Assembly: GCA_021521415.1 (NCBI GenBank)
Contig: JAIQDT010005806.1
Span: forward strand, 62,001 to 126,000
DNA length: 64,000 nt
Direction: 5' to 3'
Origin: Bidens hawaiensis
Taxonomy: Eukaryota > Streptophyta > Magnoliopsida > Asterales > Asteraceae
The notes beneath the pieces were generated by a model. It ran no database searches. It saw only the letters and a list, made by a program, of their open reading frames with translations, and was not told the origin of the DNA. The translations under genes and the position numbers were made by a program. Shown here piece by piece: positions 1-64,000 of this stretch. The first letter of the stretch is position 1; the number at the start of each line of letters is the position of its first letter.

Positions 1-1281
1 AATGTCGAGAACATCGAAACTGCAGATACTGAGAAAGTGACTGGCGAAAGTGAAGCTTACATGGCAGAAGCTCAAAATGAAGCTTACATGGCAGATGTGA
101 AAGACCATCTCACTGAGGTAAGTACCAAACTCCCTTGTACTAAGTGTGAAAATCTGTCTGAACAATTGACAACTATAACTGATCAGTATGTTAGTTTGGA
201 TGCTCAATTTAAAACCTTAAAAGAAGATCATCATTTCACTAAAGCTAGAGAAAACAGTTATAAAGTGAAAATAAAAGCTAGTGAGAAAGATATTAGGAGT
301 CTTAAAGCAAATCTAGCTGAAAAAATTAAAGTAATTGATCTTAGCTATGAAGTATTAGAAGAGAAAACCAAACTAATAGCTGAAAGGGATAAACAGATAG
401 CTGATCACCAGGTGAAAGTGGTGGAACTAAACAGGAAACTTGAGAAATTCAGAAATTCCACCGCTATACTTGATCACCTCGTTAGTGATCAAGGTTCCCC
501 AGTTAAAAGGGGAGGAATTGGTTATCATGAAGTTCCACCACCTTACAATCATAATTACACTTATGATCCTAGTAATCAGAAATCTGTTGATGTTGATTAT
601 AGTCTGACAGGTCCGGTTAAGGTAACTATTAAAGATCCAGAAGTTAGTAAAGGCGAAACGAGTAAGCCTGTGTCTAATGTGAAGATTTCTGTTCCTAGTC
701 CTGTTTCATCAAACTCGGACAAGTCATCCGAGTCGAGTGAGACAAAAGAAAAGGCAGTGTTACCAAAAAGTGGAGAGAAACATAAAACAACTGAAAAGAA
801 ATCTCCACTAAACCCGTATGTCCCACCATATGTGAGACAAACGGGCAGTAATGCAGCCTCATCATCTAAAACAACTATTGAAAAGAAAGTTGAACACAGG
901 AGTTGTTTCAGATGTAATCAATTAGGACACCTAATTGTTGATTGCCCTCTGAAGCAGAGATTCAGAGGTGTGAGGCCTTCAAAAACTGAAAACAGAACTA
1001 ACAGTAACTACAATAGTGGTAAAACTGAAAACTCATCAAAGTTCAGAAATTGGACTAATTCAGGTTTTCAAAGAAAAAGATCTCAGTTTTTCACTGCTAA
1101 CAACCAAACCATAAGTAATAATTCATTTAATTCAAGAAGGTTTGGATGGCCTCAAAGTCAATCTCCAAGAAGGTATCCTTTTAGGACTTACAGAAATTAT
1201 TCTGATACTAACTTTGGACAGCCAAGGTACGGGATGTATCGAATAGGTCTTGGGTCCCCAGATTTTAATCATCTGCTTTAA
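1..1281 (+). pseudogene. Element B gag, C-terminal part (coiled coil and second zinc knuckle)
   Basis: The frame is open from the window edge to a TAA at 1279-1281. It has a long charged coiled coil (roughly residues 50-150), then a GIGYHEVPPPYNHNY motif shared with elements A and C, a Ser/Lys-rich linker, and a CCHC knuckle CFRCNQLGHLIVDC near 901-942. The tail is basic and Asn/Arg rich. Gag coats the element RNA and forms the particle. The repeated EAYMAEAQ/EAYMADV near the start looks like a small local duplication compared with element A. Relative to A, about 10 bases are missing near 1241, which puts the end of gag out of frame with pol. Confidence 0.85.
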
Positions 1282-1283
1282 TC

Positions 1284-2351
1284 GTGCAGGAACATTTGAA
1301 CAGGGCTGCAAACAATCAATGGGTTGTGGATAGCGGCTGTTCCCGGCACATGACGGGTAACAAGAGTTTGTTACACGAATGGAAACCTGTTTAGGGAGGA
1401 AGAGTGAGTTTCGCTGGAGAGAGCGGTGGAAGGATCACTGGAATTGGGACGGTGACTAACGGAAAGATGACGTTAGAGAAAGTAAATTTTGTTGAAGAAC
1501 TGAAGCACAATCTGCTGAGTGTTTCGCAGATCTGTGACAAAGATTACACCGTACATTTTACCAAGAATGAGGCGATCGTGCTATATCCTGGTTTCAAGAT
1601 ACCAGAGGATTGGATTGTTATGAAGGCTCCAAGAGAAAAGAACACGTATATTATGGACATGAGGTCGACTGAGATGGCCACAGAAGAATCGTGTCTTCTG
1701 TCGAAAGCAACTGAATCGGAGTCCGAATTATGGCATAGAAGAATGGGGCATATTCATCTTCGGAAAATGAACTACATTGTCAAGAATGGGCTTGTGCTGG
1801 GTGTTCCCTTGAAGAATTTTAACTTTGAAGACCAATGTTTATCATGCAAAAAGGGAAAGCAACACAAGAAATCCCATCGCACCAAGAAGGTTAACTCAAT
1901 AGTCAGTACCCAAGAACTACTTCACATGGATCTCTTTGGTCCCGTGAATGCAAAAAGCCTAGGAGGAACATCTTACTGCTTGGTGATCACTGATGATTTC
2001 TCTCGATACTCTTGGGTATATTTCCTGAAGTCAAAGGATGAAACTGTTCAGATGGTAATAAATTTGATTACCAAAGTTGAGAACATTATGGGAAAAAGAG
2101 TTAAATACATCAGGAGTGACAATGGGACTGAGTTCAAGAACTATCAGATGGAGCTCTTCTGCTTACAGAAAGGAATAGAACATCAGTACAGCGCTCCGTA
2201 TACTCCGCAACAAAATGGAGTGGCTGAGAGGAAGAACAGAACGTTAATTGAAGGATCCAGAACCATGCTGGCTGATTCGAAACTTCTTGTGGTGTTCTGG
2301 GCTGAAGCTGTTGCAACAGCCTGTTATATCCTTAATCGAGTAAGTAGATGA
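1284..2351 (+). pseudogene. Element B protease and integrase, truncated by internal deletion
   Basis: The frame starts after GTGCAG at 1284-1289 and reaches the protease active site (VVDSGCSRHMTG) near 1323-1358; a TAG at 1392-1394 breaks it. From 1404 come the GAG-pre-integrase HHCC zinc finger (LWHRRMGH ... CLSCKKGK) and the integrase core with its catalytic residues in MDLFGP, RSDNGTEF and NGVAERKNRT. At about 2340 the sequence jumps to one that lies some 340 bases further on in element A, so the C-terminal integrase domain is missing and the frame changes. Confidence 0.88.
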
Positions 2352-4260
2352 AAGAATTGCTTCGAAGATGATTTATGATGAGGAAGACAATTATGTGCAA
2401 CGACCGAAGTATGATGAATGTCAGCCTTCCTCGTCAAATGCTGTCGATACCCCTGCTGCCGCTACTGAAGAGGAATTCTTCAATCCATTTCACTCTCAAC
2501 AACAATCACCCACTGATGAGCTATCTTCGAATCTGGAAGACAATCTGCAAGTCAGTGCGTTTCCGACTACGAGAGTTCACAAAAATCACCCATTGGAGAA
2601 TGTGATAGGTGATCTGTCCGACGGTGTACAAACAAGACAAAGCTTGAATGAGCACACCTGTGTTTATACAAGCATTAAAGATTCAGGCATAATCAACGAA
2701 TGCTTGTACACCTGCTTCATCAGCCAGATTGAACCAAAGAACTATCAAATGGCTCTCAAGGACAACTCGTGGGTCAAAGCCATGCAAGAAGAATTAGCCC
2801 AGTTTAAGAAGATGGAGGTATGGAACTTGGTTGCAAAACCAAAGAATGTGCATGCGATTGGCACAAAATGGGTCTTCAAATGCAAGAGAGATGAGAAAGG
2901 GATTATTATCAGGAACAAGGCGAGGCTAGTTGTAAAAGGCTTTAATCAGCAAGAGGGGATCGATTATAATGAGGTGTTTGCTCCAGTCGCGAGATTGGAA
3001 GCCATTCGTTTGTTTTTGGCATTTGCTGCACATAAGGAGATGAAGGGATTTCATTTGGATGTGAAGAGTGCGTTCCTAAACGGTAAAGTCGATGAGGTTA
3101 TGTACGTTGAGCAACCTCCGGGTTTTCCTGACCCAGACTTTCCTGATCACGTATACAAGCTAAGTAAAGCACTGTATGGGCTACATCAGGCCCCTCGTGC
3201 CTGGTATTCCACACTATCCGACTACTTGCTTGAAAATGGTTTTGAATGAGGAAAGATTGATAGCACTTTGTTCTTCAAGAGAAAAGCGAGCGACTTTCTA
3301 CTGGTGCAAGTCTACGTGGACGACATCATCTTTGCTGCATCAAAAGTCGCCATGTGTCAGGAGTTTGAGGCCGTCATGAAGAAGAGATTTGAAATGAGTG
3401 CTATGGGTGAACTAACTTTCTTCTTAGGACTGCAGGTTGATCAGAAGAAAGATGGGATGTTCATTCATCAGACTAAGTATGTCCATGATGTTCTCAAACG
3501 CTTCAAGATGGAGGACAGCACTCCATACGATACTCCAGTCTGCGTCAACCACAAATTGGGTGCTGATTTAGACAATGATGCAGACGTGGACCCAACCCAA
3601 TATCGGGCAATAATAGGTTCTTTAATGTACTTAACTGCTTCTAGGCCTGATATAATGTTTGCAGTTTGTCTTTGTGCTCGCTTTCAGGCAAACCCAAAGG
3701 AATCTCACTTGAAGGGTGCGAAGAGGATTCTACGGTATCTCAAAGGCAAGCCTAAGCTGGGGTTGTGGTAAACGAGAGGAGGAGACTTGGAGTTGGTCGC
3801 CTACACGGATTCTGATTATGGAGGGTGCAATCAGAGTCGGAAGTCAACAACAGGTGGTTGTCAGTTTCTCGGAGGCAGATTAGTGTCATGGCAATGCAAG
3901 AAGCAGACCTCAGTCGCCATTTCAACCTGTGAAGCAGAATACACGGCAGCATCCAACTGCTGCTCCCATGTTCTTTGGATTTAACAGCAGTTGCGCGATT
4001 ATGGTCTGAATTTCACTCATACTCCTATTTGCATTGATAATACTGCTGCTATCTCAGTAACTAACAATCCCGTAAAACACAGTAAAACTAAACATATTGA
4101 CATCCGTCATCATTTTATACGGGATTGTGCTGAGAAGAAACTGATTGTGCTCGAAAAGGTTGATACGCTAGATAATTTTGCTGACATGTTTACGAAAGCG
4201 TTTGACAAAACTAGATTTCAAAACCTTGTTGAGCTGAATGGGATGATCAATCCCGAGTAA
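2352..4260 (+). pseudogene. Element B reverse transcriptase and RNase H, three in-frame stops
   Basis: One frame runs through the RVT_2 reverse transcriptase ([49 protein letters not shown], then the catalytic YVDDIIF) and into RNase H ([35 protein letters not shown]). It is interrupted by TGA at 3247-3249, TAA at 3769-3771 and TAA at 3982-3984, each a single-base change compared with relatives. The final TAA is 4258-4260. The product would copy element RNA into cDNA and digest the RNA; this copy cannot. Confidence 0.9.
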
Positions 4261-4309
4261 CCATGTTTTGTGACTTTGTTAAAAAAAAAAAAAAAAAACG
4301 TCACTATCG

Positions 4310-4575
4310 CTTAGAATTATGTTGGTTGCCTCAGTTTGAAGGACATATCTTCGGATATGTTTGGTCCTCATTTCTACTTGTAGAATATGTGGATAGCCAT
4401 TAACCAGATGACTGAAAGTGACCGGGGCGGTTTATGATGTGTTTTTATTATTTCGCTGAAAATTAGTCGTTCAAACTTAGTTAGAAGGACACATACTAGT
4501 ATGTGGTCGGTCCAGCTGATCCATTGGATCTTCAGGATAGCCGTTTACCTGAAGACTTTGACTTGATCGGGGCGA
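4310..4575 (+). ncRNA. Tandem two-hairpin RNA-like module in spacer (element B)
   Basis: Two copies 146 bases apart. Each has hairpin a bounded by GGAC and GGTCC (4341-4367 and 4487-4513), hairpin b (4372-4385 and 4518-4530), then the near-invariant GGATAGCCRTTWACC. In copy 1 hairpin a is ACATATC/GATATGT around TTCG; in copy 2 it is CACATA/TATGTG around CTAG. Hairpin b is TTCTAC/GTAGAA in copy 1 and GATCC/GGATC in copy 2. The stems change in sequence while staying paired, and element C carries the same tandem module (31930-32225). It acts presumably as RNA in the element transcript; function unknown. Confidence 0.6.
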
Positions 4576-5796
4576 TAGAAGTTAAAAAAAAAATTTTTCG
4601 GGAGATGAAATTATTTTTCAAGTCTACTACTTCGTAAGAAGTTCCTTTACTATGTTTACCAGAAAATTGATCCAACCTGGAAAATGATAGATATACTGAT
4701 TCTGTGTGCTTAACTAGTGAAGTTATAAGGCCTAAAAGACATTAGAACAGTCATTGTATGTCATGGTAGCTTTTTTATGGTGCGTAAAAGTATAAGTGAT
4801 ACTAACTAAATCTACTCGATTTTACTTGGAAACTCCTTATGAGTTGTGCATGTCTCCATATATATCTTTCCGAATGATAGGCAGAAAAGCGATTACCCAG
4901 TCATACACGAGCCCGTGAGTGTTCTGATTCCCGTGAAGATAACGTGTCAAGATACTGCAGTGATCCAGATTCGGGACTTGCAGTAGTTTATCGGAAGTTG
5001 TGTAAATGTTAAAAAGAAATGTGAGTTATTGAGACATTCTAGAGTTCATAAATTAATACTTTTCAATCAAGATGCAAGATAGAGAACGGGAAGAAGAGTC
5101 CAAAGATCGAAGAGTACTTACTATTTAATCAGACACTACGGGTCGAGGTCAACTTGGGGTGACTTGGGGAAAGCCAAATACGCTTTGAGAATAGATAGGA
5201 GGTATCATAATCTCTGAGTTGTTGCCCACTTAAGTTTTGAGCTTAATTGAACCTAACCCGTATCAAAGAAACGATGAAAACCATTCTAAGTTATTTACCT
5301 GCTTACAACCTGTTTCTTTATGTCATAATACAGCTGAACACGGATCTGTGTGACAGTCACGTAGTTAGTATGATTCCTGTTCGGATCTTTTCTAAAACAT
5401 GGTAGTCCCTATCGAGACTGAAATTTGATCCCGTGTACTTTATTTTTTAAAATTTTTCTACTTATGTAGTTGTATGATTTTATACCTGGTTACTTGGTCT
5501 TGATCGTATCATTTAACACTTTAAAGGTTGTTTTAAAACTTAATTGCAAATTGTTCAAATTATGGGATTTGTTTTGAAATTTTTTAATTTCAGCGAAGTT
5601 GTGCATAACTTCGCCTGCAATAGGCGAAGTTATCCATAACTTCGCCTGAATAAATCTGACCCTATATAAAGAAGAGTAAAGGTTAAACAGTTCATTATTT
5701 TCAAACCGGAGCGAACTTATCTTACTGTCAATCAGCGAACTTAATCTCTTAAACCTACAGCGAAGTTATCGATTATCATCTGTTCATTCTTTCTCG

Positions 5797-5801
5797 ATTT
5801 C
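5797..5801. repeat. Target-site duplication (left) of element A
   Basis: ATTTC here is repeated at 16977-16981 immediately after element A. Removing A and one ATTTC restores element B's spacer, whose order matches the same spacer inside A itself near 9720-9750. Confidence 0.95.
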
Positions 5802-6217
5802 TGTAGGTTCCTAGCCGGATCTACACGAGATATCGCGTACTACGCAGGTGCGGAATCCCTACGTAAGACGTTACGAGTATAGAAAACAATACGGTTAACA
5901 CACGATAATCAAACACGTTGTATACCAACCTTAAACACGTGATACGAAGATCACTTGATTACAGACTCTCTCTGACTCGAATACACGAAAACTCGTAAAC
6001 TGTTAACTAATCTATATCGAATAAGCCGTAAATAAAACCTTATATAATCACGACAACTTCGCCTGGCATGTTCAGGCGAAGTTGTCACTAACTTCGCTTG
6101 TCTAACAAGTTCGCCCATATCAGCGAACTTGTTAGCAACTTCGCTTATACAAAACATAAAACATTACAAACACGATTACAGACACTAGACACTGAACTAC
6201 TGACATCAGCACCAACA
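5802..6217 (-). repeat. Element A 3' LTR (416 bp)
   Basis: On the minus strand it runs from TGTTGGTG to GGAACCTACA. It carries two consecutive perfect hairpins and a TATA-like TATATAA (6041-6047). It differs from the 5' LTR at two bases plus one missing base near 6208. Confidence 0.95.
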
Positions 6218-6233
6218 GACTCCCCCTTGGCAG
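6218..6233 (-). other. Element A polypurine tract
   Basis: On the minus strand the sequence just before the 3' LTR is GCCAAGGGGGAGTC, the usual plus-strand primer of copia elements. It is identical in element B at 20571-20584. Confidence 0.9.
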
Positions 6234-6288
6234 TAGCTTCATCTCTTTAGCTTCAAACACGTGTCCTGTAATCTTCAACCTTGTATCT

Positions 6289-9180
6289 TCACGCATGCAC
6301 TCCTTCTCGAACACAAACAGACACAACCCTTTGATATTTCCTCGCTTCGTCCTTCCAAGCAGGAATATAAAAGATTTTCTTCTCATTGAGCACCTGCAGA
6401 TCAGCTTGCGATAAGTTTACCAAATGCATCGGATCGTAAACTCTTAGCACCTCTTGTTCATCCTCGTCTTCCATCACTGCCTCAGCTGTCTCACAATCTA
6501 CAAACCACCACTTTAGGTCTTTAAGCACATCCTTGGGCATAAGCTTCATCGGTACTTCTTTCAAACACCGGATCGGTTTATACTTCATAACCATCCAAGG
6601 TTTTCCATCAGCTCTCAAACCTCTATCATTGTCTTCAACAAGCTTTCCCTTTTGTGGTTTTAACAGCTCAAATTTCTTCTCTTTTATACTTTCTTTCCAA
6701 ACAATTTTCCCAATAACTCTAGCCATATTATCGTCACTTCGATTGATTAACCCCAATCTGGCTAAGTCTTTCACTTCACATTCCGGCAGTGTATTCAACG
6801 ATCTTAACAGTCTTTTAAAATACTGAATACCGTCATACCTTTTAATCACGAAGAGCCTCAACTGCTCATCATAGATCCAGCAAATAATCCCTTTCTTCGC
6901 TTCAGCATAGCCTTTAATGTTGTAACTCTTCTTAAACATCGTAGGAACCGCCGGTTTCTTCGTTTTGACGAACCACTGAGCATAGCTTTCTTTCCATCTA
7001 GGCTGCTCTTCCCATTCAGACTCATCACTTGCCATCTCTTTACTCATATCGGCTTTCTCAACATCTGGAATGTCATGCTCCACATTCTCTTTTACTATCT
7101 CTCCCTCTTCAATCTCATAATCAATCACAATATCTTCTCCAATCTTCTCTATCACATCACTCGGTAGAATATCATCATCACCAACCAAACCATCATCCAT
7201 CTCCTCTACGTCCACCACCACCACATCATCACCACCAGCTGCAGTTGTCGACTCCCCCTGAGTTGTGGAAGTCCCAAGAGCTTGATCAGTTCTTGGTAGC
7301 TCACCACCTGCATCTTTCGACGCATTGGGATCATCGTCTCTATCATTCCTTCTCTTCGTCCTCAACTCGTCGCCTTTACAGCTCGTCTCCCCCTGAGATG
7401 CCAAGAACTCCTTCAGAGCATCTATGATCTTTCCATGTTCTACCAGCAGGGACGACTGCATCTGATTCTCTGCAACTAGGCGTTGAATAGCCTGGGTCTG
7501 GATAAGATTCACCCTTGATTGTTCTGCCACGACCCGTTCAAGTGCTGCTATTCGTTCTGAGTCTGATAGGGTTGCATCGAAATCGAACCTCATATGCGAT
7601 AACTCGTGAGTGTACTGAGGAGGGATTTCCGATGTCACAGGGACCTCAGAAGTAGAAATAGACGTAACCGCAGGTGGTATCGTCATTGATAACCCTGCAG
7701 TGCCCACAACAGTTGACTCTATAAATTGTGCCACGACCTCCGATGGAGTAACGGTCGGAGGCGGCAATGAAACTATTTCCGGAGCCGAAAGTTGGAAAGT
7801 AGTGGGTGGGAGTCCAAAAGTAGATGAAGTAGCCACTACGGGAACACCCGTAGCGCTTGGCCTTGTAACCTGTAGTGATGAGGGAACCATTGTCATACCG
7901 GATAGTGCTGGTGGAGTGAAACGTACCACCCTAGAGCTCTCACCGGCTCCTGATCCTGCACCTATCCGTTCCCTTCTTGACCTCCTTATCAACTGTTGTA
8001 CCTCTTCCTCATAGTCTGACTCGTCATCATCATCTGTTCTCTTTCTTTTCCCATGTAGTCTTTCTCGAGTCACCATAATCCTTCTCGCCTCTGCCACTTC
8101 ATCATCTGAATCAGAACCAGCCGCCATAGCAGCTGTCCTAGTAACATGCACAGTCGAGGCACGTTCAACTGGGACCTGAACGTTCTCCTCTGGATCCACC
8201 CGATCCATATCAAAGAAGCCTTGACCACCAAATTCTGCATCAAGGTCCACGTTCTCCTCCGGTGACACAACAGGAGCAGCAGGTATAGCTTGAGGTGCTC
8301 CTGCCTGTTGTGGTGCCGGGTCCCTAAACTCATCCCCACGAGCAGGCACATACCCCGGGTTGATTAAGTACCCAAAGAGTGGAGTATGGCGAGGACGAAG
8401 CTCAGTTTTTCTCCTCGCACTGGAGGATCGACACTGGGCGAAGATCCGTTTGTTCACACTCTCTACATATCGGATCGGACGGCGCTGAGGAAGTGTTGGA
8501 GCAACATGATTTAAGATCATTTGAAGGAATCTTGGATACATGATGAACCGCTCACGCGCCATCGCTCTTCGTTGACGATCAATCTCGTAAAAGACCATCT
8601 GACTAAAGCTGAATCGCTTGTTGTAAGTCAGAGCAGTCATCGCTGACTGCATGGTCGCGCCCATGCCATCAGTGCCCGCCTTTCTCCCTGACATGCATAC
8701 TATCATAACATGCATGAGAAAGCGCCACTGGTCAAGCAGAAATCCCTTCCTTCTCTGCGAATCCCCCAAGGGACCAGAATAACCCATCCTCAAAAATGCT
8801 CCATCGCGGAAAGGAGCTACAAACTCTGTAGGGTCATCCATTGTCTCGTTTCCAAACCGCAGAGCCGCCCGGATATGTTCAGAAGAGAACTGAACAAGTT
8901 GATTGTTTACTGTTGCTCGCATCACCGGGGGTTCGACTCTACAGTCGTATTCCACGGTCTGCCAGAAATCCTCAATGTTGGGTAAGGATATCGGCAGAGT
9001 TGTTGTAATGGCGTGGAATATCCTCGAGCGTAAAAGGAATGTGATGATTTCGCGGAAATCATCAACTCTGCTCGCTTCCGGGTCTAAGGTGATATACATG
9101 TTGTGACCCGGGAAGAACTGTCTTTGTTGATCACCTCCGTCATCACCGCCTGCACCACCTGCTCCAGCAACAGCAGCCAT
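6289..9180 (-). CDS. ORF3 of element A, intact 963-residue protein of unknown function
   Basis: The frame is uninterrupted from ATG at 9180. Residues about 25-250 form a helical globular domain with W-R-F-L-M-H, CMSGRKAGT and MYPRFLQMI motifs. Residues about 280-520 are acidic and Pro/Ser/Thr rich. A short coiled coil follows (SERIAALERVVAEQ onward), then an acidic stretch and a C-terminal domain (about 720-960) with a W-Y-D ... IKRYDG-QYFKR core. The first and last domains recur in element C's ORF3. I see no signal peptide, membrane segment, zinc finger or enzyme motif, so it is not an obvious envelope. Similar proteins appear in plant annotations as synaptobrevin/longin-like, which I think is a misnomer (from memory). 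A splice-acceptor-like signal ends two bases before the ATG. Confidence 0.85.
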   Translation of the reverse strand: MAAVAGAGGAGGDDGGDQQRQFFPGHNMYITLDPEASRVDDFREIITFLLRSRIFHAITTTLPISLPNIEDFWQTVEYDCRVEPPVMRATVNNQLVQFSSEHIRAALRFGNETMDDPTEFVAPFRDGAFLRMGYSGPLGDSQRRKGFLLDQWRFLMHVMIVCMSGRKAGTDGMGATMQSAMTALTYNKRFSFSQMVFYEIDRQRRAMARERFIMYPRFLQMILNHVAPTLPQRRPIRYVESVNKRIFAQCRSSSARRKTELRPRHTPLFGYLINPGYVPARGDEFRDPAPQQAGAPQAIPAAPVVSPEENVDLDAEFGGQGFFDMDRVDPEENVQVPVERASTVHVTRTAAMAAGSDSDDEVAEARRIMVTRERLHGKRKRTDDDDESDYEEEVQQLIRRSRRERIGAGSGAGESSRVVRFTPPALSGMTMVPSSLQVTRPSATGVPVVATSSTFGLPPTTFQLSAPEIVSLPPPTVTPSEVVAQFIESTVVGTAGLSMTIPPAVTSISTSEVPVTSEIPPQYTHELSHMRFDFDATLSDSERIAALERVVAEQSRVNLIQTQAIQRLVAENQMQSSLLVEHGKIIDALKEFLASQGETSCKGDELRTKRRNDRDDDPNASKDAGGELPRTDQALGTSTTQGESTTAAGGDDVVVVDVEEMDDGLVGDDDILPSDVIEKIGEDIVIDYEIEEGEIVKENVEHDIPDVEKADMSKEMASDESEWEEQPRWKESYAQWFVKTKKPAVPTMFKKSYNIKGYAEAKKGIICWIYDEQLRLFVIKRYDGIQYFKRLLRSLNTLPECEVKDLARLGLINRSDDNMARVIGKIVWKESIKEKKFELLKPQKGKLVEDNDRGLRADGKPWMVMKYKPIRCLKEVPMKLMPKDVLKDLKWWFVDCETAEAVMEDEDEQEVLRVYDPMHLVNLSQADLQVLNEKKIFYIPAWKDEARKYQRVVSVCVREGVHA

Positions 9181-10578
9181 ATCTGCAACAAACAGGTTAA
9201 GTTAGATAAACTTCAAAGCGAATCACAAGTTCGCCTGTTACCATGAGCGAAGTTGTGATCTATTATGTACAGGCGAAGTTAAAGGTGGGGCGAAGTTGGG
9301 AAACAACTTCGCTTCAACTTGAACTTCGTCTGATAACTGTTATGTAAAATGGTCCAGGCGAAGTTACGGATAACTTCGCCTAATCACAACATCGCCTCAT
9401 AAACTGTTTCAAAATCAATAATTCGGCGAAGTTAAACCTCAGGCGAAGTTACGGATAACTTCGCCTAAACTGTAACTTCGCCGAATCCGAATCGGCAACA
9501 GTTAGGATTTTGAACGACGTGTAGATGATGATTTCGGAGATCGAGGACTCCGAAATACATGATTTTATGAAGTTTTAGACGTTCATGCAAATTACTATCA
9601 CGTAATATCAAGTTTGAAATTCGGGTGTTTAGGTTTCAAATAATCGAGGTCACGAAACGGGTCGTATCGACCTGTGATTAACATTAAAGACAATGACTAT
9701 ACGAATATAGAACCCTACACACCTTGAATCGACAATGAAATCGAGAAAGAAACACAGATTGATTGATGAAATAGAATCGATAAGTTCGCTGAAATATCGG
9801 AGGATAAGTTCGCTGGTTTTGAAAATTGTGAAACTGTTTGACCTTAAAACTTCTTTATATAGGGCCACAGATGTATCGGCGAAGTTGTGGATAACTTCGC
9901 CTATAAGGCGAAGTTATGCATAACTTCGCTGATATTAAAATTTTTCAAAACAAACCCCATAAATTGAACAATTTGCAATTAAGTTTTAAAACATCCTTTA
10001 AAGCGTTAAATGAAACGATCAAGACCAAGTAACCAGGTATAAAATCAAACAATTACAAAAGTAACAAAAATTTGAAAAAATTAAAGTACACGGGATCAAA
10101 TTTCAGTCTCGACAGGGACTACCATGTTTTAGAAAAGATCCGAACAGGAATCATACTAATTTCGTGACTGTCACACAGATCCGTGTTCAGCTGTATTATG
10201 ACATAAAGAAACAGGTTGTAAGCAGGTAATCTACTTAAAATGGTTTTCATCGTTTCTGTGATACGAGTTAGGTTCAATTAAGCTCAAAACTTAAGTGGGC
10301 AACAACTCAGAGATTATGATGCCTCCTATCTATTCTCAAGGCGTATTTGGCTTTCCCCAAGTCACCCCGAATTGACCTCGACCCGTAGTGTCTGATTAAT
10401 TAGTAATTACTCTTCGATCTTAGACTCTGCTTCCCGTTCACCTTCTTGTGTCTTGATTGATAATCATTATCATTATGAACTCTAGAAATTTTTTTTTTTT
10501 TTTAATCTAACATGTATATACACAACTTCAAGTAGAAAATAACTGCAAGTCCCGAATCTGGATCACTGCAGTGTCTTG
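9181..10578 (-). other. Element A spacer between pol and ORF3, with motif arrays and acceptor-like site
   Basis: Non-coding. Closest to ORF3 is a branch-like CTAAC (9201-9205) and CAG ending at 9183. The block 9207-9495 holds about ten exact GCGAAGTT/AACTTCGC 8-mers, many as facing pairs, and 9878-9932 holds four more. From 9990 to 10580 the sequence matches element B's spacer (4920-5550), including the 30-base match to element C's LTR end at 10541-10575. The hairpin module present in B is absent here because of the deletion at pol's end. Confidence 0.8.
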
Positions 10579-13449
10579 TCACGCTATCTTCACGGGAATC
10601 AGAACACTCACGGGCTCGTGTATGCTCGTGTACCACAACCCCAGCTTCGGTTTGCCCTTGAGATACCGCAGTATCCTCTTCGCACCCTTCAAATGAGATT
10701 CTATTGGGTTTGCCTGAAAGCGTGCACAAAGACAAACAGCAAACATTATATCAGGCCTAGAAGCAGTTAAGTACATTAAAGAACCTATAATAGCCCGGTA
10801 TTGGGTTGGGTCCACGTCTGCATCATTGTCTGAATCAGCACCCAATTTGTGATTGACGCAGACTCGAGTATCATATGGAGTGCTGTCCTCCATCTTGAAG
10901 CGTTTGAGAACATCATGGACATACTTCGTCTGATGAATGAACATCCCGTCTTTCTTCTGATCAACCTGCAATCCTAAAAAGAAAGTTAGTTCACCCATAG
11001 CACTCATTTCAAATCTCTTCTTCATGACGGCCTCAAACTCCTGACACATGGCGACCTTTGATGCAACAAAGATAATGTCGTCCACGTAGACTTGCACCAG
11101 CAGAAAGTCGCTTCCTTTTCTCTTGAAGAACAACGTGCTATCAATCTTACCTCTTTCAAACTCATTCTCAAGCAAGTAATCTGATAAGGTTGAATACCAG
11201 GCACGAGGTGCCTGATGTAGTCCATACAGCGCTTTACTTAGCTTGTACACGTGATCGGGAAAGTCAGGGTCAGGAAAACCCGGAGGTTGCTCAACGTACA
11301 CAACCTCATCGACTTTACCATTTAGGAACGCGCTCTTCACATCCAACTGAAAAACCTTCATCTCCTTATGAGCAGCAAATGCCAAAAACAGCCGAATGGC
11401 TTCCAATCTTGCCACAGGAGCAAACACCTCATTGTAATCAATCCCCTCTTGTTGATTAAAGCCTTTAACAACCAGCCTCGCCTTGTTCCTGATAACAACC
11501 CCTTTCTCATCTCTCTTACATTTGAAGACCCACTTCGTGCCAATCGCATGCACATTTCTTGGTTTTTCAACCAAATTCCATACTTCCATTTTCTTAAACT
11601 GAGCTAACTCTTCTTGCATGGCTTCGACCCACGAGCTGTCCTTAAGAGCCATTTGATAGTTCTTTGGTTAAATCTGGCTGATGAAGCAGGTGTACAAGCA
11701 TTCGTTGATAATGCCCGTGTCTTTAATGCTTGTGTAAACACAGGTGTGCTCATTCACGCTTTTTCTTGTTTGTACACCGGCGGACAGATCACCTATCACA
11801 TTCTCCAACGGGTGATTTTTGTGAATTCTCGTAGTCGGAACCGAACTGACATTTAGATTATCTTCCAAGTTCGAAGATAGCTCATCCATGGTTGATTGAT
11901 GTTGAAAGTGAAACGGATTGATGAATTCCTCTTCAGTAGAGGCAGCAGGGGTATTGACAGCATTTGACGAGGAAGGCTGACATTCATCATACTGTGGTCG
12001 TTGCACCAAAGTGTCTTCCTCATCGCATATCATCTTCGTAGCAATTCTTTCCTCAACTTCTACAAAATCCAAATAAGGTATGTTAAAAGATTTAAAGAGT
12101 CTATCATAGTCGAAAACCCCAGAGGGTCCCGTGCTTGGTTTTGGTCATTTGTAACTTGTGATATCAGTGTTACACACCACCTCAACCTTGCTGTTCGATG
12201 TATTGAAGACCCGTCTGTTGGGAGTCCCAACAACGTATCCGACTAAGATTCCTTCGTCGGCTACTTCACCAAATTTTGAATTGGTCTTTAATATCGAACA
12301 CGGGGACCCGAATGGTTCAAGACCACTCAAGTTGGGCTTTCTCCCATGCATTAGTTCATAACAGGTTTTATTTAATCTTTTAACAGTTAACACTCTATTA
12401 AGGATATAACAGGCTGTTGCAACAGCTTCAGCCCAAAACACCACAGGAAGTTGCGAATCAGCCAGCATGGTTCTGGCTCCTTCAATTAAAGTTCTGTTCT
12501 TCCTCTCAGCCACTCCATTTTGTTGCGGAGTATACGGTGCGCTGTATTGGTGTTCAATCCCCTTCTGTAGGCAGGAGATCTCTATCTGATAGTTCTTGAA
12601 CTCAGTCCCATTGTCGCTCCTGATGTATTTAACTCTTTTTCCCATAATGTTCTCAACTTTGGTAATCAAATTTATTACCATCTGAACAGTTTCATCCTTC
12701 GACTTCAGGAAATATACCCACGAGTATCGAGAAAAATCATCAGTAATCACCAAGCAGTACGATGTTCCTCCTAGACTTTTTACATTCACGGGACCGAAGA
12801 GATCCATATGAAGTAATTCTAGGGTACTGACAATTGAATTGACCTTCTTGGTGTGATGGGATTTCTTGTGTTGCTTTCCTTTCTTGCATGATAAGCATTT
12901 GTCTTCGAAGTTGAAATTCTTCAAGGGAACCCCCAACACAAGCCCATTTTTGACAAGGTAGTTCATCTTACGAAGATGAATGTGCCCCATTCTCCTATGC
13001 CATAATTCGGACTCTGATTCAGTCGCTTTCGACAAAAGACACGATTCTTCAGTGGCCATTTCAGTAGACCTCATATCCATGATATACGTATTCTTCACTC
13101 TTGGAGCCTTCATAACAATCCAGTCCTCTGGTATCTTAAAACCAGGATACAACACTATCGCCTCATTCTTCGTGAAATGCACGGTATAATCCTTGTCACA
13201 GATCTGCGAAACACTCAGCAGATTGTGCTTCAATTCTTCAACAAAGTTAACTTTCTCTAGCGTCATCTTCCCGTTAGTCACAATCCCAATTCCTGTGATC
13301 TTTCCACCGCTCTCTCCTGCGAAACTCACTCTACCACCTTGAACAGGTTTCCAGTCTTGTAACAATTTCTTGTTACCCGTCATGTGCCGGGAACAGCCGC
13401 TATCCACAACCCATTGATTGTTGGCAGCCCTGTTCAACTGTTCCTGCAC
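10579..13449 (-). pseudogene. Element A pol: protease, integrase, reverse transcriptase; RNase H deleted
   Basis: A single frame on the minus strand covers the protease site (VVDSGCSRHMTG), the HHCC finger, the integrase core (MDLFGP, RSDNGTEF, NGVAERKNRT), the integrase C-terminal part that B has lost, then RT with YVDDIIF. It is broken by TGA at 12145-12147 and TAA at 11668-11670 only. After [13 protein letters not shown] it runs directly into spacer sequence (position 10620, equivalent to B 4906), so all of RNase H is missing. A copy without RNase H cannot complete its own reverse transcription; see findings. Confidence 0.92.
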
Positions 13450-13521
13450 GATTAAAGCAGAGAGTTAAAATCTGGGGACCCAAGACCGATTGGTCTTGGG
13501 TCGATACATCCCGTACCTTGG

Positions 13522-16047
13522 CTATCCAAAGTTAGTATCATAATCATTTCTGTGAGTCCTAACAGGATACCTTCTTGTGGATTGTCTATGAGGCCATCCA
13601 AACCGTCTTGAATTAAATGAATTATTAGTTATGGTTTGGGTGTTACCAGTGAAAAACTGAGATATATTTCTTTGAAAACCTGGATTAGTCCATTTTCTGA
13701 AATTCGATGGGTTTTCAGTTTTATCATTAAATTGACTACTGTTAGCTCTTTTCTCAGTTTTTAAAGGCCTCACACCTCTGAATTTTTGCTTCAGAGGGCA
13801 ATCAGCAACAAGATGTCCTTGTTGATTACATCTAAAACAACACCTGTTTTCAACTTTCTTATCAAAAGTTGTCTTAGATGTTGAGGCTGTATTACTGCCC
13901 GTTTGTCTCACATATGGTGGGACATACGGGTTTAGTGGAGACTTCTTTTCAGATGTTTTCTTTTTCTCTCCACTCTTTGGTAACACTTCCTCTTGATTTG
14001 TCTCACTCGACTCAGAGGATTTGTCCGAGTTAGATGAGACAGGACTCGGAGCAGAAATCTTAACACTTGCAACAGGCTTACTCACTTCTGGTTCTTTAGC
14101 GGTAACTTGAACTGGAACTGTCTGACATAGTCAACATCGACAGATTTCTGATTACTAGGGTTAAAAGTGTAATTATGATTGAAAGGTGGTGGAACTTCAT
14201 GATAACCAATTCCTCCCCTTTTTGGGGAACCTTGATCACTAACGAGGTGATCAAGTATAGCGGAGGAATTTCTGAATTGCTCCAGTTTCCTGTTAAGTTC
14301 CACCACTTTTACCTGGTGATCAGCTATCTGTTTTTCTCTTTCAGCTATTAGTTTGGTTTTTTCTTCTAGAACCTCATAGCTAAGATCAATCATTTTAATT
14401 TTTTCAGCAAGCTTTGCTTTAAGACTTTTAATATCTGTTTCACTAGCTTTAATTTTTACTTTGTAACTATTTTCTCTAGCTTTAGTGAAATGATGATCTT
14501 CTTTTAAAGTTTTATATTGCGCATCCAAACTAACAAACTGATCAGTTAGAGTTGTCAGTTGTTCAGACAGATGTTCACACTTAGTACAAGGAAGTTCGGT
14601 ACTTACCTCGGAGAGCTGGTCTGCTGCATCTGCCATGTACGCTTCATTTTCGCCAGTTCCTTTCTCACTATCTGCATTTTCGATGTTTGCCAAGTTGGCC
14701 TGTTCAAATACTTCTTCAACATGCAGATTCCAGTTGTACTCTTCGTTCTGTCTGGAAATCATGGCTCTATAGTCATTACCACTACCACTTTGCTGTGTAG
14801 ATCTGTTCTGACTGCGTTCTACACGTTCATTCTTGCATTCTTTTGCAAAGTGGCCATTCTGCTGACAGTTGTAGCAGCGAACCTTCGTCTTATCAAACCC
14901 TGGCCTCTCACCGACAAACTTCCTGCCAGTCTTCTTCATGAACCTCTTTACCCTTCTCACTATCATGGTCATCTGCCACTGCAAATCCATCTCCTCCAGA
15001 TCATCAGCGTCGATCTGGTCATAGTCTTCATCCAAAACTGCAGGATCAACGATCTTACCCTGAATGTAGTTCTCATACGAAGCAATAAAAGATGCATAGA
15101 GAGCAAACTGCTGTTCAGCAGATTTGACACTCATGGGCATCTTCGAGTAGTTGTTGTTTGAAACACTTGGGGAATAACTACTCTTGGTCGCTTGAGGTTG
15201 AGAAGCATTTGACCCTCCAGCTACATAGCACACATCACCGTTCATGTTGAGAGATACATGTCCCTCATGTGTTGAGCTCGCGCCTGACTCTCCCTTAGAG
15301 TAATAAGCAGATGATTCAGTTTTCGAACTTGATCCTGAGTTAACCTTTGCCCCATACATACCCGGATCTTGAACCTGATCGGTAGGTGTCTCCTTTTATA
15401 CCATGTTCAGTTCAAACGTTCTTAGCTTGTTAACTGCTATCTCAAGGTCATAGTCAGCAAAGTCTTTATCTTCTCTCATCAACACTGTATACATCTCCCA
15501 ATTTGGTGGGAGAGCATCAAGAAGCTTCTCAACAATCTCATCTTCTTTGTATTGCAATTGAATAGTTGCTGAGTTCAGTCATCAGATGATAATATCTAGT
15601 GATGATATCATCAAGTGATTCATTTTTCAGATACTTGAAGACCGAGAATTGGGTTTTTAGAAGTTTAATCTTCGAAGCACGTATTCCCACATTGCCCTCA
15701 AAACGGTTTTCAAGAGCTTCCCAAAGTTCTCTAGCAGTCTTATACTTTCTGAAAGTGTGCAAAATCTCTTGTGGAAGAGCCATTGTAATTGCTGCATGAG
15801 CTTTGCTTTCGGCTTCATACATTTTCTTCTCTTCATCTTCCATCTCTTTGTACTTCTTGATCTGATCACGACCTTCATACTCAGTAGTAGGTGGAATGTA
15901 ACCATCTTGTATACACACCCACATCTTGGCATCTTGATACTTGACATATTGTTCAAAACGATCTTTCCACGCTACATAATCCGTTTTCTTAAGCATCTTG
16001 GGTGCCTTTGTAGTCTTTACCAGTTCAGTAATGTTTATCGAAGACAT
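13522..16047 (-). pseudogene. Element A gag, two zinc knuckles, frameshifted
   Basis: The first true ATG is at 16047 (MSSINITELVKT). The N-terminal UBN2/copia-type capsid region covers about 16047-15410 with a frameshift near 15555 and a TAA near 15397. Next come an acidic stretch, a first CCHC knuckle (CYNCQQNGHFAKEC, near 14890), a long coiled coil (about 14290-14600), the GIGYHEVPPP motif, a frameshift near 14085, and a second CCHC knuckle (CFRCNQQGHLVADC, near 13830). A TAG closes the frame at 13522. In the undamaged parental frame gag and pol would be in register, with only a stop between them near 13456. Confidence 0.88.
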
Positions 16048-16545
16048 CTTTCTCAAAACTCAAAGAAATCCGAAAATCAAAAATTTTATTTTCAAACAGC
16101 TCTGTAGGCGAAGTTGTGGATAACTTCGCTTAAAGTTTAACTTCGCGTGAATTTGTAACGTCGCTCACTTTCTTAAATTCGCCGGATTGGCGAAGTTGAG
16201 AATAACTTCGCTTAAGTTGGGCGAACTTGGAAGGTAGGCGAAGTTGTAGGTAACTTCGCTTGAGGTAAGCGAACTTGAAAAGGTAGGCGAAGTTGTGGAT
16301 AACTTCGCTTAACCTTATATCTTCGCCGAAACCCTAGTAACAGTGACGGCAACTTCGCCTGATGAACACGAAGTTTCTGCAGATTAGATTTCTGGGTTTT
16401 TCGAGGTTTGTGAAGGTGTTATGGGTTGTTTAAGCTTGTAGGAGATGAGTATGACACAAAAACTCAGAAAACTCGTCCCGCGAATAGTCGAACAGAACGA
16501 TTTCTATACCCGCGTGATAATCCCGAACCACACAATCGAGCAAAT
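16048..16545 (-). other. Element A 5' leader with GCGAAGTT array
   Basis: Lies between the primer site and the gag ATG. Region 16105-16350 has about ten exact GCGAAGTT or AACTTCGC 8-mers plus variants such as GCGAACTT, many as inverted pairs separated by a few bases. No reading frame of note. Confidence 0.8.
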
Positions 16546-16557
16546 GCTCTGATACCA
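16546..16557 (-). other. Element A primer-binding site (initiator tRNA-Met type)
   Basis: Two bases after the 5' LTR, the minus strand reads TGGTATCAGAGC, the standard plant copia primer site complementary to the 3' end of initiator methionine tRNA. Element C has the same site at the same spacing. Confidence 0.95.
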
Positions 16558-16559
16558 AT

Positions 16560-16976
16560 TGTAGGTTCCCAGCCGGATCTACACGAGATATCGCGTACTA
16601 CGCAGGTGCGGAATCCCTACGTAAGACGTTACGAGTATAGAAAACAATACGGTTAACACACGATAATCAAACACGTTGTATACCAACCTTAAACACGTGA
16701 TACGAAGATCACTTGATTACAGACTCTCTCTGACTCGAATACACGAAAACTCGTAAACTGTTAACTAATCTATATCGAATAAGCCGTAAACAAAACCTTA
16801 TATAATCACGACAACTTCGCCTGGCATGTTCAGGCGAAGTTGTCACTAACTTCGCTTGTCTAACAAGTTCGCCCATATCAGCGAACTTGTTAGCAACTTC
16901 GCTTATACAAAACATAAAACATTACAAACACGATTACAGACACTAGACACTGAACTACTGACATCATGCACCAACA
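16560..16976 (-). repeat. Element A 5' LTR (417 bp) with promoter
   Basis: Minus strand TGTTGGTGC to CCTACA. TATA-like TATATAA is at 16799-16805. Upstream of it on the minus strand are hairpin 1 (arms 16810-16823 and 16831-16844, 14 bp perfect, 7-base loop) and hairpin 2 (arms 16860-16872 and 16881-16893, 13 bp). A third hairpin near the LTR's 3' end carries the loop ATTCCGCA. Confidence 0.95.
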
Positions 16977-17519
16977 ATTTCTAATCCGTTTAAAGGTGTG
17001 TAGGATAATCGAATCGATTGTTCATGTTCATTAACGTTTATCATCGGTCGATTCGACCCGTTTCACGTCCTCGTTTTTTGAACCCTTAACAACCGATTTT
17101 CAAACGTATCTTTACGTGTTCTTAATCAAATTAATCGTATAGATCATCTTAAAACCTGGTTTTCCGAAATCCGTAAGCTCAAAATTGACCAAATCACGTC
17201 GTTCGATAAACCTAACTGATGCCGTTTCATATTCGGCGAAGTTACAGTTTAGGCGAAGTTATCTGTAACTTCGCCTGATAATTATTTTTGAAACAGTTTA
17301 TGAGGCAATGTTGTGGTTAGGCGAAGTTACCATTAACTTCGCATGGACCTTTTTACTTAACAGTTAACAGATGAAGTTAAAGTTGAAGCGAAGTTGTTTC
17401 CCAACTTCGCCCCACCTTTAACTTCGCCTATACAAAATATATCACAACTTCGCTCATGGTAGCAGTCGAACTTGTGATTTGCGTTGACGTGTATCTAACT
17501 TAGTCTGTTTGATGCATAT
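16977..17519 (+). other. Element B spacer, right part, with GCGAAGTT array
   Basis: Begins with the second ATTTC copy (16977-16981). Motif array at 17230-17460, matching the array upstream of ORF3 in element A. A branch-like CTAAC sits at 17495-17499, but the following acceptor CAG found in A and C is changed here to CAT just before the ORF3 ATG. Confidence 0.85.
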
Positions 17520-20504
17520 ATGGCTGCTGTAGGTGGTGCAGGCGGAGATGACGGTGGTGATAACCAGAGACAGTTCTTCCCGGGTCACAACATGTATATA
17601 ACATTAGACCCGGAGGCGAGCGGAGTTGATGATTTCCGCGAAATCATCACATTCTTACTATGCTCGCGTATATTCCACGCGATTACGACAACACTGCCAA
17701 TATCCTTACCAAACATTGAGGATTTTTGGCAGACCGTGGAATATGACTGTAGGGTCGAGCCCCCGGTGATGCGCGCAACAGTCAACAATCACATTGTTCA
17801 GTTCTCATCTGAACAGATCCGGGCGGCATTACGTTTTGGAGATGAGACGAGGGATGACCCGACAGATTTTGTGGCTCCTTTCCGTGATGGAGCATTTCTA
17901 AGGATGGGATACTCTGGTCCCTTGGGAGATACCCAGAGAAGGAAGGGGTTCTTACTTGACCAGTGGCGCTTTCTCATGCATGTCATGATTGTATGCATGT
18001 CAGGGAGAAAGGCGGGCACTTATGGCATGGGCGCGACCATGCAGTCGGCGATGACTGCTCTGACTTATAATAAGCGTTACAGCTTTAGTCAGATGGTCTT
18101 CTACGAGATCGATCGACAAAGAAGAGCGGTGGCGCGTGAGAGATTTATCATGTATCCAAGATTTCTCCAAATGATCTTGAATCATGTTGCTCCAACGCTA
18201 CCTCAGCGCCGACCAATCCGATACGTAGAAAGTGTGAGCAAAAGGATCTTTGCCCAATGCAGATCCTCCAGTGCGAGGAGCAAACCTGAGCTCCGTCCTC
18301 GACATACTCCACTATTCGGGTACTTGATCCACCCGGGGTATGTGCCTGCTCGAGGGGACGAGTTTCGGGACCTGGCACCACAACAGGCAGTAGCACCTCA
18401 AGCTATACCTGCTGCTCCTGTTGTGTCACCGGAGGAGAACGTTGACCTTGACGCAGAGTTTGGCGGTCAAGGATTTTTTGACATGGAGAAGGTTGATCCA
18501 GAGGAGATTGTGCAAGTCTCTGTTGCACATGTTTCGGGTGTGAATGTTACTAGGGCAGCTACAACGGTGGCTGGCTCAGATTCTGATGATGAAGTGGCCG
18601 AAGCAAGACGGATTTTGGTAACACATGAACGGACTCATGGGAAAAGGAAGAGAACTGATGATGATAGCGAGTCCGACTATGAAGAAGAAGTTCAACAGTT
18701 GATTCGCAGATCAAGAAGGGAACGGGCAGGTGCAGGATCGGGAGCTGGTGAGAGCTCGAGGGTGGTACTTTTCACCCCACCCGCACTGTCCGGTATGACA
18801 ATGGTTCCCTCAACATTACAAGTTACGAGGCCAAGCGCCACGGATGTTCCCGTGGTGGCTACCTCATCTGTCTTTGGCCTCCCACCAACTACTTTCCAAC
18901 TTTCGGCTCTGGAAATCATATCGTTGCCACCTCCAACTCTTACTCCAACGGAGTTCGTGGCACATTTTATTGAGTCGACGGTTGTGGCCACTGCAGGGTT
19001 ATCGGTGACGATACCACCTGCGGTTACGTCTTTGCCTACTTCTGAGGTCCCGGTTACATCGGAAATCCCTCCTCAGTACACTCAAGATATATCACATCTG
19101 AGGTTTGATTTCGATGCAACCTTATCAGATTCAGAACGAATAGCAACACTTGAACGGGTCGTGGCAGAACAGTCAAGGATTAATCTTATCTAGACCCAGG
19201 CTATTCAACGCCTAGTTACAGAGAATCAGATGCAGTCGTCCCTGCTGGTAGAACATGGAAAAATCATAGATGCTTTGAAGGAGTTCTTGGCATCTCAGAG
19301 GGAGACGAGCTGTAAAGGCGATGAGTTGAGGACGAAGAAGCGCAATGATAGAGACGATGATCCCAATGCATCGAAAGGTGCAGGTGGTGAGTTGCCAAGA
19401 ACTGTACAAGCTCTTGGGACTTCCACAACTCAGGGGGAGTCGACAACTGCAGCTGGTGGTGATGATGTGGTGGTAGTGGAGGTTGAGGAGATGGATGATG
19501 AGTTCATAGGTGATGATGATGTATTACCGGTTGAAGAAATAGAGAAGATTGGAGAAGAGATTGTTATTGATGATGATATAGAAGAGGGAGAGATAGTAGA
19601 AGAAAATGTAGAGCATGAGATTCTGGAAGTAGATGACGCAGATATGAGTCAAGAGATTGGGAATGATGAGACTGAATGGGAAGAGCAGCCTAGATGGAAA
19701 GAAGGCTATGCTCAGTGGTTCGTCAAAACGAAGAAACCATCGGTCCCTACAATGTTTAAGAAGAGTTACAACATTAGAGGTTATGCTGAAGCGAGAAAGG
19801 GGATTATTTGCTAGATATATGATGAGCAGTTGAGGCTCTTTGTGATTAAGAGAATGTTTAAGAAGAGTTACAACATTAGAGGCTATGCTGAAGCGAGAAA
19901 GGGGGTTATTTGCTGGATATATGATGAGCAGTTGAGGCTCTTTGTGATTAAGAGATATGATGGCGTTCAGTACTTCAAAAGAATGTTGAGATCGTTGAAC
20001 ACATTGCCAGAATGTGAAGTGAAAGACTTAGCCAGATTGGGATTGATAAATCGAAGTGATGATAATATGGCTAGAGTCATCGGGAAGATAGTATGGAAGG
20101 AGAGTATAAAGGAAAAGAAGTTTGAGCTGCTGAAACCACAGAAGGGAAAACTTATCGAAGATAAAGATAGAGGGTTGAGAGCAGATGGCAAGCCTTGGAT
20201 GATTATAAAGTATAAACCGATCCGGTGTTTGAAAGAAGTGCCGATGAAACAAATGCCCAAGGATGTGCTCAAAGAGTTGAAGTGGTGGTATGTAGATTGT
20301 GAGACAGCTGAAGCAGTGATAGAAGACGAAGATGAACAAGAGCTGCTGAGAGTCTATGATCCGATGCATCTAGTGAACCTGTCTCGAGCTGATCTGCAGG
20401 TGCTGAATAAGAAGAAAATCTTTTATATTCCTGCTTGGAAAGACGAAGCGGGGAAATATCAAAGAGTTGTTTCGGTATGTGTACGAGAAGGAGTGAATGC
20501 TTAA
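17520..20504 (+). pseudogene. ORF3 of element B, two stops and an in-frame duplication
   Basis: Homologue of element A's ORF3 across its length (MAAVGGAG start, CMSGRKAGT and MYPRFLQMI motifs, acidic middle, C-terminal W-Y-D domain). The frame is broken by TAG at 19191-19193 inside the coiled coil and by a TAG at 19812-19814 that falls in the first copy of a 102-bp tandem duplication. The ending, through PAWKDEAGKYQRVVSV, is intact. A short deletion in the first residues removes the Ala-Gly-Gly run seen in A. Confidence 0.9.
19752..19955 (+). repeat. 102-bp tandem duplication within ORF3 of element B
   Basis: 19752-19853 is repeated at 19854-19955 with a few differences. The unit is 34 codons long, so the frame is kept. 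The first copy carries a TAG where the second has TGG. Confidence 0.95.
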
Positions 20505-20570
20505 AGATGAAGATTCAAGATTGTTGAAGATTACAAGACACGTGCTTGAAGATAAAGAGATGAAGCTACT

Positions 20571-20584
20571 GCCAAGGGGGAGTC
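20571..20584 (+). other. Element B polypurine tract
   Basis: GCCAAGGGGGAGTC directly before the 3' LTR; same as in element A. Confidence 0.9.
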
Positions 20585-21007
20585 TGTTGGTGCATGATGT
20601 CAGTAGTTCAGTGTCAAGTGTCTGTAATCGAGTTTGTTAGATTTGTGTTTTTGTATGTAAGCGAAGTTAGCTCACAAGTTCGCTGATACAGGCGAACTTG
20701 TGAACTAAACGAAGTTAGGGACAACTTCGCCTGAACATGCCAGGCGAAGTTGTCGTGATATATATTGATTAGGTTACGGCTTAATCAATAAGAAGTTTAA
20801 TTATTCGAGTTTACGAGTCAGAGAGTCCTGTAATCAGTGATCATCGTATCACGTGTTTAAGGTTTCAATATAACGAGTATTTGTTTATTGTAACGTGTGT
20901 TCGATCGTGTTAACTCGTATCATCTTCTACGCTCGTAACGTCTTACGTAGGGATTCCGCACCTACGTAGAACGAGATATCTCGTGTAGATCCGGTTGGGA
21001 ACCTACA
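20585..21007 (+). repeat. Element B 3' LTR (423 bp)
   Basis: TGTTGGTG to GAACCTACA. Recognisably the same as element A's LTR but with many differences. Hairpin 2 (20672-20683 with 20692-20703) and hairpin 1 (20720-20733 with 20741-20754) are retained, hairpin 2 with a paired base change. U5 hairpin: TACGTAGG (20944-20951) with CCTACGTA (20961-20968). Confidence 0.93.
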
Positions 21008-21078
21008 AAGCTCTTTAGGCACCTTTAGACACCAATTATTCCACTAAAAATGACTTGGCACTGCCACCTTGTATGTGA

Positions 21079-21189
21079 ATAAACAAGCTAAGAGTGTCCT
21101 TGTCTTCCAAGGCTACACAGGTGCTTCGAAGGGTCTGTTGGGCACCTCTAGAGCCTTGGCAGACAAGACATTCTCTTGGCCCGTTTATT
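21079..21189. repeat. Short inverted repeat (hairpin, about 40-46-bp arms)
   Basis: The left arm 21079-21124 (starting AATAAAC) is imperfectly complementary to 21152-21189 (ending GTTTATT), with a loop of about 27 bases. It lies between element B and the 3' end of the DUF26 gene. It could be a small MITE or a foldback remnant; it is too mismatched for me to call it a microRNA. Confidence 0.6.
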
Positions 21190-21285
21190 AACCTTCGAGC
21201 CAATATATGGAAGTGATGAAACACGAGGGTTTCTTTAACTTAATATTCATTTCCCTAGTGCTTAATCCGAATATGGTTTCCTCCC

Positions 21286-22136
21286 TTAACTTAATTTATT
21301 ACTATTTATAATAAATAAAAAAACTATGGACAAACCACAAAGTTTGTATAATAGCAAGTTACCTGAGGTAACACTAGTTGTTCCAGGTGGAGATTGATTA
21401 TCAGCTGGCACATTCGACGGGGCGACCCCGACCATATATACGCCTAGATTCTTGTACGGATCCGAAACGTTAAAATACCACATGCTGCAACCGGTCCCAA
21501 GAATCTCCCATCCAGTTCTATTCCCCACATACGATCTATGCGCCTGTAATCTATCCTCCAGACAATTTTGACAACTCAACTTACTCAAATCTCTTCCGCA
21601 CTGAGCCAAGCCATACCTTTTCCCATCCACCCCAACATCTACTTCAGCGGCTTGATACATTAACGGTTGATAAGGAACCGTGGCTGCTAAACCTTGCATC
21701 ATCGAAAACCCTTTTGAAAACACTGATGAGTCATCCAATCCTTCGTTTCCAAATGAAGAGGCTAAGGAGTTGCTCCATACTCCAACTATATTCTTGTTGG
21801 AGATTGTTGTGGTGCAGAAACTTTGTATCGATTCTAGTTCCGGGGATCCAAGGCATTCGTCAAACAAACCCGAGCCCATGGATGAGTTTAAACACTTGGC
21901 ACAAACATCTGAAGATATAGTAGCTTTACACTGAGAAACACCATAGACTTGGTCTGAGTTATTCCCTACACTTGAATAATAATATCCATCATGAAGAGGG
22001 GTATTTTTGGTAAGTAAATCCATAAGGAGTTTTTGTTTTTTTGGAAGGTGGTTGTACTTGTACTTGTGTTTGAGCATTGGCCATGGCTAGAACATGGCAT
22101 GAGCAAGAACAGTAATGTCAATAACATTATCAGCAT
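21286..22136 (-). pseudogene. DUF26 (Gnk2-type) cysteine-rich secreted or receptor-like protein, frameshifted after signal peptide
   Basis: The frame from 22077 encodes two DUF26 domains with C-x8-C-x2-C cores (CKATISSDVCAKC and CGRDLSKLSCQNC) and a hydrophobic C-terminus. The expected signal peptide (MLIMLLTLLFLLMPCSSHG) starts at ATG 22136 but is in another frame; one base appears to be missing in the A-rich stretch near 22030-22045. DUF26 proteins are secreted or membrane proteins at the cell surface and plasmodesmata; two-domain forms include CRRSPs, PDLPs and the ectodomains of CRK kinases. A possible splice donor (CAG then GTAACTTG near 21358) suggests this might be only the first exon of a CRK, whose remaining exons would lie beyond element B. 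Pseudogene, sequencing error or unrecognised short intron cannot be separated here. Confidence 0.75.
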
Positions 22137-22204
22137 GTTTTAAGTGTTTGATTGTGTCTCTAAGATGTATTACAAATGAATACTTCAAAAAACAATTTCC
22201 ACTG

Positions 22205-22213
22205 CTTTTATAA
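22205..22213 (-). promoter_or_regulatory. TATA box of the DUF26 gene
   Basis: On the minus strand TTTATAAAAG lies about 70 bases upstream of the signal-peptide ATG at 22136, a usual distance for a plant promoter. Confidence 0.5.
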
Positions 22214-22343
22214 ATCTACAAGTTTTAGTCAAAGGGAATACAAAATCATTAATAATTAAGTAAACGGAATAAAAAAGAATTAATAATTATGTAATTGCAG
22301 CATCCACTACTTGATCAATTCCTTGTACTAGCCAAATCATTAA

Positions 22344-22930
22344 GGGAAAATGACTAAAATAGCCATTCTGACCGCTCACGTTCCAAGACTAGCCATCTTT
22401 TCTCAAAATTAACCAAAACGGCGGGCCCGACTATAGTTAAAAAGTTATGATGGTTTTTGACTGTTTTCGAGGAGATATATGTAATATGGACATCCAAAAA
22501 CAGGCGGCCCGAAGGTATTTCAAAGTGCTTCCGTTGGACCGACGGTTTAGGTTGTGATGCCACCGATTTAGTTTGTGAGGACGTCGGTTTAGTTTGTGTC
22601 AATACCACTTTAGTTTGTGAGGCTGCCCGTTTAGATTATGAGGGTGACGAATTAAGACGAATTTTGACTAAAATGATAAACAGTCGGCCCGGTGGAAGCA
22701 CTTTGAAAAACTGTTTTGTTTTCTCGGATGTCCATATATCTCACCGGAAACAGTCAAAACCCGTTGGAATTTTTTAACTTTAGTCGGACACGCTTTTTTA
22801 TTAGGACGGGTAACTCTATTGTAATGATTCTAATTTTCGGCGGATAGCAGTCGAACCGACAGATTTTGGATAAAGAGGGGTTTTGTCATGGAATCGGAGT
22901 GGTTAAAATGGTCATTTTGGTCATTTTCCC
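22344..22930. mobile_element. Foldback MITE-like element, about 590 bp
   Basis: The ends are inverted: GGGAAAATGACTAAAAT at the left and the complement of GGGAAAATGACCAAAAT at the right. The inverted similarity continues inward (for example GACATCC and CAAAGTGCTTCC on both arms), so nearly the whole unit can fold. There is no coding capacity. No clear target duplication was found, so superfamily is open. Confidence 0.75.
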
Positions 22931-23079
22931 ATTGTTTAGTCAGCTGAATTAAAACTTGCATCATGTGCTTAATGATACATTCGTAGTTGTGCCAGATTAT
23001 AAAAATAGTATAAAGGTATTAGTGGGTGATGATTCATTATTTTATGCAAAGTCTTCTTCCTCTCTAAAGTAAACTACGT

Positions 23080-23081
<2 letters not shown>

Positions 23082-23118
<37 letters not shown>
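23082..23118. repeat. (AT)n microsatellite
   Basis: About 18 uninterrupted AT units. Confidence 0.98.
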
Positions 23119-23121
<3 letters not shown>

Positions 23122-24100
23122 TCTTATTACTAAAGGCTAAAACATGTTTATTATGTGAAGGGACAAAAACATGATGCATATTGATGGTGCCATTAGAACT
23201 AAGGAGGTCTAAACATAAGAAGACTAAGTTTGGTCAGTAGATTATATTATACTGCATGTTTACATATGATTTATAGTATAGTATATTAATGAACTAGAGT
23301 ATTTTATAATGACGCTGGGTAACCAAGTCCATCGTCTCCTGTTCTGGGATAACCTGCCGTCCGAAGGCCCACTGCAATAAACCCGGTCGAGATTAGATTT
23401 GAACTTGAGACTTTGCGGGATCCATCCCAAATCTTCACATCCCTCCTATGCCCGTTGAGAAGATGTTATTAAGTTTTTATGACAAAACTTGGGTTTTATG
23501 GATTTCTTGAAGAGTGATTGTCTACAATAAAGAAACAAAATGTGGCATGTACATCTACAATTTCTATACAATATGTAGAGTTGTTGTAAGTTGGTTTCAT
23601 GTATGTGTTGAACGAATTCGATTTCTTTTTCGTGGAATAAGCATAGGTAACTATACTTGTAGTAGGTATACTCATACATACAGTTACTGAGAGATTATTT
23701 ATCCTGTGAAGCCTCTGTAAACGATATTTTTAGTTTCGTTTTCTTTGTTTTGGTTTTTAGGAACAGTCAAAACTTTCACCGTATTAGAGATGTTCTTAGG
23801 AGTAACGTCTCAATATTTAAAACGTTTTTTATTCATTGTATCATGGGTTATTTAGAAGTTCACTTTTAAATTATTGTTTTGAGATGCTTGGAAAAGTTTT
23901 ACAGCACAAATATTTGGTGTATATAAAGAATAAACAAAAGCTTAGAAACCATGTATGTATACATATGAAAAGAAGACAAGTCGAGGGTCAAATGAGTCTA
24001 TTTTCTAAATAGTTCTTTAAGAGTTAGCGTAACTGCAATGGAGCGACTTTCTGGGTGATAATGGGCTACTTTCAGAAATAACCCACTCCCCCCTCCCTGG
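23119..24100. other. AT-rich intergenic DNA
   Basis: No gene recognised. A stretch near 23320-23460 (minus strand) reads like an old tRNA-derived SINE, with an AGTTCAAATCT B-box-like piece and phrases like GTGGGCCTTCGGACGG, but I could not define its ends. Confidence 0.4.
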
Positions 24101-24264
24101 TTGACAAGTGGGCGATAAGGATTAAGTGGGGGTGTATTTGCCGTATGTGTGTGTTAGACCCAACGCTATGGGGCGCGTTTGGTGGGTTTTTTTGGGCGCC
24201 GTGGGGCGCGGTCCAACAAAGGGCGCCGAAGGTTGGGTGGTTCCAATGGCTGGCGCGGTTTTGA
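24101..24264 (+). mobile_element. Left fragment of unit G (GC-rich MITE/Harbinger-like end)
   Basis: GC-rich text with GGCGC repeats (GGGGCGCG, GGGCGCCG) of the type found at the start of plant Harbinger-like units. Element C begins right after it. Its continuation is probably 45284 onward (AACGGCTAGTTT) and the ORF at 45434. The outer terminus was not resolved. Confidence 0.45.
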
Positions 24265-24269
24265 AAATT

Positions 24270-24646
24270 TGTTTTGGGCCTACTTTTGTGGTTTGAGCTT
24301 GTTTATATTTATTTCTTTGTATTTGGGCTTGGGTTTTGGGTATGCATGTAAACCGAGAACACTTATGTGTTCTCGGTGGGCTTGGTGTTGTTTGGGCCGG
24401 CCACTGATTGTTATCCCTATATATAGAGGTGTGATGTATAGGGTTATGGTTGTTCATTCTCATTATTGTCAAGTATTGTAAGTGCTTAAGCACCTGATGT
24501 ATTCTAATATATACGTGTGTTTTGAAGCAATTCCGCGCTGGTTTACTTGTTACTATTCGTGTTCTTGAATCACCGAGGATTGGTATTCCGCACCAATACT
24601 CGTTTGGTTGATATCATATTGTAGTGATCCAGATCCGGGACTTACA
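24270..24646 (+). repeat. Element C 5' LTR (377 bp) with promoter
   Basis: TGTTTTGGGCC to GGGACTTACA. A perfect 11-bp hairpin, ACCGAGAACAC (24352-24362) with GTGTTCTCGGT (24367-24377), lies 40 bases upstream of a TATA-like TATATATAG (24418-24426). A second hairpin near the end, ATTGGT (24579-24584) with ACCAAT (24592-24597), holds the loop ATTCCGC. Confidence 0.93.
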
Positions 24647-24648
24647 AT

Positions 24649-24660
24649 TGGTATCAGAGC
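24649..24660 (+). other. Element C primer-binding site (initiator tRNA-Met type)
   Basis: TGGTATCAGAGC two bases after the 5' LTR. Confidence 0.95.
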
Positions 24661-25276
24661 CTTTGACGAATTCAGGCTTGTTATTGTGATATCAACGGAT
24701 TCAAGATATCAAGTTTGGGTAGTTCTTATTGATTCCGGCGAAAGTGTGATCGGAGAAGAGGAAGTCTTATTTTTGGTTTGGATTGGATTCAATCTGGAAA
24801 CAAATCAAATTCCCTATTTTTCGAAAGTTTGTTACATCAAAATCTGGAAGGTTTAGGGATCTCGGCCAAAATCATCTTCTTGCTAAGTATAGTTTTCGGC
24901 TGTTCTTAGTTCTCGGCTGCTCTTAGTTCTCGGCTTCACCCTGTTCTCGGCTAGCACTGTGTTCTGTCAAGATCAGTTTTCGGCCAAAGAGTGTTCTCGG
25001 TCTTTTGATCTGGTCAACATACCTAGTTTTCGGTCAAACAGCTTATCCATACTTTGAGTTCTCGGTCAAAGGTGGTTTTCGGTCAAAGAACTGGTCAACG
25101 TTGGTGTTTTCGGTCAACATTTGTTTTCGGTCAAAGAATTAATCAACCTTCTTGGTTCTTGGTTTACGTATCTCAGTGTATTCAACCCAGACTGTTTGTT
25201 TGGGCTTTGCTTTCTTGGACTTATTAATTGGACCTAAAGTAAATCAGTAACAGTTTTGATACGGCCCAGTTAACAA
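24661..25276 (+). other. Element C 5' leader with TTCTCGG/TTTTCGG array
   Basis: Between 24858 and 25135 I count about twelve copies of T(T/C)(T/C)TCGG followed by C or T, often as TTTTCGGTCAA, all in the same orientation. The same heptamer forms the LTR hairpin arm. No frame of note. Confidence 0.8.
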
Positions 25277-28200
25277 ATGGCAGCAACTCAACCAACTCGT
25301 CACTTCACAATGAACTTGATTCAATCATGGGTACTGCTACACGTGTACCTCGTTTATTATCTCCTGAAGGGTTCAATAATTTCGTTTTAAACACTATGCC
25401 AAGATGAAAGACTCTAAAATTTGGAAAACCATCGTGAGAGGACCTCAAGTAATCACTTACCAAAGGGATGGATCAACTGAGGTCCTTATAAAGCCAGTTG
25501 CTCAATATGATGATGCTGATTTTGAAAAGTCCAAGAAGATGAGAAAGCTCTTTCAACTATCACTATGGCACTCACGCCCGATATTGCACTTCAGTTTAGA
25601 GAACTCCGATCGGCTAAAGAGTTGTGGGCCGCACTGATAGAAGTTTATGAGGGAAATGAGGATATGAAAAGAAGTCGTCAAGATCTACTGCGTCAGAAGT
25701 TTAATATGTTTAATCACGTTCTGGGAGAGACACTGGAATCTCAGCTTCAAAGGTTCATATCCCTTGCAACTGAAATGAGAACTGTTGGAATCTTTCTACA
25801 AACTTCAGAGATTAACAACAAGTTGGTGAACTCTCTTCCAAAGAATTGGGACATGCATGTTTCCGTCATTAAAAAGACCAAAGACCTTAACAGAATGAGT
25901 ATGACTGAGATGATTGCAACTATTAAGGCCTGCGATATGGATGATAAACAGCGGGCAATAAATTATGCTAGCTCTTATAGCACTGCTGGATATAATGTTA
26001 CTTCTAACAGTGCTCTCATGTCTCAAGATAGTTTCTAACTATTTAAGCCCTCTCAACTACCACCTGGAAACTTTCAGATGTTCTTGTCCACCCTCGGTCA
26101 ATCATCGTCATCAAATTCACCTAATCCAGCTCCAGTATTTTTTACCAAATCCGGTCAGTCAGTTAGTGATTCTGGAAAAACCACTTCCAGTGTAAACTCC
26201 AGCCAGATTCCTACTATACCTAAAGAAACTCAAGAAAATATTGCATTAATGGCAGGATTTATGAATTGTTACCATACGTTTCTGGCCGGAGACTTGGTCC
26301 AACCCATGGCTGCTATTGAATTTGATCAGATCCATCCTGATGATGTTGAAGAAATGGACATCGCGTGGCAAATTGCCATGGTGGTTTTCCGTGCTAAGAA
26401 GTTTACTAAAAGGACGGGTAGAAATAACTAGAACATGCCAAATAATCAAAAAGTGGGTTTTAACAAGGAGACTCTCAGGTGTTACAACTGTCATGAGCCG
26501 GGTCATTTTGCTCATGAATGCACCAATCCGGCTAAAGAGGGGAATACGGAAAGGGCCTTGGTTCCAGCTGGAAATGCTCGGGGTGAAGCTGGTGGTAGTT
26601 CAGGTAATGGGAAAGAGGTATGGTTGCTCAAACGTTCTCATGGGAAGGGCAGATGGCTGCGCTGAACATTGGAAATCAAACTGCTAATTTCGCAACAGTT
26701 GAAGAATCTGAAGAGGAAAACACTGCTGAGGAGAAGGTTAAGGAGCTCCAGTTTGCATACATGGCATTCACTTCTCCGGATTCATCTGAGGTACGTTTTC
26801 AACCATGTTCTTTGAATTGTGGTGAGAAAATAGAAATGTATAAACTTCATAATGACAGTCTAAGTAGAGATATGGAAAGAATAAAATCAGAGAGTTTTAA
26901 ACTTAAGAAAAATGAAAAGGGATTTCTAGACAAAATAGAATCTCTTAACAAAGACATTAAAAAACTTAAGTCTGATTTTAGTATAAAAAGTTGTCATCAC
27001 CTTGATGCCAAACAAGAAATCGTTGAATTAACTGCTAAACTGGAAGCCTCCAAGCTAGAAATCTTGAATATCACTAGCAAGTTTGAAAAGGCTGAACTTG
27101 ATTTTAAAAAATTTGATAGTTCCAGTAAAGTAGTTGATTCAATGATTGAAAATCAACTGTGGTGGAAAGAAAATGAAGGTGAAGGCATAGGATATAGTCA
27201 GGTTCCTCCACCATATAATCACAATTATGTTCCTACTCCTGTTACCAAAGAACAGGAAGAAAAAATAAAGGGTATGAAGTATGGTAAACCAGACAAAGGT
27301 GATGGAACCGGCTCTACTGATGCTGGTTCTTCTAATTTAAAGATGAACGATTTTAATGTCTCTACTTCATGTGCAGAAAGAGTTATTGTGAAGGAATGGA
27401 CTAATGAGGATGACGACCCGTGTTTTGATTTTGATAATAATGATGTTTCTTTAGAACTTCCTGTTTTGAATTCTGTTATTCCGACTGTTTGTGTGGGCTC
27501 TGTTTTAAAGAGCAAGGATTCTTGTGTGGTTGATTCGGTTGAAACTTTAAATTCTAATAATGTGATTTCTAATAAAAACAAAATTTCAAAAAATTCAAAA
27601 ACATCAGAAAAATATGTTGCACCTAAGTTTGTCAAGGAGGGATGCTCCAATGACAACCAAGGTGATAAGTTCAAAAGGCAAAATGTGAATTCTCGCAAAT
27701 CTAAACAAACTGGTCCACACAACCAGTCCAGACAAGGAGCTGCCCAGAGTGAATTTTTCATAAAACGCCAGACATGTTTTAACTGTGGCACTCTTGGTCA
27801 TATTGCCAGAAATTGTCCACATCGTCCGTACATTCCATACTACGGTTTTATCAAAGGAATATGCCGTATGTGCCTCATGATACATATAGGCAAGGGTTTA
27901 GACATTATTCGGCTAGTTCCTTTGACAATGATTGGAATCGAAACAAATCTGGCAGGTTTAGTCCTCATCAGACCAAACCCAACATGATCAAAAGAAGGGT
28001 TAGTAAAGGTGTTTCAAGATCAAAATCACATATAAACACTAACACTAGACCTAAACAGGAGAAGAAAACGGTTTCATCTAATAAGTCTCCGTCTCAGGCA
28101 CCGGAGATCATGACAACCATTCGTACTTATAATTCCAAATCTTTTAGACATAAATGGTTGCCTAAATCCCCGGCGAAAGCATCTAATCATTCTATTTTTG

Positions 28201-28295
28201 ATTATCAAAAGGATATGACATGGCAGTCTGTGACAAAAGTTGATGAGTCAGGGTCACCCAGTGTAAGTATGGACTGGGTACCAAAAACTAACTAA
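25277..28295 (+). pseudogene. Element C gag, two zinc knuckles around a coiled coil, several frameshifts
   Basis: ATG at 25277 (MAATQPTRHF). Frames change near 25310, 25410, 25565, 26040-26080 and 26430. The capsid-like UBN2 region is at 25404-26038, an acidic region at 26220-26400, the first CCHC knuckle (CYNCHEPGHFAHEC) at about 26480, a charged coiled coil at about 26820-27130, the conserved GIGYSQVPPPYNHNY at about 27187-27231, and the second knuckle (CFNCGTLGHIARNC) at about 27775. The last frame ends at TAA 28293-28295 after WVPKTN. Confidence 0.85.
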
Positions 28296-28303
28296 TCCCT
28301 CGT

Positions 28304-31300
28304 TTTGTGCAGGGACAGCTATGGAGGAATATCATCAGACCTTGGTATGTTGATAGTGGCTGTTCCAGGCACATGACAGGAGACATCACCCAACTACACA
28401 ACATTCAAACATTTAATGGTGGGTATATGTCCTTTGCGGGAGGAGAGAAATGAAAAATCACTCAAAAGGGTACTGTAAGTAACGGTGTGTTAAAATTTGA
28501 AAATGTTAATTTTGTTCCAGAATTGAAGCACAGTCTTTTATGTGTGTCGCAAATCTGTGACAAAGATTTTTCAACTCATTTTACTAAAAAGGAGTGCTTA
28601 ATTCTGAAATTGGGTATAATCATACCAGAAGAATGGATTCTTGTTCGATCACAACGAAAAGATAATGCTTACGTGATCGACATGAACCAAAATGTTCCCG
28701 ACGAAATTACATGCTTGTTTTCAAAAGTGTCGGAACATAATGCGATGCTTTGGCATCGTCGGCTTGGTCATGCTAATATTAAAAATCTAAATCGTCTTGT
28801 TTAAAACAATTTAGTGCGTGGTTTACCTATCAAAGATTTTGTGACTGTTGAAAAATGTGTGGCTTGCGATTTGGGAAAACATCATCGAAAATCTCATAAG
28901 CCTAAGTTAATTAATACCATCTCATCAGTCTTTCAGTTACTTCATATGGACCTCTTTGGGCCGGTTCATGTGTTAAGCTTGTCTCGCAGCTCTTATTGTC
29001 TAGTTATTACTGATGACTACTCACGTTTTACATGGGTATTTTTCTTGTCAAATAAGGGCGAAACTGCAGATCTGATCAAGAAATTTGTGGTATTAATGGA
29101 GAATCAACTGAACCTAAAGCTGAAAGGAATCAGGTGTGACAATTGGACGGAATTCAAGAATGCAGTTCTGAATCATTTTTACTCAGAAAAGGGGGTGCTT
29201 CGTCAGTACAGTGCTCCGCGGACGCCTCAACAAAATGGTGTCGCTGAAAGAAGAAACAGAACTTTCATCGAAGCAGCAAGAACGATGTTATGTGACTCTA
29301 AATTGCCACTGTTTTTCTGGGCTGAAGCCATTAATACGGCTTGTTACGTTCAGAACCGGGTGATAATCAACAAGTCAAAGATGAAGACTCCGTATGAGAT
29401 TGTTTATAGTCATCAACCCACTGTCGCACATTTCAGAGCTTTCGGGTGTCCATGCACATTGCTGAATCTAGAAACCACTCCAAAGTTTGGGGCCGCAGCA
29501 GATGAGTGTTATTTCGTTGGATATGCCGGTAATACAGCCTACAGGATTTACAACAAGTCTACCAAACAGATTATAGAGTCCTTTGAAGTTCGTTGGTTAG
29601 AAGAAAATGAAACTGATGCCCGTGTTGGTCCTGATTGGCTATTCGACTACAATGAATTCTTCAAGCCTTTTAATGTGGTTCCAGTCATCATCACCGACTC
29701 TCAAGGTGGTTCCACAGTGGAGATCACTCAAGACAACTCTCAATCATCATATTTCTCCGTCACTGGATGATGAGGTTATTGAGATGACTAGTGTTGCAAC
29801 CACAACCGACAATCAGCCTATCCAATCTTCAGAGACCGATCATTCACAACAAATCTCGTCTGAGAATACTGCAAACGTTGAGGGGGAGAGTTCCGTTCGT
29901 CAGATATTCGGGAGCACATTGTTTCCCGACGCCATTCCAGATGAATACGTTGCCAGCACCTCGTACTCTCACAGTACAGCAACGTCTGGATGGAAAAACC
30001 CCCTTACTGACTCCGGGGAGAACGTAACAAATCTTCAACCTAATTGTGATGTTTCTGATCATTCATTTCCTTCAAGAATTCAAAAGAATCACTTGATTGA
30101 GAACATCATAGGTCCCATTGAAGCGGGTGTGTCCACTAGAAGTCAGACCGGACACATAAACAGTTGTATGTTCTCTTGTTTTATATCTCAAATCGAACCA
30201 AAGAATGTTGAGATGGCTCTTTAAGAACCTAGTTGGGTTGATGCTATGCATAAAGAACTGAATCAGTTTGAGAAGTTGAAGGTAAGGAGATTGGTTAAAT
30301 TGCCAGAAGGAAAGAAAGTTCTTGATACAAGATGGGTTTTTAGGAACAAGCAAGATGACACCGGGGTTATTATTCGTAATAAGGCACGATTGGTAGTTCG
30401 TGGGTTTCACCAGGTTGAAGGGTTAGATTACACCGAAGTCTTTGCTCCAGTAGCTAGGCTTGAGGCCATTAGAATTTTTCCGGCATATGCATCATATATG
30501 GATTTTACAATCTATCAGATGGATGTTAAAACAACGTTTTTGTATGGTGAGGTCAAAGAAGAAATTTATGTCGATCATCCGCCGGGTTTCGTTGACTCTA
30601 AGAAGCCAAATCATGTTTACAAGTTAGACAAGGCTCTGTACGGGCTACATCAGGCTCCACGGGCGTGGTATGCTACACTGACCACGCACCTACTTGACCA
30701 CGGATACAAGCGGGGAACGATTGATCAAACTCTGTTCTGGAAAACTGTAGGAAAATATTTGATTCTGGTTCAGATTTATGTTGACGACATCATTTTCGGT
30801 TCCACCAGTGCTGACTTGTGCAAAGAATTTGAAGGCGTTATGAAGAAAAGATTTGAGATGAGTTCGTTGGGTGAAATGACAACATTTCTGGGGTTACAGG
30901 TTCGCCAAAGTCCAACGGGTATTCTGTTCAATCAAGGAAAGTACGTTGAAGATATGCTGGCTAAGTTTGAGCTTCAAGATTGCCAGAGTGCTAATACTCC
31001 AATGGTTGAAAGACCGCTTTTGTCATCTGATCCTGAAGGGAATCCCGTAGATCAGACATACTATCGATCGATGATCGGGTCTCTGATGTATCTCACAGCC
31101 AGTCGTCCCGACATAATGTTCGCATTCTGCCAATGTGCTCGCTTCCAGGCTAATCCTAAACTCTCTCATTTAATTGTTGTTAAACGTATTTTTAGATATC
31201 TGAAGGGACAACCGAAGTTAGGTCTTTGGTATCCCAAGCAATCAGAATTTGATCTTTATGCTTTTGCTGATAGCAATTATGGTGGAGATGACATTGACAG

Positions 31301-31724
31301 GAAATCCACATCAGCTGGCTGCCAGTTTCTCGGAGATCGGCTCATTTCATGGCAGTGTAAGAAACAACAAACAGTGTCTACTTCGACAGCCGAAGCAGAG
31401 TATGTTGCTGCGTCCGCTTGCTGTTCTCAGGTTATCTGGATGCAAAATCAGTTGCTGGATTACGGTTTGGAATTTCTTGACACTCCTATCTTCTGTGATA
31501 ATGATGCAGCCATTGCTATTGTGAAAAACCCAGTCCAACATTCTAAAACCAAGCACATTGATATTAAAATTCATTTTATTCGTGACTTTTTCAATCGAAA
31601 GTTGATTCATCTTGAACAGGTCCACACAGATAATAACGTGGCGGACTTATTTACAAAACCGGTCGGAACAGCAAAATTTAATGTGCTTGTGAGTTTTCTT
31701 AAAATGCTACGGTTTGAGGATTGA
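28304..31724 (+). pseudogene. Element C pol: protease, integrase, RT, RNase H
   Basis: The pol frame (FVQGQLWRN) leads into the protease site YVDSGCSRHMTGD near 28350, then a TGA at about 28451, the HHCC finger (LWHRRLGH ... CVACDLGK), a TAA at 28802-28804, the integrase core (MDLFGP, RCDNWTEF with W where G is usual, NGVAERRNRT), a frame change near 29770, TAA at 30222-30224, then an open RT/RNase H frame to 31724 with [26 protein letters not shown]. The RT/RH half is the best preserved pol segment in C. Confidence 0.9.
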
Positions 31725-31770
31725 GTCTTTTTGGGGATAAATTTGTACTTTTGTTTAGTTTTTGCACAAA

Positions 31771-31781
31771 TTTAGGGGGAG
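31771..31781 (+). other. Internal polypurine-tract-like sequence just after pol (element C)
   Basis: TTTAGGGGGAG lies 47 bases after the RNase H stop, where the true polypurine tract of an ordinary copia element would be. The functional tract of C is 13 kb further on at 44889-44903 (about 5 kb without element D). Confidence 0.5.
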
Positions 31782-31890
31782 AAAAATCAAAAATACAAAA
31801 ATAGTGTGTGTGCGTTGAAAAATCAATCAAAAAGACAAAAATAGTGTGTGCGTTGAAAAATCAAAATGTCAAAAATAGTGTGTGTGTGTT
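31781..31890 (+). repeat. Three tandem 36-38-bp repeats
   Basis: Units at 31781-31816, 31817-31854 and 31855-31890, each GAAAAATCA..., ending ATAGTGTGTG-TGTT or CGTT. They start at the end of the internal polypurine-like tract. Confidence 0.9.
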
Positions 31891-34249
31891 GTCCTTACTA
31901 ATAAAATTTTTTTTGAGTCTTTCAAGATTCATTTTCGCTTAAAATTATGTCGGTTGCTCAAGTTTGAAGGACATATACTTGTATATGGTTGGTCCAGTGT
32001 TCTACTTGTAGTTTCACAGGATAGCCATTTACCTAATGACTGAAATCACCCAGGGCGATTATGATATGTTTTTTTGTGTTTCGTTCACTTTCACTTAAAA
32101 TTATGTCGGTAACTCTGAGTTGGAAGGACATGTGTTTTCATGCATGTTTGGTCCAGTTAACCACTTGTGGTTACAACGGATAGCCATTAACCTGAAAGCT
32201 TATAGTAACCAGGGTGACTGAATGCTTAACACGTGTGTTTTACCTAAATCTCTGGGAAATGATATCACTGTTCAGTTAACAGCTTTTAGAAGCATCAAAA
32301 ATATTTTCAAATGAAAATTGATCCAACCTTTGGAAAATGATAGATAAATTGTTTTTGTGTGCCTAACGGGTGAAGTTATTAAGCTTAAAAGGCCCTGGAA
32401 CAGTCATTGATATTGTATGGTAGCTTTCCATGATGCGTAAAAGTTAAAGTGATATAAACTAAATTTGCTAAACTTAATGTGGAGGATCATTTTGAAGACA
32501 GGTGCATGTCTCCAAATACATCTCTCCGAATGATAGGCAGAAAGGAAATTACCCAGTCATACACGAGCCCATTAGTGTCTTGATCCCAAAAAAAAAATTG
32601 TGCTATTACAGTTATTATTATTATTATTTAAAAAAAAAGAAGAGTTATTTATGAGTTACTTATCTACTATTAAGTTATTTTCTATAAAGGCTTAAAGGGA
32701 CAAACTAGAACTATAGAGATGGGGGCACACAAGTAAGTCATGTCATGTCTCGAATGAAAGGTTTGTCAGTTTACTGGCACTAGATCCAACGTTCAACCTT
32801 AAAGCCTAAAATTTTGCGTTCATAAAAGCTTTTGATCAAGCACTAGGGGGTTGGAGTCAAATTGGGGTGATCTGGGGAAAGCCTAATACGCTTTGAAAAT
32901 AGATAGGAGGCACCACAGGTCCATGAGTGATGTCCATCTAAGCTTTATGCCGAACTGAACCCTAATCATATCACTGATACAATGAAAATCATGCTAAGCA
33001 TGTTATACATGCTATCAACCTGTCTCTTTGCGTCATAATAATGCTGAACATGAATCCTTGTGGCAGCCTCTTAAACAATACGATTCCATGTTCGGATCTT
33101 TTCATAAAAGGGCGGCAGTTTTACGAAGAACTGAAATTTGATCCCGACGGTAAAAATAAAGGGAGTTGTTTTCTGGTGAAGATAATTTTTTTATTATTTT
33201 TATCTTGCTTATTTTGTGTGTCATGTCTTATATTGTTTTTCCTCGAAATTACTCTCCTCGGAACGTTTGTATAAACCTTTTCTTAAAACTTGGGTTTTGA
33301 ATGATTTGAACATCAAAAATGGATCTTGAATCCAGTTGGGCTGGTACATGAGTTTTCGGCTCACCTTGAGCCCACAAAGAGTTTTCGGCCCGGCCCGCTA
33401 AGTTTGATATAAATACTTTAAGGAATTACTTTTTCCACTTTCATTATCTTTTATATCTAAAAAAAAAGAAAAAACTCTCTCTGCCGAGATCTCATAATTT
33501 TGCTTTGGCCGAGATCCTCTTTCATAATACTCTTTCACTAATCAAAGATTCTAGTTTGCGTGTGTGACTAGCAGGTACTGGACCAGGATCTATGAAATCT
33601 GAATATCACTAAGGCTTACTTTGGTGTTAGATGAGGCTACTGTAACTCGATTTGATATGTCAAAAGTGGATTCTTGATTACTTAGGATTTTCGGTGGATT
33701 TATTAGGGTTAATTAAGGGTTTTCGGTTGATCTTAACCAGGTTGTTGCAGGTTTAATGGTGTTTCAGGGATCTCGGTGGGATTGAAGGGGATTGCTCGTT
33801 TCCCGAGGAGGAATCCCAAAGGGTTTTCTGTTTACAGCTGCGATGGAGTTCTTGGTTGACTTTCGTTGACCGAGAACTCCCTATCATGACAGAAAAATCT
33901 CGTTCTCGGCCAAGTCCTATCGAGAACCCTTGTTCCTAGTTAAGCACTGACCGAGAACCCCCTTCATGGCAGAAAACTTTGTTTTCGGCCAAATCGTGAC
34001 CGAGAACCATTATTCTCGGTTAAATTGTTGACAGAGAACTTATTTTTGACCGAGATCCCCCCTGCCTGGCCCATATTCTCACTGTTTGGGCCCAGATTCT
34101 CATTGTGGTTCATTATTGGGCCTCTCCAACGTAACCTGGACCGCCACAGAAGTTCTTTAAAGCCCATCATGCCTAATAATCCTTGTTAATTTTAAATCAT
34201 GGTTAAAACGTTTATTATTTCTATCTAACTTGCTAAGTTTGGTGCAGAT
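31891..34249 (+). other. Element C spacer between pol and ORF3
   Basis: Non-coding. It contains the tandem two-hairpin module (31930-32225), blocks alignable with element B's spacer (32310-32580, 32830-33160), and from 33350 to 34070 about fourteen copies of TTCTCGG/TTTTCGG or its reverse complement CCGAGAA/CCGAGAT in both orientations. It ends with CTATCTAAC and TGCAG ATATGG, an acceptor-like site before the ORF3 ATG. Confidence 0.8.
31930..32225 (+). ncRNA. Tandem two-hairpin RNA-like module in spacer (element C)
   Basis: Two copies 157 bases apart. Copy 1: hairpin a 31969-31995 (CATATAC with GTATATG inside GGAC/GGTCC), hairpin b CTAC/GTAG at 32002-32011, then GGATAGCCATTTACC. Copy 2: hairpin a 32126-32154 (weaker, ACATG/CATGT), hairpin b AACCAC/GTGGTT at 32159-32172, then GGATAGCCATTAACC. 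Same order and flanks as in element B with different stem sequences. Confidence 0.6.
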
Positions 34250-36580
34250 ATGGCTGATCAAAATTCGTTAAAGTTTGTAGAGACTCATAATATAGCTGGT
34301 CACCTGTATGATCCACCTTTGGCTCATAAGGAGTTCATGTCGATGATTGTTGGACTGAATACTTGCAGGATATCTCATGCCCTTCGTGAGAATCCTGTCA
34401 TTTGCAAGAAGATGGTCACTGACTTCTGGAAGAATGCAAAGATCAACTCTCAAGGAGCAGACGGAGTTATTTCAATCGACTCCAAAATACAGATGAAGCC
34501 TGTTACTGTTACTGAAGCCATTATCGGAGAGGTACTTTTGTTTGGGGATCAACCCGACTACCCAACTGAGTACTCTATAGCCGAAGTTACTGAAGTAATT
34601 ACAAGAATGGGGTATGAAGGCACTTATCCACCGGCAGTCAAGAAATTATTTCATCCTTACTGGAGATTCCTATTGCACACGTTTTTCACATGTATCTCAG
34701 GAAGAAAGGGGGGTACCGATGAAATCAGCCACACTCAAATATCTGTCGTTGCTGCTATGATCATGGGATGGAACTACAACTATTCCAAGTTCGACTTTAA
34801 GGAAATGATAAGCAATCTAAGGGCAAAGAAGAAGGAGATGTTTTTGATGTACCCAAGGTTTTTACAGATGATTTTTGACTCTCATTACACCGACTTGGTT
34901 AAATCTGTTGAAACTTTGGATGTGAAATATATGGGACCCAGTTCCTTTGGGTTAATGAAGCAATCAAGAAAAGGAGCCAAAGTGGTTTACAGGGGATTGA
35001 GACCACTTGAAAAATTCGGTCATTTTGCTGAGACCGAAGATGAACCTGTCATAGCTCAGGTTGCTGATGAACATGTGGTACCCGCTCAACCACGTGTTGC
35101 TCTTTCGAACTTTCTGATGATGAAGATGATGAAATTGAGCACCGTCAGACAGACACCCTTCAAAGTACTAAAGATTTAAGTGCTTTGGAAGCCGTGAAAG
35201 CATTATTACAGTCAACTGCACTGAAACCTCCTCAGTCTGTTGCTGAAGTCAATGAAGAAAACATAGCTGAAGATCCAACTGCAGACTTAGGTCCTCGAAA
35301 AAGGAGAAAGAAAGATCTGAGGCCTGGAGTACTGATTAATGAATCTAAAACAACCACTACACCAACAACAAATGAAACAAGCAACCCGGTTCAACTTTCC
35401 ACCCAACCTGATTCACCTGCTTCATAAACACCAGCTGAAAAAAACATACCTGCTGATGAGCTATCATTCCATGATTTGTTGACTAGTGATTTCGGTGATG
35501 ACTTTGACTTTGATTTTGAGGCAGAAATTCCTCACACCGACACTACAGACATTCCCTCCGGCTCATCTGGCCCAGACGATCAGGGTCAGTCAAGCACCAG
35601 TATGTCAGATAAAGTAGCCCAGATTCTGGCAATGCAGGAAACATATCTTCAGAATAAAGGTAAAGGGATGATTTTTGAAGATGCTCTTGTTGATGTTCAT
35701 GCATTGCAACGTAGAGTTTTTGAACTCGAACAAGATGCGGTAGTCAAAGATGTTCGTATTCAGGAATTGGAGGCGGGAAATAAAGACTCCAAGATTAAGG
35801 AATTACAGTCCAATATGGGAGAGTTAACTGCACTCTATCTTGACCTCCAACAAAAGCTCTTTCAAAAGTTTGGAGATGAATTTAAAGGCAGTGAAGATGT
35901 AACCTCTAGAATACCCAATGTGAGTCAAGGTGCTAGTTCTACTGCTCGTCCTGTTGAAAATATTGATGACTCGGAATCTCTGCAACAATATCTAGATGCT
36001 CTTCCTGTCTCCAAGGAGAAATCTGACAGAATTAAGAAGAATCTTCTTGAAAAAGGAAAGAAAAAGCTGCTGGTGATGAAAAACTCAAATCAGAATGTGG
36101 AATCGTCGGATCATCCAGACAGGTTTGTTATTGAATTTCAAAAGGGCTTTAATAGTAAATATGGTGATCGATCGGGAGTTCTATCATGGGGCTTTGATGC
36201 GGATAAAAATATGTGGTGGGTTAAAAGGAAATCAGGGGCCACCGAATACTACAAGAAGATGAAAGATTTTGGCTCCTGGACGAAAGTGGATTTAAGTGAT
36301 TTAATCAACTCTCCATTCACTAATCCAACTAGTGATAAAAGAGATACTGATTTCTGGAATTTCCTGAAACGAGAGGTAGATCGAGGTTTCCCGAATACGA
36401 AGACTGCTGAGTCCTTTCTGAAGAAATCCAAGGGAGTCCTGGATCCGAGGACTGGAAAAACTAGGGTTAACGTAATGTGGCCAGCAACAAACAAGGCTAC
36501 TCACATTCCTGTTCCTAACAAGATACCTGATGGCACATTGGATGATATGAGATTCTGGATATATGATAGTGTCACCGCCA
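34250..36580 (+). pseudogene. ORF3 of element C, first part (split by element D)
   Basis: ATG at 34250 (MADQNSLKF). Residues 1-235 match the N-terminal domain of element A's ORF3 (WRFLLH, CISGRKGGTD, MYPRFLQMI). A frameshift near 35105 is followed by an acidic region, a TAA at 35425-35427, a coiled coil (about 35690-35860) and the C-terminal domain (W-FDADKN, KRKSGATEYYKK). The frame runs to the CGCCA at 36576-36580 where element D is inserted, and resumes at 44640. No membrane segment. Confidence 0.85.
36576..36580. repeat. Target-site duplication (left) of element D
   Basis: CGCCA, repeated at 44635-44639. Removing element D plus one copy restores an open ORF3 frame across the join. Confidence 0.96.
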
Positions 36581-37433
36581 TGTTGGGTTTTAACAAGATT
36601 ATCAAAGTCCATATAACCCATTATATGTAAAAACGCAGCGGATAATAAAGTTTTAAATCTTTTTAGTTTGATAAATAGAAAACCGATTTTATATAGATTA
36701 ACCCAATGCCCGGATCCATATACAAAATACATGCCATCAAACAACCATAGGGTGTTTAGCATACTACCTTCAAGTCCGAAAAATAAAGAGGATGAAGGAT
36801 ATGAACGGCTAGCTTCCAATGGAGGAAACCTCAAGCTTGTATACCCAACGAGCTCCAACAAACACCTTGGTTGCTAGGATCCTTAACACTTGCAAGAACA
36901 ACCTTTGTTCTTCTTCTTCTTCTTCTTCTTCTTCTTCTTCTTCTCGGTTCCGAAAATGGAGAGAAAAGAGAGAGAGCAATGTGTGTGTGTGAGAAAAAAT
37001 GTTGATAGAAACAAGAATAATGATCTACCAATGGATGACCATGCATCTCTTGAAAGAAATAAAAGGAGGAGAGAGAAGAGGGAGGAATTTTCCCACCCAA
37101 ATTTCAAATCCACTTTTTATTACTTACATTTTATTTACTTATGATACTTATGTTATAAACATATCATAAGTAACATGCAATATGTTATTTAACCAATTTA
37201 AATAACATCTCTCAAAATATAAATTATCCATATAATTTATTTAACACGCAAATGCAAATATTTAGAAAACCATTTTCCAAATATTATAAATGTTGATATT
37301 AATTAACTAGATCATATCTAATAATAAATATCGTGGCATTTGTCTAGCTTGTTATTGGGTATGACCCGACTTGGATCAATACGTACTAGCCACATCAACT
37401 CTAATATGTGTCTTGGGCAGATCGATTCCAACA
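36581..37433 (-). repeat. Element D 3' LTR (853 bp)
   Basis: Minus strand TGTTGGAATCG to AACCCAACA. Longer than the 5' LTR because of a (CTT)n expansion at about 36908-36944. On the minus strand the bases just before it (37434-37451) read CTTGGGCAAGTGGGAGAT, the polypurine tract. Confidence 0.93.
36908..36944. repeat. (CTT)n microsatellite in D's 3' LTR
   Basis: About twelve CTT units here; only two in the 5' LTR at the same place (44136-44143), so the expansion followed insertion. Confidence 0.95.
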
Positions 37434-37451
37434 ATCTCCCACTTGCCCAAG

Positions 37452-38216
37452 ATTCATATAAGATTGATGCAAATAGCAAATACCGCCTAACAACGGTTTA
37501 CTATCCCTAATACGCATGACGAAGTGCCATTCAATAACATCATCCCCTTCAAGTCCCATACTTGAAAATGATTTAGGTGAAACTATCATTTATCCTTTTG
37601 CCACAAATGTCATGTTAAATCCTGAGACACAGAGTGATCATTCTCTGTTGATTTAACTTACTAGGCCTTAGACATTTAACTCTCAACGAATAAGAGGGAC
37701 AAATCCCTTATTGACTACATATGTCTCTCACTATCACCTTGTACTATACTTGAGCTTAGCCTTATGTACTGACATATTTCAGAGCAGCGAAGAACTAAGT
37801 CAAAGTATAATAGTCGATGAATATCAAGACCCAATATGTATCTCAGGTCGGAGGATACTATGATGTTCGCCTTTACTCAAATTTACTTATGATCACAAAT
37901 CACAAGGATTCCATGCAGTAAAATTTGAGGGCGGGTCATGTCCAATATTTATCCCATAAATATCTATGAACCTTGGCAGCAAACCCTTTGCTATATTCAT
38001 ACCTCATGAATATCTACCAATCCAAGTTCATAATAGTCTTACTTTCATATTTGTTCCCACAAGTATGATCGACTACGGACGTTTAGAATAATTAACTTAT
38101 TCACGGATTTAAACATGCTAAAATGGAACATAACTCAAAAGCATAATCATAAACCATAATCATATGAATAAGCCAAAATAAAAATTGTTTCGATATCCAA
38201 ATACAAAATAGATCAA
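37452..38216 (-). other. Element D 3' untranslated region
   Basis: Between RNase H and the polypurine tract on the minus strand. AT-rich; nothing coding recognised. Confidence 0.7.
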
Positions 38217-41200
38217 ATCAAATCACTAGAATATCGAAGTCCTAAGGCGCAAGTATGACCCTCATGCTTCGGCCTTTCAAGGAGCTTCGTGAGTGGATCC
38301 GCAATGTTTTGATCAGTGTGAACTTTGCGAATACATATCTTTCCCTTTTCAACTTCATCCCTTATGTAGTTAAATCTCCGCTCAATGTGCCTAGTCTTTT
38401 GATGTGCACAGGGTTCCTTGATTTGAGCAATCGCACCCTCGTTGTCACAAAGATTTCTAGAGGGTCCTGAATGGTACGGACTACCCCTAGATCGACAATG
38501 AACTTTCTAATCCACGCAGCTTCTTGAGCTGCCAAGGAGGCGGCGATGTATTCTGATTCTGTGGTGGAGAAGGCTACCACGTCTTGTTTTGCGCTCTTCC
38601 AAGAAACAGCACCACCATTTAGAACGAAGGCATATCTCGATTGTGATCGAGAATCATCTCGATCAGTTTGGAAACTCGCATCCGTGTAACACTTTACAAC
38701 GAGTTCCTCCTCACCAGAGCCATATATTAGAAACATATCCTTAGTCCTCCTAAGGTATTTCAATATGCTCTTAACCGCCATCCAATGGCAGGTTCCCGAA
38801 TTTTGTTGGTATCTACTTGTCATGCTCAAAGCGCATGACACATCCGGTCTGGTGCAAATCATGGCATACATGATGGATCCTTAGTAGACGCATATGGGAT
38901 TCCATTCATTTTGTCTAGCTCATCCTTTGAGCTTGGACATTGAGAAATACTCAACATCGTTCCTCTTTGAATAGGTACCAAACCTTTCTTAGAGTTTTCC
39001 ATCTTGAACATTTTCAAGATCTTGTCAATGTATGCACTTTGATTCAAACCTATCAACCGCCTTGATCTATCCCTATAGATCCTTATTCCCAGAATATAGG
39101 CGGCCTCACCAAGATCCTTTATGGAAAAACAGCTTCCGAGCCAGGCTTTTACACCTTCCAATGTTCGAATGTCATTTCCAAATAGTAATATGTCATCGAC
39201 ATATAATACCAGAAAGGTAATGATGCTCCCACTAGCTTTCTTATACACACAAGCTTCATCAGCGTTTTTGATGAATCTAAATTTCTTAACTTCATCATCA
39301 AAACGGTGATTCCAACTTCTAGATGCTTGTTTCAATCCATAGATTGATTTCTTCAACTTGCATACTTTGTTAGGATGTTGTGGATCGAAAAAACCTTCGG
39401 GTTGAACCATATAGACATCTTCTTCAAGATGTCCATTTAGAAAAGCGGTTTTGACATCCATTTGCCATATCTCATAGTCATAATATGCGGCTATGGCAAA
39501 CAATATCCGTATAGACTTTAGCATCGCCACGGACGAGAAAGTTTCATCATAATCAACCCCTTGAGTTTGAGTGAAACCCTTTGCTACAATTCTAGCTTTA
39601 TAAGTATCCAAGTTTCCATGCATATCAGTTTTCTTCTTGAAAACCCATTTACTTCCAACCAGTTTGGAATAAAGTAGTGGAGAAACCAGGTCCCATACTT
39701 GGTTCTCATGCATGGATTGCATCTCAACGTTCATGGCTTCCAGCCATTTATCACAATCAGATTGTGACATTGCATCTTGGTATGTGGTTGGTTCATCGTA
39801 ATCCACCACATAGCATTCATCCATGAAAAATCCATATCTTTCAGGTGGAGTGCTAATTCTACCAGATATACGAACGTTTTGTGTGGGTTGATCAACCATT
39901 TGATCATCATCAACAACCTCTTGTTGATTACTAGTGTCAACCAAACGTGTATCGGCTTGTGGTTCTCGATCCTCCTCGAGTTCCATAGTTCTATTAGTTC
40001 CTTCCATAAGAAACCTTCTTTCCAAGAACTTAGCCTTGCGAGCTATAAACACTTTATGCTCATTTGGATTGTAGAAATAATATCCCATTGAATCTTCGGG
40101 ATATCCTACAAAGATACACTTAGTGGAACGACTTTCAAGTTTATCAGGGGTGTAGATCTTAACATAAGCCTCACAGCCCCATACCTTTAAATATGATAAT
40201 GATGGAACCTTTCCATGCCATATTTCAAAAGGTGTCCTTTCCACTTTCTTGGTTGGTGCCATATTTAAAATACGGGCAGCAGAGATCAGTGTGAAACCCC
40301 AAAATGATAGAGGTAATGTGCTTCTAGCCATCATGGATCGAACCATATCCAATAAGGTTCGATTCCTCCTTTCAGACACACCATTATGTTGTGGTGTTCC
40401 GGGTGGAGTAAGTTGTGAGACAATACCACAACTCCTAAGATGTTCTAGAAACGCATCATTGAGGTATTCACCTCCTCTGTCGGATCGAAGTACTTTGATT
40501 GTTTTGTTGAGTTGATTTTGTACTTTATTTTGGAAGACTTTGAACATTTCAAAGACTTCATTTTTGTGTCTTAACAAGAACACATACCCATAGCGACTAT
40601 AATCATCGGTAAAGGTAATGAAGTATTTTTCACCATTCCTTGTCATTTTCTTAAAAGGACCACATACATCAGAATGTATGATACCTAATAAGTCTTTCGC
40701 CCTTTCATTAGTTCCACCAAAGGGCTCCTTGGTCATCTTTCCCAATAAACAAGATTCACATTCATTAAATGAATCATCACTTGATTTCAAAAGACTATTC
40801 TTTTGAAGTGTATGAATCCGATCCTTGTTTATGTGACCAACGCGACAATGCTAAAGAAAAGTTTTACTCAAATCATATTTGAGTCTTTTGGTGCTAGCTT
40901 GGTACAACAAGTTATCAATGGATGTATCATCGTGAACTAATTCATAAATGCCATTAAACGGCATTGCTTTAAAATAAAAGACATCATTCATGAATACATA
41001 AAAACCATTGTTTACAAACTTGAAATCATAACCAAATTGTCTTAATACAGAAACAGAGATAATATTCCTAGTCAAACTAGGAGAATATAGAATGTTTTTC
41101 AAAATAACTTCCAAACCATTTGGAAGCTTCAAAACATAATCTCCTCGGGCTTGGACGTCAACCTTTGCTCCATTGCCCATGAAGAGACTTATATCTTCTT

Positions 41201-41366
41201 TTTTGAAATCATTTCTTCTTTTTAACCCCTGCAATGAATTGCATATATGAGTTTCACATCCGGTATCCAATACCCATGTGTTAGAAGAAATAATATTAAG
41301 ATCGATATGGATCATGAAAGTTGTACCTGAGGTTTGCCCCGCAACCCTCTTGGCTTTCAACTCCAT
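38217..41366 (-). pseudogene. Element D pol: protease, integrase, RT, RNase H
   Basis: The protease site (WVLDTGCETHICN) and GAG-pre-integrase lie at 40851-41366, then a stop near 40850, then integrase (CLLGKMTKEPF, HSDVCGPF, RSDRGGEY, NGVSERRNRT) and RT (KWVFKKKTDMHG, MDVKTAFLNGHLEED, YGLKQASRSW, YVDDILLFGND) in one frame to about 38880. A frameshift at GSIMYAM (about 38870) leads to RNase H, with another near 38410; RNase H homology (IRDEVEKGKI, KVHTDQNIADPLTK) continues to about 38217. Confidence 0.9.
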
Positions 41367-41369
41367 GAG

Positions 41370-42218
41370 TTAGGTTGGACAATTTCTCATCCAATGGCCT
41401 ACCTCTCCACAACCAAAGCACAGATCCTCGGCGCTAACCTTTAGCTTCTTTGGTTTGGGTTCCGCCTTTGAATTTCCCTTGAATCCCTTCTTGACTTGTC
41501 CCTTACCAACGGAAACCTTTGCCTTTGGTTCCGGGTGATGCCTCTTCTTCAAGTCACCCTCATTGATCGTGAGAACGGGTAAAACCTTTTTACCCATTCC
41601 GGCTTCGGCTGTCTTAAGCATTGCGTGAAGCTCACCAATGCTTTTGTCCCATCCGTTCATGTTGTAGTTCATGACGAATGTCTCAAACCTTTTAGTTAGG
41701 CCGTTCAGGATCAAATCCGTGGCTAACTCTTTGGAGACGGGACAGTTAAGCCGTTCAAGCCGATCAATGTGGCTTTTCATCTTAAGCACATAAGATGATA
41801 CGGATTGGGTTTCTTCCATATGACATGCATGAAGTGCTCGAACCGTTTCGAAGCGCTCCACCCTTGCTTGAGTAAGGAACATTTCCTTAAGTTGGGTGAT
41901 CATGTCATACGCCCCATGATTCTCGAAATCCTTTTGGATCTCGGGAATCATTGTTCCCAACATGAGGCAAGAAACTTGCACCGAATCTTCGGTGTATTTC
42001 AGCCAATCCGCATAGGCATCCAAGTTATTTACGTCGGGTTCATCGGGAATAGGATCGTCTAATATATAGGACTTTTTCTCTTGCCTGAGAACAATTCTCA
42101 AGTTTCGATACCAGTCCATAAAGTTATTAAAGTTTAGACGATCCTAATCCAGAATGGATCTAAGTGATAGATTATGCACATGAGGGATAATAGCGTTCTG
42201 TGGATTGTTTGCGGCCAT
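41370..42218 (-). pseudogene. Element D gag with single zinc knuckle
   Basis: ATG at 42218 (MAANNPQNAI), a TAG at codon 25 (42144-42146), then an open frame of 249 codons with the UBN2-type gag region and one CCHC knuckle CFGCGEVGHWMRNC near 41390. It ends where protease begins. Confidence 0.88.
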
Positions 42219-43792
42219 CTATAAAAGAATTTAACAAAGTTCAATTTAGTATTTTCGATATCAATAAATGTTAATCTTTTAATACCCTTTAATGTCTCCA
42301 AGACAATTAATGATTAAAATCTAGAACCCAACGTTTCATCCAAATAGTAGTTAGGTGACCTCTATCTCACTATTCGAATTAACAAGTTAGTCAACGTTTG
42401 ACGATTGCAACTCTTTGCAACTTCTAGTTTTATGGGATCGGTTAAACATCATATGTTTAGTTGGCACATTTAATCCCATCAACACCTTTGAACGCCATGT
42501 GCCGGTGACCCTATTCACATGGTTTCAAATCAAGTCGTCCTACTTACACACACGTGTGAGTTTACACATACAAGTGGTTAGGTGACCCTCAATCCACAAG
42601 TATTGTAAAATCACCTTAAGATCACAAGTTTTCTTAAATGTGGTTAGGTGACCCTATCCCCACATCAAGTCTACAAGTGACTTAAGTGTCGTATAAAAGG
42701 ATGGTGTTCAACTTGTTTTAAAAGGGATTTTAGTTTTCAAAATTCTAGATTGGAAAACTATATAATGTACCTTCCATTTGCATGCATTCAAATGTATGGT
42801 ACCTTTGAAAACAATTTTCAAATTCCTTTAAATAAAACCCATTTTGATATGAAATCATAAATAGTTAATAAAACCAATTTTATAACTTAATAATTTTCAA
42901 GGGAATCACTTTTATGCTAGTTGTCGATTTTAATTGTTAACATCCAAACATGATAAAACAATAAACATAAATCAATCACACAAGCATAAAATATAAACAC
43001 AATTACATAACCATAGCCACCTAGTATGACAACACTTGTTGACCGAAACAAGTGTGCCAAAAGGTCTCTCCTAAGGGACGAGAATGACACAAGGCATGTG
43101 TCGGTCCCACTTGATCCCGCATCCATATGCTTCAACAGTCCACCTAGTGTTGTGACTCTTCCACTTTATTTGGGCTTCCATTTGGGCTCCAACTTCAGCT
43201 CCTAGCTTCCATGGGCCTCCAAGTTTGGGCTTTGGCCATTGGGCTAAAATCCCATCTTGGACTATGAAGTCCATTAAGGCCCAAAACCAAAACCGTAACT
43301 TTGTTGCTTCTTCTTTTACAAAAAATATATCCTAATACATTTTTCTCTAGTAAAAGAAATACACCTAATCTACTTATTATTACAAACCAATATGAAATGA
43401 ATAAATAGATTACAAACCCAAATAAATGAATATTACAACCATATTGAATAAACCGAATAAATCACAACACAAACACACATCCAAAGGTCATGGCTAGGTT
43501 ATGAACATCCAAATGCAAATCCAAATATGCAAGGTCTTAGAAGACCAAAATGGTTCCCCTCTTACTCATAAAACTTTCGGCCAAGAGGAACAAAACCGAA
43601 AGTTTCGGGTTTTGTCCAAACAAAATAATAATCATCCATATGACTTAATTTTTCAAGATTATCACATGCAAGTAAAGTATAATCTTGAGGAACCAAGGGG
43701 TAACCAAAAGCCAAAAAACTTTCGGCCATATGGTGAACCACACCATAAAACCCGAAAATTTTTAGATCTATGAAGCATGTATCCGTATACGC
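42219..43792 (-). other. Element D 5' leader
   Basis: Non-coding, between the primer site and gag on the minus strand. On the + strand 42350-42660 has several dispersed copies of TTAGGTGACC. No other structure noted. Confidence 0.6.
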
Positions 43793-43806
43793 GGCTCTTG
43801 ATGCCA
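43793..43806 (-). other. Element D primer-binding-site region
   Basis: Minus strand TGGCATCAAGAGCC, two bases after the 5' LTR; a variant of the tRNA-Met type site seen in A and C. Confidence 0.7.
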
Positions 43807-43807
43807 T

Positions 43808-44634
43808 TGTTGGGTTTTAACAAGATTATCAAAGTCCATATAACCCATTATATGTAAAAACGCAGGGGATAATAAAGTTTTAAATCTTGTTAGTTTGATA
43901 AATATAAAACCGATTTTATATAGATTAACCCAATGCCTGGATCCATATACAAAATACATGCCATCAAAACAACCATAGGGTGTTTAGCATACTACCTTCA
44001 AGTCCGAAAAATAAAGAGGATGAAGGATATGAACGGCTAGCTTCCAATGGAGGAAACCTCAAGCTTGTATACCCAACGAGCTCCAATATAGACCTTGATT
44101 GCTAGGATCCTTAACACTTGCAAGAACAACCTTTGTTCTTCTACTCGGTTCCGAAAATGGAGAGAAAAGAGAGAGAGCAATGTGTGTGTGTGAGAAAAAA
44201 TGTTGATAGAAACAAGAATAATGATCTACCAATGGATGATCATGCATGTCTTGAAAGAAATAAAAGGAGGAGAGAGAAGAGAGGGGAATTTTCCCACTCA
44301 AATTTCAAATCCACTTTTTATTACTTACATTTTATTTACTTATGATACTTATGTTATAAAACATATCATATGTAACATACAATATGTTATTTAACCAATT
44401 AAATAACATCTCTCAAAATATAAATTATCCATATAATTTATTTAACACACAAATGCAAATATTTAGAAAACCATTTTCCAAATATTATAAGTGTTGATAT
44501 TTATTAACTAGATCATATCTAATAATAAATATCGTGGCGTTTGACTAGCTTGTTATTGGGTATGACCCGACTTGGATCAATACGTACTAGCCACATCAAC
44601 TCTAATATGTGTCTTGGGCAGATCGATTCCAACA
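43808..44634 (-). repeat. Element D 5' LTR (827 bp)
   Basis: Same ends as the 3' LTR and followed by CGCCA at 44635-44639. Confidence 0.93.
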
Positions 44635-44639
44635 CGCCA

Positions 44640-44875
44640 CTGTCATTATCAAGCTGAAAAAGGGAAAGGGTCAGTACAAATTTGTTGAGCCAAGAGATTT
44701 ATTAAAGCTGGGAGAACGAGACATCAAGACGCTTAGTACTCATCAGATTGTTGCAGATTCGATTTTTTAGACGGCTGCTAAAGAATTCACGAGTATGGTA
44801 GCTACTATAATCCATTGCAAGTTTTGGGCAGGTGCTTTAAAGGATGCTGATGTTGACTACATGGAGCAAGATTAA
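44640..44875 (+). pseudogene. ORF3 of element C, C-terminal remainder
   Basis: Continues the frame broken at 36580. It matches the tail of A's ORF3 in pattern (VEPRDLLKLGERDIKTL versus YDPMHLVNLSQADLQVL). One TAG at 44768-44770; natural end TAA 44873-44875, 13 bases before the polypurine tract. Confidence 0.85.
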
Positions 44876-44888
44876 AAACCAAGCTACA

Positions 44889-44903
44889 AACCAAGGGGGA
44901 GAT
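44889..44903 (+). other. Element C polypurine tract
   Basis: AACCAAGGGGGAGAT directly before the 3' LTR. Confidence 0.92.
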
Positions 44904-45278
44904 TGTTGGGCCTAGTTTTGTGGTTTGAGCTTGTTTATATTTATTTCTTTGTATTTGGGCTTGGGTTTTGGGTATGCATGTAAACCGAGAACACTTATGT
45001 GTTCTCGGTGGGCTTGGTGTTGTTTGGGCCGGCCAATGATTGTTATCCCTATATATGGAGGTGTGATGTATAGGTTTATGGTTGTTCATTCTCATTATTG
45101 TCAAGTATTGTAAGTGCTTAAGCACCTGACGTATTCTAATATACACGTGTGTTTTGAAGCAATTCCGTGCTAGTTTACTTGTTACTATTCGTGTTCTTGA
45201 ATCAACGAGGATTGGTATTCTGCACCAATACTCGTTTGATTGATATCATATTGTAGTGATCCAGATTCGGGACTTACA
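44904..45278 (+). repeat. Element C 3' LTR (375 bp)
   Basis: TGTTGGGCC to GGGACTTACA. The CCGAGAAC hairpin is conserved (44984-44994 with 44999-45009). Confidence 0.93.
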
Positions 45279-45285
45279 ATTTGGT

Positions 45286-45300
45286 CCCCCCCCCCCCCCC
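45286..45300. repeat. C15 homopolymer
   Basis: Fifteen C in a row at the right flank of element C; length may be unreliable. Confidence 0.8.
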
Positions 45301-45433
45301 TCTAACGTTCATAAACGGCTAGTTTAAAAAAAATATTTTATTTATAAATACTAACACATTTTATCAATTTTCTACTCAAACAAATACTAAATTTCAATCA
45401 AATTTCATTAAAAAAATCTCTCCACTCTATACC

Positions 45434-45806
45434 ATGGAACCCTTCTCACATTTCACAAGCTCGAGCTCAAACCCGAACCCAAACCCGAACACAAGCTCGA
45501 GCTCAAACCCTAACCAAAACGCGAACACCAACTCAAACCCGTGGGATCCGGCCAAAGGTGGTGGGCTAGTATGCTCGCAAACAACGATAAACCTACCAAC
45601 CCTTTCTATGCCAACCAGCATCTACCCGCCATGCCTCCAAACGTACAAACCGTTTCCCAACGATATGTTTTATCGAATGCCAATGCCGTTTATGCCTCTG
45701 CTACCCCAAACCCAAACACATCAAACCCAAATACCCGAAACCCAAGTTTTCGAAGACTCAGTCTTAGGTGACGGTAAATGCAGCGCGATATTTTGGGCAG
45801 AAATAC
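45434..45806 (+). pseudogene. Unit G ORF, N-terminal part (NAM-associated/Myb-like protein), split by element E
   Basis: ATG 45434 opens a Ser/Asn/Pro-rich start (NPNPNPNTSSSS) followed by a Pro/Gln-rich segment and FWAEI, at which point element E enters after AATAC (45802-45806). The frame resumes at 54331 with RGKFFEIMGRG. Proteins of this type (plant GST-T3-like/NAM-associated C-terminal domain) are common as the DNA-binding ORF of Harbinger-related units; assignment is by motif memory. Confidence 0.6.
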
Positions 45807-47958
45807 TGTTACACCCGGACCAAAGGCGGCGGAACATGCCGGGGCGTAATGTATTTATTAGACAGTAGCTCAAAAGACACTAATTAAAGTGACAATAATC
45901 ATTTAATTTCGTTAACATTAAACAAGTACACAAATTACAATAGTTAAATCAAATAAATCGTTCTTTTGTGTAATATGAATAGATATCCTAAGGTCAAACT
46001 ATTGTCTTCAATCTTGAATAATATCAACTGCTTGTACTTGTAACATGTATAAAAATAGAGTTTGTCAACACGAATGTTGGTGAGAATGCATAAGTTTTAG
46101 TTTTTATATATAAAGAGAGAAATCATAATTCATATGTAAATGATGAGTATTACAACTCTTATGAAAATGTAAACAACTAAATAGATGTGGACCCGTTCTT
46201 ATTGATACGAAATCAAAGTACTTGGGTAATTGTATGATCATACTAGATGAGGATGAGATTCCAACCACCAAACATAAAATAAATAATTAAGCACATAGAG
46301 CATTATCATAGAGCATGCAATAATCACACATAAACATATATTGAACTGTGTTTTGAATAGATATGGAAATAAAACATGAGTAAAATTGAATAAAGTATAC
46401 ACGTTACCCCAAAATATAAAAGATGGAAAAAAAGGTATATAAACTCACCTTAATGAGTGGAAATTAATGATGAGACGACGGTAAGAAGATAAGATAGAGT
46501 CCTCGGAATACGTTGACAAAAGCTCCTAGTTAATATTAATATAATTAATTAAGATTAAAGAAATAATAACAAGGCGTATGACAGATATGGAATTTGATAG
46601 GGTTTAAACACAATTTTTAATATTATTAGTTTAATTTTCATAAATTTGTAAATAATATAGCTAGAGGGTAGAAATAGTTAAAAAGAAATAACGCGACACG
46701 ACATAACGGTTACAAATTAGTTTAAAAATAATTTTGGAGTCTTTTATAGTTAAACGCTCTTACTATTTTTATGATTATTATTGTTATTGTTATTAATAAT
46801 AATAATGTTATTATTATTATCATTATTAACGTTAGATACTTAAATAAATAAAATAGATTTTGTATATAATATATATATTAGATTAATTACGAAATAAAAT
46901 TTCAAAAGTACAAAATAACACAAAGCGGGAGGTTCGGTTTAACAAGTTAGTGTTTATATAGAGTTGTATTATCAAGAAAAAGGATTAAGAGAAATTAAAT
47001 AAAATAAAAACAATAACAAATAACAAACCGGGCCTGGGAGGGCTCGAACCCGCGCCCAGGCCGGTTCATGCGTTTAGCATAAACAGTGCTGGCCATCTGA
47101 GCCAGCACGGATGTTGATTAAATTGAGAGCTTGCAAATTAATAAACACAATGGTTTTTTTCTTGTTCTTCCCCAAATTGATATTAAACCCTAAAATCCGA
47201 ATTCAGTTTATTTGATCACCATCGTTTACATTTGATTTAGGGTTATTGTTGGTTGATTAAAAACGACACATAAACATGGAATAATTATCGGAGTTGATAA
47301 CGAATTGAATGAGAACGACCACCTGGGGTTCTTGGCTGAAACTCGATCAATAACGGGGTGCAGACGGCTCAAAAACTTGCAATTGATATATGGTTTGGAT
47401 TCGCGATGCTGAGAGGAGTGTGGGTATGAGTTTAATTGAATTTTAGACGAGTATATATAAGAATTTTAGAGAGGATTTGGCCGCGGATTGATTAGGCTGC
47501 GATTAGCTGTCAATTGGTAACAATTTACCATGTTTAAGGTGTTGGTTGACGCGGTTTTTGGTTAGGAATTGATTGGGGTTACATCATTTTCGTCAATTAA
47601 TCCGAGAATTAGGGGCTGCAACTAAGGAAAGAAAGGGTGACGGTGGTGGGTCGACGGGGAACGGAAGAGAGGAGGGGGGAATAGAATAATTTTTGCGATT
47701 AGGTCCCTGATGTTTGGGTGTGGAGACAGAAGAGGCAAAAACAAAAGTTATGGGTAGTTTTCGTACTAATCAAACATTTATAAAAATTTAATTAATAAAC
47801 ATAATCAAAACCGAGTGTCGGGTAATAACTAATTATCAAAATGAATAATAGATTAATGACGAACAACGATAGTCCGGGTAATAATAATATTACATAAATA
47901 AATAAATAATTTAAAACGAGCCGGGTTTTTTTGGGTCCGAAAATTGACGAATGTTACA
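45807..47958 (-). repeat. Element E 3' LTR (2152 bp)
   Basis: Minus strand TGTAACATTCGTC to GGGTGTAACA. AT-rich with ATT-rich simple stretches at 46760-46830, and a tRNA-like double hairpin at 47029-47108. Confidence 0.9.
47029..47108 (-). promoter_or_regulatory. tRNA-like segment with Pol III A and B boxes inside the LTR
   Basis: Minus strand: A-box-like TGGCTCAGATGG (47104-47093) and B-box GGTTCGAGCC (47050-47041), about 42 bases apart. The A box lies in the perfect hairpin GTGCTGGC/GCCAGCAC, the B box in GGCCTGGG/CCCAGGCC. The second LTR copy has the same at 53392-53471 with one change in the A box. It may be a tRNA relic or a real Pol III promoter. Confidence 0.6.
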
Positions 47959-49319
47959 GTATTCACAACTTTTTGAAAATTTCTTCCCGAAATTATAGAA
48001 AAAAACATAATATAAAAAAAGAATGTAATTGTTAAGATATCTTTTTTTGTTAAATATAACACAGATCATCAGGTGACCCGAATAACACTACAAACGGAAG
48101 ACATGATAAGGACACTTATATATAGGATGCACCAGCGGTGTATCCACCATGCCCTTATCACATCAATATTTGTACCGTTACCCAAAATTACCATCGGTTC
48201 CGAGTTATGACACACAACCGTATTCACCATGAGTTCCATGCGAGGATTTCGATAATTATGTGTGTACTCATAATTATTTAGATCGTCGCATGATGCACAT
48301 GGTTTGTCCCGTTGTGTGGGTTTGAAAACGTGGGGTAAAAGAAAAATTTTTATATCGATATCATTTGATCAAGAGAAATGAACTAAAAAATTGAATGAAA
48401 ATTGATGAACACAATTAACTAGTAAAATAATTCTAAAAAAATGACGAAATTGTTGAAGTTAACCATCGAGAGTAATAACAACAAAATGAAATAAATAGAT
48501 AGAGGAAAATTTTGAAATTATATAAATAACTAACACATGCGATGTAGAGAAAATACTTGAGATGAAGACAAAATTCACGCAGTAATAAATAAGTTCGTAC
48601 AACAAACGAATCACATAACTTATAAATATGATAATAGATAAGGTTTGAAACCAAGATTATAAAATCGATGAGATGAGGTAAGAGTACTGTGAGAATGTGG
48701 TGAGTTTGGAGAGTTTGGGTAGCCATGTATTAAAATATTAAAATAAAATTTGTACATGTGACTCCTATTTGATAACTATGTACAACACATGTTCATAGTC
48801 CCAAATTCCAACACGTTTGTAGGAAATCGGTTATAGGTAGTTTATGATACAAATACGATACTATTAGATAATTATGCACAGCACTGTGCACATAGTCCCG
48901 GTAGTTAACCGGTCATAGACCACTTAAATCATGATAATAAATTGTGTAATAATATATGGTGCACTAAACGACAAAATAGGAATAAATGAGTGATTGAACA
49001 CCATTACAAATAACCATAATTCTCATTCATAACAAAACTGGAGATTTAATGAAGTCAATACATTAGATTTAAATGAAAAGAACTAAATAAAATAAATGTC
49101 TTTTGCGTAGCATGTCTTCATAAAGGGTTAGGCTTAAACTTGGGAACCGTTGACGTAACACACTTGTCCTTGAGCACCTTGAGTAGCTTGGTTAACTTGA
49201 GGTTGGTTGACTGGTATTTGGTTGACTTGAATTGGTTGAATGGGTTGGGCTTGAATTGCTTGGATGGGTTGAGCTTGGATTGGTTGAAGTTGATTCATTT
49301 GGGCTTGGTAAGCTTGATA
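47959..49319 (-). other. Element E interior without recognised genes
   Basis: About 1.4 kb AT-rich sequence between the gag end and the 3' LTR. Nothing like pol is seen on either strand. The polypurine tract is not obvious next to 47958. Confidence 0.6.
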
Positions 49320-50456
49320 TTAAGCGGTTTGAGTTGGGTAGGATTGAATTTGGTTCATGTGTGTGAGTCTTGGGCGTGCATTGCGATAATGGCTAGGGTC
49401 TCCACAATTGTAACAAGCTCTAATAGTTGGGGGTGCTTGAGTAAACGATTTAGCATAAGGTAAAGTTTGGGGTGAGGTAAATGGTTGCATCATGAGTTGG
49501 TTGTGTTCACGACATGTGGTAAAGAGGTGACAAAACCGATTGCAATGGACGCATTGTCGACACTTGAGGTTAGGCGAATGGTGAAAGTTACATGTATTAC
49601 ATAATGGGTGGGGTCCTGTGTAGGGCTTCTTGGTGGGTTGGGTTTGCGATTGGGCCAAGACATAGTTTTGGGAATTGGAATTTCTTTTATTATTGCGGTA
49701 ATGAGGAGAGTTGTTGTGCTTGAAGGATTCGGGCTTAGAAGACTCGGGTTTGGGAGATTCGGGCTTGGGTTCTTTGGTGGGCTCGGATGCAGACTTATCA
49801 TTGGGCTTCTTGGAATTTTTCCGCGTTAAGGTCTTGGCCTTAACGTGGTTTTCGGTGAGGGTACCGGCTAAGGTGATGGCATTACAGAGGGTTTGAGGGT
49901 CACGACTTAGGACGGAATCTTGGATTTGCATAGGCAAACCCGAGATGTACTTGTCGATTGAACGTTCAGGGGGAGTGACCATGTGAGGGATGAGAAGGCT
50001 CAGTTCATGGAAACGATCGTTGTAGATGGCGTCATTTCCACCTTCTTGTTTCAAATTCCAAAACTCCTCTTCCAGCTTCCGAAGCTCATGTTTCGGGCAA
50101 AACTTCTTGAGCATGAGTTTCTTAAGGTCATCCCATGGCAAGGCCATGGCAACCTCAGCGCCAAGCGTGCGCTTCTCACCGTTCCACCAATTGAGGGCGT
50201 TCTTCTTGAGCATGATCGAGGTGTAAGTGGTTTTCTTGTCCTCAGGACATTCACAATGGAGTAATATGCTCTCCATTTCTTCGAACCATTGGAGGAGAAT
50301 GGTAGCACCGTCGATACCGAAGAATTCGGGCGGGTTGGCACTCTTGAATTGTTTGAGGGGGTATGCAATTGGGTTCGGAGTTGTGGATGATGAAGAAGCA
50401 TTCACAGTTTGCAATTGAGAGATGGTCGTTGGGAGGGCTTCCACGATGCCTTTAGC
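49320..50456 (-). pseudogene. Element E gag (Ty3/gypsy type), N-terminus lost
   Basis: An open frame with the Retrotrans_gag core (FFGIDGATILLQWFEEME, WNGEKRTLG, WDDLKKLMLKKFCP, LEEEFWNLKQEG), a Lys/Pro/Ser-rich linker and a knuckle CYNCGDPSHYRNAR whose last Cys is lost. No ATG precedes the gag core; the frame merely opens out of LTR sequence near 50516. The domain fits gypsy rather than copia. Confidence 0.85.
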
Positions 50457-50580
50457 AAAGGCGTCGTAAACATGCCGGGGCGTAACGTATTTATTGGACA
50501 GTAGCTCAAAAGACACTAATTAAAGCGACAATAAGCATTTAATTTCATTAACATTAATCAAGTACAAAAATTACAATAGT

Positions 50581-52303
50581 TGATGTGTTGTAAAACACAT
50601 TTACTTTCCGTATAATTTTTTATCATGTTTTAATTGCTTTTTAGTTTAATTATTAAGTTTTATGGTTTGTTTATGCTTGATTTTACAAAGTTGATTGTTT
50701 ACTTGTAGGTTATGAGGTTTGGTGGAAAAAAGAGTTAAAATTGAAGAGTTTAGGGGCTTAATTGGTCAACTTTCAAACCAATAAGTCAAGGCCCGACCCA
50801 AGCCCACATCTTAGAAGCCTTTTATAATATTATATGAAGTTAATTATTGGAGAAATCAGCCATTAGCCAGCCCTAATCCCGAATTCAAAAGAAAACCCTA
50901 GGCAGCTAAGACTTCCGATCGCAGCTACTGTAGCAGGAAGAAAAAAAGAAAAAAACGGCGGCTGTGGCGGCTGTGGAGGCTAGAGGAAGAAGAAGGAGGC
51001 TCGGGGTGATCTTGTACAGCTGCTAGGGACCTTATACATCATAAATCTCAGTCATATATCTTAAGTAATTCATCTATAAACTTTACTTTTTGTTCAAGAA
51101 CCCTAACTTTGTTAAATTGATCTTTTGATTTGAATTGTTTTGCAATTGATTGATAGTTTGACTTATAATTGATTGTGTTTGGATCTTGAATGAGTTTTAT
51201 AATGTTTATGATGATGTTTGTGATGTTTTTCTTAAGTATGCATGGCTGTCCAAAAGTGATGAGTAGCTAATCTTGCTTGTTCTACCTAGGATAGATGATT
51301 GTTGAGTAGTTTAAACTTGTATAATGGATTGTTAATGTTCAAGACTTAAATTATTGATGTAAAGTTTAACTAAACCATGAATTAGATTGTGTATGATGGC
51401 TGTGTTTTATTTGTTATTACTTATAATCCTCTTGCATTAGTTAATTGAATCGGTTTTGATTAATTGAATGCTTGTTAAGCTCTTTACTTGGTGTTTTGGG
51501 TTTATTTGTGGGAAGTACAACCATAGGGATAAGTGGGTAATATAATCATCTAAAATCAGTTAAAATACACCTTCTTTGAGACCGAGAGGTGATAAGAAGT
51601 AATATTGTCTCGTTGCTTTTACTTGTTAGAATTAAGACCGCGCGAGAGCGGGTTTTTGTCTTGTCAAGTTTGAGTGTTTATGTGCAATTAGTTGGTTTAA
51701 TTTGGGTTAAGTTAATTGTTCCTCTATCCTTGGTTGTGTAGTATTCGTTTCCATTAGGCTAGTGTGTCGGTGAGACCGAGAGGTGAGTCGTCATTTGAAC
51801 ACGTTAATAATTGTTTTCCGGTTTATTCTTTAAAATCAATTAAAATAAGTTAGAGATTGTTAGAGAGACTGAGAGGTAATTTGACTTTCTTAAACAAGTT
51901 TTAGTTGTGTCATATTTTATAACCGGTGTCTTGAATATTTTCAATCCGTTGTCTTATTATTTCTTTCAACATGATTCATTCCTAGGTAGACGTTCTTTAT
52001 ATTGAATTTAAACCGAAGTTTTCTTAAAGAGTTTTGTTAACAGTTTTCTTTTAATTAAGTTAAGTAGTTTAATAAATCTTAAATATTCTAAAATCATTTA
52101 AATAATATTTTGGTGAGTCTTAGTTAGAGTTTCGTAATTATAAACGTTTTCACGTGTCTTCGAGTTCGATATCCGGACTTTCCTTATCTGTGCTATACGC
52201 GATCGGTACACTTGCCGTTTGTGTGAACTAGGATAGATTGTTTGGTTTTTAAAGCTTAGTTGCGACTTGTGTTTAATATTTATATATATATTTTCGCACA
52301 TCA
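50581..52303. mobile_element. Solo LTR F (1723 bp) in element E's LTR
   Basis: Ends TGATGTG and CACATCA are perfect inverted heptamers, flanked by the duplication ATAGT (50576-50580 and 52304-52308). No coding sequence, primer site or tract inside. It holds three dispersed copies of GAGACYGAGAGGT (about 51578, 51771, 51863). Size and ends fit a solo LTR left by recombination; family unknown. Confidence 0.85.
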
Positions 52304-53391
52304 ATAGTTAAATCAAATAAATCGTTCTTTTGTGTAATATGAATAGATATCCTAAGGTCAAATTATTGTCTTCAATCTTGAATAATATCAACTACTTGTA
52401 TCTGTAACATGTATAAAAATAGAGTTTGTCAACACGAATGTTGGTGAGAATACATAAGTTTTAGTTTTTATATATAGAGAGAGAAATCACAATTCATATG
52501 TAGATGATGAGTATTACAGCTCTCTTATGAAAATGTAAACAACTAAATAGATGTAGACCCGTTCTTATTGATACGAAATCAAAGTACTTGGGTAAATGTA
52601 TGATCATACTAAATGAGGATAGATGAGGATGATATTCCAACCACCAAACATAAAATAAACAATTAAGCACATAGAGCATTATCATAGAGCATGCACTAAT
52701 CACACATAAACATATATTGAATTGTGTTTTGAATAGATGTGAAAATAAAACATGAGTAAAATTGAATAAGGTATACACGCTACCCCAAAATATAAAAGAT
52801 GGAAAAATGGGTATGTAAATCACCTTAACAAGTGGAAATAAATGATGAGATGACGGTAAGAAGATAAGATAGAGTCCTCGGAATACGTTGACAAAAGCTC
52901 CTAGTTAATATTAATATAATTAATTAAGATTAATGAAATAATAACAAGGCGTATGACGGATATGGAATTTGATAGGGTTTAAACACAATTTTTAATATCA
53001 TTAGTTTAATTTTCATAAATTTGTAAATAATATAGCTAGAGGGTAGAAATAGTTAAAAAGAAATAACGCGACACGACATATTGGTTACAAATCAGTTTAA
53101 AAATAATTTTGGAGTCTTTTATAGTTAAACGCTCTTACTATTTTTATGATTATTATTGTTATTGTTATTAATAATATTATTATTATTATTATTAATGTTA
53201 GATACTTTAATAAATAAAATAGATTTTGTATATAATATATATATTAGATTAATTACGAAAGAAAAGTTCAAAAGTACAAAATAACACAAAGCGGGAGGTT
53301 CGGTTTAACAAGTTAGTGTTTATATAGAGTTGTATTATCAAGAAAAAGGATTAAGAGAAATTAAATAAAAAAACAATAGCAAATAACAAAC

Positions 53392-53471
53392 CGGGCCTGG
53401 GAGGGCTCGAACCCGCGCCCAGGCCGGTTCATACGTTTAGCATAAACAGTGCTGGCCATCTGAACCAGCAC
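53392..53471 (-). promoter_or_regulatory. tRNA-like segment, second LTR copy of element E
   Basis: B box GGTTCGAGCC (53413-53404) and A-box-like TGGTTCAGATGG (53467-53456) on the minus strand, as in the other LTR. Confidence 0.55.
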
Positions 53472-54253
53472 GGATGTTGATTAAATTGAGAGCTTGCAAA
53501 TTAATAAACACAATGGTTTTTTTCTTGTTCTTCCCCAAATTGATATTAAACCCTAAAATCCGAATTCAGGTTATTAGATCACCATCGTTTACATTTGATT
53601 TAGGGTTATTGTTGGTTGATTAAAAACGATACAGAAACATGGAATAATTACCGGAGTTGATAACGAATTGAATGAGAACGACCACCTGGGGTTCTCGGCT
53701 AAAACTCGATCAATAACGGGGTGCAGACGGCTCAAAAACTTGCAATTGATATATGGTTTGGATTCGTGATGCTGAGAGGAGTGTGGGTACGAGTTTAATT
53801 GAATTTTAGACGAGTATATATAAGAATTTAGAGAGGATTTGGCCGCAGCTTGATTAGGCTGCGATTAGCTGTCAATTGGTAACAATTTACCATGTTTAGG
53901 GTGTTGGTTGACGCGGTTTTTGGTTAGGAATTGATTGGTTACATCATTTTCGTCAATTAATCCGAGAATTAGGGGCTGCAACTAAGGAAAGAAAGGGTGA
54001 CGGTGGTGGGTCGACAGGGAAGGGAAGAGAGGAGGGGGAATTGAATAATTTTTGCGATTAGGTCCCTGATGTTTGGGTGTGGAGACAGAAGAGGCAAAAA
54101 AAAAGTTATGGGTAGTTTTCGTACTAATCAAACATTTATAAAAATTTAATTAATAAACATAATCCAAACCGAGTGTCGGGTAATAATTAATTATCAAAAT
54201 GAATAATAGATTAATGACGAACAACGATAGTCCGGGTAATAATAATATTACAC

Positions 54254-54287
<34 letters not shown>

Positions 54288-54330
54288 AAACGAGTCGGGT
54301 TTTCGGGTCCGAAAATTGACGAATGTTACA

Positions 54331-55090
54331 AATACGTGGAAAGTTCTTTGAGATAATGGGTCGAGGTCACTACCGCGGGGATGATTCCGTCTCTAACAAA
54401 TGGAAGGCAATGGTTTTAAAAATGAACCACTTCTCCACAATTCACACTTGCCTTAAGAACAACTTAGGAAGCGGCAAGAACGACGCCGACCTTCTTAAGG
54501 CTGTGTTGAAACAATACAAGGGCCTTCATGGTCATCACTTCGGCATGGGGATGTTTGAAATTTGGAAGAAATGCACGAGCTCGCCAAAGTGGCATCTGAT
54601 CCCGACATCTTCACCGCGACCGTCCAAACGGTAAAAAACAACGTCTACTTCGGTCAATCAATCGCCGTCTAAAGCCGGGTCGAATGCTCGTTCTCAAATT
54701 AACTTAAACAAGATTGATCCTAATTTTGTTTTTGATGAACCGGATGAGTTGCCACGTTCTGTAGGAAGAGAAAGGGCCATGGCGGCTAGAGGTGGGGGAT
54801 CTTCGTCTAGAACGACATCCACGATGAGTTCCGACGTGAGCGTGCGGTTTGACAATTTGGAGCTTGCTCTTAAAGAGTTCCGCGGGGACAGAAAACACTT
54901 GAAATGGGAACTCAAGATAATACACGAAGAAAGAAAAGCGGTGCATGCGGAATACAAAGCCATGCATGAAGATAAAAAGAAGGCTAAATCGGAGCGACAA
55001 CGAGAGAAGGACTTCAAGCTCCTCGCAAAGGATTTCTCGCATCTAGATCCGGCCACGCGGTCGTTTTTGGAGAAAAAAAAGCAAGGATAA
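54331..55090 (+). pseudogene. Unit G ORF, C-terminal part (NAM-associated domain)
   Basis: From AATAC the frame reads RGKFFEIMGRG, SVSNKWKAM, then a region with AVLKQYKGLHG and IWKKC, breaks near 54600-54700, and continues in another frame with SARSQINLNK-like text, a Ser-rich linker and a charged coiled coil ending SFLEKKKQG at 55090. Pattern of the plant NAM-associated C-terminal family (PF14303 type). Confidence 0.65.
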
Positions 55091-55560
55091 TGGCAAAATA
55101 CGCAAAGGAGGACTCGGACGCCGAATAATAGTTCTATTTTTTTCTATTTGTATGTTTTTTGTATATTTTTCGTTTAATTAAGTTTGACTTTTATTATTTA
55201 ATTTAATATAGTTTGTATTTTATTATTAAAGTTTGTTCGTTTATTTAATTTAAAAAAAATTAAAAAAATTAAGGGGCTTCGAAGCCCCCTCACCATAGAG
55301 GCATCTTTGCGGTGGGGCCCCAGTGCCCACGTGGCGCTGACGTGGTACTGGGGAGGGGCTTCGAAGCCCCTCACCATAGAGGATGGTCTTATATGGATGT
55401 TAAAAATAATAATAAAATAATAAAAAGGTACAAATGGCTACAACACCACAACATCCCTAATACAAATATTACCCATTTACCGACTGAGTGTCACATGTCA
55501 CTTATCCCCCATTTTGTAGTCCCCCACTACACATAGCCTTAGAGAAGATAGGTGTTTTGA
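55091..55560 (+). other. Right part of unit G: AT-rich DNA with two palindromic repeats
   Basis: The palindrome GGGGCTTCGAAGCCCC occurs at 55273-55288 and 55355-55370, each followed by TCACCATAGAGG, giving a direct repeat with an 82-base period around a GC-rich core. The sequence up to about 55545 (CCCCCACTACACATAGCC) resembles MITE ends, but the matching left end was not identified. Confidence 0.5.
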
Positions 55561-56679
55561 TGTCACACCCCAAACCACGGCCTAAGCGTATGACACATGT
55601 TTTGGTACAACATTTGTAAATAAATCAGAGTTAGCGGATTAAAGCGGAAATATATTTTACGTGGATTAAAATATTATAATTACATAACAAAACACAGGAT
55701 TATAAAATACCCGTTTAGTGTTTATAAAAGATTACTTGTTTATACAAAACCACAATTTATATTTTAAAATTAACAAAATGATCCGAGCCATCAGATATCA
55801 AAGCACTTCGAGCATTCCAAGCTCCTAATCTTGATTAACTGCAAAATGTTTAGAAAAATACGCCAGCAACACATGCTGGTGAATAAGCTGAAGCATAAAA
55901 TATTTTCTTTACTTGATTACCCCTCGAGACATAACTTAGGTCCGACCCATCGTGACTTAGAAATAATCAAGTTATGAATCAAAACACAATTATAAACTTA
56001 AGTTATACACAAGACACCTCAGAAACACCGCAACATTCGACATTACTTAGGTACCATATGTAGACACATGATCACCCTCACTCGGACGTAACTTAGGTCC
56101 GACCCATGGTGGCAGAGGCTCATGACCAGGTGTGGTGCGGTGTGCCCACCGACTTTTTGCCACATATGTAATGATCCAAACAAACGTACACGACAGCCTG
56201 AGGGCTAGCGATTACTTTTGTTTATAATGTGTTAGAGATACGTAATCTCATGTAATTCATTTCATTTATTTGACTCGATTAATACAAGTTTATAAAGTTG
56301 GGCGTATTCACCTTTTCTTGAAAAGATCAGCTTCAATACATTGATCGATTCTTCCTTTCTTTGCTATCTCGCACCTATAGTACGAGTATAACTTTTTATT
56401 AATATCATATCTTTAATCCGGCTTGAGACCTCTAGTCTCTTTTGTATAATCTTTACCTCGATTATATTTTATTTCAAACCTTTAGTTTAAATATTCTTTC
56501 TTTTCTTTACAAGTTTAAAACCTTTAGTTTAACTTGTTTTACTTTTCTTTAAACACGTTTTCTTCTTCTCTAAGAAACATATACTTTTCTTTTACTTATT
56601 ATTTAAGAACAATAATAATAATAAACTTAATTAATAGTTATAACAAATAATTATATTATAATCACATTTCTTTCTTTTA
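55561..56679. repeat. LTR-like sequence, split by transposon H
   Basis: Starts TGTCACACCCCAAACC, the common start of plant gypsy LTRs. It has TAACTTAGGTCCGACCCAT twice (about 55929 and 56085). H enters at TTA 56677-56679, and the sequence resumes at 61061. No right end or partner LTR was found. Confidence 0.45.
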
Positions 56680-57067
56680 GGGGGTGTTTGGTACAGAGAA
56701 TGGAATTGTAGAGAAATGGAATAGAGAAATGGAATTGCAGAGAAAGGGAATTGGTCTGGAGAATGAGAATTGACTGTTCTGTTTGGTAGTACAGAGATTT
56801 CAGTAGAGAAATATAGCTGAGAATCATTTCTCTTGTTTGGTACATAGGAAATAAACAGAGAATTATATCAACTTTATCATTAGCACAAGTATTTTTTTCA
56901 TAACAAATATTTATTAAAAAATAAAAAACATATAAAAAGATGCATAAATTCCAACCAAAATATGCATTGATCAAACCAATTCACATACAAAACATAGTTT
57001 TTAAGCAAAAAACATCAACCATAGTTAAAACCAATTCACATACAAAACATACTTCAACCATACACAA

Positions 57068-58030
57068 CTATCCCATTGAACCATCGGTATACAACTCGAC
57101 CATCTCAATTTTCTCTTCTATTGTCAACGCAAGAAAAGAACGTCCTAGATCCACATCTTTACCAATCAAATGAGCTGCTTTGAACCGTTTTTTCGTAGTG
57201 ATACCTGGTAAAGCTTTCAACTCATCACTAACCTTTTCATAGATTTCACGAGCCTCCATACCTTCTTTGCTAAGTTGTTCACCCACCATCTCCCCAAATC
57301 GAAGCAAAACTTCTTTGATATCTTTGCAAGACTCTCGATATATCTCATCTGCATCCGTGCTTCTACCTCTTTTGCGCTTGCTTGTTACACTTCCTGTTTG
57401 TCCTTAAGATCTATCAACATTTGGAACGGCTTCATCAACAAAATCAAAGTCTTCAATATCAACAGGTGAGCTTTTTTGCGTCTCTTGAACAACATCTTCT
57501 TCTCCAAGGTCAACTGCTTTACTACCAGTAGCTCTATCCTTACCGAATATGGTACACAATTTGTCATAGAAAGGAAATGACTTGTCACGAAAATTCACAG
57601 CACCTTTGTGAGACTACAAGACAATTACAAATAAATTAGACTAAAATTTTAAAATCTAAAAAATATATTTTTTTGAATATACCTTCACGTATTCATTCCA
57701 AACACTATCATCGGCAATAATACAACATTTTTGTTCATCCCAACCAAACCCACTTGTATGCACCATATCATATACAATACTAAAGTGTGTCTTCCATGTC
57801 TTCATCCTAGACTTTATATGTGGTTCTGCTTTGAGGCCAGAGTTAAGAAGACTTACATCTAGCAATTGTTGAACACCTTTTAAATAACCTGGTTTGAATC
57901 CATTGTCAGCACCAGCATACTTTCCGGATGCATGTATCTCCATTAATGCATCAATTAGCTTTGCATCTTCATCATTTGTCCAGGTAAGCTTGCTCCGAGT
58001 AAATCCTCTCACTATATTTGAATCTGCCAT
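57068..58030 (-). pseudogene. H Myb/SANT-like DNA-binding protein, one in-frame stop
   Basis: Exon 1 58030-57683 (116 codons; MADSNIVRGF, then a Myb/SANT-like domain WTNDEDAKLIDALMEI ... IKSRMKTWKTHFSIV). The donor GTATAT at 57682, acceptor TTGTAG at 57614, and exon 2 57613-57068 keep phase 0. Exon 2 has an acidic linker, a basic KRKRGRS patch and a helical C-terminus. A TAA at 57404-57406 interrupts it. In PIF/Harbinger elements this protein partners the transposase and carries it to the nucleus and the element ends. Confidence 0.85.
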
Positions 58031-58270
58031 GTCTACGTACAAATGCATAATTATACAATTAAAAATCATAATTCATGTAACTACAAATACAAATATAACA
58101 AGAAACATTAATAAGAAACAAATAAAGTGCATAAATAAACATTAATAAGAAACATCCTTGGTTCTACAAATAAAAAATACATAATTGTCAAACATAATTA
58201 AGAAACATTGTTGGCACGCTGCGCACGCATCGCAGTCCAACTATTAAACATTTCATTAGCAAGAAGGTCT

Positions 58271-59540
58271 CTACGATCGGTCCATTCTTGTGATAGAAAT
58301 AACATTGTCATGGTCATTTGCAGGTTGTGTGTGATTTACTGGGATTTCGTTATCAAGAGGGTCTTCACTCATTGTTGTTCGTATGAAATTGTGCAATAAA
58401 CAACAAGCAATGATGATACGTGGCATGGACTCTATGGGATGATATGAGTTATCACGCAAAATAGCCCATCTATCTTTAATCATTCCGAAACATCTTTCTA
58501 TAACATTCCTGGCCGATGAATGTCTCATATTAAAGAACTCCTTAGCATTCGAAAGAGGACGAGACCAATCGTTAAGATGATAACGTTGACCTCGATATGG
58601 AGTTAAAAATCCTTCACCATTTGTATAACCGGCATCACAAAGGTAGTATGTTCCTACAATTAACCATAAACTCTATGTTAATTATCATACTTAAATCTAT
58701 GTATATTCTTTGAAAATTGTCTATCACATACCCGGAGTTATTTTAAGACCATTGGGTCTACTGATTGCATCACGCAAAACTCTACTATCAGCTGCAGAAC
58801 CCTCCCATCCCTCTAAGACATACGTAAATAAAAGGTCTCTCGTACATACTCCGAGTACGTTAGTACAAATCTGCCCTTTTCTTGTCCTATAAGGTTTTCT
58901 ATCAATAGCAGAGACTTTAACTTTAATGTATGTTCCATCTAATGCTCCTAAGCAACCCTGAGTTAAAAGAAAACATTGCTTACTAATTTATGTTAGCAAA
59001 AAATATCTTTAATAAAAAATGTGTTTGACTAACCTTAAACCATTTCCATCTTTCATCAGTTTCATTATCTGGCACTGGCACGGGTGACTTGTAGAGTTCT
59101 TTGTGTAATCGACATATAGCATTTAAGACTAACTTGAAATACCGACTTACAGTTTCCCCGGACCGATGAAATCTGTTGACTAGTATCATATTCTTTGCAT
59201 TATGAGCAAGGGTATGTAAAAACATAGCAACTTGCTCATCGACTAGCATGTTTTTACTATTCTTTAGTCCCCCTTTAGTTTCTAGCATATCACAAAGTGT
59301 TGTAAATGCATGTATATTCATTCTTATGTTAACAACACTCGTAACATCACTTTCATAAACCATCCTCACCATGTTTTCACGCCTATTATGGTAACTCATT
59401 AAATATTTTGTACGTAAAGTCATTGACTCAATCGACCGACGCAAATGATAAGTACACAACATCCACCAACGAATCGTAACATAAATGACATAAAATGCAC
59501 CTATGGCAACTATTCTTTGTCTGGAAGGTGATCTTGCCAT
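58271..59540 (-). pseudogene. H transposase (DDE, ALP1/HARBI1-like), one frameshift
   Basis: Exon 1 59540-59034, exon 2 58957-58732, exon 3 58654-58271, with introns of GT-AG type (donors GTTAGT and GTATGT; acceptors CTCAG and TTGTAG). Catalytic residues are visible: D in GALDGTYIK (exon 2), D in YYLCDAGY (exon 3), E in ARNVIERCFG (exon 3). An extra A in the run at about 58619-58623 breaks the frame just after DAGYT; downstream coding to the C-terminus is otherwise well kept. Exon 1 has the N-terminal helical region (RHFHRSGETVSRYF-like). Either recently inactivated or a base-call error. Confidence 0.88.
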
Positions 59541-61060
59541 CTACACATAAAAATATAAGAAAATTCAAGAAAAGCAAATAACTCCAAAATATAATCCAAA
59601 TATTAGCAACAAAGTGATCATGAAAGCAAGAAAAATGATTACAGGCTACTTTATTCACTGACTTGCTGAATGTTGTTTAATTGCCAATGTTTACATCAAT
59701 ATATATGTTATTTTGGATGAAATTGAACATCCAAGTTTCCATGTGAGTTACAAGTCAATGTTATACAAGATCCCTAAGGTTTCCATGTGAGTTACAAGTC
59801 AATTTCTAGATAAAAATGATGTAAAAAGTAATGATTTGTTGATATGTAGAAATCTGAGTTTTTTGGTCAGATTTGAGTTTGTAAATATAGATTTATTTAT
59901 CAACAAAACAATTGAAATAAATTATGAAAATATTTTCACAGAAAATTCAACATCTCTAGGTGTTTATATATTTTTCTCAAATTTTAAGGTATGCATAAGG
60001 TTTTCAACTAAAATGCTAATTATCAAAGGTATCTAAAACTTACTGTTCAGAGTTTGTAAATGTCAAAATTTCTCAAAAATTGACTACTCAGGATTTGCAT
60101 ACAAGGCCAATTGGGAAATATTCTAGACACTTAAAATGTTCATTAGAAAGAGGAATGAAGTCTAAAACTTCAAAAACAAGAGAGTTATGCTCTATAGAAG
60201 TAGACCTAAAATCTGTCAGTCAAAAACAAATTTGACCTTCGGTTTTATTTTTCACGTTTGGGTAATCAAAACTTCTCTAAAAATTACGAAACTAGTGGGG
60301 TTTGAAACTAGACTCTTTGAACTTAATGTTAGACTCAAGAAACGATCAATTTGCATCTGTTATGATCAAAATACTGTTTGAACAAAACAGCATTACAGAT
60401 TTCATCAGCAACAGCATTCAAGCAACTCATGTAAACATTCAATTTATCGGTTCCAACATTCAACCTAGCATCTAAATATCATTCTAACATAAAATTCATG
60501 ATTCAAACTCATCAATTTCATACCATATAATGTTCAATTCCCAACCTAGACATCAAAGATTTCATCAAGAGTCGAATTAAACATAAACCATTGAAATCTA
60601 ACATATCTAAATCGATTACCAACAACATACAAACATCCCACGATAACAATCGACATCAGCAACTGAGTTTGGATCGAGGTTTAGGTCTGGTCGAGCATAA
60701 GAAAGTCGAAAAAATAAAAGTTTCATACCTAGGATCGTTGGAATCGAAGCAAGGATCGCGAATACGAACTCGGTTCTTGGATTGGAGATGATTTGTGGGT
60801 GATTAGAGGCTGCAAGTCGATCGAACAGCAGGGAGAGGCGTGAGTTTGCTGCTGTAGATCGAACAGCAGGGAGAGGCGTGAGAGAGTGAGGCTGAGAAAT
60901 GAAACCCTAGAAATCCAATTCTCCCCTTTTTTTAGAGAAACAAAATCAGAGAAATGGAAATGGTTTATTTCCATTTCTCACCTCTTTCTTTCATAAACAA
61001 ACAAGAGAATTCTTTCCAATTCCATTTCTCAACCCTCAATTCCCTCTACCAAACACCCCC
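59541..61060 (-). other. H upstream region
   Basis: About 1.5 kb AT-rich, non-coding, between the transposase start and the right terminal repeat. Near 60790-60900 the phrase CGAACAGCAGGGAGAGGCGTGAG occurs twice (split across about 33 bases). Confidence 0.6.
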
Positions 61061-61063
61061 TTA

Positions 61064-62940
61064 TATTCTTTGATACGTTTTCTTTTGTTATTTTTCGAGG
61101 TATCGAGTATACCCTCGACTTATGGTTTAAGTCTTTATTATTTTATTATTATTTTATTCGGGCATTATGCTTACCTTTCTTGGCTTATAACAACCCTAGA
61201 TACTTCGGCAACACCTCGACGCCTTCTTGTTTTCCCAAGCTTCTTGGTCAACACCTTCCTTCGCACGCAAATCGAGGCACACCAAATCTCCTTCTCTTGT
61301 TGGCATGTACTTCGAGGTGGTTGTCGGGTCGTCTCCTTGGTAACACGTTCTTCAAGATGTGGTCGTTTGGTATGTGGCACGAATTACGAGGTACGTCGGG
61401 ATTAGGCACGGTTTACTAGGTGAGTTTGGTGGCACGTTTTACGAGGTAGAGAGATGTTTAGTTCTAGTTGATATAAACACAACTTTTTAGTTAAAGATTG
61501 TGTCTAGTTCTAGTTGTTACTTTCATTGGATTGATAATTAAAAAAGATTGAAAGAACACCAACGTGCAATCTTTTCTTATGGCCATGAGTTTATAATTTG
61601 TAATGATAATTATATTACAGCCATGAACAATAGTAAAGTATATCTAACTACTTTTGACTGTAAACAAGAAAACCCAAGAACAGTCCTATTAATTGGGTGG
61701 CTCGCTATTGTTATGTTTTCCGCTTTTGGAGATGATTGCGCCACCCGAAGGACCAGCATTTGTTAGACCAAAGACCCATAGGCTACTTTACTTGGATTTC
61801 AGTATTGGCTTAGGTTCGAGTCGATCTGTCCTACTCATGACCGGATTCTACGCGACCCTAAACTGAAGCAGTCCCTCTGAGTAGAGTTTAAGGTGTTTAG
61901 ATAATCAATTTGAATACATATGTTTATACTTCAAAATCTTTATTAAACGAATAATGTTAAACTACAATTTACAAAACACGCAAAATATTAGAGACCTCAT
62001 ATCCTAGTTGCTGTAAATAACACAATCTTAAATAGAACAAAGCATTCTCTAAGTATATGTTGTTGAACGGTTATAAAAAGGTATTATTTTGTTTCACTCT
62101 TATTGTTCTCATAAGAAGTCACACCTTTATGATCTAGAAATTTAATATTAATACACTTTACCACGTTAATCATTGATTAAATTTCGTAAAAACTCACTCA
62201 AACACATATTTCTCAAGATTAGTTGGTTCTTCTTAGACCACCCGTAGTTGAAAACTCCAAAATGCCCCAATCTCCCATCTCCATTAGATGGTTTCTCTTC
62301 TTTGTCCCATCATTTTCTTCATCCAACGTTGTGTACAAAACGCTTGCAGAGTTTTTAAAGCCCAAAACACTCTAAGGGGCCATATTCGGATTTTGAAGGC
62401 GTGAAACGTCCTACTACGAGTGGTCTTATGACCTGGTGGGCCCAAGGTCAATTCGGAACGTTGACGTGGGCCCGAGGACCTGTTGTCTTTGTGAAGAATA
62501 AGAGGAGACGAGCGAGCATCTTTTCACCTCGTGTTATTTTGCTACTTTAGTTTGGCAATTTATTAGCAATTGATTTAATAGTCCACCTATTTTCGCCTTC
62601 TCAGTCTGAGATTTGCGTACTATTCATAAATCTAGCAATTTAGGGAACAAGAAAAACAAGCTGTTATATTCTCACGGTCTGCTGGAGCGTATGAAAGACC
62701 CGCAACAAAGTCATCCTTTAAAATAAGCAAGCCATATTTTCTAAAACAATGGATGCCATAAAATCGTTAGGTTTCCATTTGATTAAAAATGGTTCTTCAT
62801 TTAAAAATCTTTGGTTGTTGGGTTTAATACGAGTGGTCTTATGATTTATGTGACCAGCTGACCAATAAATCGTAAAAGAATCTATTAGCGCGTATTATGA
62901 CTCCATGTTACACATTCACCCCTTCACCTTCAAATAATAT
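61064..62940. other. Intergenic DNA between H and API5
   Basis: 61064-61460 contains degenerate repeats around GCACG-TTACGAGGT and probably continues the LTR-like sequence at 55561. The rest is unique-looking AT-rich DNA with no gene recognised. GTGGGCCC motifs at about 62437 and 62467 could be promoter-proximal sites. Confidence 0.5.
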
Positions 62941-62952
62941 CACACCCAATCC

Positions 62953-62960
62953 TTTATATA
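62953..62960 (+). promoter_or_regulatory. TATA box of API5
   Basis: TTTATATA about 85 bases upstream of the ATG at 63043. Confidence 0.6.
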
Positions 62961-63042
62961 TTCATTCACTCTTAGCCGCCCCTCAAAACACACTACTATC
63001 TTCATCATACACACAACACTCCGACTACCACTAACAGCAGCA

Positions 63043-63388
63043 ATGGCCGACGACGCTTCCGGTGACATCGAGAAGCTTTACGAGTACGGCGAACGACTCA
63101 ACGAAGCCAAAGACAAATCTCAGGTCTTTCACTTTTTCTAGGGTTTACCTTTTCACTCTTATTATTATTATTATTATTATCAAATTAATTTATTAAATTA
63201 GGTTATGTTTATGTTTATAACAGAACGTGGAGGATTACAAGAATATTATTGCATCGGCTACGAGTACTAACATTAAAGCTAGACAATTAGCTGCTCAATT
63301 GATCCCTAGGTTTTTCAAGTTCTTCCCGGGCTTATCCGGTACCGCCGTGGATACTCATCTTGATTTGTGTGAAGCTGAAGAGCTTGGG
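63043..63388 (+). CDS. API5: API5 (apoptosis inhibitor 5-like), exons 1 and 2 of a gene running off the window
   Basis: Exon 1 63043-63123 (27 codons, MADDASGDIEKLYEYGERLN...), intron 63124-63221+2 ending CAG at 63223, exon 2 63224-63388 (55 codons; NVEDYKNIIASA, ARQLAAQLIPRFFKFFP, ending EAEELG), donor GTTAGT. Both junctions are in phase 0. The text matches the conserved N-terminus of API5/AAC-11 proteins, all-helical HEAT-like nuclear proteins; in plants API5 has been linked to tapetal programmed cell death through RNA helicases. No exon 3 is seen before 64000; it should lie beyond. This is the only clearly intact host gene in the window. Confidence 0.93.
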
Positions 63389-63798
63389 GTTAGTTGGTTA
63401 CTAATTTTGTTGTTATTTGGATTTAGAGTATGTGACCAGTTAGGGTTAGTAAAAGAATTTATGCTGCTTTAATTGTGTGTTGTGATGTTGTTCGTGTTTG
63501 TTTTGCTTTTTTCGGACAAACAAATGGTTCGGGAATAGCTAACTGAATGAAGTTTTGTGTTTGTGTTCGTTTATTAGGGAAACGAACTTGTTCATGAAAT
63601 GTTTGCCAACGCAAATGAAACACAAACAATGTTTTATTTTATTTGGCCAACCGAGAATGGTCAGTGTCAAAGGTTCGGTCCGGTACCAAGTTTGTGTTTG
63701 TTTTTCTTTTTGCATTAATATTCATATGTTAATATACATATAAGTTAATTAATTATATAATGCTCGTATATATATTTTTTGTTTTATAGTTAGTTTTA

Positions 63799-63953
63799 GG
63801 GGTGTTTGGGATTCCTTATTTTACCTCCTAATAGCTTATAACTTATAGGTTATAAGTTATAAGGTGTTTGGGAAAGTTAGGTTACGAGAGTGTATTAAGT
63901 AATAAGTTACAACTTCATAACTTATGACTTACTAAGGAATCCCAAACGCCCCC
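63799..63953. mobile_element. Small MITE in API5 intron 2
   Basis: Inverted ends GGGGTGTTTGGGATTCCTTA and, at the right, the complement of GGGGCGTTTGGGATTCCTTA, about 155 bp with internal ATAACTTAT palindromes. The left flank is TTA; the right flank is TTT or CTT, so the duplication is imperfect. Tourist/PIF-like by its ends. Confidence 0.8.
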
Positions 63954-64000
63954 TTTGCTTAAATCTAAATGATAAGATTCGAAAAGTCACTAAAAAGTAC

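Follow-up and report, generated by a model that had tools for sequence, protein, structure and literature searches.

A 64,000-nucleotide stretch of Bidens hawaiensis DNA (the window) holds two diverged copia families, each repeating a short motif of its own in the LTR, the leader and the region upstream of ORF3. What are these motifs for, and what recognizes them? The explanation that we put forward, at a probability of about 0.47, is that they are DNA sites of a sequence-specific protein in a promoter module used twice per element, and that the binder is most likely ORF3, acting against silencing in the manner of VANC proteins.

Elements and motif arrays in the window

The elements and their LTR and leader arrays are located as follows.

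5802..16976, minus strand: element A, a defective copy of a Sirevirus-type copia lying inside element B, with TG..CA ends and target site duplication (TSD) read from the sequence, and a PBS
16813..16902, minus strand: motif array of the A 5'LTR, six copies including a 14-bp hairpin; TATATAAG begins 8 bp past the last motif
16108..16358, minus strand: motif array of the A leader, with 12 copies lying between the PBS and the gag ATG
20585..21007, plus strand: B 3'LTR, with a motif array at 20661-20751
24272-45278, plus strand: element C, with a second copia (D) inserted in its ORF3
24272..24646, plus strand: C 5'LTR, 375 bp, with a hairpin motif pair at 24353-24376 and TATATATA at 24418
24858..25130, plus strand: C leader array, 12 motifs in a single orientation with gaps of 17 or 31-34 bp
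36577-44634: element D (copia), interrupting C ORF3
44904..45278, plus strand: C 3'LTR, with a hairpin identical to that of the 5'LTR at 44985-45008, then the TSD ATTTG

Elements A, B and C have copia pol domains, a zinc-knuckle gag and an extra ORF after pol. B is split by the insertion of A into 1-5801 and 16977-21007, and the TSD of A, ATTTC, lies at 5797-5801 and 16977-16981. A is without the stretch matching B 3777-4901 (the pol end and the first part of the linker; junction at 10624), yet its LTRs are 99.3% identical, so it is a defective copy that moved recently. The Sirevirus 5'LTR junction CA/ATTGG and the PBS TATCAGAGC are present in A and C, where they could be read (the B 5' end falls outside the window), and the PPT AGGGGGAG directly precedes the 3'LTR in all three; A has three PPT copies, two of them within ORF3, and C has a linker copy besides the terminal copy. 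The attachment site is AT/TG in C, as in 20 of 21 Sirevirus elements (PMC2829016), and TC/TG in A and B. A further LTR pair at 45938-54330 (~2 kb, 94.8% identical) gave p 0.065 for its commonest 7-mer against shuffles.

Motifs were counted on both strands, each region being compared with 300 dinucleotide shuffles. The A/B motif GCGAASTT occurs in A six times in the LTR (shuffled mean 0.03), 12 times in the leader (0.09) and 17 times in the linker (0.11), and in B five times in the LTR and 7 + 9 times in the linker, left and right of the A insertion. The C motif CCGARAWC occurs twice in the C LTR (0.02) and 12 times each in leader (0.16) and linker (0.19). These counts, far above the shuffled means in both families, bear out the first-pass annotation, which had described a family-specific motif at the three sites. 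Its 10-12 leader copies agree with the 12 found in A and in C, although for A/B this is carried by A alone because the B 5' end is outside the window; its roughly 14 copies before ORF3 fit the linker counts in number, but they are divided into sub-clusters about an internal TATA-like box instead of forming a single block. It had noticed no motif in coding DNA. GCGAASTT is indeed absent from gag-pol and ORF3 of A and B, as expected by chance (shuffled means 0.12-0.22), and CCGARAWC from C gag-pol (0.63), but one copy lies in C ORF3 (0.21).

The hairpins just upstream of the LTR TATA, described as perfect with 11-14 bp, have perfect arms of 14 bp in A and 11 bp in C; reading from the sequence, the last motif ends 8 bp before TATA in A and 41 bp before it in C. 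In a blind test, with each region's commonest 7-mer set against 200 shuffles, the A LTR, A leader, A linker, B LTR and C leader were flagged (p 0.025 or less); the C LTR (p 0.295), the C linker (p 0.085) and the other LTR elements, D (LTR p 0.995) and E (LTR p 0.065), were not. With flanks, the half-site is YARGCGAASTTR in A (35 sites, one LTR counted; flanking letters here mark preferences), and that of C is GWTYTCGGY (26 sites, counted likewise). Both motifs contain a CGA/TCG core, and the C half-site GTTTTCGG is identical to one half of the RM box listed for rice Osr9 in PMC2829016 (Table 3); calling the two sequences unrelated was therefore too strong. The parallel placement of differing motifs in two families nevertheless stands.

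A promoter module used twice per element

Upstream of ORF3, the same arrangement recurs with the following parts; the introns are predicted from the sequence.

9879..9929, minus strand: A ORF3 promoter, two GCGAAGTT-N6-AACTTCGC dyads
9853..9862, minus strand: A internal TATA-like box CTATATAAAG, ~17 bp past the last dyad
9782..9813, minus strand: A GCGAACTT motif pair, 24 bp apart, in the predicted ORF3 first exon
9183..9722, minus strand: A ORF3 predicted 5'UTR intron (AAG|GTGTGT ... TTGCAG|ATATG), with the array at 9227-9481 inside
5593..5767, plus strand: B ORF3 promoter dyads and first-exon motifs, with the TATA-like CTATATAAAG at 5662-5671
17236..17453, plus strand: B array before ORF3, corresponding to the intron position, on the right side of the A insertion
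33352..33415, plus strand: C ORF3 promoter, two GTTTTCGG motifs, with TATAAATA at 33408-33415
33484..33516, plus strand: C CCGAGATC motif pair, 25 bp apart, in the predicted first exon
33575..34247, plus strand: C ORF3 predicted 5'UTR intron (CAG|GTACTG ... GTGCAG|ATATG), with the array at 33719-34057 inside

Counted from the element start, the gag module of A has its LTR motif at 156, TATA at 172, the array at 618-861 and the gag ATG at 929, and its ORF3 module has a motif at 7090, TATA at ~7115, the motif pair at 7163/7187, the array at 7495-7742 and the ATG at 7796. For C, the corresponding positions are 101, 150, 590-855 and 1009 before gag, and 9084 + 9113 (motifs), 9140, 9216/9241, 9451-9782 and 9982 before ORF3. 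Bousios et al. suspected an internal promoter and could not conclusively identify one (PMC2829016); the module repeated before ORF3, with its TATA-like box, is a candidate for it.

Spacing within the arrays follows a rule. Motifs in A are mostly paired, convergently at 14 bp or on the same strand at 17, and those of the C leader share one orientation at 17 or about 33 (of six windows aimed at further C leaders, four fell outside the leader). The C intron array often has convergent pairs at 12 (25 pairs, 26 copies) and is without the 17-bp step. The 17-bp step common to A and the C leader, with differing linker letters, fits a protein of one architecture acting on DNA, or else a repeat unit that was inherited.

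Conservation across copies

The window is part of a 3.47-Gb assembly. Ten A-family copies were chosen from LTR pairs among 40 scored hits (2,667 candidates). All ten LTR+leader pieces hold 15-18 motifs, and eight of ten linker pieces hold 16-17; the others have 7 (L128) and 23 (L130), the latter looking as if it carries an insertion. The predicted ORF3 intron has its donor sequence in 9/10 linker pieces and its acceptor in 8/10. C-type ORF3 loci comprised 30 of 128 scored and 15 of 113 scored, each from more than 43,000 candidates and with some places represented twice; in 41/45, the 1.5 kb upstream contains 4-15 C motifs. The motifs, whose enrichment the first-pass annotation had wanted checked in other copies, recur in both families. 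The four exceptions are L170 and three loci, at two places, that carry a nested A-type LTR. These three had looked like a motif swap, with A-type motifs upstream of a C-type ORF3, which the nested LTR at about -180 explains. In 17/20 downstream regions fetched, the C LTR is present at 79-94% identity, with two motif matches in 14 and one in three. Under a strict TATA pattern, 11 of 26 C copies have a box preceded by a motif at no more than 90 bp, and 15 have none under the patterns used.

Motif columns are better kept than their surroundings. Between A and B they are identical in 47/48, 48/48 and 79/80 cases, against 84.5%, 86.0% and 77.4% for the remaining columns. Among the ten A-family copies the contrast is weak in the LTR (0.992 v 0.967, P 0.10) and leader (0.979 v 0.964, P 0.09) and strong in the ORF3 module (0.977 v 0.873), which was compared in the six copies whose slice contains an exact TATATAAAG, L128 and L130 being left out. 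For C, 26 of 30 places were compared, leaving out two with a nested LTR (L136 and L138), one with foreign sequence upstream (L155) and one with only four motifs (L135); the values are 0.859 v 0.663 for columns with a motif in at least three copies and 0.837 v 0.665 for those with a motif in any copy.

Several observations fall beside these comparisons. At G000:C5461:76000-113100, four C-type ORF3 copies (L133, L136, L138, L155) lie 11.7-12.5 kb apart, three with A-type LTR sequence nearby, as a tandem or concatemer-like array. The pol-ORF3 linker holds tandem pairs of ~130-nt units at 4305-4592 (B) and 31932-32224 (C); the four units, taken together, have a mean column identity of 74% (gag-pol DNA between families, 64-68%). 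From only four sequences, RNAalifold predicted a structure of 29 pairs, of which 9 show compensatory change on both sides, and Rfam gave no match to the units at the gathering threshold; they are possibly an undescribed structured RNA. A second linker block, 5124-5433 and 32831-33146, is 74% identical between families. A copia-like RT, aligned across 99% of the query at 33.5% identity, is also encoded in two small records labelled Kitasatospora and Streptomyces plasmids (NZ_CP115454.1, NZ_CP115302.1), perhaps eukaryotic sequence.

ORF3 and other candidate binders

6289..9180, minus strand: A ORF3, 963 aa, open; its N-domain was modelled
34250..36576, plus strand: 5' part of C ORF3, frames broken, followed by the D insertion

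The A and C ORF3 proteins are 28% identical over 292 aa at the N-terminus (E 5e-26) and weakly homologous at the C-terminus (21%, E 3e-5). They are homologous but far diverged, as could be the case for a recognition protein that co-evolves with its sites, two families being compared here. The predicted model of the N-domain appears to match VANC21 in complex with its target DNA. The VANC analogy drawn at first pass gains an unexpected structural hint, but DUF1985 was found neither by a Pfam scan of 41 ORF3 relatives nor by hhalign profile comparison. C ORF3 matches Transposase_32 (PF20167) below the Pfam cut-off, as do 28/41 aligned relatives at E up to 1; the named relatives found are from Asteraceae.

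The layout has been published in kind and is not novel. RM boxes were found in 13/21 Sireviruses and in none of the classic copia elements examined (Bousios et al. 2010, PMC2829016). They too are family-specific multicopy dyad-type motifs just upstream of the LTR TATA and upstream of the envelope-like gene. Their CGG-CCG palindromic core, however, is not in A/B (GCGAASTT), nor in Tnd-1, and C has CCG..CGG, in reverse order and with many same-strand copies. The LTRs here (375-423 bp) are below all in Table 2 of that paper (0.54 kb up), and its available text was not seen to describe, for RM boxes, an array in the leader, a TATA-like box inside the element or the 17-bp spacing. In VANDAL transposons (PMC5735166, PMC10398659), VANC likewise pairs an element-encoded protein, to which ORF3 appears close in predicted fold, with short motifs that recur in the non-coding DNA of the element itself and differ between related families. 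VANC, in contrast, sits in a Mutator-like transposon and not a copia retrotransposon, DUF1985 is undetected in the ORF3 sequence, and binding and demethylation by ORF3 are putative. As to methylation, SIRE elements of sunflower reportedly have a marked CG drop in their central part (PMC12844716). The sunflower Athila aORF, for which an NLS is reported, shares PF20167 with C ORF3 and its relatives but belongs to a Ty3/gypsy element, and no motif arrays were seen described in the consulted part of PMC11728184. What we describe is a genuine and conserved promoter module, present twice per element. Modules of its kind have been published; details of the architecture are new, and there is a first structural hint of a VANC-like mechanism.

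In the mechanism proposed, each motif copy would be a DNA-level site for a sequence-specific protein. A module has its site(s) just upstream of TATA and a larger array from ~300-450 bp downstream, ending ~45-200 bp before the ATG, and this arrangement before gag is repeated before ORF3. The most likely binder would be the element's own ORF3 protein, analogous to the VANC proteins of VANDAL transposons; by occupying the arrays at both promoters it would keep silencing marks off, so that gag-pol and ORF3 itself are expressed. Binding at the DNA level is probable. That ORF3 is the binder and anti-silencing the outcome is somewhat short of an even chance.

Host transcription factors might instead bind the motifs as ordinary enhancer boxes at the LTR and internal ORF3 promoters, recruited independently per family; the sites do lie upstream of TATA boxes, and those of C often read TTGACC, the W-box core. 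Four Sireviruses with RM boxes and no envelope-like gene favor this and count against ORF3, as do six mentioned with the gene but without boxes, and RM boxes match stress-factor sites (available text of PMC2829016). We nevertheless regard host factors as a possible, rather doubtful explanation: the motif differs by family in the same host, the sites number 35 (A-type) or 26 (C-type) per element when one LTR is counted, the arrays reach downstream into the leader and predicted intron, and the ORF3 model appears to match the VANC21 fold.

The remaining alternatives fare worse. Packaging or translation hairpins bound by Gag, which had also been named as a candidate binder, would suit motifs in the leader and the convergent pairs with 6-nt loops in A, but copies upstream of TATA boxes and an ORF3 array within a predicted intron point to DNA rather than RNA and make Gag less likely. 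The C leader copies, moreover, share one orientation and so form no local hairpins among themselves, and an arm mismatch is retained in three LTR lineages; we consider an RNA role most improbable. Small-RNA mapping hotspots at palindrome-rich LTR regions of maize Sireviruses (PMC5311732) agree with palindromes that are mainly host targets, feeding silencing through hairpins or tandem repeats with no gain to the element. Yet conservation is higher in the motif columns than elsewhere in these non-coding pieces, as expected if the element needs them, and this alternative is very unlikely. Neutral tandem duplication of a 17-bp unit, finally, could account for copy number and spacing, and one neighboring pair of linkers in the C leader is nearly identical. 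Elsewhere the linkers of 17-bp-spaced motifs vary in sequence but not in length, nor does the motif change, the period is the same in two families, and A is largely inverted where the C leader is direct, leaving duplication with hardly any likelihood.

Returning to ORF3 as a VANC-like binder, we tentatively go further: the envelope-like ORF of these Sireviruses may encode, instead of an envelope, a VANC-fold, nuclear, sequence-specific anti-silencing protein with RM boxes as its target arrays, protein and motif changing together between families. We recognized no literature linking Sirevirus ORF3 to VANC, in a search poor in subscription papers. PMC2829016, in its available text, leaves open the function of both the Sirevirus extra gene and the promoter boxes, and the VANC-like reading merges the two into one testable prediction. 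Sireviruses make up ~21% of the maize genome (PMC3599292). If true, this reading would give LTR retrotransposons a self-recognizing, self-activating system, account for the escape of a retrotransposon lineage from silencing, and mean that sequence-specific anti-silencing occurs in retrotransposons as well as in DNA transposons.
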